Assembly (NCBI GenBank): GCA_034638255.1
Contig: JAWPGT010000065.1
Location: 59,434-123,433 of the forward strand
Direction of reading: 5' to 3'
DNA: 64,000 bases
From: Coprinus comatus
Taxonomy: Eukaryota; Basidiomycota; Agaricomycetes; Agaricales; Agaricaceae
Translations under genes and position numbers: made by a program
Shown: in pieces, positions 1-64,000 of the stretch
Layout of the letters: the number at the start of each line of letters is the position of its first letter
How positions within the stretch are numbered: position 1 is the stretch's first letter
Notes under the pieces: generated by a model
Told to the model about the DNA's origin: nothing
Databases searched by the model: none
Seen by the model: only the letters and a program-made list of their open reading frames with translations

Positions 1-28
1 ACAAAACCTCCAAGCACATAAATGGTTA

Positions 29-472
29 TTGAAAAGAGAACACACCATCTCTTTCTGCAAACAGGAAGAACCCTGGAAGTACGAAACCTCCAGGCACATT
101 GATGATGATAATAATAATACAAGGACAACTCAAGGACCATCCTTCTCCTGCGAACAAGAGAAACCTTCACAACACAAAGTCATGAAGCACATTGAATGGC
201 AAGGGACAACCCACACCCACCCCTCCTCCTGCGAACAAGAGGAACCCTGGAAGTACAAAACCTCCAGGCACATTAGGATGGAACAGCATAAGAACAACAT
301 CAGGACTTTGCGCATTTCCTTTGGGCTACTTGAGCTTCCTTTTCAAGCTTATACTCCTTGTAGTACCTTGGTGAATAATGCCCCAAGGAGCTCCAAGGAA
401 AAAATTTTCAACAAGGAAATTCAAGTTCTCCCAAGTGCCAACCAAATATACTTTGAGAATTATTATTATTAA
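29..472 (+). repeat. Three-unit tandem repeat (~80-93 bp) with an open frame
   Basis: Three imperfect units begin near 57, 150 and 230, each with a core like GAACAAGAGGAACCCTGGAA followed by a CCTCCAGGCACATT block. An open frame of 147 codons runs through all three, giving a repeated peptide of the type CEQEEPWKYKTSRHI. The frame may simply reflect the repeat, and no known domain was recognised. Near 370-400 lies a short CCAAGGAGCTCCAAGG palindromic patch, also seen near 1.5 kb and 12.1 kb. Confidence 0.6.
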
Positions 473-1360
473 GTAGCATCACAGTAGGGAAATCAATAAA
501 TTGACAATTGTGCAATGGGTACACGTCGTGGGGCTATATAATTAGTACTATTGAATAGGTGTCATTTGTGCGGTTCTGTAGAGCCCAAGAACGTGCCAGG
601 AAGCCAAGATTTGAAGGTGTGACACCCTTGAGGAACATTCTGTAATTTGGACTTCACGAAATTTTGAAAATATGTGATCATGTGACAATGTGAACATGGA
701 CACATCACATACTGATGTTACTGCCTCTGTCTTCCCCCATCCCTTCCAATCCCCCTGACGAAATACTCAACCCCACACCTATGACCTTCCTACTCAACTC
801 TTGGCTTGTGTAGCCTGGCCTACCCCTCCCCACCCACAACACACCAAACACAGGCCCTGTCACACTCCCCACTTCACAACCATCAGATGTCAAGACCACT
901 AACACAATCAATTTCGCGTCATACACCACGATTTTAGGCTCGTTGGCACCGCATTGAAGAGACGAATTGATAGAGGGTAGAACGACGCGATATGGTGGGG
1001 TATTCATTGGGTAAAAGTAAGTTCTCTCATTTTTATATACTTTCAACATACATTCCCCTTTAACATACCCATATCTTCGTGTTTTTACGCGTTCTTAGGT
1101 GCTACAGAATGCTATTGATTACAGCTTTTGAATGCGAGTATTTACGCGCGACTTGGTGAAGAACTCGGTGTGCTATGATGGATTCCTTATAATTTCATGT
1201 AAGTTGATTATTTTTATCTACAATAAATTCACCTTTACTGATAATATTGTTCCGAAATCTCTTCACGTTTATTAGTAGTTTAGCTATTATATTATTACAC
1301 TTGTATTAGATTAGATTCACAATACATATTTCTTTTTTAACTCCTACTACTCTTGAAAAA
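473..1360 (+). other. Gene-poor stretch with two exon/intron-like modules
   Basis: No credible gene was recognised. On the + strand there is a spliceosomal-looking series: acceptor TTTTAG before 938, donor GTAAGT at 1017, acceptor TTCTTAG ending at 1098, donor GTAAGT at 1199. The block starting at 938 opens with GCTCGTT, the same opening used by the tandem modules on the - strand at 12.5-13.45 kb, so this is probably a diverged copy of that array. An open frame on the other strand (705-1049) crosses these signals and is not supported. Confidence 0.4.
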
Positions 1361-1399
1361 ATGATTAAGAATATATTATATTATATTATTTCAAAGCTT

Positions 1400-1625
1400 C
1401 TAAATGTGTTCCCATGTGATGCTCAAGTAGTTCCAAGCTTCCTGAAGGTAGAGGGACCTACTTGGAGTTCCTTGGGCAGGCTCCCCCAAGGCAATCCAAG
1501 GAGAAATGTGAAAATAATCATGTTACTTGAGATTTCCTTCAGACTCCTTGAACTTCCTAGGGGCCACCTTCAAGGAGGTCCAAGGAGGTCCAAGGAGTCT
1601 GAAGGAATTGCACAAAGTCCTGATG
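1400..1625. repeat. Dispersed palindrome-rich CCAAGG element
   Basis: This block is built from CTTGGAG/CTCCAAG and CCAAGG words in both orientations. The reverse complement of its part near 1460-1480 (a CCAAGTAGGTCCCTCTA-type segment) matches 12184-12200, so it is a repeated element present in both orientations in the window, probably a non-autonomous transposon. No termini or target duplications could be fixed by eye. Confidence 0.45.
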
Positions 1626-2519
1626 AATGATATCAATGCCAGCTCTACATTTCCGAAACGAGCGGCAAGTCAACATGTGTCCCTATGTAATGAAGACCTT
1701 TCAAAGAAAGGTAACACCAGTACCACACACAATCATGTTCATAGCTGGGGCCCTTAGCATGAATGAAGATTATGATGCAGGGCTGCCTCTGGTGTGACAT
1801 CATTAAGGTAGAAGAATAAACGGGAAGACTGAAATAAAAATACCAAGAATAGAAGTAACTTTACATTATAAATAGTACTCACCTTATTATAGCACATGCT
1901 ATAAATATAAGTTGATCAACACAGACAACGACAATGAGGATACTGGTGATCATGGATGACAATGATAATCACCAAGATGAATGATGACAAGGCCAATAAC
2001 ATACATTGATTGTAGACAATGACGAGGGAACCGGCTGTTCATAGACGATGATGACAACAATGATGAGAGGATCAAAGATGATGATAGAATTGTAAAGCAG
2101 CAAGCAAGTGATTAATACATAAGCCAAGTCTCGAGAACAATGAAGCAGATGTTGAACAAGGGGGATACAGAGACGACAAAGGTGGGGGATGGTGGGGGGA
2201 AATAAGAAAGAACATTTTCGTGCTTGGGCTGGTATATATGGCCCCTGATCCTGAGGACCCTGGGTCTGATGCCACGTCACCAGGTCTTGTCAGACCATGT
2301 GAAACTGGGCCGATTACTAGATGGGCATTCACATCATGATTCAGCAGTCAAGCCATTGACATTCATACATGAGACCATGATGTAAAACATGTATTTTTAA
2401 GAGAAAAAAGAATATACAACAAAGAACAATGTACCTCTGTAATAACATATGTATCTACAACCTGATCCTGCAATGACACAAACCACAAAGGAGGCTTTTT
2501 AATGAAATTGACGTTGTAA
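1626..2519. other. No gene recognised
   Basis: The stretch is AT-rich with GATGATGACAAT-like low-complexity runs around 1930-2090. Open frames on the - strand near 1969-2332 have no recognisable domain and overlap low-complexity sequence. Nothing else is supported. Confidence 0.5.
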
Positions 2520-2524
2520 ATAGA

Positions 2525-2875
2525 TTAAGAATCAGGATCAGTGATGACATGTAAATGGGGAGGATCAATAATCATCCTTGACTTGTAAACAGTGGAATCA
2601 AGAATCGTTGACGACATGTAAACATCTATGACATGTAAACGGGGGATCAAGAATGATTGATGACATGTAAACCATGAGGATCAAGAATCATCGACGAAGC
2701 ATAAACAGGGGGGATCAAGAATAGTCCAGGGCATGTAAACCAGGAGGATCAAGAATCATCGATAACTTGTAAAGAATTGTTGACAACATTTAAATGGGGG
2801 GGTGGAGGTCAAGAATCATCAACAATCTGTAAAGAATCGTCGACAACCTGTAAACCAGGAGGATTGAGATGGCCG
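2525..2875. repeat. Degenerate 34-35 bp tandem repeat
   Basis: About eight to nine imperfect units of the form GGATCAAGAATCATCGACGA followed by CATGTAAACCAGGA repeat here. Consecutive ATCAAG words at 2645, 2680, 2714 and 2748 give a period of 34-35 bp. Some units are expanded by a second GACATGTAAA word. No coding potential is evident. Confidence 0.8.
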
Positions 2876-3714
2876 ATGAGTCACTGGCCAGGAGAGCATG
2901 ACACCGTCACCCATAGTGTCTGGGTAAGCACTGTCTAGTTCCATGTAAGCAATGGCAAGAGGAGGAAGATAACTTATGGTGTACGACATCGGCTTCCAAC
3001 CTCATTTTCCTAAGTCTGAGCAGCCCATTGACACCTTCTCGCTCTCAGTGTCATGGACTCATTGTACCTGCGGACAACACTGTATAATAAGAAGTAGATC
3101 ATTCCGGACCAGTGTAAAATAAAACTAAATAACGTACCGCAATGACAGAAAGCATTGCTCAAGAAATGGGGAGAAGGACAGATGACCCAAAGGGTCTTCC
3201 TCCCACATTTGGCATCTTCTGGTCAAGTGTTTCTCTCAACGTCCAAGTCCAGGCGCAGTCCCTTGGTTTGCTACTTATTTTTCTCGATGGTTCGTGATCC
3301 CTGTTGCTCTCAATAGTAGCTTCCCGCTGCCTCGCTCTCTCCCGTTCTCGGACTCATTCAACATCTTTCTGTTCTTGTTCTCGTTCAACATCTTTCCATT
3401 CTCATTCTCATTATCTTTCTCTCTCCCGTCGCTCGCCTCCTCCTGCCGTCTGTCTGTGCTGCTCATCTGTACTCCGGGGTTCCTTCTTATCCTGGCTGTG
3501 TGATCCAGCAGGATCCAAATTCACATCCCTTCCCCTCATCTTTGGCGTCCCTTCCCCTCGTCTTTGGCATCCCTTTGAATGTGTTCTGCTCAACCTCAGT
3601 GGTCGCAAGATTGCCACCAAATTATAATGTGAGTAGCATATACATAAGTTCTTCTTGTGTTGTTTATTCATGACATTTAGGATTACTGTACTGCGCGTGC
3701 ACATGCCGAACTTG
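2876..3714. other. Low-complexity stretch, no firm gene
   Basis: Around 3330-3420 a word of about 27-30 bp (CTCATTCAACATCTTTCT-like) is repeated three times, which produces open frames on both strands; the - strand one reads as repeated ENENGKMLNE-like peptides. Near 3530-3570 a CCCTTCCCCTC-TTTGGC word is duplicated. None of the frames resembles a known protein. The right end may hold the upstream part of the RRM gene. Confidence 0.4.
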
Positions 3715-5783
3715 GGTCTCATCATCACACAGATGGTGATTGTGGTACAGAAGGTTTTTCGACAGATGCTGACAGTTCAAAGACAGAATCCGACCCTGGC
3801 ACCACAGAACTCAAGACTGCGAGCACAGCTGGAAGTACGTTGACAGAGGCAGGTTGCTCTGCTCCAGAAGATTCAATCTCAGAATGTTCCAACTCTGATG
3901 TGGAGATATATTTGGAGGCTCAAGGTTAGGGTGATTCTGCAATGCGGATGAATTGTGTTGGGTCTAGCTCCATTACCGGTGAGTTTTATTATGTATGAAT
4001 TTGAGGGATTTTGTGCTTAATTATAACCAGAAGGAGATGCTTCTAAGCCTCCCACTGTTATTCCTTTCCACTCAGTTTCTGCCATGACTCCTGGGATGCC
4101 TGAAAATGGTGAGCAGATTGTTTACTCCCTATTACACATCCTCATGCCCATACCCACAGACAAACACATCCTTAGACCAACTTACAATACAATCAACCAG
4201 GGTGGTAATGACTGGGTCACCAAACCAGATGTTGAGGGATGGGCTTTGTTACGGTTTCATATTTATCACGACTAATCATTAGAACTAATGATGGACGATA
4301 GTGTACTTTCTCTTACTCATTTCACATAGCCTTGGACTACTGTTTCATATAGCCTCGGACTAGTACTTTCTACGGACTTCCACTTGTCGTTTCACTCACC
4401 GTTTCAGCTGTAGATAGTTTTACCTTCCTGTCTCACATGTATCATGCACAGCCTACAACCTGTACATCGTAGTTGTATAAATACATGGACAGCGACAGAG
4501 ATTAAGCTTCAGCTTAATACTCTACGTCCTCCGTTCTACTTGCTATCATCGTTCTGCCTCTACCTTGATAACCCTAGAACTCAGAGTCAGCTCTAACTCC
4601 TGCATGAACGGCTTATTAGTAAGGAACACCTGTGATCTACAGTCTGAGTACTGTGGAGGTCATCCCCTGAAAGTAGTCTCAGTAAGAGTAGACGTTCTCC
4701 TCCTACGAGCACCTTGAAGAGGTCCATTGTAGCATCGTCTATACCGAAACGGAGGTATAGGCAAGATCATAACAGGCTTCCACAAACAATCATGTATATG
4801 ACCAGCAAAACGCGACTGTCAAAGAGGGTATTTCTCCAATGGTATCTATCACATGAGTCCAGGTACAGGCATCCGATCATGATGGTACATTTGAAAAATG
4901 GCAATCACGGAAGAACAGATTAACTCAAATTTATGCACCAGCATCTCACATCCCAACAGGGGACTATCATCAAGACAACCACGCCTTACGAGGTCAAACG
5001 AAGACAACCAAAGCAGTGACACCATCACAGATGGCCCTCTCCAAGACTGCGCGAACGCCCAGTGATCTCAATCCTACCAGCATTGACTTCAAGCCTTGTA
5101 TGGGGATCGAACTCAAGCCCCCATTGGTGGAATTTAAACCATCAGGCATTGAATTTAAACTGCCCCAGATTGAGTTCACTCCCAATCTACCTTACCCCAC
5201 CATGACTCGACTTCTTCCTCCAGAATGTGGTCAATCCCAGGACCTTCATACTGCACCCAACCATCCTCCACGCACATCATTATCGCAACAGGACAGTAAC
5301 TAATTTCAATCCAACCATGCAAACATCAACCCCTCCTACATTGCTCAATCAAATAGTACAGCTTGTCCTGACAACACTGTCTATCTGGAGAAGTTTCAAC
5401 CTCATACTGACAGTAGTCAAGCTACATACGCATCGACTACCGACTACCAGGCTTCCAAGGAACATTCCCAACATAACAAAGGATTGCAATATCTGGACGA
5501 CTCACAGAAAACTCCCAATGTGTACATTAATGGATTACCACCGCACTTCCCTGAGGGTCAGCTCTTTGCTCTAGCTGCCCCATTTGGAGAAGTAAAGAGT
5601 GTTCGGACATTCACACACCATGTAAGGGATAGTGAGAGCGGATATGGCTTTGTTCTGTTAGTCTGAACAATTCTTAAAGTTATATTATGCTAACTGTTTT
5701 ATAGGTTTGAGACTATCGACGCTGCTGAAAGATGTATAGTCGCACTTAGGAAGTACTGCAATCTCCATCCAACTTTTTCCAAG
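3715..5783 (+). pseudogene. RRM-domain RNA-binding protein pseudogene
   Basis: A multi-exon frame ends in a clear RNA recognition motif. A region rich in Ser, Thr and Glu (about 3720-3930) is followed by introns at about 3931-4029 and at 4109-4159 (donor GTGAGC, acceptor CCCACAG), then a frame interrupted by a solo LTR at 4257-4774. With the LTR and one copy of its GGCTT duplication removed the frame resumes. It then meets an in-frame TGA near 4850 and a TAA near 5301, both inside otherwise continuous coding sequence. The RRM starts near 5517 with NVYINGLPPHF as its first strand. It is split by a 48-bp intron (5657-5704, donor GTTAGT, branch GCTAAC) and continues as FETIDAAERCIVALRKY to a donor at 5784. 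The exon after that is not identifiable and a second solo LTR lies 115 bp further on. The RRM assignment is firm; the exact orthologue is not. Confidence 0.75.
4257..4774 (+). mobile_element. Solo LTR, family E (518 bp), TSD GGCTT
   Basis: The element starts TGTTACGG and ends CATAACA. It is flanked by perfect 5-bp duplications GGCTT at 4252-4256 and 4775-4779. A TATAAATA box near 4475 suggests the + strand is its transcribed sense. A related copy in the opposite orientation lies at 52904-53433. No internal retrotransposon sequence is attached, so it is a solo LTR left by LTR-LTR recombination. It interrupts the RRM pseudogene. Confidence 0.9.
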
Positions 5784-5898
5784 GTGAGAACCCTGATCCA
5801 TTTTTCCATTACTGATCAGTTAAATCATTGTTTGGGCTACACTGCAACAGAGGAGTTCATTATGTGAGCTCATGTAGAAGCATGTTGTTGACACTCTG

Positions 5899-6251
5899 TG
5901 TCAGGAATGCTCTAGACAGTCCCCAAGGTCAGTACTTATTGTTGGTTGAGGTTAGAAGAGTTGTGGTTGGATATTCTCTTTGGAGTTCTGGACTTGTAGA
6001 TTGTTTCCGCTTTCTGTGACATCACAATGTCACGTCACACATTACTGAAGCGTCCTGCAGACACATGAAGACTCTCTAGTCTAATACAAGTGTCTGCAGG
6101 TGAGTAGTTAAGAAGTTATTGTATCTCTCCAGTCTAGTCTAATACAAGTGTCTGCAGTGTTTGTGTTATATCTCAGTCATTTCTCATTGGTTTCCTTCCA
6201 TTCCTTCGTCATCATGCTCGTCTCGTCGTCCTCTACGATCCTGCGCTTACA
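5899..6251 (+). mobile_element. Solo LTR, family D (353 bp)
   Basis: The sequence runs from TGTCAGG to GCTTACA and matches the shorter insertions inside copia copies A (16466-16764) and B (35606-35902). Flanks are CTCTG at 5894-5898 and CTTTG at 6252-6256, a 5-bp duplication with one change. This copy is longer because a segment of about 54 bp around the CTAATACAAGTGTCTGCAG word (near 6075-6160) is duplicated. It sits just downstream of the RRM pseudogene. Confidence 0.85.
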
Positions 6252-6770
6252 CTTTGTTGTATTATTTTTAAGTGTGCTCAAATATATTGATTTCATCAGA
6301 TCACTTCACAAAATCATCTTCATATAGCTGGTGTAGATGGCATACCTGGATTTTACCATCTCATAGAAGGTATTGTCAAAGAATTCTCGGTGACCATCAT
6401 CTTGGTTATATGTTATTATTATTTCGGTGGTAAGCCTTATATTAATTCTTACAAATATATATATATTTAATCCATTTTCTTAGGGGTGTGATGTAATTAC
6501 CTACAAAGCTTGTTTGACAGTCATTCCAGATGCATATTTCTTGTTTCCAATTGGAGCAAGTAACCTCATGGCTTTTCCTTGCTTTGTTATTGTTATGGTA
6601 TGTAATAATGCTACACATGTATACCACATGGTGTTTCAGCTTTTTAATATAAGTTCTTCTTACCCTTTCTTGGCATTCATATAAGAATGGATGGTAAGAT
6701 CCTACTACTTGATCCCTCCTTTCTACTATTGGACAACACACCCTTTTTTTAAGTTATTATTCCTTACTCT
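6252..6770 (+). other. Possible upstream exons, unassigned
   Basis: Two short open segments with splice-like borders (about 6330-6440 and 6485-6598) could be joined in frame across an intron with a GGTAAGCC donor. The resulting hydrophobic peptide resembles nothing recognised. They may be the broken end of the RRM gene or of the transposon unit that follows; no terminal repeat of that unit was found here. Confidence 0.25.
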
Positions 6771-7886
6771 AATGACTATTCCTGAGAAAAAAGCAAGGAA
6801 ACATCAATGGGGCAGGGAAAGAAAGAAGACCACTCCAAAACCTACCTCCTTAGAACAGCTTTCTATATCAATCCATCAAAGAACTCTATATCAAACAACT
6901 CATAGGTTGGTTTTTTCTATTCTTTTTTTCTAACTAATATATAACTAATAATACTATAGTACCTTATATGATCCTATTACAGGAAGTACTCGAAGATTGG
7001 TTCCACTGGATGAACTTCAAAGAAGAAATTCTGCAAGGGCTATTGTAGCTGCCTTAAAAAACCAAAGTATGTTTTAAATTTCATTAATTTACTTTATTAA
7101 TGTAAGATACTAGTAACTCTTGATATTGATATCCAAATGCTCACCAAACTTTCAAAAATCACTACTCTTTTCAATAATATGAACTTGGGATATATTGATA
7201 CTCCTGCAGTTATTACCAATACCAATGGTTATCTTCTAATCCTTTATCTACCTCAAGTTCTTGTAAAGGAATATCAGGTGGGTATTTGTCATTTATATTT
7301 TTTCTATTCCTCATGTTTTTTAGGATCAGCTGGTTAATGCTGCTAAACTGGTAGAGCCTTTATTTGAAATAAAAGATAATGGTTCTTGGAGAATGGAATC
7401 TACAAATTTTGTTTCTAAAGTCAATCAAACAATTGAGCCTGGTGTCTTAACACTTTGTCCTGGATGGTATCAGATTGGAAAAGCAGTATGTTTCTTTTTT
7501 ACTCTTATAATATTTTGATTAATGATGTACTTTAGTATTCTAAAGAAGCAATCATGAAACCTTCTATGTCAATTTTGAAGAACTCAGCTCTAATTTCTAC
7601 CTGGTTACAAGAAACACAAAGTGTTTTTGGAGTTTTGGATGATATCTTGGTCTATATTCATCCTACTCAATACAATTCTGGAATGGGATATATCAAAAGA
7701 TTGGAGAATTCTGTTGGAAGTTATGAACAAGCTGAAATTACATTTCCTGAATTAGGTGCTACCTTTTCTTATCCTCCAGGTACTGTTATTCAGTTTTGTG
7801 GAAATCTTTTGAAATATTCTGTTGGTGATTGGGACAAAGGTGATAGGATTTGTTATGCATTTTTTTGTAAAGAAGGTTCTCTTTGA
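6771..7886 (+). pseudogene. TET/JBP-like 2OG-Fe(II) oxygenase, decayed
   Basis: Several exons separated by short introns form a frame ending at 7886. A basic N-terminal piece starts at ATG 6771. Next comes an exon giving STRRLVPLDELQRRNSARAI (near 7000), then exons reading ITNTNGYLLILYLPQ and KLVEPLFEIKDNGSWRM. The last exon (about 7546-7886) contains YPPGTVIQFCGNLLKYSV and GDRICYAFFCKEGSL. The order and the C-terminal PPGTV...GDRICYA block resemble the fungal TET/JBP-type dioxygenases known to be associated with KDZ transposons; those enzymes oxidise 5-methylcytosine or thymine in DNA. The segment expected to carry the HxD iron ligands was not found between the IHPTQY block and PPGTV, and the distal His position reads LLKYSV, so the product looks catalytically dead. 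Exon borders near 6905-6985 do not keep phase. The family call is inference from motif memory. Confidence 0.55.
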
Positions 7887-9093
7887 TAAGATGAATATTT
7901 CTTTTCCTAATTGGGCTCGTGTTTGATTAGGTATTTTGTTTGTACTTCATAACAATTCCCTTATAAACCAACTTGCCACGTCACCATTCTTCTTTCTTTC
8001 TCATTTCTACTATTGTTTTTCGAAACTTCAATTCTCTCAACTATGGATTCTTCTAATACTTCACCTTATTCCTTGGAGAAAGAACTCAGTAGTCAACTCA
8101 CCAAACATCTTGCTACTCTTAACAAGATAAAGAGTAAGACTAAAGGACAACCTGATCTTGGTATGTTTATGTTATTTTATTTTATTTTCTGTTTATTTAA
8201 ATCAGTCTCTAGCTGCTATTAAAGTTCTCAAGAATGAAATTATTCAAATAAAAGGAAAGCTAAAGACTATACATTGTAAAATTACCAAAAGTAAGAAGCA
8301 ACCAGATACTGGAGTATCTAGAGGAAATGGTATGTTATTTTTACATATATTTGTTATTCATCTTATATACTTTGGTTATAGAACTAGAGGTAGAATTTCC
8401 TCAACCTCTTCCAATTATTTCTCAATCTACTTCAACTATTTCCCTGCATTCTCATAACAAGAAAAACAAAACTACAATAGTTACATCTGAATCTACTTCC
8501 TCAGCTGTTGCTCAATCTGGTTCTATGCTTTCTCAATCTTCCTCAACTGGTCTTGAATCTGCTTCTGCTCTTTCTCAGCCTTCTTCAGCTCTTGCTCAAT
8601 CTATGTCAACTATTCTCCATTGTTCTCCTAAGAAGAATAGAGCTGAAGTAGTTATAACTACATCACCTATGAAATCTCAACATTCTCCTAACAAACAACT
8701 GTCTTCCCCTCTTACTTCTCTATTATCATCATCATCATCTTCAAATAATGGTATCTTCTATTTCTACATTCTTTATCACAACAATTAACCTATAATCATA
8801 GAAGATTCTGAATTAGATCAGGTGACCTCTGATAATATCACAAATCAAGGTATTGTATTTTATTTTGTAATCATTTCATAAAAACAGCTTTAATAACCTA
8901 TTAATATTAAGATACTAGTGATGTTGTACCAACTTCTAGTAATCAAGAGCTTCTCTCTGGTAGTATAGATAAAGAGAGCTATGGTAAGTCATTTATTTAT
9001 TGTTTAAAAATTATATCTCACCCTAGTTTAGTTCTTTCCAAAAAGCGACCTCTAGATGTTGATGATAGCTCAAGTGATGATGAAGATACTCAT

Positions 9094-10388
9094 AGGCACC
9101 AAAAGTGATGTCGCTTACATAATGATCATGTCGCATGTTGAATGTCATATTGTGTTACTGGCAAAAATATACCTATATTTTACCCTTTTTAACTACCATG
9201 CCAAAGACCTCTCAGAGAGAGGTTGACATTCCAACAAGAAACCGAATCATTGGATATTACCATGCAACAGGAAATGCAGCTGAAGCAGGCCGAAAGGAGA
9301 ATGTCCACCCCCACACTGCACAGCGCATCATCAAGCACTATGAAGCAACAGGTTCAGCTGCTGATGAAGCTCGCATAGGCAGGCCTGAGAAGCTGAATAG
9401 CTATGACAAGCGTCAACTTGCCCGTACAGCACGAAAAGAACGCCGCACACCCTTTCAACAAATCACAAATGAAATTGGACTACAAGTTTCAGTCAGCACA
9501 GTGCGGCGGGTTCTCACCGAGGGGAACTACCACCGGAGGGTGGCTCTGAGGGTACCTTTCCTTACAAACAAGCACAAACGAGCTCGACTGAACTGGGCGT
9601 GGATCAACAGCACATCAACGATGGCTGATTTTCAATGTGTCATCTATTCTGATGAATGCTATATTTGTCTCGATGATCATCAGGGCCGTATCTTTGTAAC
9701 CCGTCGCCCTGATGAAGCCTTTATTGAAGAATGTCTTGTCCCAACATTCAAGCAATCAAGCATACAAGTTATGGTGTGGGGGTGTATTATAGAGGGTCGG
9801 AAGGGGCCTTTGGTTGTGTTGGACTATCCAGGAGGACATGGTGGAGGAATGACATCTAAACAGTACCAAGAACAAGTCCTCGAGCCATATCTTTTTGATT
9901 TCTACAAACAGATGAATGAACTCCGAGGCCGTGTCAAATTTCAACAGGATAGCGCGCCAAGCCACATCAGCAAAATGTCGAAGAAGTGGTTTGCAGCTAA
10001 AAATATCCCTCTTGCATCACATCCTCCATCATCTCCCGATTTAAATCCCATTGAGCCCATCTGGCATATCCTTAAAACTTCCCTACGTCATCTTCAACAC
10101 CAACCAAATACTGTGGATGAGCTAAAGTTGGTAGTCCATGCTGCATGGGACTCGCTACCAATTGATCAGGTTGACCATTTCATTGGAACAATGCCAGACC
10201 GTGTCAAGGCTGTTTTGGCTGCACGGGGTGGTCATACACAATTTTAATATTATATTCTATAGGTACTCTTGTAGTAGAATATACTCCATATGTATTTAAC
10301 TTCGTTGTCTATCTCCCGAAGTTGTGGGAGGGCATCGCATCAATGATTGTACGTGGGAAAATCTGTGATGCGACATCACTTTTGGTTA
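9094..10388 (+). mobile_element. Tc1/mariner transposon with intact transposase
   Basis: Short inverted ends carry ACCAAAAGTGATGTCGC near 9098-9114 and its reverse complement near 10369-10386. The interior holds one uninterrupted transposase frame. The element splits copy I of the unknown transposon-borne gene between acidic exon sequence at about 9090 and exon sequence at about 10390. The exact TA duplication is not clean by eye, because the outermost 3-5 bases of the two ends differ. Confidence 0.8.
9198..10247 (+). CDS. Tc1-like DD34E transposase
   Basis: The 349-residue frame is intact and is the most complete mobile gene in the window. I chose the ATG at 9198 (MPKTSQREV), because the 21 codons upstream are hydrophobic and unlike the family. 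An N-terminal helix-turn-helix region (about residues 10-110) includes GRPEKLN, an AT-hook-like GRP word, and QVSVSTVRRVL. The catalytic DDE core follows: first Asp in VIYSDECYI, second in FQQDSAPSH, and Glu in PDLNPIEPIW, with 34 residues between the second Asp and the Glu, which is the Tc1 spacing. MVWGCI is also typical of the family. The enzyme would cut and paste DNA into TA sites in the nucleus. With no stops or frameshifts, and surrounded by decayed genes, it is probably a recent arrival. Confidence 0.92.
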   Translation: MPKTSQREVDIPTRNRIIGYYHATGNAAEAGRKENVHPHTAQRIIKHYEATGSAADEARIGRPEKLNSYDKRQLARTARKERRTPFQQITNEIGLQVSVSTVRRVLTEGNYHRRVALRVPFLTNKHKRARLNWAWINSTSTMADFQCVIYSDECYICLDDHQGRIFVTRRPDEAFIEECLVPTFKQSSIQVMVWGCIIEGRKGPLVVLDYPGGHGGGMTSKQYQEQVLEPYLFDFYKQMNELRGRVKFQQDSAPSHISKMSKKWFAAKNIPLASHPPSSPDLNPIEPIWHILKTSLRHLQHQPNTVDELKLVVHAAWDSLPIDQVDHFIGTMPDRVKAVLAARGGHTQF

Positions 10389-11367
10389 CTCCGAGTACAC
10401 AATCACCTGGTTTGTTATTCATTCTATCATTCTATTATTGTATCATTGACAAATATCTATAGAGCTCCAACCAACTAATATTCATTCTGATAGGGTTGTT
10501 AAGAAACAAAAGGTTATTCAGGTAGAAGGTGGTGATAAAAGTTCCAAAATAAAAGTCAAAAAACCAAGAGAGGCTGAACTAAAGGTCCTTACTGAGGAGG
10601 AACTGGCTGAATACAAAGGTATGTAAATTTATAATCATAATTTTGTCTATATTGATATACTATAGAAAATGACTTGGCTATACTTCATATGTGGCTAACT
10701 ACTAAAGGCCCAAGGAAGCCTAGGATTGAAGCCGAGGTCAAGAACTGAATACGCATACATTGTTCTTATTTACCTGAAGCCTATCTTGCAACAGAAGCTC
10801 TTACAGAGGAGCTTCTTACCAACAATTTGGGAAATATCTATTGTCTTCATCATTCTAAAAAGGATAAGAGTACGAACCATATTGATGGGGACAAGACAGT
10901 TCGTGATATTGTTATTCATGGTGTTGGGGCAAATAGAGCTGGAAGAGGGAAAAAATGCATTACTTTTCAGGAGGATGGGCTTTATCATTATGGTTGTCCC
11001 TGTGACTCTGTTATTGCAGGAGCTATATTTTGGAAGTTGTGGAAGGTTACTGTGGTTGTAAATGGAGAGGAGATTACTGAAGGATTTAACAGTCTTCCTT
11101 TAAATCCTAGAAACATGTTATTCGTGATCCAAAATCTTGAAGAGAATTTTGGTGTCAAGTGGACTGACTTCTATCGCAATACTGTCTATCCTGAAGATGA
11201 TGAATGGGACAAGTGGTTTCTCAAGAAAATGGTTACGAGGTTTCAAAAGAGATATAGGCAGTTATTTGGTGAAGATATGGTTATAAACTAATTGTAGTAA
11301 TCTATAGCCTTTGAATATATGATATGGTGGTAATAACAATAATAGAAATGAAAAACTGAGAAAAAGT

Positions 11368-11545
11368 CTACTAAAGAACTTGTACTTTTAGTAGATTTCT
11401 ACTAAAGAACTTGTACTTTTAGTAGATTTCTACTAAAGAACTTGTACTTTTAGTAGATTTCTACTAAAGAACTTGTACTTTTAGTAGATTTCTACTAAAG
11501 AACTTGTACTTTTAGTAGATTTCTACTAAAGAACCCATATGTTTA
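11368..11545. repeat. 31-bp palindromic tandem repeat (subterminal)
   Basis: Units begin at 11368, 11399, 11430, 11461, 11492 and 11523, an exact 31-bp period. Each unit holds CTACTAAAG...TTTTAGTAG, an inverted repeat with a short loop. The array lies between the 3' end of the unknown gene and the terminal repeat, like the longer-period TACTAC array at 30.6-31.08 kb. Subterminal repeats of this kind are common binding sites for transposases, but binding here is inference. Confidence 0.9.
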
Positions 11546-11559
11546 GCAGGATTCTACTA

Positions 11560-11802
11560 CAGCTTATGTTTTTTTTTTTGCATATGACAAAACTAAAAGT
11601 GTAGAAAATCATCATTAATCATGAAAAAATGTGTCATATAATAATAATGGGTATATACATACAGACATATGTACAATAAAAGGCACATACACATGTATAA
11701 TGAAAGGAACATACATATGTACCCAATTAAAACAACTAGTGGTACTCTTTTTTTACAACTAGTGGTACCTATCTGTTACCATTTTAATCAATCCCCTGCC
11801 CT
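11560..11802. repeat. Terminal region of a large DNA transposon (unit I)
   Basis: The sequence AACAACTAGTGGTAC, GTTACCATTTT and CCCCTGCCCT up to about 11802 matches the ends at 31280 and 54212. Inward from those ends, all three share TGGTAACA followed by AGATA-like and ACTAGTTGT words. Upstream are scattered TACATATGTAC palindromes, also shared by all three ends. Copia coding sequence starts directly outside, as at the other two ends. The opposite end of this element was not found in the window. Confidence 0.7.
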
Positions 11803-12057
11803 GTTTGATCCCTGGACCATCTACTTCTCAACCACCTCCTGTTCCTGGTCCAAGCAAACCCACTCCTAGGAAAACAACAGTTGAGGAAGTAACTGATGAA
11901 GATGATGATGACACATTATCATACACTGATCCTGGATCACCCATTAGTCACCCGAGTCCGAGCCCTGCTCCTCGAACTGACTCCACCCATCCCATTTCTC
12001 CATCACCCAAACGACCTGCTAGACCAGTTGAACCCTTACCTCGCCATTCTGGCACAT
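11803..12057 (+). pseudogene. Copia pol fragment (integrase-RT linker)
   Basis: The frame reads PSTSQPPPVPGPSKPTPRKT, then EEVTDEDDDD and HPSPSPAP, closely matching the linker between integrase and reverse transcriptase in copia copy A (about 18020-18268). It is cut on the left by the transposon end at 11802 and on the right near the same SG codon at which copies A and B stop. It is a fragment with no function of its own. Confidence 0.85.
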
Positions 12058-12260
12058 CAGGATTTCGTGCATGTCCTTGGAGGTACTTGAAGTTACTTAG
12101 AAAGGCATCCAAGGAGCTCCAAGTACACCCCAATAGAATTCAAAGAAGAGTAAAATTATCCTTGGAGTTCCTTGGAAAATTTGTCCCAAGGAGCTCCAAG
12201 TAGGTCCCTCTAACTTGGGTGTACTTGAATAGCTTTGAACATACTTGGACAGCACATAAA
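12058..12260. repeat. Second CCAAGG palindrome-rich element
   Basis: Alternating CCTTGGAG and CCAAGGAGCTCCAAG words form near-palindromes, for example around 12160-12200. One segment is the reverse complement of part of the 1.4-1.6 kb element. It abuts the copia fragment directly, so it may have inserted into or deleted the rest of that element. Confidence 0.45.
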
Positions 12261-13519
12261 AGTTACTTTCCTACCTTGTAATTATATTTTACAGGATTTT
12301 ATTCGCATTTTCGGGATAATTCAAGTACTCTCAAGGTCACACCAAGTAAGGGAATAAGGACAATAAAAAAAAATATCATTGAAGTTGTAATAATACATGT
12401 GATATACTAACTTAGTCTACAGTATTAATACATTCTTATACCTTTGTATCAGAATAGTGACTGTAATAGTGAAATAAGTAATTATTAACATAAAATGGAG
12501 AGAAAAAGTGAACCTTGGATGATGTGTTACAAAGATCACATCACACGAAGCATGATACTCGACCGTACGGTGTGCGAGTACCAGCGTTGGAAAGGGGCAG
12601 TTAATGTGGTTATAACGAGCCTAAACACAAAAGGATTGGATAAGAAATGGGCGAGTTATTAGTTATTTAGTTGGAGAGTAATATATATATAGTAACTTAC
12701 CAAAGAGCTGCATGTCGGTACATGAGTTTTGAGGGGTGCGTGGTGCGGATGGTATCGTTGTAACAACGCCGTTTAGACAGTTTTAACGAACCTAATTACA
12801 GGAGGAGTGCACAGATATTGAATGACATATCAGTTATTTCGTTGGGGAGGAACATATGTGGTAACTTACCAGAGATGTGCACGTCGGCACATGAGTTTTG
12901 GGTGGTGCGGAGTGCGGATGGCATCGTTCAAACGGCGTCGTCAAGACGGCTGTAATGAGCCTAAAATCATAAGGATTGAGCATGTATCAAGCGAAATATT
13001 AGATATTTATTTATAGTGACTCACCTGGGACCCAGTACCAGAGTATTGCTCACTACACCTCTAATCCTTCTCCACTGCACAAGCGACTTTGGTTGGCTAT
13101 GGAGGAGTTATGGGTCGTTTAAACAAGCCTAGGTACACGTCTCTATGTAAGGAAATGAGTGAAGCAGCCTCAAGATACTATTAGGTGATGACATACCATT
13201 ATTAGCCATGTCAAACCATGAGAACTATGCCATAGCACGTGTGGCTAGGCTTGTTCGAAGCGGAAAAAAGAGCCGGTTCCAAGGAGCCAAGACGCGTGCC
13301 AAAGCGTGATGAAATGAGTACAACAGACCAAAAACATTGTATACTGACCTTGTGCAATAAAGTGGCTGTCATAGTACAAGTACTACCCCACATAACGCGT
13401 AACTGCCGCCATTCGAAGCGAAATGGTGAAACGATTCTAGCGAGCCTAAAAACGTGAGATTCCGTTAGGAATTGAGTGAATAGGGATGTAATGATGTGGC
13501 AGAGGTATTATGATCTTGT
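12261..13519 (-). repeat. Tandem array of exon/intron-like modules
   Basis: On the - strand, blocks of about 90 bp opening with GCTCGTT-like sequence alternate with spacers having GTAAGT-type starts and TTAG ends. Blocks lie at 13025-13138 (114 bp), 12870-12960 (91 bp), 12701-12791 (91 bp) and 12531-12620 (90 bp), and a further one opens at 13445. The two inner spacers are 78 and 80 bp. The blocks at 12870 and 12701 share CGATACCATCCGCAC-like and CAAAACTCATGT words. A 91-bp block would not preserve frame, and no long frame crosses the array, so a coding role is doubtful. 12261-12530 holds only AT-rich sequence. Confidence 0.6.
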
Positions 13520-14146
13520 TGTTGAACTATTATTAGTTCTACAATGACATTCTCATATGGCATCACGCTTGACGAATATATCTGTTGGAAAATACGGACT
13601 ATTATTAGATAGTCACATGACATTTTCATTTCGTTTCACTTTCATCGTTTCATTATGCTTTGCATTGTATGGCAGCTCCTTATTGGTTGTAGTTAGTGTT
13701 TCATCTATGTGTTTCAACTCCTGTATCAACTCCTGTTTCATGTATAATTACTTGACACGTAGTAGACACCTGACTCCTTTCTAGTCGTAGCACGGACCAC
13801 TTCATTATCCTATAAGTAGCGTACATTCTCTCTTGTATTCTACAGTTCTCGAACTATCAAGTTCTCTCTTACTCTGTTCTCTCCAACCAAGCACACTCTA
13901 CTATCTACCACTTCGTGTGTATCCTTACATTATTATGTCTTCGTGTATACGCGTTGCTTTCAACAATATCTTCATGATTCCTATCATGTGACCTAGTATA
14001 TTCTCGCATGGACCATTGTAAATATGTATATAAACTTGTAATCCTGCATTATATACTTTAGTTCCTCTTCTACTAACAACCAACACCCTCAGTAAGTCCA
14101 GAGTCGTACCTACCCATGTTTCATACACTACGCTCTTGTTTTAACA
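13520..14146 (+). mobile_element. 5' LTR of copia copy A, interrupted
   Basis: The LTR runs from TGTTGAAC to TTTTAACA. Without the nested insertion and its duplicated ATATC it is 239 bp, the same length as the 3' LTR of A and the 5' LTR of B, though more diverged from those two than they are from each other. The left flank CTTGT does not match any other LTR flank of the pair. It is followed by GGTTATGGGCCC, the likely primer-binding region. Confidence 0.85.
13583..13965 (+). mobile_element. Solo LTR, family C (383 bp), TSD ATATC
   Basis: The element runs from TGTTGGAA to TTTCAACA and is flanked by perfect ATATC duplications at 13578-13582 and 13966-13970. It has inserted into the 5' LTR of copia copy A. 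It matches the 3' LTR of the copia remnant at 54436-54806. Copy B has no counterpart in its 5' LTR. Confidence 0.92.
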
Positions 14147-14430
14147 GGTTATGGGCCCTGGTTAGCCTGTATGACTCTCGACGCGCACTTGACGAGTACT
14201 ACTCGTCGTGCAGCTCAGAGCTCGAGGGTGAAGCTGGATTCACCTGTGAGGGAAGTCCGAGTTCTGCTTGCTTGAGACGTCGATCCACTCAGTGTTCTCT
14301 ATGCAACCCCTTACCATACTCGGTTAGACGGGCAGCTCATAGCTCTGTAGAACATAGCACATGTAGTGCAGCTTTAGTTCATAGTTCTGACACATGTTTT
14401 GTTGTAGATTTCTATCTCCAAACATTACTC

Positions 14431-16460
14431 ATGGCCGCTTTGATCCCCTCGATCCCGGTCCTCACTGGCACTGCCAACTACCAAGTGTGGTCAGCATGTG
14501 TTATGTCCATTGCTAACATGATCCACATGGATGGGTGTGTGTGTAGTGAGAATGATTGATGGCAGCGCCACAAGGCCTGCAGCTATCGGTGGTTCCCCCG
14601 CAACTGCCACTACTGCTATGGTACCCCCCACAAACGTCGATGACATTCGAAAGTTCGATAACGTTGAGGCATTTGCACTTGGGATGTTAAATTCCTGATT
14701 GAGCGATGACATGCTTCGGCATGGTGAAACAACCTCAGATGATCTCTGGACACACCTGAGATGAGTTTACGGCACTTTTTCGGCAGGTGCAGCTTATGAG
14801 CTGTATGCTTCTGCAGATTCGTTCTGATTATCTGGTGTGAACGATCCCTCTAAGGAGATCTCCACCTTTAGGAACTACTTCACACAGTTAGAGCAAGCCA
14901 CGCCCCCAATTAACGTCCCTGGAATCCTCCGTGCGTTGATGTTGATGACACGCATTCCTCCTCAATGGAGTGCCACTTGTGCTGCTCTCCTCATTCAATA
15001 TGGTAACTCCCTTTCAACCTTAACGGTCCAGATCATTTCAGACGCTATTATGGGTGCATGGCGAGATTCCCGTGGAGCTGCTTCTGCTTCTCGTGCCGCT
15101 TCCACCGGCATTAAAAACTACAAGGGTGTGAAGCCCTATTCCAAATCCTCCAGTGGCGCTTCTCAGCAGCCCCAACAACAGCAACAACAGAAGTCGTCAT
15201 CTGGTGGTTCTAAACCAAATCAGACCCAGAACTCCGGTTCCGGTGATGCTTCTGGGGGGGATAAGGATAAAAAGAAGAAGCATCAATGTGGAAAACGTGG
15301 AGGCAACAAGGCTAACAACGCCGAAGAGGATGCCGGTAATGTGGATATGATTTTGTCACCTGCTGTCTTGGAGTCTTTCACGACTCCCACTAACAAACCT
15401 TCCAATACTCGTTCTCTCGTCGAGAGGATGAAGACTACTGATCCCTGCCTCAGGGCAGTGGCCTTGAAAAAGGCTGCAGATGAAGTCGTCGTGCATGGTG
15501 TTGAGCCTCCTGCTCCTCGTGCTACTCTTCTTCCCCCTGCTGGGCACCTGGTCGGTCATACCCGGTATCAGAAAAAGAAGACAGAGGTCTTCGAGAAGAT
15601 GGGTGCTCACCTTGGCTTCAGCTTGGTTGAACCCTGTCCCCCATCACCTCCACTATCGCTTGATGCGATGGTATCACATATCCTTCCTGAAGAGGAAGTT
15701 GATTCATCTTCAGTTTCTACACCTGGGTCCCCCACGTGCAGATCTAAGTCTCCTTCTTATGTCCCTCCTTCCAATGTCCCCGAAGCGATCTCCAAGGCTG
15801 ACGCCTATATGAATGATCCTGACTACGAAGCTGATGGTGACTACGAGGTCGATGATGGTTGGTATAACGAGTATGTACCTTTCTTTTCTCAAGATTTCTT
15901 CCTTACTAAATGGGATATCCAGAGATACCTCCACCAAATGGGGAGACGAACAAATTGCTCCATCAGACCCAATGTTCTAGTGCACCGTAATGGACTGCCA
16001 GACTATAGTTGGACATTTAGTTCTCTTTTATCTACTGCTGATGTAACTTCTCCCGTTTCTGTAAATGCGATGGATTCTCCTGTTTCTTTATGTGATCCTT
16101 TTGTCTTACCGGCAAAATATTTAAGAGATCCTGAAAGCAGTGATGAACTGGTAAAAGATCTTGAATGTTATGCAACTTCTGTGAAGATAAAGGAAAACCT
16201 AATTATGCTAGAGAGTCTGCTACTTGGCTCCTTGATTCAGGCGCTAGCTTTAATTGCACCCAGCATATAAGCGACTTTATCGAGTTAGAGGAAGGAGTGT
16301 TTGGCAATGTTAGAACTGCTAACGACAAACTCATTGGCATTACTGGCCGTGGGAAAGTCCTCTTTCAACATGAAGTAGACGGAGTTACAAGAACAACTCC
16401 ACTGTACCCAGTCTATTATATTGCGTCTCTCTCCACTAGAATCATTTCACCTGGTGCCTT
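14431..16460 (+). pseudogene. Copia A gag and protease region
   Basis: The frame starts with MAALIPSIPVLTGTANYQVW, typical of copia Gag, which forms the particle. It has TGA stops near 14697, 14759 and 14838 and a one-base insertion near 14538 relative to copy B. It continues at 14837 as DPSKEISTFRNYFTQLEQ through a Gln/Ser/Lys-rich stretch to the protease. The protease active site reads WLLDSGAS (about 16213-16250), in a different frame because copy A lacks one C near 16168 that copy B retains. A solo LTR then cuts the frame after 16465. The three early TGA stops are shared by copies A and B, so the element was dead before it was copied or homogenised. Confidence 0.85.
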
Positions 16461-16465
16461 ATGGC

Positions 16466-16764
16466 TGTAAGCGCAGGATCGTAGAGGACGACGAGACAAG
16501 CACGATGACGAAGGAATGGAGGGAAACCAATAAGAAATGACTGAGATAAAAAACACAAACACTGCAGACACTTGTATTAGACTAGAGAGTCTTCATGTGT
16601 CTGCAGGATGCTTCAGTAACATGTGACATGACATTGTGATGTCACAGAAAGCGGAAACAATCTACAAGTCCAGAACTCCAAAGAGAGAATATCTAACCAC
16701 AACTCTTCTAACCTCAACCAACAATAAGTACTGACCTTGGGGACTGTCTAGAGCATTCCTGACA
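16466..16764 (-). mobile_element. Solo LTR, family D (299 bp), TSD ATGGC, in copia A
   Basis: It begins TGTAAGC and ends CCTGACA, the reverse complement of the 5899 copy. Perfect ATGGC duplications lie at 16461-16465 and 16765-16769. The same insertion with the same duplication (GCCAT on the + strand) is present in copy B, which shows the two copia copies share a common template. Confidence 0.93.
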
Positions 16765-16769
16765 ATGGC

Positions 16770-19700
16770 TGCAAGGAATGAGGAGTGAGTCTAATTTAAA
16801 GCGAACCAACATATTTCGTTCAAACGGAAAATTATTTATGCATGCTACACACATACCTGTGTTCAAAGAGTTAGAAGATGCACTCCACCACATTCACACT
16901 CGGATTGTGCGTCACTATACTGCGAATCAGGTGCTATCTTATTGCGCATCTAAATTATCTGTTTATGATCTTTGGCACTGTCGATTGGCACATCCTGGAA
17001 AGGAAATATTGCAATAACTTCCAAAACACTCAGAAAAAGTACCTGAGTTTGACATTCCTATCTCTTGTCAAATTTGTGATGGTTGTGTTCAAGGCAAAAT
17101 GTCCGATGACGCACATCGACCTTCTTCAACATGAGCAAAGTCATTTTTAGAATTGATCCACAGTGATCTTCTAGAATTCCCCATTGCCTCATACCACAAG
17201 TACAAGTGGGCAATGATGTTCTATGATGACTATTCTAGCCATGCCTGGATCCTCCTCTTACGAGCCAAATCTGATGCCTTTGTGGCACTTGAAAGATTTT
17301 GTGCCTTTGAGGAAAAACAATTCGGTAAAACAATTAAGCGTATCCGGACAGACAATGGTGGCGAATATGTCTCAAAACAATTTGAGGAATTCCTTTGTTC
17401 AAAAGGGATAGTACACGAGACGTCTGCACCACACATTCACCAGCAGAACGGTAGAGCAGAAAGACTGAACCGCACACTTCAGGAAAAGGCGCAGGCCATG
17501 CGACTTACTGCATGCTTACCAGATTCTTGGTGGGAATTTGCCCTTAATACAGCAGTTCATTGTTACAATAGAACTCCCATCAAACGTCTCAAATGGAAAA
17601 CTCCCACTGAAATGGTAACAGGGAAGAAGCCAGATCTATCTGGTCTTCACGTGTTTGGCTGTGCAGCTTACGTTTTCATTCCTAAGGAATCGCGTGATGA
17701 CAAATTGTCACCCAGATCTGAAATAATGATCTTTCTTGGTTACGCTGGCGCAAACTATATGTTTATGCGACATCAGAAAGGAAATGTTATTTATACTGCA
17801 AAAACAGCTATTTTCGACGAGGGCTGGTATCCCAAATGTAAGTCAGATCACGAAAAACGTAAGGACTCTGGTTCTTCTAAAAACCCCAAAATAAATCCTC
17901 CTCCTCCAGCATCTGATGAAGATGACAAGGATACTACACCTGATCTTTATCCTGATGATCCTATGGACACATCTCGACAAGATGACAGTGATAGAGCTCC
18001 CATGCCTAGACCGCAAGGTCCGATTCCCAGACCATCTACTTCTCAAAAACCTCCTGTTCCTGGTCCGAGTAAACCTGCTCCCAGGAAAACAACAGTCGAG
18101 GAAGTTACTGATGAAGATGATGATGATGCATTATCATACGCTGATCCCGGATCACCTATTCGTCACCCGAGTCCGAGCCCTGCTCCTCATACTGACTCTA
18201 CCTGTCCCATTTCTCCATCACCTGAACGACCTCCTAGACCAGTTGAACCTTTACCTCACCGTTCTGGCTGAGAAAAGTTTGTTCCGTTTAGAGAAGGTAA
18301 TGTTTATGGGGAGAGAACACATCTGTCTGAGATCCTACGAGACTATAATCACAATGAACCTCTACCACCTCAGGGGAGAGTTCGTCTCCGTGGTCACGAT
18401 TTCAGAATCCGAAATCAACGAGATCGCCCTAAAGCAGATCCACATCCTATTTCGCCCAAGGAAGTCCCAGAACGCCGTGATGAAATACACAGACAACACG
18501 AGGATGCCTCATGGCAATATGCGAGGGAACAACAACCTGACGCAATGGAAGAAGATGCAGATTGTAAGATTCAATGGATTACTAAGGAAGGGGGGTTAGA
18601 ATTGATGAACTTTTTATTGGCAAAAGCGAGTTCAACTACTGTTCCTGAGCAATTCCGTGATCTTGTAAAATTGAATCCAGAGGAACGTAAACACTGGCAC
18701 AAAGCTTGTCTTGGAGAACTAGCTGCACTTAAAAAGCGACAAGTTTACGAGTTGGTGAAACTTCCGGAAGGAAGGAAAACTGTAAAAAATAGATGGGTCT
18801 TTAATGAAAAGAGTGATGGTTGCAAACATGCTAGACTAGTTGCTAAAGGATTTTCTCAAGTCGAGGGCATTGACTTTGATGAATTATTTTCTCCAGTAGT
18901 ACGATATGAGTCCGCTCAAATCCTGCTCGGGTTAGCCGCCCTTGAAGACTGGGACATTGAGTCTGTCGATGTAAAGACAGCATATCTCTATGGCAAACTG
19001 GATGAGGAAATCTATATGGATCAACCCGAAGGTTTCAAACTTAAGGGCAAGGAACATATGGTGTGGAGGTTACGACGTGCATTGTACGGCCTTAAACAAG
19101 CCGGCTTGGCCTGGTGGAAGGAGATGGCATCTTCCATGGACAAACTAGGTTTCAAGCGATGTGAATCCAATGCCGGTATTTATATATATTGTCAAAAAGA
19201 TGGCAAGTTTGTCATTGCTGTCGTGTATGTTGACGACGTACTTTTTATGGGAAATGACTCCGCCCTGCTTAAAAAACTTAAAGGAGAGTTCATGAAAAAG
19301 TGGGAATGCCGCGACCTTGGAGAAGTCAAAGAATTTCTCAGTATGCGCATCAGGAGAGATCGAGCTAATCGAAAGATCTATCTTGATCAATGTGCTTATT
19401 TAGAAAAGATCCTGGAAAGGTTTAAAGTCACTGGTTCTGACCGTGACACCAAGCCGGCGCGAACTCTGCTGCCAGAAGGGTACTATCCAGTTCCTAACAA
19501 CAAGCTGATCAACTCCTCCATCCATTCTAGGTACCAATAGGTGATCAGATCACTGTTGTACATTGCTATTGGCATGTGTCTGGACATTTCATTTGCTGTG
19601 ACTAAGCTAAGTCAACATTCTCATAACCCTATGGAAGAACACTTGTGTAGAGCTCTCTATATTTGTAGATACCTACTAGTGACTTGGGAATACCAAATGA

Positions 19701-20245
19701 TGCTTGATGGTTCTGGTAATGAGGGCTTCATTGCTTACAGTGATTCTGATTGGGCTAGTGATCCTTCTACTCGAAGATCCCAAACTGGTTATCTGTCCAC
19801 TGTTGCATCCTGTCCAGTAGCCTGGGTCAGTTGATTACAGAAAACTATTGTGTTATCATCCACAGAGGCTGAGTACATGGCTATTTCCGATTGTAGTCAT
19901 CAGTCCATCTGGATCAGAAGCCTAATGACTGAACTTGGTTTACACAACAATGAACCAATGGATATTTGTGGAGACAATATGGGCTCTCTCTTTATCGCAC
20001 AAAATCCTGCCGTCGAAAAGAGATCAAAACACATAGACATCATTTTCCACTTCATTTGTCAAGTAATTGATGAAAAGAAAGTTCAGCTCTATTTTATTCC
20101 AGGCACTGAGAACCCTGCAGATCTTCTCACGAAGAATCTCGGACATGTGAAGTTTGAATACTTCCGTGATAACTATTACAGGTTGGAGTTTTCTAATCCC
20201 ACATATAGCGCTGCCAAGCACTCAAATAATATGGTCCCAACGTAA
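16770..20245 (+). pseudogene. Copia A integrase, reverse transcriptase, RNase H
   Basis: In order: a GAG-pre-integrase zinc region with WHCRLAHPGKEILQ (near 16975); the integrase core (17153 on) with YDDYSSHAWI, RTDNGGEY and HQQNGRAERLNRT; a Pro/Ser/acidic linker ending in a TGA at 18269; and reverse transcriptase (18545-19540) with NRWVFNEK, DVKTAYLYG, RALYGLKQA and the catalytic YVDD in VVYVDDVLF. RNase H follows with SDSDWASDP, SSTEAEYMA and NPADLLTKN. Further stops are a TAG at 19538 and a TGA near 19832; the latter falls at the Trp of the usual VSW motif. Integrase would insert cDNA, and RT/RNase H would make it, but this copy cannot encode a full polyprotein. Confidence 0.9.
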
Positions 20246-20281
20246 GGCACTTCATAGCTGCCATGTTCGTATTCAGGGGAG

Positions 20282-20520
20282 TGTTGAACTATTATTAGTT
20301 CTATCATGACATTCTCATATGGCATCACACTTGATGAATATATCTTCATAATCTCTTTCATGTGACATAGTATATTCTCGCACAGACCACTGTAAATATG
20401 TATATAAGTTTGTACTCTTGCATTATGTACTTCAGTTCCTTTTCTACTAACAACCAACACCCTCAGCAAGTCCAGAGTCGTACCTACCCATGTTTCATAC
20501 ACTACGCTCTTGTTTTAACA
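20282..20520 (+). mobile_element. 3' LTR of copia copy A (239 bp)
   Basis: The LTR runs from TGTTGAAC to TTTTAACA, with a TATATAAG box near 20400. It is nearly identical to the 5' LTR of copy B (38220-38458). The next five bases (20521-20525) are GTTTA, which is also the flank of that copy-B LTR when read in element sense, whereas the flank of its own 5' LTR is CTTGT. Confidence 0.92.
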
Positions 20521-20860
20521 GTTTAATTGGTTGATACCTGGCAATATGACTGCTACTGAAGCAGATTCATCAGAAACATGTAATGTTGCATCCTTGAATA
20601 CCTATATACAAGGGATATGTAAGTTAATGAGTTCGTTCTTGGTAGTAACATATCAGTTAAGTTGGTACATACCTTCAAGGCTTCTGATAGCTGTGAAGCC
20701 ACTTTCCATTCCTCCGGAGTGATGTACAGGCTGCTTAGAGCTTCATTCTCTAGAATGAACTCTTTCAGATGAATCTCATGTTGAATTGCAAACATGAGAA
20801 GGTCATATGTCAAGTTCCAGTGAGTTGGAACGTCATGAGGTATTACACAGAGCAGTTATG
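20521..20860 (-). pseudogene. hAT transposase, upstream part
   Basis: Read on the - strand the frame gives VIPHDVPTHWNLTYDLLMFA, matching the DVPTRWNSTYDML block of hAT transposases, and TPEEWKVASQLSEALK. It then crosses a 71-bp intron (20672-20602, donor GTATGT, acceptor TATAG) and resumes in phase as VFKDATLHVSDESASVAVIL up to the GTTTA next to the copia LTR. The reading frame continues without a break at 38464 on the + strand. hAT enzymes move DNA by cut and paste; this one is split and has upstream stops. 20861-21340 contains possible N-terminal Ser/Glu-rich remnants on the same strand, without a clean frame. Confidence 0.85.
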
Positions 20861-21340
20861 GCAGCAAAGAAGATCCTTCCATTTGGGACCCAGAAGTGTG
20901 GTAGATAGGTTTACCTGGACTGATAAATGTTGAAGCTGAGCAGAACAAGGGTAAGAATGGTGGTTGGCATGAGTGATGAGAACATGTCACATGTGAGTCA
21001 TGACACATTCCACTTTGTACTGACCTTTGTCATGCAGGTGCCTGTTCAGGAATGTCAGCACCTTGTTCTACACTCCCAGATTCTTCAGGACCTGTAGAAT
21101 CATTCATTGTGACTTCCTCGACTACACTTGATACAGCTGATTCTTCAACAAGTTGTAGGAATAACAAATGCATGCTGAGTTGGGTAGACTGGATGCATCA
21201 GGTGATTGATGTGACATGTGAAGGGTGGCTGATTTCTTTGAGGTTGGACTGGGATTGTGTCCATGTCTTCAGACACATTTTTCTTCTGTTTCTTTGACCT
21301 TATTCAGTTTTTGTTTGTGACACAGACTTTTTACTAGACT

Positions 21341-21566
21341 GTTCCTTTTTGTATATATACTGTACCAGTTCAACTGGAAACCTCACTCTCTTATTGCTTC
21401 TTTGAGTGTGAGGTATGATATTCCTCTTAACTTACTTTAGACTTTCTAATGCTAACGACATACCTATAGACTTACAATACTTGTTATTCTTATAGGTACT
21501 TACTAACTCTCTCTCTTATCACTTCTTCGAGTGTGAGACTTACAATACTCGTTATTCTTATCAGTT
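21341..21566 (+). mobile_element. Leader/LTR-like region of copia element 2
   Basis: A TATATATACTGTACC box near 21352 is followed by a duplicated segment (CTCTCTTATTGCTTCTTTGAGTGTGAG and a diverged copy near 21512-21537) and then TTATGGGCCCC just before the Gag ATG. The same word follows the 5' LTR of copia A, so it is probably the primer-binding site. The LTR borders are not certain and no matching 3' LTR was found. Confidence 0.45.
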
Positions 21567-23936
21567 ATGGGCCCCATGAATTGCAACATGAGCTACAACA
21601 TCCCCAACAACATCCTACCAGCTTACATTCCCAAGCTTAATCAAGATGGATCAAATTGGGCTTTGTTCATATCCAGATTTCACAGTGCAATGGTCTCCAA
21701 AGATCTATGGGGACACTTTACAGGAGAGAGTGAATGTCCTATTCTACCTAAGATCACTAATACCACTACTATCCCATCCCCAAAATCCATCCCTGATGCA
21801 GAGAAGGACCCAAAAACCATACCCAATACCTCACCAACCCCTGTCAACATCAACAACTCCTCGATCCTTGAACAGATTCACATCTGGAACAGGAAAGATG
21901 CCATCACTAGATCATCCCTTGCCACCGTATTGCCAGATGCTACTTGGGTCATTGTAGATCAAGCTGCAAACGTCAAGAATATGTGGGATCTGGTCAACAA
22001 TAATACAGGCTCAGCTAATGCAGTGGAGTCAGATGATGAGAATGTGGCCATGGCGGTAGATCTTGGAGAGGTAGAGGATATAGGAGATGATTTTGATGAT
22101 CCTTTGATGCCAGAATTAGATTTGTCAGATTATTATGGGTCGGATAGTGAGAAAGAAGTAGATGATGATGATGGGGATATGATGGAATTGGCATGTGAGG
22201 AAGAAGAAATTGTTACTCACGTACAACCAGAGACATCTATTTGCATTGAGATCATTGATTCAGGAACTTTGAAACATATTTCACCATATCGGGAAGCATT
22301 CTCAAACCTTTACAACACAACTCCACTACCCCTATGAGCTGCAAATAAACAAAGTTTCAATGCTGTCGGTAGGGGTGACATGCAGATCAACATACCAAAT
22401 CAATCTCAATCTGCCTCTCTTACCCTGAAGGATGTCCTATACGCTCCTCAAGCTGGATACACACTTGTTTCGGTTGGAAAACTCGATGACGCTGGGTTTA
22501 CCCTCAAGTTTGGAGATGGAAAATGCATAATCTTTGATCCAACAGGTAAGATCATTGGTATTATCCCTAAAAACAAGCAAGGGTTATACAAGATGATCAA
22601 AAATGACATGCCTGAAGTCAATGCAGTATCCGATTTACTTACTATCCAGGAGGCACATAAACAACTTGGACATTTGAATTTTGGAGCAATTAAGCAGATG
22701 TTGAGGGAGAAGATGATTGTTGGAATAAAAGTGCAGGATGACAGCAACACCAAATTAGAATATGAATCTTATATCTATGCTAAGTCAACACACTTGCCAA
22801 TAGTGAAGGAAAGGCAAGGTCAACATGCTTCAGGCTTTGGTGGGGAAGTTCATTCAGATGTTTGGGGACTGGCTACCATAGTGACTAAAGGAGGGAAATG
22901 TTACTATGTAACATTTACAGATGATTATTTGTGATGGACTCACATTGAACTTATTGCCAATAAATCAGATGTTTTTGAAGCCTACAAATGCTATGATCAG
23001 TGGTGTGAGACCCAATTCCAGACTCACATCAAAGTTCTGCACACGGATTGAGGGGGAGAATACATGGGGGAAGAATTTCTTAATTACCTCAAGAGTTGTG
23101 GAACAGAAGGAAAACGTACTGTACATGACACTCCTGAGCACAATGGAGTCACAGAACACTGAAATCGCACAATCCTGGAATGTGTACATGCTATCAATCA
23201 TCTTCCGAGATTACCTAGAAACCTGTGGGGCGAAGCAGTTAGACATGTTGTATGGTTGATGAATCAAACACATACTAAAGCAGTTGAAGGAAAAACTCCT
23301 TTTGAAATGGTGTATGGAAGGACACCGGATCTAGCAGGTGTGAGATCTTGGGGAGAAGAATGTTGGGTTCATGATAGTCAATGAAATAAGCTGGGTGGAC
23401 GGGCAAAGAAGGCAAGGTGGCTTGGCATGGATGAAGGAAGTAATGGGATGAGAGTTTTCTTTGCAGAAACTGGGAAAGTAAAAATTGAACGAAATGTACG
23501 ATTCATGGTGACTGACCTTGAGGGGGAGAATGGATTGTTAAAAGCTCAAAGTGAGGATAAGTCAAATGAATTACTTACCCACAACAGCATGACACCATCG
23601 ATTAACTCTGACTCCACTGACACCAACAACTCTATCCAACAAGATGACCCCATCCCTCCTATTGCCAACAACCCTCCGATCGCTAACGACCCTCATGCTG
23701 ACTGTTCAGTCAATGGCCATCAGAATGACCCAATATCCGACCCTGAAGGTGATACAAGCAGTAACGACCCTCCTGCAAATCAACGTCCATCGAGGATCAG
23801 GAAACCAAGTAAGAAGGCGCAGGATATACTTGATGGCATTGCAGTGTCTCTGGTTGAAGAAGATTTGGGTGAATTTTGTGAACTACCACCCATCATTCTC
23901 ACAAACAAAGTGGTGCCTCCATCACAATTTAGTTGA
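21567..23936 (+). pseudogene. Copia element 2: gag, protease, integrase, truncated
   Basis: The Gag frame from 21567 includes YIPKLNQDGSNWALFISRFH and a long acidic stretch, and runs directly into IDSGTLKHISPY, the protease DSG site, so part of Gag is deleted. After a stop at 22336 the frame from 22380 has LKDVLYAPQAGYTLVSVGKL and HKQLGHLNFGAIKQML (GAG-pre-integrase zinc region), then HSDVWGLA, the first integrase catalytic Asp. The integrase is then broken by TGA codons at positions that are Arg or Asn in relatives (SRWTH, HTDRGGEY). It resumes as an integrase C-terminal/linker frame (23427-23936) with RIRKPSKKA. No reverse transcriptase or RNase H follows, so the element is 3'-truncated. 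Confidence 0.85.
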
Positions 23937-24239
23937 AGATGAGTAAGTATTGACCTCACTTGACCAATATTTGATTTGGCAACAAGAAGTGTCACAAAAC
24001 TTGGTGAAAAGATCAAAGTGTGAGTTCTATGATTTTTCCACAACCAAGGAAATTCAAGTGAATTTTTCAGGATTAAAACAACTGACACCACCAAATTATA
24101 AGATGAATATGTGAAATTAGTAGAAGGTGTATATAGTCATACAAAGTCAATCATATTTTATCCCGCCCAGCCCTTCCAGAAGACATGTTACATTTTGAAC
24201 ATATTGTAGGTAGCTAAAATGGTAATAATGAGATAGGAC
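23937..24239. other. No gene recognised
   Basis: This is sequence downstream of the truncated copia with no clear frame. No LTR was identified. Confidence 0.4.
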
Positions 24240-24656
24240 CTACTGACATAGATGAGAAATACACACCTCCTTAAAAATCCTATCAGGCCGATTCGCATAC
24301 CGCTGACATATACAACATACACCCTCAGGACATTTTTCCAGGTGGCTACTACTATTGAAACATGTTTGTTGTCCACAATCAATCTTTTTGTCATGTTGGA
24401 AATAGTAGTGTCTGCATGTGTATTTGTTGAAGTGTAGTTCACAGTAACACATTGTGAAATAGGATGTGGGAACTTGGAAGACAACTGGCAAAGTGGGTAG
24501 ACTTTGAGAGTAGGTGGGAAAGTTTGGTTGAACCTTGGACTTTTTAAGGCCATTGTGCACTTCACAAGATTGGCTTGCTAGGATCGGCCCTGAAATAACT
24601 GATGACAGCATTATGGCATTGCCATAGTCTGGGAAATATACAAAACAATGAACCAC
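24240..24656 (-). CDS. Cys/His-rich small protein, unknown
   Basis: A 138-codon frame carries a dense run of Cys and His in its C-terminal half: CYCELHFNKYTCRHYYFQHD, then IDCGQQTC, SSSHLEKC, GVCCICQRY and RIFKEVC. Spacing is regular enough to suggest at least one zinc-binding fold. Proteins with a comparable C-x-H...DC...C-x-S-x2-H...C-x-C pattern occur in fungal genomes without a known role; that resemblance is from memory. The N-terminal 45 residues are unremarkable. It lies between the dead copia and AT-rich DNA, inside the reconstructed large transposon, so it may be cargo. There is no intron or signal peptide by eye. Confidence 0.5.
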   Translation of the reverse strand: MVHCFVYFPDYGNAIMLSSVISGPILASQSCEVHNGLKKSKVQPNFPTYSQSLPTLPVVFQVPTSYFTMCYCELHFNKYTCRHYYFQHDKKIDCGQQTCFNSSSHLEKCPEGVCCICQRYANRPDRIFKEVCISHLCQ

Positions 24657-25594
24657 ATCAGATGCTGTCTTCTCTAATTTATAAAGGTTTCACCACAAGC
24701 ACACTGTTGGTCCATTTGATTAAACAGCTTTATCATGTATATTGGTTTGTTGTTCAGTTCATCTACTGAAAGATGGGGGGGGGGAGAATCTTTCACAGTT
24801 TGGCTCTCCCTATGATATTGTTAAAGTTGGAGCCAATAGTTCTAGAACTCTAGAATTATTGAATAATGCTGACATATTATTGTTACAGTTAGTTAATAGT
24901 TGGGCCGATGGTAGATGACAGATGTTCTAGTTGCTTCCAGATAAAAATAGAGCTGATGTTATTATATTATCATGGTCTAGACCCATTGCTATAATATATA
25001 TAAGGTAAGCTAGCCTTGGAGCTTGTCGCAAACTTCAACTTCTTTCCCCCATTTTTTTTTTCTCCTGTGGCAGAAACCCTGTGTCAAGTTAAAACCATGC
25101 TGAGGGCCCCAGCTAATGGTCTTGTGCAGTGACTGCTACAGTTTTCTCCCTCTTTCCCTCTCAACTCAATTTTAATTTTCATTTTCTCTTCTACTCTTTA
25201 ACTATCATATTAACCCCTTGCATTCTTAATCATTTTGTCCACTGTACCATATGGATTTAGACAAGTTTTTCTTCATGTTTTATATTACTAATTATATTTT
25301 TATTTAGAATGTTTGATAGAATACCTAATCAACGGTTCTACATTTTGGCTCTTAGGTATGAAGTATTTGTCCAATTTCTTGATTCGTTACTAAGAAATCT
25401 CATTATATTTACTAGGAGTTATTTTGATCTAATATTGTACTTACTAATTTTTCTCTCTACTAGACATTGATTTTTTGTCAACAATTTTCAAGTAAGTCAT
25501 TAATATATAGCTTTAATTATCATACTAACTTTGTTTTGGTTTCTATAGGTCTTTTTCTATAACTATTTCTGATATTTTTCTAGTAAGTCGTAAC
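24657..25594. other. AT-rich stretch without a gene
   Basis: It contains a polypurine run GAAAGATGGGGGGGGGGAG (24770-24788) and a TATAATATATATAAGG box near 24990 followed by a pyrimidine-rich leader. These could be remains of an LTR, but no borders or second copy were found. Confidence 0.4.
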
Positions 25595-25920
25595 TTATCT
25601 TATGTTTTAAGTTTATATTAAATCTATTGGTTAGTATACTTTGGCCAAAGAGTTTGTTGATAGCTATAGGTATATTAGTCTATCTTCTAAGCTCAGCTGA
25701 TAACTTTTGCTTCTAGATTATTGTTGTTGGACTATCTTGTTTCTAATGGTTTTAGTAAGTGATTATTTGTCTAGTCTTTTAAACTTAAATATTAAATGTA
25801 TTTGTTCATATACTAGAGCTAAAGAGCTTGTGAATAGCAATAGATATGCTTGGTATATCTTCTAGGCTTGGCTAACGACTTTTGTTTTTAGATTATTGGC
25901 CTCTTTCTATTATATTAATT
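25595..25920. repeat. Diverged tandem duplication (~165 bp)
   Basis: Two consecutive units share the order TTAAATCTATTGGTTAGTATACT / TTAAATGTATTTGTTCATATACT, then AAAGAGTTTGTTGATAGC / AAAGAGCTTGTGAATAGC, ATCTTCTAAGCTCAGCT / ATCTTCTAGGCTTGGCT and TTTTGCTTCTAGATTATTG / TTTTGTTTTTAGATTATTG. They are old copies. No coding frame is present. Confidence 0.7.
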
Positions 25921-25955
25921 TTTTTTTACTTTTATTTGTATCCTTTACAATTGTT

Positions 25956-26060
25956 TTTGCTTATAAAATTAGTGGACTGTGCACCCACTAGCTTTATAAG
26001 CAAAGGTTTTTTCATTTTTTTTTTTTGACTCATAATAAGAAGTTTACACAAACTTCTTAT
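25956..26060. repeat. Two hairpins flanked by poly-T tracts
   Basis: The first hairpin pairs TTTGCTTATAAA (25956-25967) with TTTATAAGCAAA (25993-26004), extended by TAGTGG/CCACTA, with a loop of about nine bases. The second pairs ATAAGAAGTTT with AAACTTCTTAT around ACAC (26035-26060). T runs of 12-20 bases lie between and after them. They may be a small hairpin element or a structured 3' region of the - strand gene that ends near 26340. Confidence 0.65.
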
Positions 26061-26332
26061 AATAAGTCTTTTTTTTTTTTTTTTTTTTTGTGGTTATTTT
26101 TTTTATATATGTACTATATATATATACTCATCTAATTGTATTTTTTTGCTCACATCACTACTCTAACCCTAACCCCAATATGAGTACCCATGTTACATAT
26201 ATATATAAGTTTGATTTCTTGATAATATTAAACCTCAAATCAAACTTTAGCGATACTATAATACATAATAATTTCTACTTAATAATGCTTAGTACTATAC
26301 TTTATATATTATTTAGAGAATAAATGAATTGA
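26061..26332. other. AT-rich spacer
   Basis: Poly-T and TA-rich sequence with one CTAACCCTAACCCC patch at about 26163-26176, two telomere-like units only. No gene seen. Confidence 0.5.
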
Positions 26333-27517
26333 TTAAAGAAATATTAAAGGGCTAGTATGAGTATTTTTACTCTTCGCTTCAGCAGCTTGCAACCTCTCTT
26401 TAAGTTCTTCTAATTCTATGTCTTTTCTTAAGATCTCGTCTTTTGCCCTTTCAACCTCTTTTTTTGCCTCATCTAAGTCCTTAGCCATTCCCTTTGTATC
26501 TCCCCTTTTAGCAATTACCAACAAGTTCACCATTTTACGAAAATCATCAATAAGTTCAATGGTTTCTTCTTTACCTTCTCGTCGTAACCTTGGAGAGCTA
26601 TAGTGGCTATCTGTAAGAACTCCTGTCGATGGCTGTGAGAGAATAATAGTATATGAGTCTGTTTCCTGTGCAAATCTCTCGACCTAGAATATATCATCAA
26701 TAATGTAACTTCTAACAAAAGTAGACCTAACCATACTGATGCTATAAGACCAGGAAGTAATCGTCTATATCGTTTACTTCTATCGCTTGCATTTACTTTC
26801 AAAGGCCTTAGCTCTCTTGGTCTCTGGATAACTAGATTATTGTTATTCATATAAATATCAAAATAAAAGGATAATACTTACTCCACTTTTCGTTTCCTTT
26901 CATTGCTCCTTCTACAAAACCAAACTTATTATTTTGTTCTTTTCCTTTGGCTTTAGCACCTCCATTTGTCAATAATCTAGAAGATAGGAAATCATTTGAG
27001 GTTCCTGCTGGTGTTGGTGTGTTGTTGTTTGAGGCAGTTGGAGTCGAGCCATCATCTGAGCTATACTCAACATCATCAAACTCGCTAGACCGAATTGAAT
27101 TTTCTGTTGCTGGAGAGGAAAGCCAATCTCCAGTTTGGATAGGGGTAATTGGAGCAAGAATATGTGTGTTGTGGAAAGCCCTTTGTGGAGTTACTGGAGT
27201 GTTTTGGCTATTTTCTTCGTCTGTTTCCAAATTCTGCAAAGAGTCTTCTCTAGTCACTTCCTCTATAATACTATCTCCCATCTCTCTCTCTATAACTTCC
27301 TATAACAACTAACTTCAGTCTATAGTTATAAAAGTTTCTAATTAATTGTACTTACATTTGGAGTCAAAATTCGTCCCCCTTTCTTTCCAGAGCATTGACA
27401 ATTTCTCTTGAGAGGTTGGTTAGGGCATACTCTGCATGTAGGAGGCTTTCTAGTCTTCTTAATACCTATAGGAGTATCTCGGACTTTCTGTGTTGGTCGG
27501 CGAACTCTAGAACCCAT
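26333..27517 (-). CDS. Coiled-coil protein with small Cys cluster, transposon-borne
   Basis: The gene reads leftward from the ATG near 27517 (MGSRVRRPTQKVRDTPIG). Exon 1 is basic and has CRVCPNQPLKRNCQCSGKK, four Cys in a compact cluster. A donor follows (GTAAGT near 27355), then exon 2 (about 27300-26880), rich in Ser, Thr, Asn and Glu. Another GTAAGT donor follows and a basic exon with PRELRPLKVNASDRSKRYRR. The final exon ends in a strong coiled coil: DLDEAKKEVERAKDEILRKD and ELEELKERLQAAEAK. It is divergent from the KDZ-like gene, with about 80 bp between start codons, so the two probably share a promoter. No stops interrupt the proposed exons, but exon joins in 26540-26850 are uncertain. 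The family is not recognised; a DNA-binding partner of the transposase is a guess. Confidence 0.6.
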
Positions 27518-27599
27518 AGTTGAACTTATGTAATTCACATTACTACTTTTATATGATTCCTGTATTATGTTATATTTGGTTCAACTTAACTTTTTCCCT

Positions 27600-30500
27600 A
27601 TGGGCAAGCGACAAAGACAAGTATCTGAAGACTTCCAGCCTATTCTATCTCTTGATTCTCCACCTGAACCATTTGCTTCTTTAACTATTCTTGATAATCC
27701 TCCTGATGAGAGATTATATACACCCCAAAAAAAACAACGACTACATAAAAAAGGTTTTACAAGACAGCACAAATCTAGAAAATCCTCTATTTCTGTTCCT
27801 CATACAACTGAAGATCAATTACCTTCTACTTCTGGTCTTTTATTTGGTTATGAAGAAGCTGCAAATACATACTCCCAAGAGCCAAGCCTCCAAACACTCG
27901 TTTTACAGGATTCCTATACTGAGTTTGTAGATGGAGTTCTTACTGAAGCTATCCCATTTTATCGCATTACTTCAGCTATATACTTAGTTCAAGGATGGAA
28001 CTCAAGAACTGCTACCTTAACTGTGTTTTTTTTTTTAAATAAAATTGTTAATAACGATTAAAAGATTAAATATTAGGGCAATAGTACCATTTACAATTGG
28101 ATTACTCAACAAGTCCACCTATACCAATTTGTTATTGTGGTCTTGGTATATGATAGGTCAATATGTCCATTCAAGATTTCTTATTGAATATCCTGAAAAT
28201 TTTGACCAACCAGAAGGTTTGGCTTTAGCTTTGAATATTTTAATTTTTTTTTTTTAACTATTTATTCTAGATCTTGATTCTGATATTATAATCTTTTCAG
28301 AGAGAACAGATTGAAGATGGATTTTTGAATCTCTTTTCTGTTTCATCAAAAAATGACCCTCAATCAACAAAAAGTCGGTCTATAACTTGTTATGAGGGCC
28401 CAGATAATGGTATTGGAAAATGGAGCTGTAATAAGGATTCTGGGTCAAAATGCTCTCATATCCAAAGATCAATTCTTTATTTTCAATCAAAGAGGTTTTT
28501 CTACACTATCTAAAGCTATGATGATGATGAGTCACAAGGTAAAATGCTTATTTATTTAAACTTTTTAATATATATATTAACAATCATTTCATTAGATAAT
28601 ACACCAGAAGTTCAAGTTGCTGGTATTAGAACAAGCAAACCCATTTCCTATCAGCCAATTCTCCCACCTTTATCATTTCGGATTCCATCAGATAACTTGG
28701 GCTTATATATAGAAGCTCCTCCAATCACCAATATTCCTACTCTTATCGCTCTTCACCCATCATCAAAGTGTTCTTGTGGACAAATGTACAATAGTACATT
28801 TCCAGCATATGAGCTGGAATGTATTGTTTATGGTCTTACAAAAGCCATGAGAACAAAGATTCAACTTTAAAAATGCTTACTTTGCAATAAAAGTTGCTAC
28901 CAGGCTATTGGACCAGATTGTCGGGAAAAAGGAATATTCAATCTCAACAACCATTCTTTATTTTCTCATGATCTCCTTGAAGATTATACGATCTCCTATT
29001 CAACTTCTGAAACACCTTTTACTGCTTGGGTCAAAATTATTTTGGCTAGATACCAAAAGTATCAAAGCTCTGTTGGATTTGTGGATGAGAAAATCTTTCG
29101 TTCTGCTTGGTTTGGATATGCTTCCTTTCTTCTACTTGAAGGAGATATGAAATGTCCAACCTGCAAAGATTTTCCAGAAACAGTTATCTGGGATGGTGTT
29201 ACTCTGGCTTTTAATAAAAAAAACCTACAAAAATCACTCTACCCACCTACAACTATCTCTCCCAACTCTCTTGTTCGACATTGCTCATATCCAAAAAATC
29301 AAGCTCTAGTTTCAGATATAGCTTGTCGGAAACTACTCAAGTCAACATTTTATGAACCACTCAGCCTTATTACTCCCTCAAAAAATACAGTTTTGGATAA
29401 TGAATCAACAGACGATGAATCCCAGACTACAATTACAAAAGGCCTTCAAAAATTACTATCAAAACTTTCAAACCTTCCAGTTTTTCAAAAAATGCTAGAA
29501 AAGGAAAATAAAAGTTTAGGTGCATTGTTCAACTGACATTGTACTGAATCTGCTTTATCCAAGTCAAAAGGGGGATGCTCTAAGGAAGTTGTTAGTTTTT
29601 TCTATCAGGTATTTATTGTTTATACATAAATTATCTATCAATTACTAATGTTTATTGTAGCTTAGCAGTAACGATTCAATACTTCAAGTAATTAACCAAC
29701 AATCACTATTCAAATTAGAGGATTTTCTCAAAAATCCCTCTGACAAAATAAAACTTGATCAGTTATGCTGTATACCATCTTTATTTTGGCTACTTAACTA
29801 TGAAAGAAAACAGCAACCTTTTTGGGATGATTCTGTTCTTGGAGTTTGCCAATGGTTAAAAGAAAAATGTCAAGTTGCAATGGCAAAGATTATTAAGTAT
29901 TCTTCTCCTCCAAGAATCGACAATATTCAAACTATAGATGGAGGGTGGCAAAAGGTAATGTAAATTTGTTTTATATTACTCTCCAGTTATCTGATTTTAT
30001 AATTTGTAGAGTGGCTGCAAATATAGTATGCCACAAATTCGGTATAGACCACAATATCCTGGTCTAAAATATGAAGCAGAAAAAGAACCAAAGGAAAGAG
30101 GTGGAAAATACAACAATATTATAGTACCTATGGTGAAAAAGGATTAACTGGAGGAATTATGTGTGCATGGTGTACACACTCGATATGCTATGGATATCAT
30201 TGCATTCCCTCAAGTGAAGGAAGGAATGATGTTTTTTTAGCAATGATAACAAGATGGCCTATAGCACCAAAATATGTCATTTATGACTTTGCATGCCAGC
30301 TTGGACCATATTTGTCGAGCAAGAGAGCCAGACTTCTTCATGGATACATCATTTCTTATTGATAATTTCCATTCTACAGGACATAAAGCCTGTAGTGCTG
30401 CCTATTTTCTTAGGACTTACTCAGAAAGCCAACCATCACTAGGGTGGCTAAACTCAAGTGCAGCTGAGTGTGGTAATGGAGGACTTACTCAGATAAGAAA

Positions 30501-30600
30501 ATCAGTTAGATATATGGGTCAAGAAAGAGCCATTTTGTATACTGCTGTATTTCTTTCACTATGGAATAGGGCAAGAATTCTGAACCTTCTAAAAATATAG
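27600..30600 (+). pseudogene. KDZ-transposase-associated cysteine-cluster gene
   Basis: A multi-exon gene starts at MGKRQRQVSEDFQPIL (27600). It has a basic N-terminus, then Cys clusters: SSKCSCGQMYNST (near 28760), LLCNKSCYQAIGPDC (near 28878) and GDMKCPTCKDFPETV (near 29140). The C-terminal part reads GGIMCAWCTHSICYGYHCIP, SSEGRNDVF, YDFACQLGPY, NFHSTGHKACSAAYF, NSSAAECGNGGLTQIRKSV and LYTAVFLSLWNRA. This combination of CxC-type clusters with the C-terminal FACQLGPY / GHKxCS / AECGNGGL blocks matches proteins annotated as CxC5/CxC6-like cysteine clusters associated with KDZ transposases. Two single-base losses break the frame, near 30116 and near 30312, so this copy is dead. It faces the terminal repeat at 31280 and is divergent from the coiled-coil gene. 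In KDZ elements such proteins are thought to act in transposition; the call is by motif, not by search. Confidence 0.72.
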
Positions 30601-31080
30601 ATAATCTTTAAATATAATACTTTTCTACAACTCTGCTACTAAAATGACCTATGATTTTATAAAAGATAGAAAGATTTTACTACTTTGTTGTACAAACAAA
30701 CCATAACTCTGTTGAAAATAGTAAAATCTTACTACTCTGTTGCACAAATCAGCTATAATTTCAGAAACAATAGTAGAATCATACTACTTTGTTGTAGAAA
30801 TCAACTACAACCTTATTGAAAATTGTAAAATCTTACTACTTTGTTGTACAAATCAACTATAATGTTAGAAACAATGGTAGAATCTCACTACTTTGTTGTA
30901 GAAATCAACTACAACCCTATTGAAAATTGTAAAATCTTATTATGCTATTGTACAAATCAGCTATGATTGTAGAAAAGATGGTAAAATCTTACTACTTTTC
31001 TATACAAATCAACTATATTTCCCTCTATTATAGTACATTTTTTTATAAATATAGTAAGATCTTACTAAAAGCTTTGCTCA
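30601..31080. repeat. Subterminal TACTAC repeat array, ~60-bp units
   Basis: Six to seven imperfect units alternate AAAATCTTACTACTTTGTTG with TACAAATCAACTATAA and TAGAAATCAACTACAAC. Neighbouring half-units are partly complementary (GTAGAA/TACTAC), as in the 31-bp array at 11.4 kb. The array lies between the KDZ-like gene and the transposon end. Confidence 0.85.
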
Positions 31081-31280
31081 TATTTTTGAATTTATATAAT
31101 CTAAAAGTGTACAAAATTCAGATTAAATCAATTGTATTGTCTATCATTATAATAATGGATACATATATCTGTACAAAAGGTAGCACCTATATATGTACCT
31201 TACCTAGTACCTATATATGTACCTGTTTAAAACAACTAGTTGTATCTGTTTGTTACCACTTTTGGTTAGTCAGCTACCTG
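31081..31280. repeat. Terminal inverted repeat of the large transposon, end 1
   Basis: Read inward from 31280 (- strand): CAGGTAGCTGACTAACCAAA, then TGGTAACAAACAGATACAAC and TAGTTGT. End 2 at 54212 reads inward GGGGCAGGAGACTAATAAAA, then the identical TGGTAACAAACAGATACAAC and TAGTTGT. Further in, both share ACATATATGTAC-type palindromes and AAAAGTGTACAAAATTC. The flank 31281-31288 is TTATTGGT, the complement of ACCAATAA found at end 2. Confidence 0.85.
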
Positions 31281-31872
31281 TTATTGGTTAAGCACTGCCA
31301 AATAAAATGGAATTTGATATCAATGTGCTTCGACCTCTTCTCTACAGTTGGATTTTGAGCAATGAAGAGGGAGCCCATATTATCACCACATATTTCCATA
31401 GGTTCACCATTAGATAAACCAAGTTCCATTATCATCTGGCGAATCCACACAGCCTGACAGCAGCTATCAGACAGTGCCATATATTCAGCCTCAGTGGAGG
31501 ACAAGGCAACAGTCTTTTGTGCTCAACTGACCCATGCTACTGGACAGGAGGCTAAAGTTGTAAAACACCCAGTCTGAGAATGTCGGTTTGATGGATCACT
31601 ATCCCAATCCAAATCACTATAGGTGATAAAACCTTCACCTTCTCCTCCATCAAGCACCATATAATATTCTTTGGTAGTGAGAAGGTAATGGCAAATGTAT
31701 AGAGCACATTTGAGATACTCTTTGGAAGGATTGTGGGTGTGTTGACTTAATTTGGTTACTGCAAATCCAATGTCTGGATGAGTACCAATCATCAAGTACA
31801 ACAGTGATCCAATCACCTGTTGGTAATGTGTCCAAAGTGTGGTGTTGACAGGAGCAGTATTAGGGACCACAT
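31281..31872 (-). pseudogene. Copia C RNase H, 5' portion, split by the large transposon
   Basis: The - strand frame reads VIGSLLYLMIGTHPDIGFAV, GFITYSDLDWDSDPSN, SSTEAEYMALSD and HIDIKFHFIWQCLTN, then stops at the transposon end. The next residues (KKVLLFFIPGTSNPADLL) are found at 54219 on the + strand, in phase once one ACCAATAA copy is removed. A TGA replaces the Trp of AWVSW near 31521, as in copies A and B. The upstream side is cut by a copia-A-family LTR at 31873. Confidence 0.9.
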
Positions 31873-32090
31873 TGTTAAAACAATAGTGTAGCGTATGTTG
31901 TATGGGTAGGTACAACTGACTTACTGAGTGTGAGGTGGTTGTTGCAGTAAGAGGAACTGAGTGTATATAATGCGAGAGTACAAGTTTATATACATATTTA
32001 CAGTGGTCCATGCAAGAACATATTAGGTCACATGTTCATCAAGCATAATGCCATAGAGAATGTCATCGTAGAACTAATAATAGTTCAACA
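31873..32090 (-). mobile_element. Diverged 3' LTR of copia copy B (218 bp)
   Basis: It has the family borders TGTTGAAC and TTTTAACA (on the - strand) but is clearly more diverged from the other three LTRs of the A/B pair, with several small deletions. Its outer flank (CACAT on the + strand) matches neither the A nor the B 5' flank. It interrupts copia C coding sequence. Confidence 0.8.
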
Positions 32091-32126
32091 CTCCCCTGAA
32101 TACGAACATGGCAGCTATGAAGTGCC

Positions 32127-35100
32127 TTACGTTGGGACCATATTATTTGAGTGCTTGGCAGCGCTATATGTGGGATTAGAAAACTCCAACCTGTAATAGT
32201 TATCACGGAAGTATTCAAACTTCACATGTCCGAGATTCTTCGTGAGAAGATCTGCAGGGTTCTCAGTGCCTGGAATAAAATAGAGCTGAACTTTCTTTTC
32301 ATCAATTACTTGACAAATGAAGTGGAAAATGATGTCTATGTGTTTTGATCTCTTTTCGACGGCAGGATTTTGTGCGATAAAGAGAGAGCCCATATTGTCT
32401 CCACAAATATCCATTGGTTCATTGTTGTGTAAACCAAGTTCAGTCATTAGGCTTCTGATCCAGATGGACTGATGACTACAATCGGAAATAGCCATGTACT
32501 CAGCCTCTGTGGATGATAACACAATAGTTTTCTGTAATCAACTGACCCAGGCTACTGGACAGGATGCAACAGTGGACAGATAACCAGTTTGGGATCTTCG
32601 AGTAGAAGGATCACTAGCCCAATCAGAATCACTGTAAGCAATGAAGCCCTCATTACCAGAACCATCAAGCATCATTTGGTATTCCCAAGTCACTAGTGGG
32701 TATCTACAAATATAGAGAGCTCTACACAAGTGTTCTTCCATAGGGTTATGAGAATGTTGACTTAGCTTAGTCACAGCAAATGAAATGTCCAGACACATGC
32801 CAATAGCAATGTACAACAGTGATCTGATCACCTATTGGTACCTAGAATGGATGGAGGAGTTGATCAGCTTGTTGTTAGGAACTGGATAGTACCCTTCTGG
32901 CAGCAGAGTTCGCGCCGGCTTGGTGTCACGGTCAGAACCAGTGACTTTAAACCTTTCCAGGATCTTTTCTAAATAAGCACATTGATCAAGATAGATCTTT
33001 CGATTAGCTCGATCTCTCCTGATGCGCATACTGAGAAATTCTTTGACTTCTCCAAGGTCGCGGCATTCCCACTTTTTCATGAACTCTCCTTTAAGTTTTT
33101 TAAGCAGGGCGGAGTCATTTCCCATAAAAAGTACGTCGTCAACATACACGACAGCAATGACAAACTTGCCATCTTTTTGACAATATATATAAATACGGCA
33201 TTGGATTCACATCGCTTGAAACCTAGTTTGTCCATGGAAGATGCCATCTCCTTCCACCAGGCCAAGCCGGCTTGTTTAAGGCCGTACAATGCACGTCGTA
33301 ACCTCCACACCATATGTTCCTTGCCCTTAAGTTTGAAACCTTCGGGTTGATCCATATAGATTTCCTCATCCAGTTTGCCATAGAGATATGCTGTCTTTAC
33401 ATCGACAGACTCAATGTCCCAGTCTTCAAGGGCGGCTAACCCGAGCAGGATTTGAGCGGACTCATATCGTACTACTGGAGAAAATAATTCATCAAAGTCA
33501 ATGCCCTCGACTTGAGAAAATCCTTTAGCAACTAGTCTAGCATGTTTGCAACCATCACTCTTTTCATTAAAGACCCATCTATTTTTTACAGTTTTCCTTC
33601 CTTCCGGAAGTTTCACCAACTCGTAAACTTGTCGCTTTTTAAGTGCAGCTAGTTCTCCAAGACAAGCTTTGTGCCAGTGTTTACGTTCCTCTGGATTCAA
33701 TTTTACAAGATCACGGAATTGCTCAGGAACAGTAGTTGAACTCGCTTTTGCCAATAAAAAGTTCATCAATTCTAACCCCCCTTCCTTAGTAATCCATTGA
33801 ATCTTACAATCTGCATCTTCTTCCATTGCGTCAGGTTGTTGTTCCCTCGCATATTGCCATGAGGCATCCTCGTGTTGTCTGTGTATTTCATCACGGCGTT
33901 CTGGGACTTCCTTGGGCGAAATAGGATGTGGATCTGCTTTAGGGCGATCTCGTTGATTTCGGATTCTGAAATCGTGACCACGGAGACGAACTCTCCCCTG
34001 AGGTGGTAGAGGTTCATTGTGATTATAGTCTCGTAGGATCTCAGACAGATGTGTTCTCTCCCCATAAACATTACCTTCTCTAAACGGAACAAACTTTTCT
34101 CAGCCAGAACGGTGAGGTAAAGGTTCAACTGGTCTAGGAGGTCGTTCAGGTGATGGAGAAATGGGACAGGTAGAGTCAGTATGAGGAGCAGGGCTCGGAC
34201 TCGGGTGACGAATAGGTGATCCGGGATCAGCGTATGATAATGCATCATCATCATCTTCATCAGTAACTTCCTCGACTGTTGTTTTCCTGGGAGCAGGTTT
34301 ACTCGGACCAGGAACAGGAGGTTTTTGAGAAGTAGATGGTCTGGGAATCGGACCTTGCGGTCTAGGCATGGGAGCTCTATCACTGTCATCTTGTCGAGAT
34401 GTGTCCATAGGATCATCAGGATAAAGATCAGGTGTAGTATCCTTGTCATCTTCATCAGATGCTGGAGGAGGAGGATTTATTTTGGGGTTTTTAGAAGAAC
34501 CAGAGTCCTTACGTTTTTCGTGATCTGACTTACATTTGGGATACCAGCCCTCGTCGAAAATAGCTGTTTTTGCAGTATAAATAACATTTCCTTTCTGATG
34601 TCGCATAAACATATAGTTTGCGCCAGCGTAACCAAGAAAGATCATTATTTCAGATCTGGGTGACAATTTGTCATCACGCGATTCCTTAGGAATGAAAACG
34701 TAAGCTGCACAGCCAAACACGTGAAGACCAGATAGATCTGGCTTCTTCCCTGTTACCATTTCAGTGGGAGTTTTCCATTTGAGACGTTTGATGGGAGTTC
34801 TATTGTAACAATGAACTGCTGTATTAAGGGCAAATTCCCACCAAGAATCTGGTAAGCATGCAGTAAGTCGCATGGCCTGCGCCTTTTCCTGAAGTGTGCG
34901 GTTCAGTCTTTCTGCTCTACCGTTCTGCTGGTGAATGTGTGGTGCAGACGTCTCGTGTACTATCCCTTTTGAACAAAGGAATTCCTCAAATTGTTTTGAG
35001 ACATATTCGCCACCATTGTCTGTCCGGATACGCTTAATTGTTTTACCGAATTGTTTTTCCTCAAAGGCACAAAATCTTTCAAGTGCCACAAAGGCATCAG

Positions 35101-35600
35101 ATTTGGCTCGTAAGAGGAGGATCCAGGCATGGCTAGAATAGTCATCATAGAACATCATTGCCCACTTGTACTTGTGGTATGAGGCAATGGGGAATCTAGA
35201 AGATCACTGTGGATCAATTCTAAAAATGACTTTGCTCATGTTGAAGAAGGTCGATGTGCGTCATCGGACATTTTGCCTTGAACACAACCATCACAAATTT
35301 GACAAGAGATAGGAATGTCAAACTCAGGTACTTTTTCTGAGTGTTTTGGAAGTTATTGCAATATTTCCTTTCCAGGATGTGCCAATCGACAGTGCCAAAG
35401 ATCATAAACAGATAATTTAGATGCGCAATAAGATAGCACCTGATTCGCAGTATAGTGACGCACAATCCGAGTGTGAATGTGGTGGAGTGCATCTTCTAAC
35501 TCTTTGAACACAGGTATGTGTGTAGCATGCATAAATAATTTTCCGTTTGAACGAAATATGTTGGTTCGCTTTAAATTAGACTCACTCCTCATTCCTTGCA
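32127..35600 (-). pseudogene. Copia B integrase, reverse transcriptase, RNase H
   Basis: Near-identical to copy A in reverse: integrase 35158-34100 with RTDNGGEY and HQQNGRAERLNRT, RT 33826-32832 with DVKTAYLYG and the YVDD site, RNase H 32831-32127. It shares the TGA after the linker, the TAG at the RT end and the TGA at VSW with copy A. A private frameshift near 33190 (the NAGIYIYC region of A reads NAVFIYIV here) splits the RT before the YVDD. Confidence 0.9.
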
Positions 35601-35605
35601 GCCAT

Positions 35606-35902
35606 TGTCAGGAATGCTCTAGACAGTCCCCAAGGTCAGTACTTATTGTTGGTTGAGGTTAGAAGAGTTGTGGTTAGATATTCTCTCTTTGGAGTTCTGG
35701 ACTTGTAGATTGTTTCCGCTTTCTGTGACATCACAATGTCATGTCACATGTTACTGAAGCATCCTGCAGACACATGAAGACTCTCTAGTCTAATACAAGT
35801 GTCTGCAGTGTTTGTGTTTTATCTCAGTCATTTCTTATTGGTTTCCCTCCATTCCTTCGTCATCGTGCTTGTCTCGTCGTCCTCTACGATCCTGCGCTTA
35901 CA
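35606..35902 (+). mobile_element. Solo LTR, family D (297 bp), TSD GCCAT, in copia B
   Basis: The insertion, border sequence (TGTCAGG to GCTTACA) and duplication (GCCAT at 35601-35605 and 35903-35907) are the same as in copy A, read on the other strand. It is 2 bp shorter than in A. Confidence 0.93.
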
Positions 35903-35907
35903 GCCAT

Positions 35908-37935
35908 AAGGCACCAGGTGAAATGATTCTAGTGGAGAGAGACGCAATATAATAGACTGGGTACAGTGGAGTTGTTCTTGTAACTCCGTCTACTTCATGT
36001 TGAAAGAGGACTTTCCCACGGCCAGTAATGCCAATGAGTTTGTCGTTAGCAGTTCTAACATTGCCAAACACTCCTTCCTCTAACTCGATAAAGTCGCTTA
36101 TATGCTGGGTGCAATTAAAGCTAGCGCCTGAATCAAGGAGCCAAGTAGCAGACTCTCTAGCATAATTAGGTTTTCCTTTATCTTCACAGAAGTTGCATAA
36201 GCATTCAAGATCTTTTACCAGTTCATCACTGCTTTCAGGATCTCTTAAATATTTTGCCGGTAAGACAAAAGGATCACATAAAGAAACAGGAGAATCCATC
36301 GCATTTACAGAAACGGGAGAAGTTACATCAGCAGTAGATAAAAGAGAACTAAATGTCCAACTATAGTCTGGCAGTCCATTACGGTGCACTAGAACATTGG
36401 GTCTGATGGAGCAATTTGTTCGTCTCCCCATTTGGTGGAGGTATCTCTGGATATCCCATTTAGTAAGGAAGAAATCTTGAGAAAAGAAAGGTACATACTC
36501 GTTATACCAACCATCATCGACCTCGTAGTCACCATCAGCTTCGTAGTCAGGATCATTCATATAGGCGTCAGCCTTGGAGATCGCTTCGGGGACATTGGAA
36601 GGAGGGACATAAGAAGGAGACTTAGATCTGCACGTGGGGGACCCAGGTGTAGAAACTGAAGATGAATCAACTTCCTCTTCAGGAAGGATATGTGATACCA
36701 TCGCATCAAGCGATAGTGGAGGTGATGGGGGACAGGGTTCAACCAAGCTGAAGCCAAGGTGAGCACCCATCTTCTCGAAGACCTCTGTCTTCTTTTTCTG
36801 ATACCGGGTATGACCGACCAGGTGCCCAGCAGGGGGAAGAAGAGTAGCACGAGGAGCAGGAGGCTCAACACCATGCACGACGACTTCATCTGCAGCCTTT
36901 TTCAAGGCCACTGCCCTGAGGCAGGGATCAGTAGTCTTCATCCTCTCGACGAGAGAACGAGTATTGGAAGGTTTGTTAGTGGGAGTCGTGAAAGACTCCA
37001 AGACAGCAGGTGACAAAATCATATCCACATTACCGGCATCCTCTTCGGCGTTGTTAGCCTTGTTGCCTCCACGTTTTCCACATTGATGCTTCTTCTTTTT
37101 ATCCTTATCCCCCCCAGAAGCATCACCGGAACCGGAGTTCTGGGTCTGATTTGGTTTAGAACCACCAGATGACGACTTCTGTTGTTGCTGTTGTTGGCTG
37201 CTGAGAAGCGCCACTGGAGGATTTGGAATAGGGCTTCACACCCTTGTAGTTTTTAATGCCGGTGGAAGCGGCACGAGAAGCAGAAGCAGCTCCACGGGAA
37301 TCTCGCCATGCACCCATAATAGCGTCTGAAATGATCTGGACCGTTAAGGTTGAAAGGGAGTTACCATATTGAATGAGGAGAGCAGCACAAGTGGCACTCC
37401 ATTGAGGAGGAATGCGTGTCATCAACATCAACGCACGGAGGATTCCAGGGACGTTAATTGGGGGCGTGGCTTGCTCTAACTGTGTGAAGTAGTTCCTAAA
37501 GGTGGAGATCTCCTTAGAGGGATCGTTCACACCAGATAATCAGAACGAATCTGCAGAAGCATACAGCTCATAAGCTGCACCTGCCGAAAAAGTGCCGTAA
37601 ACTCATCTCAGGTGTGTCCAGAGATCATCTGAGGTTGTTTCACCATGCCGAAGCATGTCATCGCTCAATCAGGAATTTAACATCCCAAGTGCAAATGCCT
37701 CAACGTTATCGAACTTTCGAATGTCATCGACGTTTGTGGGGGGTACCATAGCAGTAGTGGCAGTTGCGGGGGAACCACCGATAGCTGCAGGCCTTGTGGC
37801 GCTGCCATCAATCATTCTCACTACACACCACCCATCCATGTGGATCATGTTAGCAATGGACATAACACATGCTGACCACACTTGGTAGTTGGCAGTGCCA
37901 GTGAGGACCGGGATCGAGGGGATCAAAGCGGCCAT
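35908..37935 (-). pseudogene. Copia B gag and protease region
   Basis: The same order as in copy A: MAALIPSIPVL start at 37935, three early TGA stops, DPSKEISTFRNYF at 37530, Gln-rich stretch, then the protease WLLDSGAS. Here the ECLCNFCEDKGK to protease segment stays in one frame up to 35898, where A has a one-base loss. B has its own two-base loss at the Gln run (near 37195). So each copy carries private lesions on top of shared ones. Confidence 0.88.
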
Positions 37936-38219
37936 GAGTAATGTTTGGAGATAGAAATCTACAACAAAACATGTGTCAGAACTATGAACTAAAGCTGCAC
38001 TACATGTGCTATGTTCTACAGAGCTATGAGCTGCCCGTCTAACCGAGTATGGTAAGGGGTTGCATAGAGAACACTGAGTGGATCGACGTCTCAAGCAAGC
38101 AGAACTCGGACTTCCCTCACAGGTGAATCCAGCTTCACCCTCGAGCTCTGAGCTGCACGACGAGTAGTACTCGTCAAGTGCGCGTCGAGAGTCATACAGG
38201 CTAACCAGGGCCCATAACC

Positions 38220-38458
38220 TGTTAAAACAAGAGCGTAGTGTATGAAACATGGGTAGGTACGACTCTGGACTTACTGAGGGTGTTGGTTGTTAGTAGAAAA
38301 GGAACTGAAGTATATAATGCAAGAGTACAAACTTATATACATATTTACAGTGGTCCATGCGAGAATATACTATGTCACATGAAAGAGATCATGAAGATAT
38401 ATTCATCAAGTGTGATGCCATACGAGAATGTCATGATAGAACTAATAATAGTTCAACA
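38220..38458 (-). mobile_element. 5' LTR of copia copy B (239 bp)
   Basis: Uninterrupted LTR, nearly identical to the 3' LTR of copy A and lacking the nested solo LTR of A. The outer flank 38459-38463 is TAAAC, that is GTTTA in element sense, matching the outer flank of the copy-A 3' LTR. Confidence 0.92.
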
Positions 38459-38720
38459 TAAACGAGGTCCTTGAAGCTCATACCATGAAACATGAATTCA
38501 ATCTAGCGATGTGATGTGCCCTTGAGGCAGGTGTATAGACTTCAAATACCTGCATCATCCCATCGTCATTTCTCTTCCTTAGCAAGATGACTAGGAAGAA
38601 TCTTCACACATGCGTACTTCCATCATCATGAAGCTTTCAAACAAGCAGAAGCAGAATCATCATTATACACCTGTTTCCTAGCTCAACCAGTAAATTTGAT
38701 CTTGTACCAAATGAATTCCT
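38459..38720 (+). pseudogene. hAT transposase, downstream part
   Basis: The frame opens directly at the LTR as NEVLEAHTMKHEFNLAM, then meets a TGA. It is the in-phase continuation of the hAT sequence that ends at 20521 (ILPGINQL then N-EVLEAH, one TAAAC retained). Beyond the TGA only weak hAT-like similarity (CALEAG) remains and stops accumulate. Confidence 0.75.
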
Positions 38721-38880
38721 AGTCATCCCTTCACATGATGATGAATGAAGATGAGGATGGGAATGAAGAAGGAGGTAGAGGAGAAAGTATAGGTCTCAGA
38801 GAAGTGAAATGATGACAACAAAGACCAAGGAGGTAGAGGCACCCTTGACAATCCCTTCTCTGCTAGTATCAACTTTCAGT
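38721..38880. other. Short spacer
   Basis: GA-rich spacer with no frame. It leads into the first recognisable piece of the DUF3712-type gene. Confidence 0.4.
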
Positions 38881-39069
38881 GTGTGGGTACTATTGCTAGT
38901 TTCCATGGCATTACACCCAGAATGATTGCCAACATTGATACTTCTGCTCACCCAATCCATGCAGAGGGCCATTCGGAAGTTACCTCACCTGGCCTACCCC
39001 TCAAATACAATCTTGATCCAGCAGCGACTGTCTCTCTTTTGCGAGCAACATCTCAAGCAAATGGCATTG
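38881..39069 (+). pseudogene. DUF3712-type gene, first recognisable piece
   Basis: The frame reads IASFHGITPRMIANIDTSAH, then EGHSEVTSPGLPLKYNLDPA and TVSLLRATSQANGI, and is cut at 39069 by a solo LTR. The frame resumes at 47069 as LRPLDTMFQFVLDNPDF when one 5-bp duplication is kept. The usual membrane-anchor N-terminus of the family is not visible upstream, so the 5' part is missing or on unrecognised exons. Confidence 0.7.
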
Positions 39070-39619
39070 TGTTACGAGTCCACCCAAACCACCGGCCCGT
39101 ACCACCACCACCGAGGAAGACTTGTTCGCCATCTTCCCCGAACTCATTCCCAATGACGACACCATCATGGACGACTCCACCTGACATACTATTCCCCAGT
39201 GACATCACTATGACATCGCTATGACCTAACGTCGAACTAAGTATGAGACTCCACTTATGCTTAGAAGTATACATTTCCCCGACTCCAGTATTAGTTATCC
39301 ATTTCGTCATTTTACTCCTGTTGACTAATCTTTCATTGTGTATGGAGTAAATAGTCCCCGACCCCAATGTCTCACCTACTCCTGTTGACAGTTCTAGCAT
39401 TGTGTATGGAGTAGATTATAAAGCAATGACGAGTATTAGGATATAATTAGTTAGTAGCTATTATTAGGTACATCCCTAGAATAGTATAAATACTCAATGT
39501 ATTAGATGATTAAAGCCTCAAGCTTTAATCTCTTCTGTTGTATCCCTTATACATCTCTGTCTCCATACCTCTTGGTCACTAGGTTGAAAGGCCTTGAGAT
39601 TGCAGCAGAGTGTTTATTG
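39070..39619 (+). mobile_element. Solo LTR, family 2, left part (outer copy)
   Basis: Starts TGTTACGAG inside the DUF3712 gene. It is interrupted after 39619 by a gypsy element and completed at 46983-47063 (ending CATAACA). TATAAATA near 39486 marks the + sense. The flanks CATTG (39065-39069) and TGTTG (47064-47068) are a decayed 5-bp duplication; the host reading frame is restored when one copy is kept. Confidence 0.88.
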
Positions 39620-40095
39620 TGTGGGGGAAGGCAGATGGCTAGAGGAGGACGTGAGTCACACGAGTGACGCGACGTCAGCAACCGTGACATGATCTCCTTT
39701 CAAAATTCTTTTCTTTTCTTTCATTTCGTTTCATTTCTTTTTTTTTCTTTCTTTTCTTCTTCGTTTCTTTTACTTTACGTCATTCTCTTTAATGTCCGTT
39801 GTCCCTAACTTGTTTTGACTACTTCAAAGGGGGAAACCCTGCCCATCAAGGGTGTTTTTAGCTACATTTTCGTCCTTTTTGCTCATTTTCTTTTACATAC
39901 AAGTTTCGGAGACTCATGTTCACCTTCAGCTTAATTACATACAATCGTATCTTATATACGGGCAATGCCCTTTAATGCAAAACCGGTCTTTTTTCCCCAA
40001 CGTTCACTTAAAAAGTCCAGTCTTTAATTTATTTTCACCTTCTTCCATTTTCATTACTTTGGCAACTCTCATCTAGTACCGAACTCATCCCCACA
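39620..40095 (+). mobile_element. Gypsy 5' LTR (476 bp)
   Basis: Runs from TGTGGGGG to CCCCACA, with 7-bp inverted ends. The 3' LTR at 46507-46982 has the same length and looks almost identical, so the insertion is young. The left flank ends ATTG, and the right flank of the 3' LTR begins ATTG, a 4-bp duplication inside the family-2 LTR. Confidence 0.93.
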
Positions 40096-40263
40096 TATTG
40101 GAGCCCACCGCTCGCAGAGAGCCCATCTATCACCCTACCTACATAACTGACACGACTGGCGGTCTCTACACCAAACACGTTAAAAACAAGAAAGCGAACA
40201 TACCAGAAGAACGTTCCAGCGTACAGCCCAAGGAGAAGAGCTCTAAAGACGAAGTCAAACGTG

Positions 40264-43200
40264 ATGAAGACTGAAGTTCTGCCAGAGGAAGATACGTTAC
40301 GAGCGAACGCTAGAAGGGAACTTTTTAGTCAATTTATAGTTACACCAGTACAGGAGACACTCACACCACCAGTTACTGTTACGAGTCCACCCAAACCACC
40401 GGCCCGTACCACCACCACCGAGGAAGACTTGTTCGCCATCTTCCCCGAACTCATTCCCAACGATGACACCATGGACGACTCCGCTTGACATACCATTCCC
40501 CGGTGACATCACTATGACATCGCTATGACCTAACGTCGAACTAAGTATGAGACTCCACTTATGCTTAGAAGTATACATTTCCCCAGCTCCAGTATTAGTT
40601 ATCTGTTTCGTCATTTTACTCCTGTTGACTAATCTTTCATTGTATATGGAGTAAATAGTCCCCGACCCCGATGTCTCACCTACTCCTGTTGACAGTTCTA
40701 GCATTGTGTATGGAGTAGATTATAAAGCGATGACGAGTATTAGGTTATAATTAGTTAGTAGCTATTATTAGGTACATCCCTAGAATAGTATAAATACTCG
40801 ATGTATTAGACAATTAAAGCCTTAAGCTTTAATCTCTTCTGTTGTAGCCCTTATACATCTCTGTCTCCATACCTCTTGGTCACTAGGTTGAAAGGCCTTG
40901 AGATTGCAGCAGAGTGTTTATTGATCACACGTTCCTACACGACTGCACTCTAGCGTTTAAGTTCCAGGAGTGTTCAGCTTAACGGTTCGTGGTCATAACA
41001 GTTACAGGAGTAAAAAGGGAAACGATGTCACAATTAGGAGTGGCTGGGATGCCATTACCGGGGAGTAAGAGGGCGCCAGAGTTTGATTCAAGAAACCCAG
41101 AGGATCTGAAGGAATTTTTGGAGGAGTTTGAAGAAGCAGCAGATAGAAATGGATTGAATGCAAAGGAAAGGTCGAAGATGGTGTTGAAGTATGTAGATAA
41201 GGAGACAAAGGCATTTTGGAAGAGGTTAGAGGGGTATGGTACAGATTATGAGGTATTGAAGAAGAGGATTTTGGGGGCATATGCGAAAGCATCTATGGGT
41301 AGTAAGCCAACAGTGACACAGTTAGAGAAGTTGGTAAAGAAATCAGCGAAAGGAAAGATGAGGGATGAGGAGGATCTGGAGGCTTACTATAGGAGGTTTT
41401 GGATAATAGCAGCAGATTTGAGGGAGGCGACTGTTATCACAGAGAAGCAGAGAGATGAATATTTTTGGAAGGGACTGCCAAAAGATCTCAGATACACAAT
41501 AGGAGATCGATTAGAGACAAGAGACAGCACTTACGAAAGTTCAGAGGTACCAGAGATGGAAAAAGCAATGGAGGCAGGGAGATTTGTATTAAGGAAGATG
41601 GCGTCGAGGGGTGGATCTAGGAAAATGAAGAAGAAGGAGAAGAGGAAGAAGAAGGTAGTAGAATGGAGTAGTAGTGAGGAGTCGAGTGAGGATAGTAGTG
41701 AAGAATCAGAGTCGGAGTCAGAATCAGAGTCAGAGAGTGAGGAAGAGAAGCCAAGGAAGAAGAAAAAGGGAGTAGAGGTGAAGACAAAAAAGGTGAAGTG
41801 GGGAGAGGAAGGGAAAAAGGAGGCAAAGGAGGTGAAAGAGGTGAAGGATCAGGTTGAGGAGTTGACGAAGAAACTGCTGAGACTAGATGTCAAGGATGAA
41901 TCGTATGCAGTCGCCTACGCACAGTTGTTCGTTATTGCACCAGCACTTACAGACAAGCTACCAGTTCCACAACGCTTCCAAAACACAACATCTGTAGTAA
42001 CAGCAACAGTTGCGAATCCAACTCCGAGCAATACCTTAGCACAAACTGGATATCAAGACATGTCCTGTCATTTCTGTAAAAAGAAAGACTGTCGACTTCG
42101 AACATGTCCAGTAGCTGCGGAGTATGTCAGAACAGGAAAAGCGATTAGGCAAACCAATGGATATTACGCACATGCAGATGGGACATTCATAGCAAGACAT
42201 CCAGGAGGTCTGAAGGCAGCTATAGATGCAAAGTTAGGACAATCTTCGACAGAAAATTTTCGAAGAGAGAACCCACCACATATGACCAATATGGCAACAA
42301 CGTCATACTTCACAATAGCAGAGTTAGAAGGAGAGGATAATGGATTGGTATGGGGGGCAATTGCAGAGTGGATGGAGGAGGAGGAGGAAAAGGAGGAGGC
42401 AGAAGGGTTTGTGACGACGAGAGCAAAAGAGAAGGAGAAGGAGAAGAAGGAAGGAGGAAAGAAAGAAGACAGTGGGAAGAAAGAAAAGAAGGGAGAAGAA
42501 AGGAAAGATAATGTACCAGTAACTCACCAACCGGCATATCGTTTTGAATCAAAAATCGCAGATCCAAAAGCACCACAAGCTATGCTCGAACGTATCTTAA
42601 ATGTTGAGGTTACAAATATCAAAGTACGGGACTTGTTAGCATTGAGTGGGGATCTAAGAAAACAAATGGTTGAAACTACACGGACTCAGAAAGCAGCGAC
42701 CACAAGTATAGCAATATCACAGCCACCAGAAGTCGATTACACTACACCTCTGAGAGAAGTAGAAGTGCGGATTATGGGAATGCAGATAGAAATGGGGTTG
42801 TTAGATGAAGGGTCAGAGATCGTGGTGATAAGGGAAGATTTGAGGGAGGAGTTAAGATCAAAGGCGAATCCAGAGCAAAGGATGGTAATGCAGACAGCAA
42901 ACGGAGGGAAGGAGAAGATGTTGGGATGTGTTGAGTACTTAGAACTGGAAATTGGAGGGATAAGGACATACGCACATGCATTCGTAGCCAAGCAAGCACC
43001 ATATAGACTTCTATTAGGACGTCCCTGGCAGAAAAGTGTTAAACTGGGAAAAGCGGAATATGTGAATGGAGATGTGGACATTATCATAACAGATCCAGTA
43101 AATGGGGGAAAGGCAGTGGTTCCGACACAAGAGAGGAAAGGGGATAAGGCACAGAATGGATTGGTAATCTTAAAGATGGAAGAAGAAGAAGAGATGTGGG

Positions 43201-46200
43201 GGATAGATGGAAAGGAAGATTCATTAACGGAAGCAATATTGGTGGAGTCATTTACTTACAGTCAAGAAACACATTCACTTGCTTACAAAAAGGTTGCGAA
43301 CAAAGTACGACCAGTAGCGGGGACCATGCCTAGTGACATTAGGATTGTAAGAAAGTTCCCAGAAGATCCACTCTTATCATTACCAGAACTCTCAACAAAA
43401 ACGGAAGAATTTAGGGAGGGGAAGCGGTTAACAAAGGAGAGGTTGGAGGAATTGGGTTTGATGAAGAACGAATTTTTGTGGAAGGAGGAGAAGAGGTTAA
43501 TAGCAGGGGTTTTGGTGAAGAACGAGGGAGGATTGGCATGGGATGAGTCAGAAAAGGGGAGGTTTAAGGAAGACTACTTCAAATCAGTGAAAATTCCAGT
43601 TCAAGAACATGAACCATGGACACGAAAGTCATTACCCATTCCACCTGGCATTAGAGAAAAAGTTATTGATCTCATTCGAAAGAAGGTTGAGTCAGGAGTA
43701 TATGAACCTTCCTACAGTTCATACCGACATCAGTGGTTTACAGTGGCGAAAAAGGATGGAAACATACGTATAGTCCACAATTTAACCCCTCTGAATGCAG
43801 TTACAATCCGCGACTCACAAGAACCACCCTTAGTACACCTATATGCAGAACAATGTGCAGGACGTGCCATATACTCGGGATTGGATTTGTTTGTAGGGTA
43901 TGATCATCGAACATTGGCAGAGGAATCGAGAGATTACACCACATTTGATACACCCCTAGGTACGATGAGATTGACAGTTTTACCACAAGGATGGACAGGT
44001 TCAGTTGGTATCTTTCACAATGACGTGGCATTTATTCTTCAACATGAAACATCTGTGGCTCCAAACTTCCTTGACGACATAACCCTCCTAGGACCAAAAA
44101 CTCGTTATATGCTAGAAGATGGATCATATGAAACCATACCTGAAAACCTGGGAATTCGTCGCTTTGTCTGGGAACATGCCGTGGATCTTAATTGGGTGCT
44201 ACATCGTCTAAAACATGCAGGAGCAACAGTATCAGCTAAGAAATTACAACTGTGTCAGCCAGAAATTACAGTAGTAGGACGAAGGTGTACAAATGAGGGA
44301 CAGGAACCAGAGAAGTCAACAGTGGAGAAGGTATTGAATTGGCCAGAGTGTAGAAATGTATCGGAGGTGAGAGGGTTTTTGGGGATGGCAGGAACAGTTC
44401 GGAATTGGATAAAAGGATTTGCGGAGATATGTCATCCCTTAACGAAGTTGACGAGGGTAACAAAACAGGAGTTTCAGTGGGAAGAGGAGCAGAGAGAAGC
44501 AATGAGGGAAGTGAAGAAACAGGTGACGGAGTGCAAGGCAATCAAACCCATCGATCACACCTTGCCATATGACATCATTCTGGCAGTGGATACATCAGTA
44601 ATTGCAGTGGGATATATATTGGCTCAAATGGATGGGGAAGGGAAGAGGAGACCAGCAAGATTTGGATCGATCGCCTAGAACGAACGAGTTGCAAGATATT
44701 CGCAAGCCAAGCTGGAGTTGTATGGGCTGTTTCGGGCCCTTAACGCTACAAAACTGTGGATTATAGGAGCAAAATTGTTAATCATTGAAGTTGATGCAGC
44801 GTATATCAAGGGAATGATAAATAAACCAGACTTACATCCAAATGCAGCAATGAATCGATGGATCGCAGCAATATTGATGTTCGACTTTCGGCTAGTTCAT
44901 GTTCCAGGAGTGAGGCACAAAGGACCAGATGGGTTGTCTAGGAGGAGAGCAGCAGAAGATGAGGAAGAGGGGGAAGGAATAGAGGAGGCAGAGGATTGGG
45001 TCGATAAGGTGTTAGGATGTGGGATTTGGGTAGCAGGATTTGTGAAGAGGGAGAAGGAAGCAAGAGTAATGATGATAGAAGAGAATGACGAGGACGTCAT
45101 GATAGAAGAAAGGGAGGAAGGGAAGGAGAAAAGAGAAAAGAAAGAGGAAGAATTGCGAAAAATTAGAAAAATGTTGGAAAAAATGGAGATACCAGAAGGA
45201 CTTACAGAGAAGGAGAGAAAAGCATTTTTGAAAAGGGCAGGAGGGTTCTTTATAAGAGGAGAGAAGATGTGGAGGAAGGATAGAATGGGGAGGCATCAGT
45301 TGGTAGTTGACAAGCGGATGGAACGGATAGGATGGTTGAAGGAGTCACATGATCGATTGGGTCACAAAGGATTCTATGCGACACGAAAAACATTAATTGA
45401 CAGAGTCTGGTGGCCATTAATTGATGAAGACGTACGATGGTTCATTAAAACATGTCACCAATGTCAGATTTTATCCACTCAACATGTCATCATTCCGCCT
45501 ACAGTCCAAGTACCAGCACCCCTGTTTCGCAAAGTCTACATTGACACCATGCATATGCCAGCCTCAAATGGATATAAGTATATCGTCCAAGCACGAGACA
45601 GTCTAACGGGATGGGTAGAATGGAGGGCATTGACAAGAGAGACAGGTCGAACATTGGGTCAGTTCATCTTTGAAGAGTTGCTGTGTCGATGGGGGGGTAG
45701 AAGAAATGGTGACAGATAATGGAACGGCATACGTGGCTGCAGTAGAATGGTTAGCAAAACGATATCACATCAACCACATCCGCATTTCTGCCTATAACTC
45801 ACAGTCAAACGGAGTTGTAGAAACGACGCATAGGTCGGTTCGTGATGCTTTGATCAAAATCTGTGAAGGAAATATCAAGAAATGGATGGAACACGCACCT
45901 TACATCTTCTGGGCAGATCGAGTTACCACTCGCAAGGCCACAGGCATGACTCCATATTATGCAGCACATGGTACCGAAGCACTACTCCCATTCGACCTCA
46001 CTGAAGCTATGTTCCTGGCCCCAGAGATCTCATGAAAACTCAAGGATGATGAACTTCTGGCATTTCGGGCCCGAACGTTACAAAAACGGGATGAAGATCT
46101 GGAACGGATACATGCTAAGGTCTTGAAAGCTCGCTTTGCATCAACCAAGGATTTCGAAAGAAGGAATGCCAATCGGATTGTTGATTTCCAGTTCAAGCCA

Positions 46201-46485
46201 GGAGAATTGGTATTGGTTTTGAATAAGCGGATTGAACCTGAAGTTGGCCGTAAATGTCGCCCTCGATATCTAGGACCCATGGTAGTGGTAGAACGGTTGC
46301 GAAGTGGGGCATATCGTCTGGCGGAAGTCAACGGGGTCATTTCCAAGCTCAAATTTGCAGCATTTCGCATCATTCCTTATCACCCTCGATCGCGGACCAT
46401 CCTGAAAGTCACGGATTTCATTTGTGAAGAAGAATTAACAGAAGTACAAGATGGTGTTGAGTCCAGATCAACTGAGGACAGTTGA
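40264..46485 (+). pseudogene. Gypsy gag-pol polyprotein, nearly intact
   Basis: One long frame starts at ATG 40264, is interrupted by a solo LTR (40377-41000) and continues in phase at 41001 (PVTGVKRETMSQ). Gag (to about 42050) has a Lys/Glu/Ser-rich stretch and a CHFCKKKDC zinc-like knot. Protease has LLDEGSEIVVI, with DEG where DSG or DTG is usual. Reverse transcriptase has QWFTVAKKDG, LPQGWTGS and FLDDI as the catalytic YxDD equivalent. RNase H has LAVDTSVIAVGYIL, broken by a TAG at 44676, then YGLFRALNATKLWI. Integrase has the H2C2 finger (HKGFYATRKTL, CHQCQ), YIDTMHMP, VTDNGTAY and NGVVETTHRSV. It also has a frameshift at the G run 45692-45698 and a TGA near 46033, followed by a GPY/F-like module. 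These lesions (TAG, frameshift, TGA) and the inserted LTR inactivate it. A polypurine tract precedes the 3' LTR. Confidence 0.9.
40377..41000 (+). mobile_element. Solo LTR, family 2 (624 bp), TSD GTTAC, inner copy
   Basis: Runs from TGTTACGAG to GTCATAACA with perfect GTTAC duplications at 40372-40376 and 41001-41005. It lies in the gypsy gag gene and belongs to the same family as the outer LTR that the gypsy element itself entered. Confidence 0.93.
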
Positions 46486-46506
46486 GCTTAGAAAGACGAG
46501 AGGAGG

Positions 46507-46982
46507 TGTGGGGGAAGGCAGATGGCTAGAGGAGGACGTGAGTCACACGAGTGACGCGACGTCAGCAACCGTGACATGATCTCCTTTCAAAATTCTTTTC
46601 TTTTCTTTCATTTCGTTTCATTTCTTTTTTTTTCTTTCTTTTCTTCTTCGTTTCTTTTACTTTACGTCGTTCTCTTTAATGTCCGTTGTCCCTAACTTGT
46701 TTTGACTACTTCAAAGGGGGAAACCCTGCCCATCAAGGGTGTTTTTAGCTACATTTTCGTCCTTTTTGCTCATTTTCTTTTACATACAAGTTTCGGAGAC
46801 TCATGTTCACCTTCAGCTTAATTACATACAATCGTATCTTATATACGGGCAATGCCCTTTAATGCAAAACCGGTCTTTTTTCCCCAACGTTCACTTAAAA
46901 AGTCCAGTCTTTAATTTATTTTCACCTTCTTCCATTTTCATTACTTTGGCAACTCTCATCTAGTACCGAACTCATCCCCACA
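46507..46982 (+). mobile_element. Gypsy 3' LTR (476 bp)
   Basis: Same borders and length as the 5' LTR. It is preceded by the purine-rich AAGACGAGAGGAGG, the likely plus-strand primer, and followed by ATTG, the target duplication. Confidence 0.93.
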
Positions 46983-47063
46983 ATTGAATGCACATTCCTA
47001 CACGACTGCACTCTAGTGTTTAAGTTCCAGGAGTGTTCAGCTTAATGGTTCGTGGTCATAACA
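46983..47063 (+). mobile_element. Solo LTR, family 2, right part (outer copy)
   Basis: This 81-bp tail (CGACTGCACTCTAGTGTTTA to CATAACA) completes the LTR begun at 39070. The same tail ends the inner copy at 41000. Confidence 0.9.
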
Positions 47064-47068
47064 TGTTG

Positions 47069-48771
47069 GCCTTAGGCCCTTGGATACTATGTTCCAGTTC
47101 GTACTTGACAACCCTGATTTCAAGCCTCCCGTAAAGACAACTGTGGACACCTCCCAACCTACATGTGTCAGCGGTAATCAATTCAACATGGCTGGTGCTA
47201 TTCTGAAATCACTTGCAGGTCTCCGCAAGCATTCTCACCACCTGCTAGCTTGCAAAACACTGTTGCTCAATATGCCAATCCATTCAGCTTCTCCCTTCAA
47301 GTTATTGAGGCTGGCCAATCGCTCATCCTCAACTCGCACAACACTGACATTGCCCAAGTATGTATCTCATTCAGGTTAAGTTGGATTTTAAATACTAACT
47401 CTTGATGATCACAGCTTGATCTTCCTAGGGCTACTGCAAATGGTGGTGTTTCCACTGGTAATACTGTTGATCTTGTCATCCAGTTCGAAAACCAACTGTT
47501 GAAGTCTCTCAATAATGCTGCATTCACCCAAATGTTTGCTGGTGTTACACTTCAGGACAACCTTGAGCTTACCTTGAGAGGTGCTGCAGATGTCACTGCT
47601 AGGACGGCTATTGGTGACATCCCTATTACTGGTATTCCCATCAATGTCAACACTTCCTTGAAGGGAATCAACTCTTTTGGTGGTACCGCTGAATTGGGTG
47701 ATGTCACAGTTACTGGAAGCGGAGGTGCAAGTGGCAATGAGTATATCCTTTCTCCCTTGAATACTACACTAAGGAACCTGTCAAACATTGCATTGAACAC
47801 ACTTGACATCTCTCTCCCCGTCATTTATGAAGGCACCAAGATTGGTCACTCCATTATTCGTGTAAGTTTTTATTTATTTATTATATGTGAGGGTCATTAC
47901 TGAGTATTATTTAGGAATTCGACCTCATTCCAGGAGACAATGTGTTCGAGACCGAGTTCCATTATCAACCAGATAATGCAAACGATACAGTTGCACAAAG
48001 CTTCTTGTCCAGGTTCATCCAGAGCGAAGATACTTTGCCTCTTCACATTGACGGTGATGACCACAGCACACCATTTGGCTCGTTGGGTCCCACATTGAAA
48101 ACCGATCTTGTAACGGTCAAATTCAGTGTTCAAAATCCTCTTGATACACCCATGGTTATTGAATTTGTGCAATCAGATGGTAGTATCAAGGATGTTGTTT
48201 ATGTGCAATTCAGATATGGATTTGATGGAGGATTCGAGATTCCACCTGGCAAAGAAAGAATGTCCCCTCAGATTCCTGACGTCAGGCTCACACAAGGTGC
48301 TATTGCTTCTCTCAACATCATTCCTTTGGGTTACCTTGATGTTGATGCTGCCAATACTGTTCGCATTGGTGGTGCTGGCGGATATCAAATTCCTTAGTTG
48401 AAGCTTACACAGAAATGTGTACCTACTACTTATGATCTCGTCTTGGGCTTCGCTATGGCTAAGGGTAGGATGTCATTGGATGGTCTGATTAGCCAGGCAA
48501 AGAACTGGATCAATGAACATAACAACTCGTTGTCTTCATCATCTTCTTCGACCACTACCCTTTCGATCAGTGCCAGTGCTAGTGCTACCGATGCAGCCAT
48601 GACAACTGATGCCGCTGCCAAAGGTTCTGCCACAACATCCACTGAGCCCAAGGGATCTAGTGCCACACCCACAAAGATCGAAGAAGCTGCTGAACCTACA
48701 CCTACTCCTGAAGTTGTAGCAGACAAAGCTGCTCCTTCAATAGAAGAGGCTACCACTAGTGAGAGTGCTTG
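47069..48771 (+). pseudogene. DUF3712-type gene, main part
   Basis: The frame resumes as LDTMFQFVLDNPDFKPPV, then MAGAILKSLA. Next is a segment reading QNTVAQYANPFSLQVIEAGQ that needs a short intron or indel near 47210-47250. An intron at about 47357-47413 follows, then a long exon with NTVDLVIQFENQLLKSLNNA, ITGIPINVNTSLKGIN and TVTGSGGASGNEYIL. A further intron (about 47861-47913) leads to EFDLIPGDNVFETEFHYQPD and MVIEFVQSDG. A TAG at 48395 (GGYQIP-stop) is followed in phase by LKLTQKCVPTTYDLVLGF and a Ser/Thr/Ala-rich tail to 48771. The block order is that of DUF3712 proteins, fungal surface or vacuolar proteins of unknown function. The insertion, the stop and the missing anchor make it a pseudogene. 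It lies inside the reconstructed large transposon, so it may be a captured host gene. Confidence 0.75.
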
Positions 48772-49489
48772 AATTTCTGGAACCATGGTAATATAATTGT
48801 CACAATTAGTATATACTTGTTCCTATGCACTCTCACCCCTATTGCCTTGGGACAGGTTAGGGATGGCCATCCCTGGTTGCCATCTTGGCAGCTGTCATCG
48901 GCTGCTGACAAATCCGACTTATATGCTGCTGTTTCCACACCACCCCACCATCCTCTCTCCATCCCCACCCCCTTCCACTCTCCTCATTGGGTCCTAGTCC
49001 TCCTTCCTTGCTGCAAATTGCCTGGCCTAGCCCCAGTCAGGTTTCTAGGTGAACCAATTTGCTGTGCTGGTTGGTCGGGTGCTGGTCTCCCCAGTGTTGG
49101 GAATATCGCAAACATGGAATTGGCCAACTACCTACAACCTTGAGCCTGCCTTGGTCTCTTATATGGATTTACGGGCGCCCCTCAATGGTCTGTAGGCTGT
49201 CCCTTTCTGTGTCGCAGGTGTTCCCAACCTGAGGTTGGCCCACTGCTCCACAACACATCCCCCCACCTATCCCATCCCATCTCCTCTCCTGCATGCTATG
49301 CTCTCCCATATAACCTAGATGTAGACCATTGTGTCATAGATAATTAATATAAATTATTTCTTTTTCCCAAATTAATTAAGATTATGTCAGCATAAATTTT
49401 ATATCTTGCCTCTTACCACATCATTACTACAATGCCCCCATCCTCTCTACTCCCTGCTACAGCTCTGATGTTGCCAAAACCTATTACCT
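48772..49489. other. C-rich spacer without a gene
   Basis: A C-rich stretch with palindromes AGGGATGGCCATCCCT (48862 region) and CCAACCTGAGGTTGG (49230 region), then an AT-rich promoter-like stretch (49320-49400). Open frames here have no recognisable domain. Confidence 0.45.
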
Positions 49490-51014
49490 TTGTTTAAGCA
49501 ATTAATATTGCCTTGGTAAACAACAATGATCTTCCCGAACTCATTGCCAATGGGAATATTATCTGCAATCCTCTTAACAAGTTCCTAGTTGATCTTTCCA
49601 AATCTGTGGGGTCTGATGCATCGGATGTGGAGAAGCTTCGGGCTATGTTATTTAGGCATTTGGGTCGCCTTTGCCAATTGGAAACCACCCATCCTTCTAT
49701 TGTGGCAGCTTATGGTTGCTTCAAAAGCACTTGTATGGAGCAGCACAGGAAGAAACAGAAATTTCTTGGAAAGAACCAGATGACAAGTTGCTTTCGCAAC
49801 AACACTGATCTCATCTATACCAGCATCTCTACCCTTTCCCTCTCCCAACCTCGTGCAATCTACCCTCCCAAGGCAATATGGGTTACTGAAAATAGTGATA
49901 TCTTGGATCATTGGTCGTTCCATCTCCAATATGGGCCAAAGGCTGATAATAGGCTTCCTCATTGCAAGCCAATGCTTTTAGATGAATCCAAGCTGCAGAA
50001 AATTGTATTGCCCCATGAATCAATAATCATCAGAGATAAGAAGACAACCAAAATTGTCCTTGTTGTTTTGAGGAATGTTGCTTCTCCAGCAGTGTTGGAT
50101 CATTTGGGAGCAGTAGTTGGGGAGGCGACATTGGCAAGGAGAAATATTTGGGTGGGTACAATCCATATTATTATTTGATTAATTATTAATGCAATATTAT
50201 AGAAGGATGATGCTGGTGTGCTGGTTATGAGTGGATGGTCAGCAGGTTCTCGTTCCAAGGCAGCTTTCCACTGGGTCTGGAATATCCTTCGTAAATGATC
50301 TGAAGCTGACATCAACCATCTCAATATCCAAGAAAGCAATGCATTTGGTTTTGTTTGGAACTTGCTACAACATCGTCTACCTGAAGAAGTCAAATCCAAT
50401 TTTACCAACTTCATGGAATCTACCTGACTACCTCGTATGAATGCATTTATGAAAATTAGTAACAAAACTTTGGGATCATATACAGTTAAAGCAGGAGATA
50501 TGGAGTTCACATTTGATAATGTTGAATTAGCACCTCCAACTGGTGCTATGGCACAAGATTATGCAAGGTATAATCGCAATCTACTGTATTTACTTAATAA
50601 ATTACTTATACTTCTTATAGACCCATGCATAATGAGGGACAACCTCATAAGTATGCAGTTTCCTTTACAGTCGAGCAATATGGTGGAGAACATGATGGAG
50701 GGCATTTCTATGTCACTTCATATGGGATTAAAGTAGAGCTAGAAGCTAATACGATTATTGTTTGGCAACCAAGGCATATTCATGGAACAAGTCTTCCAAA
50801 TGCCCATCCTGCTGATGAATCACCAGCCTTTTTACAAAGAGGTTTGGCATTTGTAACCTCTCCCCGACTTCCTAATGCATGGAAAAAATATGTTGACCAA
50901 GTTTGCAAAACCCCCCATGCAATTGACAATATTGCAAAAAAAGTAGAAGAAGCTCTCTGGGGACCAGAAGCTGAACAAGATGAAGTATACAAAGATGAGA
51001 CTACAGTAGTATAA
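49490..51014 (+). pseudogene. 2OG-Fe(II) oxygenase-like gene, transposon-borne
   Basis: The frame from about 49490 reads LRAMLFRHLGRLCQLE, IRDKKTTKIVLVVLRNVASP and VVGEATLARRNIW, to a donor at 50152. A 51-bp intron follows, then VLVMSGWSAGSRSKAAFHWV. Two in-frame TGA stops follow (near 50297 and 50428), then SYTVKAGDMEFTFDNVELAP. After another intron (50570-50620) comes the core HKYAVSFTVEQYGGEHDGGH, with YGIKVELEANTIIVWQPRHI HGTSLP after it. His and Asp in GGEHDGG and His in the HGTSL block fit the HxD...H iron site of 2-oxoglutarate oxygenases found in large numbers in Agaricomycetes. It is a different branch from the gene at 6.8-7.9 kb. It precedes the unknown gene copy II on the same strand, as the other oxygenase precedes copy I. 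The substrate is unknown. Confidence 0.6.
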
Positions 51015-51280
51015 ATGTAGTAGCTTTTTTTAATTCATTTTCTATTTTTTATTTGTGAGTATAGCTTGCTACTGACTTTATCAAGGTTGTTGCTCTTATA
51101 ATAGAGCTATTTGTATATTCTTGCCAAGGTGATTGATAATAAATAGATCAGTCTAGACCTTATTATGTATAATATTTAGTTTAGTATGTATAGTTTTTTG
51201 GTCAATTTGTAGTATAAACCAACATGACATGACACAATTTTTATATCTTACTTTCCCATTTGCTCTATCCCCTCTACCAT

Positions 51281-53779
51281 GTCTACAAGTATTAGCTCTG
51301 ATACTTCTTCCATTTTACCCATGGTATTAGTAAAAGAAGAACTCAACAAAGAACTAAAGAATTGTATCTATGATTTTGAGGCAATGAAAAACTCTACCCA
51401 AGGGAAAGTGGCTGGTCATAAGTTTTTTTCCCCTTAATTCATATATATCTTTGCTCAGATATACTATATATATTTCTAGAAAGTAAAGTGCTACAACAAA
51501 GAATTAAAGATCTTCGTTATCGATTAAAGAATATAAGATGTAAAATTACAAAAGTGAAAAAAAATTTGGATATAAAGGGTTTGTATTTCTACTTTCTAAA
51601 ACTTCTTGTCTGACTCCATTTATCTAGAAAAACAACCCAAACTATTATCTATACCCCTACCAATACTTCCTCCAAGTACTTCACAAACAAAACCCAAACA
51701 TAGGGTTTCTGTCATTATAACATCTCCCTCTAAATCTACTACCTTACCAAGTCAGTCTCAAGAAGCCATTCCTCAACCTAGCTCTCCTCTTTTGTCTATC
51801 TCAAGTGACTCACTTGAGAATGATAGTATGTTATATATTGAAATTTATTTAATTTTATTCTAACTACTTGATATTACTAGATAAGAACTCAAATGTACAA
51901 CTTGAAATGACTAGTAATTTGACTACTACTCACTTTCAGGGTATTTTTTCTATTTTTTTTTCTTTGTTATTTTTTTCTTATTTGTTTAAAAATCAACAGA
52001 GCCTACTTTGGCATATTAATTCTAACGATATAGTAGCAAATACTCAGTATCAAAGTACAACACCTCCATTGATATCATCTTTGCTTTTGAGGTCACCTTC
52101 TCTTCTACCCTCTATCACCCCACCTATTTTGGCTTCTATACCTGAACTTTCACCAACAACAGAAGATTCTAGTATACCAGCTTTACCTCTGCATATTAAC
52201 AGTACTAGTGATAGAGTGGAATCAAATGCACGATATGTTGAGGTTGACTCTGATGATGATACTTATAGTAAGCTATTTCTTTTTTATTATTATACTCTAT
52301 TATTAATAACTTTTACTTATAGCAGTCTCGGTTGGACAAAAGTGAAAACACCAAGTGATTTATGATAGTAGTAGTGACAATGGTAGTGGAGAAGATAAAC
52401 GAGAATCTTGTATGTTTTTTCCCTTATTATTGAGTAATATATCTTATAATCTAAAAACCTCTAGCGATTAAGCATAAGAAATCAAGAAACAAAAAAGGGG
52501 CAAAGCAAGCACAAAGTAAGGGAAGAGAGAAGCGAAAGAATGATGACAATAGTAAAGAAAGCAAAGAAGATATTGAGATTTATGCTGGTATATATCTATT
52601 ATAATGGTCTTTATGTTGCTAATATTTGTTATAGAAGGTGATACAGCTTTACTTCATGCCTGGATGTCAAGTTCCAAGAAGAAGCCAAAGATTCCAATTG
52701 AAACCAAGAATCATATTTGGTTCAATTGCTTATATCTTCCCAAGGCTTATATGACTTCTCCTGAACTTACAAAAGAATTACTTACTAATGGATATAAAAA
52801 TTTTATCTGTCTCCACCACTCTAGAAAAGATAAAATCACCAATCATATTAATGGTGATGACTTGGTATCTGGGGTTGTGATTCATGGAACTGGAGTTGAG
52901 AGGTGTTATAATCTTGCCTATACCTCCATTTCGGTATAGATGATGCTACGATGGACCTCTTCAAGGTGCTCGTAGGAGGAGAACATCTACTCTTACTGAG
53001 ACTACTTTCAGGGGATGACCTCCACAGTACTCAGACTGTAGATCACAGGTGTTCCTTACTAATAAGTCGTTCGTGCAAGAGTTAGAGCTGACTCCAAGTT
53101 CTAGGGTTATCAGGCAGAGGACAGAGAGCGAGATAGCAAGTAGAACAGAGAGAACGAGAGTATTAAGCTGAAGCTTAATCTCTGTCGCTGTCCATGTATT
53201 TATACAACTACGATGTACAGGTTGTAGGCTGTGCATGATACATGTGAGACAGGAGGGTAAAACTATCTACAGCTGAAACGGTGAGTGGAACGACAAGTGG
53301 AAGTCCGTAGAAGGTACTAGTCCAAGGCTATATGAAACAGTAGTCCAAGGCTATGTGAAACGAGTAAGAGAAAGTACACTATCGTCCATCATTAGTTCTA
53401 ATGATTAGTCGTGATAAATATGAAACCGTAACAAGAGGGCAGGAAAGGGCAAGACTGAAACATTGGTCCAAGTTCAAGGATATGCCAACTGTAGTTGTCC
53501 TGAAGACTTAGTAGTTGCTAATGCGATGTTTTGGAAACTCTGGCAAGTTACTGCAATGGTAGATGGGGAAGAGGTTACTGAAGCATTGGGTCCACTTCCT
53601 TTAAATCCCTGAAATACTCTCTTCTTTATGCAAAATCTGGGGAGTAGTTTTGGTATTGACTGGCAGGACATGTATCTCAGAAACATATATGCAGATGAGA
53701 AGAAATGGGAAAAGTGGTTTTTAAAGTTGATGATAGCAAATTACACAAAGAGATATAGGGAGCTTTCTAGTCAGGAGTA
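51281..53779 (+). pseudogene. Transposon-borne gene of unknown function, copy II
   Basis: Paralogue of the gene at 8043-11291, with the same plan. A coiled-coil exon 1 (VLVKEELNKELKNCIYDFEA, ATG near 51281) is followed by a Lys-rich exon (LRYRLKNIRCKITKVKKN), Ser/Pro-rich exons, acidic and basic exons. The conserved C-terminal exon has HAWMSSSKKKPKIPIETKNH, LHHSRKDKITNHINGDD, VIHGTGVER, CSCPEDLV, AMFWKLWQV and WEKWFLKLMIANYTKRYREL. It is split by a family-E solo LTR at 52904. With the LTR and one AGAGG copy removed the frame is exactly restored (VER-AGKGKTE). One in-frame TGA (LPLNP-stop near 53610) stands where copy I has an Arg. It is the gene nearest transposon end 2. The function is not recognised. 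Confidence 0.65.
52904..53433 (-). mobile_element. Solo LTR, family E (530 bp), TSD AGAGG
   Basis: Runs from TGTTATAAT to CCGTAACA with perfect AGAGG duplications at 52899-52903 and 53434-53438. It is the reverse-oriented relative of the 4257-4774 element and contains the complementary TATTTATAC box. Confidence 0.95.
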
Positions 53780-54212
53780 GATAGATATATATAATTCCTA
53801 CTAAATACATTTGTCATTTGCCTTTTGTATCAAAAATGAGTAAACTTCGATAATATAATTATTCTTAACAAGATATTTTTTATAAATATAGTAGGATTCT
53901 ACAACTATTCTGTACAAATCAACTATAAGTTGTCCAATTATAGTACATTTCTTCATAAACATTGTTAAATCCTGCTAAAAACTTTGCTCAATTGTTTGAC
54001 TTTTCCTGATTTAAAAGTGTACAAAATTCTGATTAATTAATTTCTATTGCCTAGTATAATAATAATGGACACCTATATAGGTATAAAAGGTAGTACAGAT
54101 ATATGTACCAAGTAAGATACATATATATGTACCTATTTAAAATGACTAGTGGTATCCATTTATAACAACTAGTTGTATCTGTTTGTTACCATTTTTATTA
54201 GTCTCCTGCCCC
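53780..54212. repeat. Subterminal and terminal repeat of the large transposon, end 2
   Basis: A short TACAAATCAACTATAA / AGTAGGATTCTACAA subterminal region leads to ACATATATATGTACC palindromes and the terminal repeat ending CTCCTGCCCC at 54212. Inward it matches end 1 over TGGTAACAAACAGATACAAC TAGTTGT. The flank 54213-54220 is ACCAATAA. Confidence 0.85.
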
Positions 54213-54435
54213 ACCAATAAAAAAGTTCTATTATTCTTTATTCCTGGTACATCAAATCCTGCAGATCTTCTCACAAAGAATCTTGGTAGAGTTAAATTTG
54301 AGGACTTCAGGAACAATTACTATGGTTTAGTGTTCTCAAACCCAACATTTGCTGCTTCCAAGCACAATTTAAAATAATAATATGGATTAGTAGACAATGT
54401 CGCTTAATTGCTGACTATGCTTACGAAAAGGGGAG
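54213..54435 (+). pseudogene. Copia C RNase H, 3' portion
   Basis: The frame reads KKVLLFFIPGTSNPADLLTK, then VKFEDFRNNYYGLVFSNPTF, and ends near 54377. It is the direct continuation of the RNase H fragment at 31872-31281. A short purine tract AAAAGGGGAG precedes the 3' LTR. Confidence 0.92.
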
Positions 54436-54806
54436 TGTTGGAAAAAGGGACTATTATTAGATAGTCACATGACTCTTTTTCATTTGTTTTGTTTCAGTAT
54501 ACTCTCTTGCATTATATGGTAGCTCCTTATTGGTTGAGTTAGTGTTTTACTTATGTGTTTCAACTCCTGTATCATCTCCTGTTTCATGTATAATTACTTG
54601 ACATGTAGTAGACACCTGACTCCTTTCTAGTTGTAGCATGGACCATTCTATTCTCCTATAAGTAGTGTACTTTCATCTGTATTATTTCTTTAGTTCCAAT
54701 AACTACTTCTACTCACCTCTCACAAGCCTCCTACACAATACTACCTACCACTTCATGCATATACTTATTATGTCTTCTATGACTTGTATTCATGCTTGCT
54801 TCAACA
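54436..54806 (+). mobile_element. 3' LTR of copia C (371 bp)
   Basis: Runs from TGTTGGAA to CTTCAACA, with TATAAGTAG near 54657. It is the same family as the solo LTR at 13583-13965. It closes the copia C element that hosts the large transposon. Confidence 0.9.
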
Positions 54807-55435
54807 CTTGAGTATCTAAGTCTAAGCCTTGAACACCACAAGTTGCAGCACTTTGTATTACTTAATCCAGGTGATTTCTCCACTTGCTCAGATGCCAATT
54901 GCTGGTAAATTCACCTGTTGGATTTCCCAATTCCAGGGCCCAAATCTTAATTCTCTTTTATTCCTATATTTTATTTTGGAATATGTATATAAATGATCTC
55001 TACCTCTTATGTTTTATTAACTCATGGTATCAAATAAAAATCAAAGTTGGATTCATCAATTGATTGGATTAATTATCAAATCTGATTAATCCAATTAACT
55101 AATTACAAATAAAACTACAATATGTATATAACTACAGACTCCCCAAATATCATTACTTCTAACAAAGTCAAGATGAATATATAATTAGCTTAAATTGAAT
55201 GTAAAAAAGCAAATGACTTACTTATAAAGCCCTCCTATATCATAGACTCATAATGTCCATCACCATCTAACAGACCTAAATAATAATAAGGAAATAAATG
55301 ATGATTAGTAGGTTCCATTGTTACTTTGAAGAGCTAAGAGCATACCTGGAATATAGAGTATACCATAGAGAGGAATAAAAATAAGAAGAGAGAAGAGTAT
55401 GGAGTAGAGGGGAGTGTAGAGAGGATGGTGGTAAT
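54807..55435. other. AT-rich stretch without a gene
   Basis: Repeated GGATTAAT/ATTAATCC words near 55050-55110 are self-complementary. No gene recognised. Confidence 0.45.
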
Positions 55436-55566
55436 GAGGAACACCAGGAATACCAGACTTGTGACAAAAATGTGAATCAACAAGATCACATGGTACCATT
55501 GATGGCTCTCACTATCATGTGACCTTGTTGATTGGGATTTTCATCACAAAGTCTAGTGTTTCCCTC
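55436..55566. repeat. Imperfect ~55-bp inverted repeat (hairpin)
   Basis: The left arm (GAGGAACACCAGGAATACCA ... CAACAAGATCACATG) pairs with the right arm (CATGTGACCTTGTTG ... CTAGTGTTTCCCTC) around a loop of about 20 bases. The arms differ at several positions. It could be a small palindromic element. Confidence 0.75.
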
Positions 55567-56461
55567 ATCATCTTCCTTCTCCTTGTTTAAGTATTTTAAA
55601 GGTAAAATACATCTACTACTCTATATTCAGCTTTAACTGACTTCTTTTATATGTCTTTCAGTTACAGTTGTGCTTATTGAGAATTTGAGAGAAGAGTGAG
55701 TCAGTTACTGGCCCAGGTGTGTTAAATTTTCTCTTGATAATATTCTTGTTTTCTAATACATTTTGAGGTCTTCTCTCTTCCTCTTCCTCCTCCTCCTCCT
55801 CTACTTCTCCTACCATTTCATCATGCTATATAGATTTTAAATTATATTGTAAATTTGTATTTTATGTTTTCATAGAACTTGTATTATGTAAAAATAATCA
55901 TGATATATTGTTTATTAAATCTGGTTTTATCTGGGATACTGTACAACAGACCTCGGATTAATGGAATTCAACTAATTGAATTAACTGGATTCGATTAATG
56001 GATTTAATGGATTTGATTTGTGTGGTAAACTCTCCATCAAATCAAATCGATCATGTTCATCAGCAAAACATGTATCAACTTATTTAACTTGTGAACTTAT
56101 ATACTTAAATTTTACTTAAATAACTTGTATCAAGTTCAAAATAAGTAAAAATAAAGTATTCTAAGTTACCCAACCAATAAGTGAGGTAAGTGACATAAAT
56201 GACCTAAGTGTCTCAAGTTCCCAAGTGGTTAAGCCAAAAAAGCAACTTTAAGTAAGGGTCCAAGTGGCTAAGTCAAAAAAAAGCAATTTTAAGACCTCCA
56301 AGACTCAAGTACCTAAGTCAAGAAAAGAGAACAATGGCAGTTCGAAAATAAAATTAGATATATTCAATTACTACTACCACTATTATTACACCCAACAATA
56401 CCAAAACTGAGGACAAGTACATATAATATAAAGACTATAGTGATTGAGTAACATTCAAACC
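55567..56461. other. AT-rich stretch with AAGT-word clusters
   Basis: 56080-56330 is dense in CAAGT, TAAGT and AACTT words; a similar composition recurs at 58660-58910. Near 55950-56040 GAATTAACTGGATTCGATTAAT-like words repeat. No gene recognised. Confidence 0.45.
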
Positions 56462-56826
56462 TGTAAGGGCAACTCACATCGGCGACGAACAGCCTGATGA
56501 CTAGCGAGGAATCCAAAGTTATATTCAATCGGAAACGTATTACAGAACAGATACAACATACCTAGCAAGGAATCCAAAGAGAAAGAGTTGGGGATTCACT
56601 CGCCCAGGCTACACACAATATATACTACTATACAAACAGAGATGCCAGCTATTGTCCAGGGGGATGTTGTAACATGGACAATGGGAACAATGGGGGATGA
56701 GTCACGTGAGGCAGCAAGTTGTGAAAGTGTGAAGTTGGGAGGTGTTCCGATGGAAGTTGGAACATTGGAGGATTGGTCGGTAGTCAGTGTGTCGGTGTAA
56801 GGGTCGGTGAGGAAGGTCCCCTTACA
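56462..56826 (-). mobile_element. Solo LTR, family F (365 bp), TSD AAACC
   Basis: Runs from TGTAAGGG to CCCTTACA with perfect AAACC duplications at 56457-56461 and 56827-56831. It is the inverted counterpart of 57201-57565 and has the same length. Confidence 0.94.
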
Positions 56827-56939
56827 AAACCTGTGATTAACTTCAGCAAGCAAGCAGTACCCAGAAAGCATAAATGTGAGTGGCGACTAGAAGATAATGA
56901 CATGTGTACCTGGAAATCATATGTACATGAATGATACTT

Positions 56940-57195
56940 ACTATATATCAGAGTATGAGAGTGAGAGAGCATAAGAATGAGAACAGGAGTAAGAGAATGT
57001 GAGTGTGAAAATAAGAGTGTGAGAGTGAGAGTATGAGAGCAAGAGTGCAAGAGTGAGAGTGCAAGAGCAAGAGTGCAAGAGTGAGAGTGAGAGTGAGAGT
57101 GCAAGAGTGAGAGTGAGAGAATGAGAGCGAGAGCAATAGCAAGAGGAGAACAAGACAGCAAGAATGAGTGAGGCAAATGAGTGAAAGAGGGCAAG
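56940..57195. repeat. GAGTGAGAGTGCAAGA minisatellite
   Basis: Purine-rich low-complexity array of GAGAGTGAGAGTGCAAGAG-like words. Long frames on the complement are repeat artefacts. Confidence 0.85.
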
Positions 57196-57200
57196 AATGA

Positions 57201-57565
57201 TGTAAGGGGACCTTCCTCACCAACCCTTACACCGACACACTGACTACCGACCAATCCTCCAATGTTCCAACTTCCATCGGAACACCTCCCAACTTCACAC
57301 TTTCACAACTTGCTGCCTCACGTGACTCGTCCCCCATTGTTCCCATTGTCCATGTTACAACATCCCCCTGGACAATAGCTGGCATCTCTGTTTGTATAGT
57401 AGTATATATTGTGTGTAGCCTGGGCGAGTGAATCCCCAACTCTTTCTCTTTGGATTCCTTGCTAGGTATGTTGTATCTGTTCTGTAATACGTTTCCGATT
57501 GAATATAACTTTGGATTCCTCACTAGTCATCAGGCTGTTCGTTGCCGATGTGAGTCGCCCTTACA
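57201..57565 (+). mobile_element. Solo LTR, family F (365 bp), TSD AATGA
   Basis: Same family and length as 56462-56826 in opposite orientation, with its own perfect AATGA duplications (57196-57200 and 57566-57570). The separate duplications show two independent insertions rather than one inverted copy. Confidence 0.94.
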
Positions 57566-57719
57566 AATGAGAGAGAGAGTAATGAGTGAAATGGGGCTTT
57601 GTGACATGGTAGCAACACTCTGAAGCTTGAGTATTGTGCATATCACATGACATGACATGACATGTCAGCACCACATCAGACTCCAACACACTTGACACAT
57701 ACCAGCATATCAAACTCTC

Positions 57720-58200
57720 ACTTACTCACTCATTCTCATTCTCTCTCTCTCTCACACACATTCTTGGACACTCAGACACTTGCTCTCTCTCACTCAGTCA
57801 GTCACTCTCACTCATTCTCTCACTCAGTCACTCTCTCTCACTCATTCTCTCCCTCTCTCTTGGTCACTTGTTCTTGGTCACTTGTCCTCCGCCACTCATT
57901 CTTGGCCACTCATTCTTAGTCACTCATTCTTGGTCACTCATTCTCTCTCTCATCCTTGGTCACTCATTCTCTCTCTCATCCTTGGTCACTCATTCTCTCT
58001 CTCATCCTTGGTCACTCATTCTCTCTCTCATCCTCGGTCACTCATTCTCTCTCTCTCATTCTCAGTCTCTTGTCCTTGGTCACTTGTTCTCTCATTCTCT
58101 TGTTCTCAGTCTCTTGTTCTCAGTCTCTCATCCTTGGTCACTTGATCATTTTCTCTCTCTCTCATTCACTCACTCACCTTCTTTCTTTGTCCTATTTATA
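57720..58200. repeat. Pyrimidine-rich array with a 26-27 bp minisatellite
   Basis: CTCACTCATTCTCTCTCTCA-type words; from about 57930 to 58050 a unit ATTCTCTCTCTCATCCTTGG plus TCACTC repeats almost perfectly about four times. Composition is complementary to the 56940-57195 array. Open frames here are artefacts. Confidence 0.88.
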
Positions 58201-58530
58201 TTAAAGCCATTCAGGCTTCAAAATTCAAGCATGAAAAATGTAAGTTCTCCCATTCCTGCTCACATCTACTCACTCTCACTCACATTCACACTCACTCCCT
58301 CAGTGCCCACTCTTATTCTTGTTCTCCCTCTCTCTCTCTCTCTCTCATCATCCATTCATGTTGAGGCCAAAGTTGTCTTGGCTTCAAAATTCATGCAAAT
58401 TGTGAGTTCTTTTGTTCTCTAACATACATTCTCACTTGGCCTCACTTCCTCATCCCATTTATAGTAAAGCCATTGTCTGGCTTCAAAATTCATGCAATCA
58501 TAAGTCTTTCTCTTGTTCTTTCTCTCTCTT
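58201..58530. repeat. Three repeats with GGCTTCAAAATTCATGCAA core
   Basis: Copies lie near 58217, 58377 and 58475, each ending in GGCTTCAAAATTCA(A)G/TGCA and preceded by a complementary AGCC word (AAAGCCATT...TGGCTTC), so each can form a small stem. Confidence 0.65.
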
Positions 58531-59227
58531 TCACTAATAGTAGTATATTCTCTATTATTGTAATGTAGATAATGTTATAATTACATTTTATTTTATTAAT
58601 TAAATTAAATTGAGCTGCTTATCACTACTTTGCACCCATTTACTGAACTTAAACCCTTACATTGAGCTTAATGGTTAAGGGACTTTACAGTTTGGTAAAC
58701 TTATGATGGCTTATTGCTCATAACACTTACAAGACTTATGAGCTTGGCAACCTTAATTGGGTTTTGTACACTTACAACTTACATCACTTGAGGCACTTTC
58801 TTGTCCACTTGAGTCAAGTGCCTTAAGTCATTCTTAAGTGAAGGACTTGCCTTAATGAACTTACAACTTATGACTTAAAAAACACTTACAGCCTTGAGTA
58901 AGTCATCTTCAAGTAAAATAAGGTATCTTTTTTTTTTTGTTGATGTTGGTGAATTTGCCTTGATCAATAATCAAATCTGCTTTGGTTCCTGTGAATGCAT
59001 GTATGAGATTCACTGGCATTTAAGCGTCTATACATCAGTTCGTGTTCAAGATTAATACGATATATTTTCTAACCTTCTCAATATTCCGTATGTGCATTAA
59101 AGTTGGTAATGATATTCAAGGATTAGTAAAGAGATCAACGGTCATTGGTGAGAAACATTTATTTTAGTATAGCCCCGTGCTGATTGCTTAAAGCACAGCA
59201 TCCACACACATCTTAAACCGTCTCAAG
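58531..59227. other. Spacer upstream of the NACHT gene
   Basis: AT-rich with many ACTTA/TAAGT words and a poly-T run at 58928-58939. The last 200 bp presumably holds the promoter and leader of the NACHT gene, but no definite element was identified. Confidence 0.4.
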
Positions 59228-59333
59228 ATGTCTTTGAGCATCCTCAGGGAGAACTGTGGTAGAAAAGAGGAATATCCAAACGTGGATTCCAAGGGTAGGT
59301 ATCTTCGTTCTCTGTCAATGGCGTTTGGTAATA

Positions 59334-61086
59334 ATGCAGGAGTTCCCAGATGAATATAGATTGGCAAAATCGTCTACTACGAATTACCAGGATTCCTCTA
59401 CCCACATCAAAGTGACTGGAAGTGGGAATAGTATCGCCATGGGCATCTCTACTCGAGGTGTGTGTGTGTATGGTAGTATGCTTCAGAGTAGGCGTTGATA
59501 AGAAATTGGTGTCTCTAGGAGCTGATCCTCTCTCATTGCTTTTACAACACGCAACTCCGGGTGCGGAAATTGACTCGTCAGCTCGTTATCCCCCACCTAG
59601 ATGCCATCCCAACACTCGTACAAGACTACAGAATGAGATACATACCTGGGCCGAGAATTCTCATCGGGAAAAGGCTATGCTATGGTTGTACGGTCCAGCG
59701 GGTGTAGGAAAGTCTGCCATTTTCCAAACATTCGCAGAGAAATACCGAAGAGAGAACCCCGAGGCCATAGTGGCAGCCTTTTTCTTGTCCAGACCAAACA
59801 ACAGAAATGACCCCGAAAGTGTCTTCATCACATTGGCGTACCAGCTGTGTATCCAATGTGAAGAATATAAACTCGTCATTGGAGAACTGTTGGCCAAAGA
59901 CCCGTTGTTACCAACTCGGCACTTTGACGTTCAATTTCACAAATTGATTGTCGATCCACTATCTACACTTCGAACGTCACGAGAGATGCTGGTTGCCATT
60001 GATGGTCTTGATGAGTGCAAAGGAGTAGCTGCACAATGCGAAATAGTGGATCTGATTACCAAGGCTGCATCAAATCCAAACCTACCTGTACTATGGATGA
60101 TCAGCAGTCGGCCGGAACTTCATCTTCGAACCTTAATCAATCGCTCTGATGTTCGACAAGCATGCTGGAGAGAAGAATTACCGGTAGACACGGATGAGGC
60201 CAGAGAAGACACTTCAACTTACATTCGGAAGGAATTTACACGTATACAAAAGACATATTCTGGCATGCTTGACCCGGACTGGCCAGGAGAGGGTAGATTG
60301 CGCCGAATTATTGATGCATCTTCTGGGCTATTTGCATTCTCATCCACAATCATCCGATTCATTGATGATCCCAACAGGCCCCATCCTGAAAGTCGTTTAA
60401 AGAAGGTCATGGATATTCTTGATCCCTTGACGGGGACCTCAGTGACTACATCAAGGAATCGAAATCCTTTACAGTTACTTGATACACTCTACATGCAGAT
60501 ACTCTCTGACAATGATGAAGACATCCTTCCAACAACTCTCAAGATCCTTCATTATCTATGTCTTAGGTCCAAGAGGTCTCGGTTATCGGTCCAGGAACTG
60601 GCAAACTATCTTTCTTTGGACAAATACTCGTTTTGGAGTGCTTTAGGGAAACTACATTCTGTTTTACAAATTCCTTTTCCCCAGCGGCCGCAAAATGCAC
60701 CATATGAAGAAGTGAAATTTCTCCATGCTTCTTTCCAAGACTTTCTGCGAGATCCAAGTCGGTCAGGTTCATTCTGTGTTCCTAAAGAGGACATGACTTC
60801 GTATATTATAACCAGGGCTTCAGAAATCATCACATCTGATCTCTACTCGGTTTACAGGTCAAAATTCCAGATCCAACCAGATGAAAGGTATCGGAAAGCC
60901 ATTGAATTACTTGCTTGGCCTGCTGGCTCCTTTACTGAATGGCCTGCAGCTTTCTGGATTCAGAACAAACTTTTGATCCATAGAATCATACATCAAGTAG
61001 GGAGTGACTTACATATGTTTGATAACAGCGATGCTTCCCGAATCATTGGAGAGGCCGTGGACAAGATACGAGTGCGATTTCAATAA
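59334..61086 (+). CDS. NACHT-domain NLR-type protein
   Basis: The first frame (ATG 59334, MQEFPDEYRLAKSST) leads to KVTGSGNSIAMGIST near 59450. It must join the main frame at about 59488 (GVDKKLVSLGADPLSLLLQH) by a very short intron or a frameshift. The main frame is open to 61086. RYPPPRCHPNTR introduces the NTPase: Walker A LYGPAGVGKSA, Walker B and NACHT acidic patch MLVAIDGLDEC, sensor-like LWMISSRPELHL. Winged-helix-like regions follow (LKILHYLCLRSKRSRLSVQE, FLHASFQDFLRDPSRSG). Such proteins are common in basidiomycetes and act as cytoplasmic signalling switches in self/non-self or stress responses. WD40, TPR or ankyrin sensor repeats are absent from the frame. It ends 41 bp before the pseudokinase gene on the same strand; an intron 61072-61127 (branch CTTAAC, acceptor GGTAG, weak donor GTGCGA) would fuse the two in frame. 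Confidence 0.85.
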
Positions 61087-61127
61087 ATAACTTGCAAAAA
61101 TGACACTAAATCTTAACCTCCTGGTAG

Positions 61128-62433
61128 ATGCAACCGCCGCCTATTTCTGAGAACAACAATGATCAACCTTACTATGACTCTACTTGTGAAGATCCCGAAG
61201 TATTGTCCTGGTACCTGGTATGTTATTAGATTGAAAACACACTAAACGAAAAACTGATGTTTGAAGGCCCTCCCAAAAGCTCAGGCACTGGACAAGGATA
61301 CCTTGTCGCTGCTCCACACGGATCAGGCTTCAGACTCATATATTGGATATTTTGATAATGCAGACCGGATGCGGCAGCAGGTACGTAGAAACATGGCAAT
61401 TAAGTTCACGAAATAACAAAGGTGCATAATCAAGGTGGTGGTTCGAGTGGTTAAAGTACAGCCTGAGTCGGAGAGATTAGTAGGTGCACAAGTTCCAAAT
61501 TTTATTGACATTCTCAAGTCTCTATTTCAGATCCTAACGAAAGTGGTCCAGATATGGTCGCAGTTGACTCACCCGAATATCCATCAATTCTTGGGGTTTG
61601 TAGACTCATTCGAACAAGACGACAGCGAGTTTCCCGCATTTATTGGTCAACCAATTACATGCACTCTTCATCAATATCTGAAATCCAACGTAAATCCAGA
61701 CCGATTATCACTGGTGATTTGCCATACCATATGTCTGTCTTCGTCTTGCTCATACATTCTATAACTAGATAAGGGGTATCCTTAATGGGTTGGATTATCT
61801 GCACCAGATGAAGATTTATAGTGGGGAACTACGGCCTGTAAGTATTTCAGTCCATTGTCATGATTGGGTAGTATTGATTTCGACTCAAGTCTCTTATTTT
61901 CGTTGATGAGCATGGAACACCCCTGTTGGCTCACATTTCACAGATTCCATATAAAGGTTCTCCAATTGAGGCGGATATTGAGCTTATGAGATATAGGGCA
62001 CTCGAATTGATCTGGGGATATGCGAAAGTTCCAACGGCGGCCTGTGATGTATATTCTGCTGCACTGATTGCACTTTATGTTCGTGTTCTCCCAATTGTTT
62101 GATTTCATTGCCAGTCTCAATGTTATGTACTAGATAATTTTTGGCCATGAACCATACCTGAAGATACATCCCGGCACAGACAGCAATTCCCGTAGTGTCA
62201 GCATTATGGCCATGTCCGAGCATGATTCTAGTGGTAGAGCCATGTTTGGCCCAAAAGGGAATTATGAGATTACTGAAATTACTTCTTCTCCACGCTTACA
62301 ATGTGTATGGCCAATTCTTCGGGCTTGTTGGGCTCGTGGCTATACATCAAGGTTGACAATACCAGAGATGAAAGATGTGTGGGATAATATCCCCCTGGAA
62401 ATATGGCGTAATGCACAGGCTGAAGAAATTTGA
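61128..62433 (+). CDS. Protein-kinase-like protein lacking catalytic motifs
   Basis: Exons from ATG 61128 (MQPPPISENNNDQPYYDS) with introns at about 61218-61266, 61381-61434, 61533 (acceptor), 61712-61769 and 61828-61890. The kinase-fold signs are SQLTHPNIHQFLGFVDSFEQ (alpha-C to beta-4 region), HQYLKSNVNPDRLSL, GILNGLDYLHQMKI (alpha-E), LVDEHGTPLLAHIS and AACDVYSAALI. The C-lobe end carries CWARGYTSRLTIPEMKDVWD. Where HRD would stand the sequence reads IYSGELRP, and where DFG would stand it reads LLAHISQ, so it should not phosphorylate. It directly follows the NACHT gene and may be its output domain or partner, or the second half of one fused gene. The segment 62080-62200 needs another intron to stay open. 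Confidence 0.65.
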
Positions 62434-63181
62434 AACTTTCGACAGGTGGACATCAAATTAACGATCATTGTACTGCCAATGGTTTTGTTGAATTTTTGAA
62501 ACAGGCTGTTTTCTCGAATTTATTTCAGGATACTCTTTATGCTCATTCACCCTATGTCCCGTTGTTCTGGTTTGTTTATGATTTGTGTATTAAATTTGTA
62601 CAGTATTGGTATTTTCGTTTTATGCAGATTTCAAATCTCAATGACGTTGCCCAACGAACATCAAACAATCCAGCTGGTCTGGGTTCTACACCAAGTAAAC
62701 AACTTTGTTGAAGACAGGGTTAGTAGTCAGAGTGCAAAGTATATACAAACCAAGAAAAGTACGTAAATCATATGTACTAGCTAGTATCTCATACACTCGA
62801 CTGTCTCCACTGTTTCTGACATCTCGGTATACTGTGTCGCGAGAATAAGGAAAAAATATATAAGTTTTCATTTCTGATTTTACGAAACAAATTTGAATTT
62901 GAATTTGCATCACTTAAGTGGTAATCCTCTTCTTCCCCTCCTTCCTCCGCCACAAGCCATGACAAAAAAAAACAAGACGAAAACCAAAACAGAACTGGCG
63001 GTAAACCAAAAAGGGAAAAAAGAAAGACAAAAACAACAGAAAAACTGAAACAAATAGGTAAAAAAACCGGCTAACTTTGAAAGCGTTAAAATCAGAAAGA
63101 AAACAAACAAACAAACAAATGTTTCGATCAATGAATGGTACGTATGAGATTGATTCCCTTTCTTTTATATACCTATATCTC
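62434..63181. other. Convergent 3' regions
   Basis: Space between the pseudokinase gene (+) and the dehydratase gene (-). It contains short AT-rich sequence and an AACAAACAAACAAACAAA run near 63102-63118. Frames here are short and unsupported. Confidence 0.5.
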
Positions 63182-64000
63182 CTAATTCTGATCTTCAACA
63201 AGACTACCAGAAGCTCTTAAATCAGCCGAAACCAATTCTTCAAAAGTAACTTTTCGTTTCCAGCCTAGATGGGTTTCTGCTTTCTTTGGGTTTCCGAGTA
63301 AAAGTTTGTTTAAATGAGATGAGGATGAGGATGAAGATGAATTGAATGGGTGATAGAGAGGAGATGTGTTTATTAGTTTTTAGTTTTTAGGTCAGGTTGG
63401 GTGAAGGTTAAAATGTAAGAAAGTGAAGGCGTAACAGAGACGAGCCACGAAAAAGAAAGGAAAGAGTTAAAAGTAATTTGGTAATAGCGTGTTTCTCTTT
63501 TCTTGTTTTTAAAATGGAGAGAGAATGGAAAGGAGAGGAGTATTCGATCGCAAAGAAAACGAGGAAAATGTGACAAAAAGGCAGGGGCGAGAGACAGAAA
63601 AAAGAAAAAGAAATACGTACTCGACTTCAGCAGGCCTAAAGTACTTAGGATCAACTCTAACAACCGTTTTACCAGTACTCTTATCAATAGCGAATTCTTG
63701 TTCACCAGTGCCAGACCACCTAAAAAAGAGAACCAAAAGTCAAAGAAAGTCAGATCACGACTGCGAGTACAAGAAAGAAAGCGATAGGGAGATGGGATAT
63801 GGGATAGGATGGAATAAGACCAAGAACGTACTCGATTTCAATCCCGAGTTCCTTGAATGACTTTTCCACAAACCCACACACGGAATGCATTGAACGAAAT
63901 CAGCAGATTGAGGTGGGTGTAACATCAACCACATTCTAAAGCGCACCATCAGTATCATTGTAACACAAAACATCATAAACGACAAGAAAAAAGAAAAGAA
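63182..64000 (-). CDS. gmd: GDP-mannose 4,6-dehydratase, 3' end only
   Basis: Three C-terminal exons on the - strand. The first (63935-63832) has MWLMLHPPQSADFV and then FVEKSFKELGIEIE in another frame. After donor GTACGT comes an exon (63719-63621) with WSGTGEQEFAIDKSTGKTVV and DPKYFRPAEVE, the signature FRPAEV of this family. After another GTACGT donor comes the last exon (to 63182) with LLGNPKKAETHLGWKRKVTF and EELV. The enzyme converts GDP-mannose to GDP-4-keto-6-deoxymannose with NADP, the first step to GDP-fucose. The NADP-binding and catalytic parts lie outside the window. Between DFV and HSV the usual ATGET residues are missing and the frame shifts, and the last intron lacks a clear AG acceptor, so the copy may be damaged. 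Confidence 0.8.

Follow-up and report, generated by a model that had tools for sequence, protein, structure and literature searches.

Two transposon-like ends lie in the window, the 64,000-nucleotide stretch of Coprinus comatus DNA that was analysed, and the question is whether they belong to one element, of what kind it is and what it carries. We put the probability at about 85% that they delimit a single cut-and-paste transposon of the KDZ superfamily, which was inserted in a copia retrotransposon with duplication of 8 bp (ACCAATAA), carries a CxC4-type transposase, a divergent small gene, a PE-type TET-like dioxygenase and a repeated fourth gene, and is now split by an inversion or a mis-assembly. 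Judged against the accessible parts of the paper that described this kind in 2025 (PMC12730594), it is a new, well-bounded family of TET-carrying (TET+) KDZ transposon, not a new kind. The ends, target duplication and gene order of a TET-carrying KDZ element are fixed here, with a second copy agreeing.

Ends, target site and possible inversion

The earlier note had placed two ends with a 27-bp core, their tips and flanking ACCAATAA at 31280 and 54212, and all of these were found there (Table 1). The subterminal core is common to both ends and inverted, and the tips are CAGG on the left (31280, reverse strand) versus GGGGCAGG/CCCC on the right (54212). On the minus strand ACCAATAA directly precedes CAGGTAGCTGACTAACC at 31280; at the right end, GTCTCCTGCCCC is followed by ACCAATAA. 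When the reverse complement of the sequence from 31281 was joined to that from 54221 with a single ACCAATAA, giving ...FHFIWQCLTNKKVLLFFIPG..., one open copia frame resulted, which confirmed the claim that the flanks join in phase. An uninterrupted copia relative (L009, beside the copy on contig C1) contains no element at this site and reads through, with a compensating 1-base alignment shift there. The copia C fragment on the 5' side (31289-31872) presumably encodes RNase H, a label given by eye; Pfam gave no match in it. With the inversion undone and the central copia removed, 26,513 bases were computed between the ends. The length of about 26.5 kb proposed earlier therefore stands, but only about 12.7 kb of it is shared with at least one other copy, and much of the remainder consists of nested retrotransposons.

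Table 1. Coordinates of the element and its surroundings in the window
Feature	Position	Strand	Basis or remark
Copia copy A, left arm of inverted repeat; 5' LTR contains solo LTR	13520..20521	+	repeat and junction comparison
Middle part: end of old copia relic and Cys-rich frame	23422..26121	.	common to C13 and C126 at 97%
Divergent small gene	26333..27517	-	open frames
KDZ-type transposase gene, several exons, with stops	27600..30600	+	Pfam PF18717
Subterminal repeats, 52-bp spacing	30626..31015	.	repeat search
Left end, tip CAGGTAGCTGACTAACC..., with 27-bp core	31214..31280	-	same tip in paired copies
Left target duplication ACCAATAA (8 bp)	31281..31288	-	sequence comparison of ends
Copia C fragment lying 5' of the target	31289..31872	-	sequence comparison
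Copia copy B, right arm of inverted repeat	31873..38458	-	repeat and junction comparison
DUF3712 gene	47065..48815	+	Pfam PF12505, 58 bits; paralogue C3:74761-77741
Right part of element	48844..54212	+	starts 48844 (C1), 48844 (C13), 48996 (C126), 49261 (C24)
TET-like (PE-type) dioxygenase gene, three exons	49432..51011	+	sequence comparison, motif, fold of relative
Fourth gene (conserved, repeated, no assigned function), split by solo LTR at about 52904-53433	51281..53781	+	
Right end, ...GTCTCCTGCCCC	53988..54212	+	end comparison
Right target duplication ACCAATAA (8 bp)	54213..54220	+	end comparison
Copia C fragment and LTR, 3' side of target	54221..54777	+	sequence comparison

At present the ends lie 22.9 kb apart and face the same direction, as two separate insertions that share 8 bp by chance might do. 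This explanation was rejected as very improbable, because the chance of an 8-bp match is about 2e-5 at the base composition of the window, both flanks lie within one copia frame in phase, and other copies have the same order of parts. Moreover, the window holds one left tip and one right tip, not two alike, and these face each other once the inversion is undone.

The inversion between copia copies A and B was examined at their junctions. After un-inversion, GTTTA following the 3' end of copy A is the reverse complement of TAAAC following the 5' end of copy B, a 5-bp duplication, and among the six LTR pairs the one at this junction has the highest identity (97.5%). The present, inverted arrangement contains no matching copia junction pair. 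The claimed inversion is thus supported at one junction pair but not at the other, where CTTGT and ATGTG are mismatched and the LTRs are 87% alike; the left copia probably arose as a hybrid between older copies. At 13584-13965, the left LTR of copy A contains what we take to be a solo LTR of copia C type, with flanks that read ATATC by eye; the labels solo LTR and gypsy were assigned throughout by eye. Between 14600 and 20300 the two arms are 1 substitution and 7 indel positions apart, several of them in short single-base runs, although the LTRs of the arms are 2.5 to 15% different. The inversion may have happened in the genome or only in the assembly: not far short of an even chance is the alternative that the element is as described and that the assembler took a wrong path through the near-identical arms, for which this likeness speaks, but gene conversion or recent exchange between inverted copies would have made the arms alike too, so that exchange with conversion and mis-assembly both fit.

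Other copies and the family of ends

Taking the window element as a single transposon, we compared its parts with other copies in the assembly. Matches to the transposase part (window 26000-31280) were found at C99:17830-23700 (91%) and C13:719432-725816 (87-94%), to the middle part at C13:716860-719621 and C126:36838-39528 (both 97%), and to the right part on C1, C13, C126 and C24, with its main piece 97-98% identical. On C13 and C126 all listed pieces lie on the minus strand, in the order predicted by the un-inverted window, which agrees with an inversion between inverted copia copies. Roughly the first 400 bases of the left end went unmatched on C13, and on both contigs the middle part is separated from the right part by other repeats. 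The left end on C99 is preceded by CCAAGTAT, and the same 8 bp follow the right end on C126, with a second occurrence 10 bases beyond. The C99 and C126 copies both break at one LTR-like insertion flanked by TATAG, at a site that is uninterrupted in the window and in C13; by joining them, we infer one insertion split over two contigs. These independent copies (C13 and C126 in order, C99/C126 in CCAAGTAT) agree with the earlier reading, namely a KDZ-type transposon that has its two ends and a single 8-bp duplication and is split by an inversion. A single assembly copy with both ends and all genes, uninterrupted and correctly ordered, could not be demonstrated. The LTR-like repeat that interrupts the C99/C126 copy also has matches in the window, as inverted 365-bp arms at 56462-57565.

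A search of the 35.7-Mb assembly for the same termini and 8-bp duplications, which the earlier note had proposed, found both. The 27-bp core occurs 60 times with at most 3 mismatches, and a backwards control pattern did not occur; 20 fetched regions together with the window cover 36 of the 60 sites. Among loci L009-L040 there are 10 places, spanning 631 to 4601 bp, where a left end neighbours a right end; all are flanked by an 8-bp duplication, nine of them exact and one at 7/8, with L030 left out of the count as a repeat of L012. L021 and L024 have an identical duplication and look like copies of one insertion. Two neighbouring pairs of the same type (L011, L020) match at 1/8 bases each. The presence of duplications in left-right pairs and their absence from same-type pairs argue that insertion of this family duplicates 8 bp and that its left tips differ from its right tips. 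Defined termini and a target duplication of fixed length, the features looked for in a KDZ-superfamily element, occur in several copies.

These observations suggest a history in which a KDZ transposon would have inserted into a copia retrotransposon, generating the duplicated ACCAATAA. Read from CAGG to CCCC, the transposon carries the CxC4-type transposase, the divergent small gene, the PE-type TET-like dioxygenase and the fourth gene. Both the element and its short derivatives would be mobilised by the transposase through recognition of their unlike inverted ends; what was observed is the ends and the duplications, and the catalysis is presumed. Later a copia may have inserted into the element, and exchange with the inverted copia to its left may then have flipped 20522-31872, unless the assembler did so at the near-identical arms.

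Genes of the element

The KDZ-like cysteine-cluster gene listed earlier as cargo matched PF18717 (CxC4), a KDZ-associated cysteine cluster, at 28733-29119: one window exon scored 98 bits against Pfam, and the same place in a genome search (C65:88166-88552) scored 139 bits with 1 internal stop. The genome contains 22 CxC4 matches, or 20 places after neighbours are joined. The KDZ domain itself (PF18758) had 86 genome matches, none of them at the window transposase, and it was not reported in the spliced relative. Twelve homologous proteins were found, and the best, from Agaricus bisporus, carries PF18717 and a borderline PF18758 (P0020; 25.0 bits, E 1.8e-5, just below the cut-off of 26.6). The two tested exons of the divergent small gene had no Pfam match above the curated cut-off; its region also matched next to the transposase in other copies. 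Neither of two Cys-rich frames at 24.2-24.7 kb had a Pfam match over the cut-off.

The oxygenase gene proposed as cargo was borne out as well, and is identified as encoding a PE-type TET-like protein by its HxE motif and the fold of a relative. Its window copy has the motifs HNE and HGTS. HxE was found in 15 of the 16 homologues that cover the motif (P0016 has HxK) and HGTS in all 17 that cover it, from a total of 19 proteins; HxE in place of HxD together with a downstream His is the pattern of the PE type. Eighteen of the homologues are named, A. bisporus proteins among them, and we take these 18 to be from mushroom-forming fungi. HxE homologues were found in Ganoderma, Amylocystis, Gelatoporia and Fomitopsis (P0005, P0008, P0010, P0017), which are presumably Polyporales. 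The predicted fold of P0001, a 42%-identical homologue, matched TET2, CMD1, NgTET1 and CcTET best in Foldseek, at low TM-scores (TMq 0.33-0.40 for the model against solved structures), and has the features of a TET-like double-stranded beta-helix. These four proteins are 9-15% identical to P0001 and have HxD according to the accessible parts of PMC12730594, as opposed to HxE here. Pfam gave no TET-type domain in the window oxygenase pieces, nor in P0001 and P0004 at E<=1 (one unrelated weak match only), and solved structures searched with a dioxygenase profile gave 0 matches at E<=10.

A genome search with the oxygenase returned 19 rows at 8 places: five are copies of the element, and the others are diverged TET-like paralogues (43-75% identical) at C30:283224-284769, C77:105454-106396 and C15:594918-596284. 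No KDZ (PF18758), CxC4 or fourth-gene matches were listed on those three contigs, and the paralogues are either other carriers or host genes. The window gene has 2 TGA and 1 TAA more than the C1 copy.

In the right part, 106 private differences were counted across the five TET+ copies, of which 92 are C-to-T or G-to-A (CpG 40, CpA 43, CpT 5, CpC 4), versus 46 of 64 in eight diverged transposase copies, a comparison of different stretches and different ages. The pattern looks like methylation-linked or RIP-like decay; C-to-T changes account for most of the decay of the window copy, which is also full of retrotransposons. The idea that TET protects its element from such decay found no support in these two counts.

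Judging from the motif and from folds modelled for relatives, the dioxygenase would most likely oxidise methylated bases on the element and so counter its silencing. It is less likely that it has another or no useful role, be it a different base modification, other targets or a passenger's existence. In favour of that alternative, CMD1, one of the best fold matches, adds a glyceryl group to 5mC (as stated in the accessible parts of PMC12730594), transposase relatives with no nearby TET match are more numerous and closely alike (98-99.8%), the TET+ copies have themselves undergone the C-to-T changes counted above, and Tyr replaces the downstream motif His in the C126 copy; against it, the motif is kept across homologues and the C1 gene is apparently uninterrupted. 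The proposed anti-silencing by base oxidation is directly testable by comparing methylation and expression, since TET+ and, it seems, TET- relatives and short derivatives are present in one genome.

Searched against the genome, the fourth gene gave 34 match rows; no homologue of its residues 300-526 was found at E<=0.001 in a set of 672 candidates from outside the genome. The 530-bp solo-LTR-like repeat that splits it (52904-53433) has many further listed copies, 90-96% identical. Transposase and fourth-gene matches lie on the same strand 10.3 kb apart on C27 and 13.4 kb apart at C65:52634-70703, with no oxygenase match listed between them at either place. On these match coordinates, TET- relatives with the same layout seem to coexist in this genome. 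The right part of the second of these elements lies in the window, with a fourth-gene relative (52%) at 10665-11270 (C65:70098-70703) and a right-end-like tip at about 11803; its transposase match is to the left of the window (C65:52634-56731), and no TET match was listed there.

The DUF3712 gene is about 90% identical to its paralogue on C3, introns included, and has a gypsy-like LTR on one side and the shared right part on the other; gene capture at the DNA level is possible. It was found in the window copy and not in the others, and the suggestion that it is cargo was dropped as far as regular cargo is concerned. Tentatively, and at somewhat less than even odds, TET would be a swappable module of a KDZ chassis (its ends, the transposase with CxC4, the divergent small gene and the fourth gene) that exists in one genome with and without it, and the uptake of an intron-bearing host DUF3712 gene by the window copy at the DNA level would mean that the chassis may carry host genes.

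Relation to known elements

The Starship giant elements of fungi have a tyrosine-recombinase captain gene at one end. The present multi-gene element, previously left unplaced, can be placed through its PE-type TET-like oxygenase as a TET+ KDZ transposon, a kind included among the TET+ transposons described by Kojima 2025, in which HxE is the hallmark of PE-type TET (PMC12730594, accessible parts). In the same parts, Zisupton is among the PE-type carriers, is TET+ in A. bisporus, has 8-bp duplications and is defined as a lineage by these together with terminal inverted repeats, both of which the window family has. Dileera also makes 8-bp duplications, which therefore fit either lineage. The TET+ Dileera of rusts (e.g., Zisupton-1_PGr) shares the KDZ superfamily, 8-bp duplications and a TET gene with the window element, but its TET is of PU type and its hosts are rusts (PMC12730594, accessible parts). 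The TET+ Kyakuja of Laccaria and others is likewise a KDZ element with a TET gene in mushrooms, but has 7-bp duplications, CA..TG termini, no inverted repeats and an AG-type TET (PMC12730594, accessible parts); with 8 bp, an inverted 27-bp core and HxE, the window family was not assigned to that lineage.

Closest in description is the TET+ Zisupton of A. bisporus, with a KDZ-type transposase, a TET-like gene (PE-type by the listing in the abstract) and 8-bp duplications (PMC12730594). A. bisporus is also the source of the closest transposase homologue found and of some oxygenase homologues. In contrast, transposase identity to the A. bisporus homologue is only about 46-51% and the window element has two further genes, the published elements being compared here by their description in the accessible text. 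For Agaricomycotina, that text names A. bisporus, L. bicolor and G. confluens as the species whose transposons have the PE type (PMC12730594), a range that the HxE homologues P0005, P0008, P0010 and P0017 would widen.
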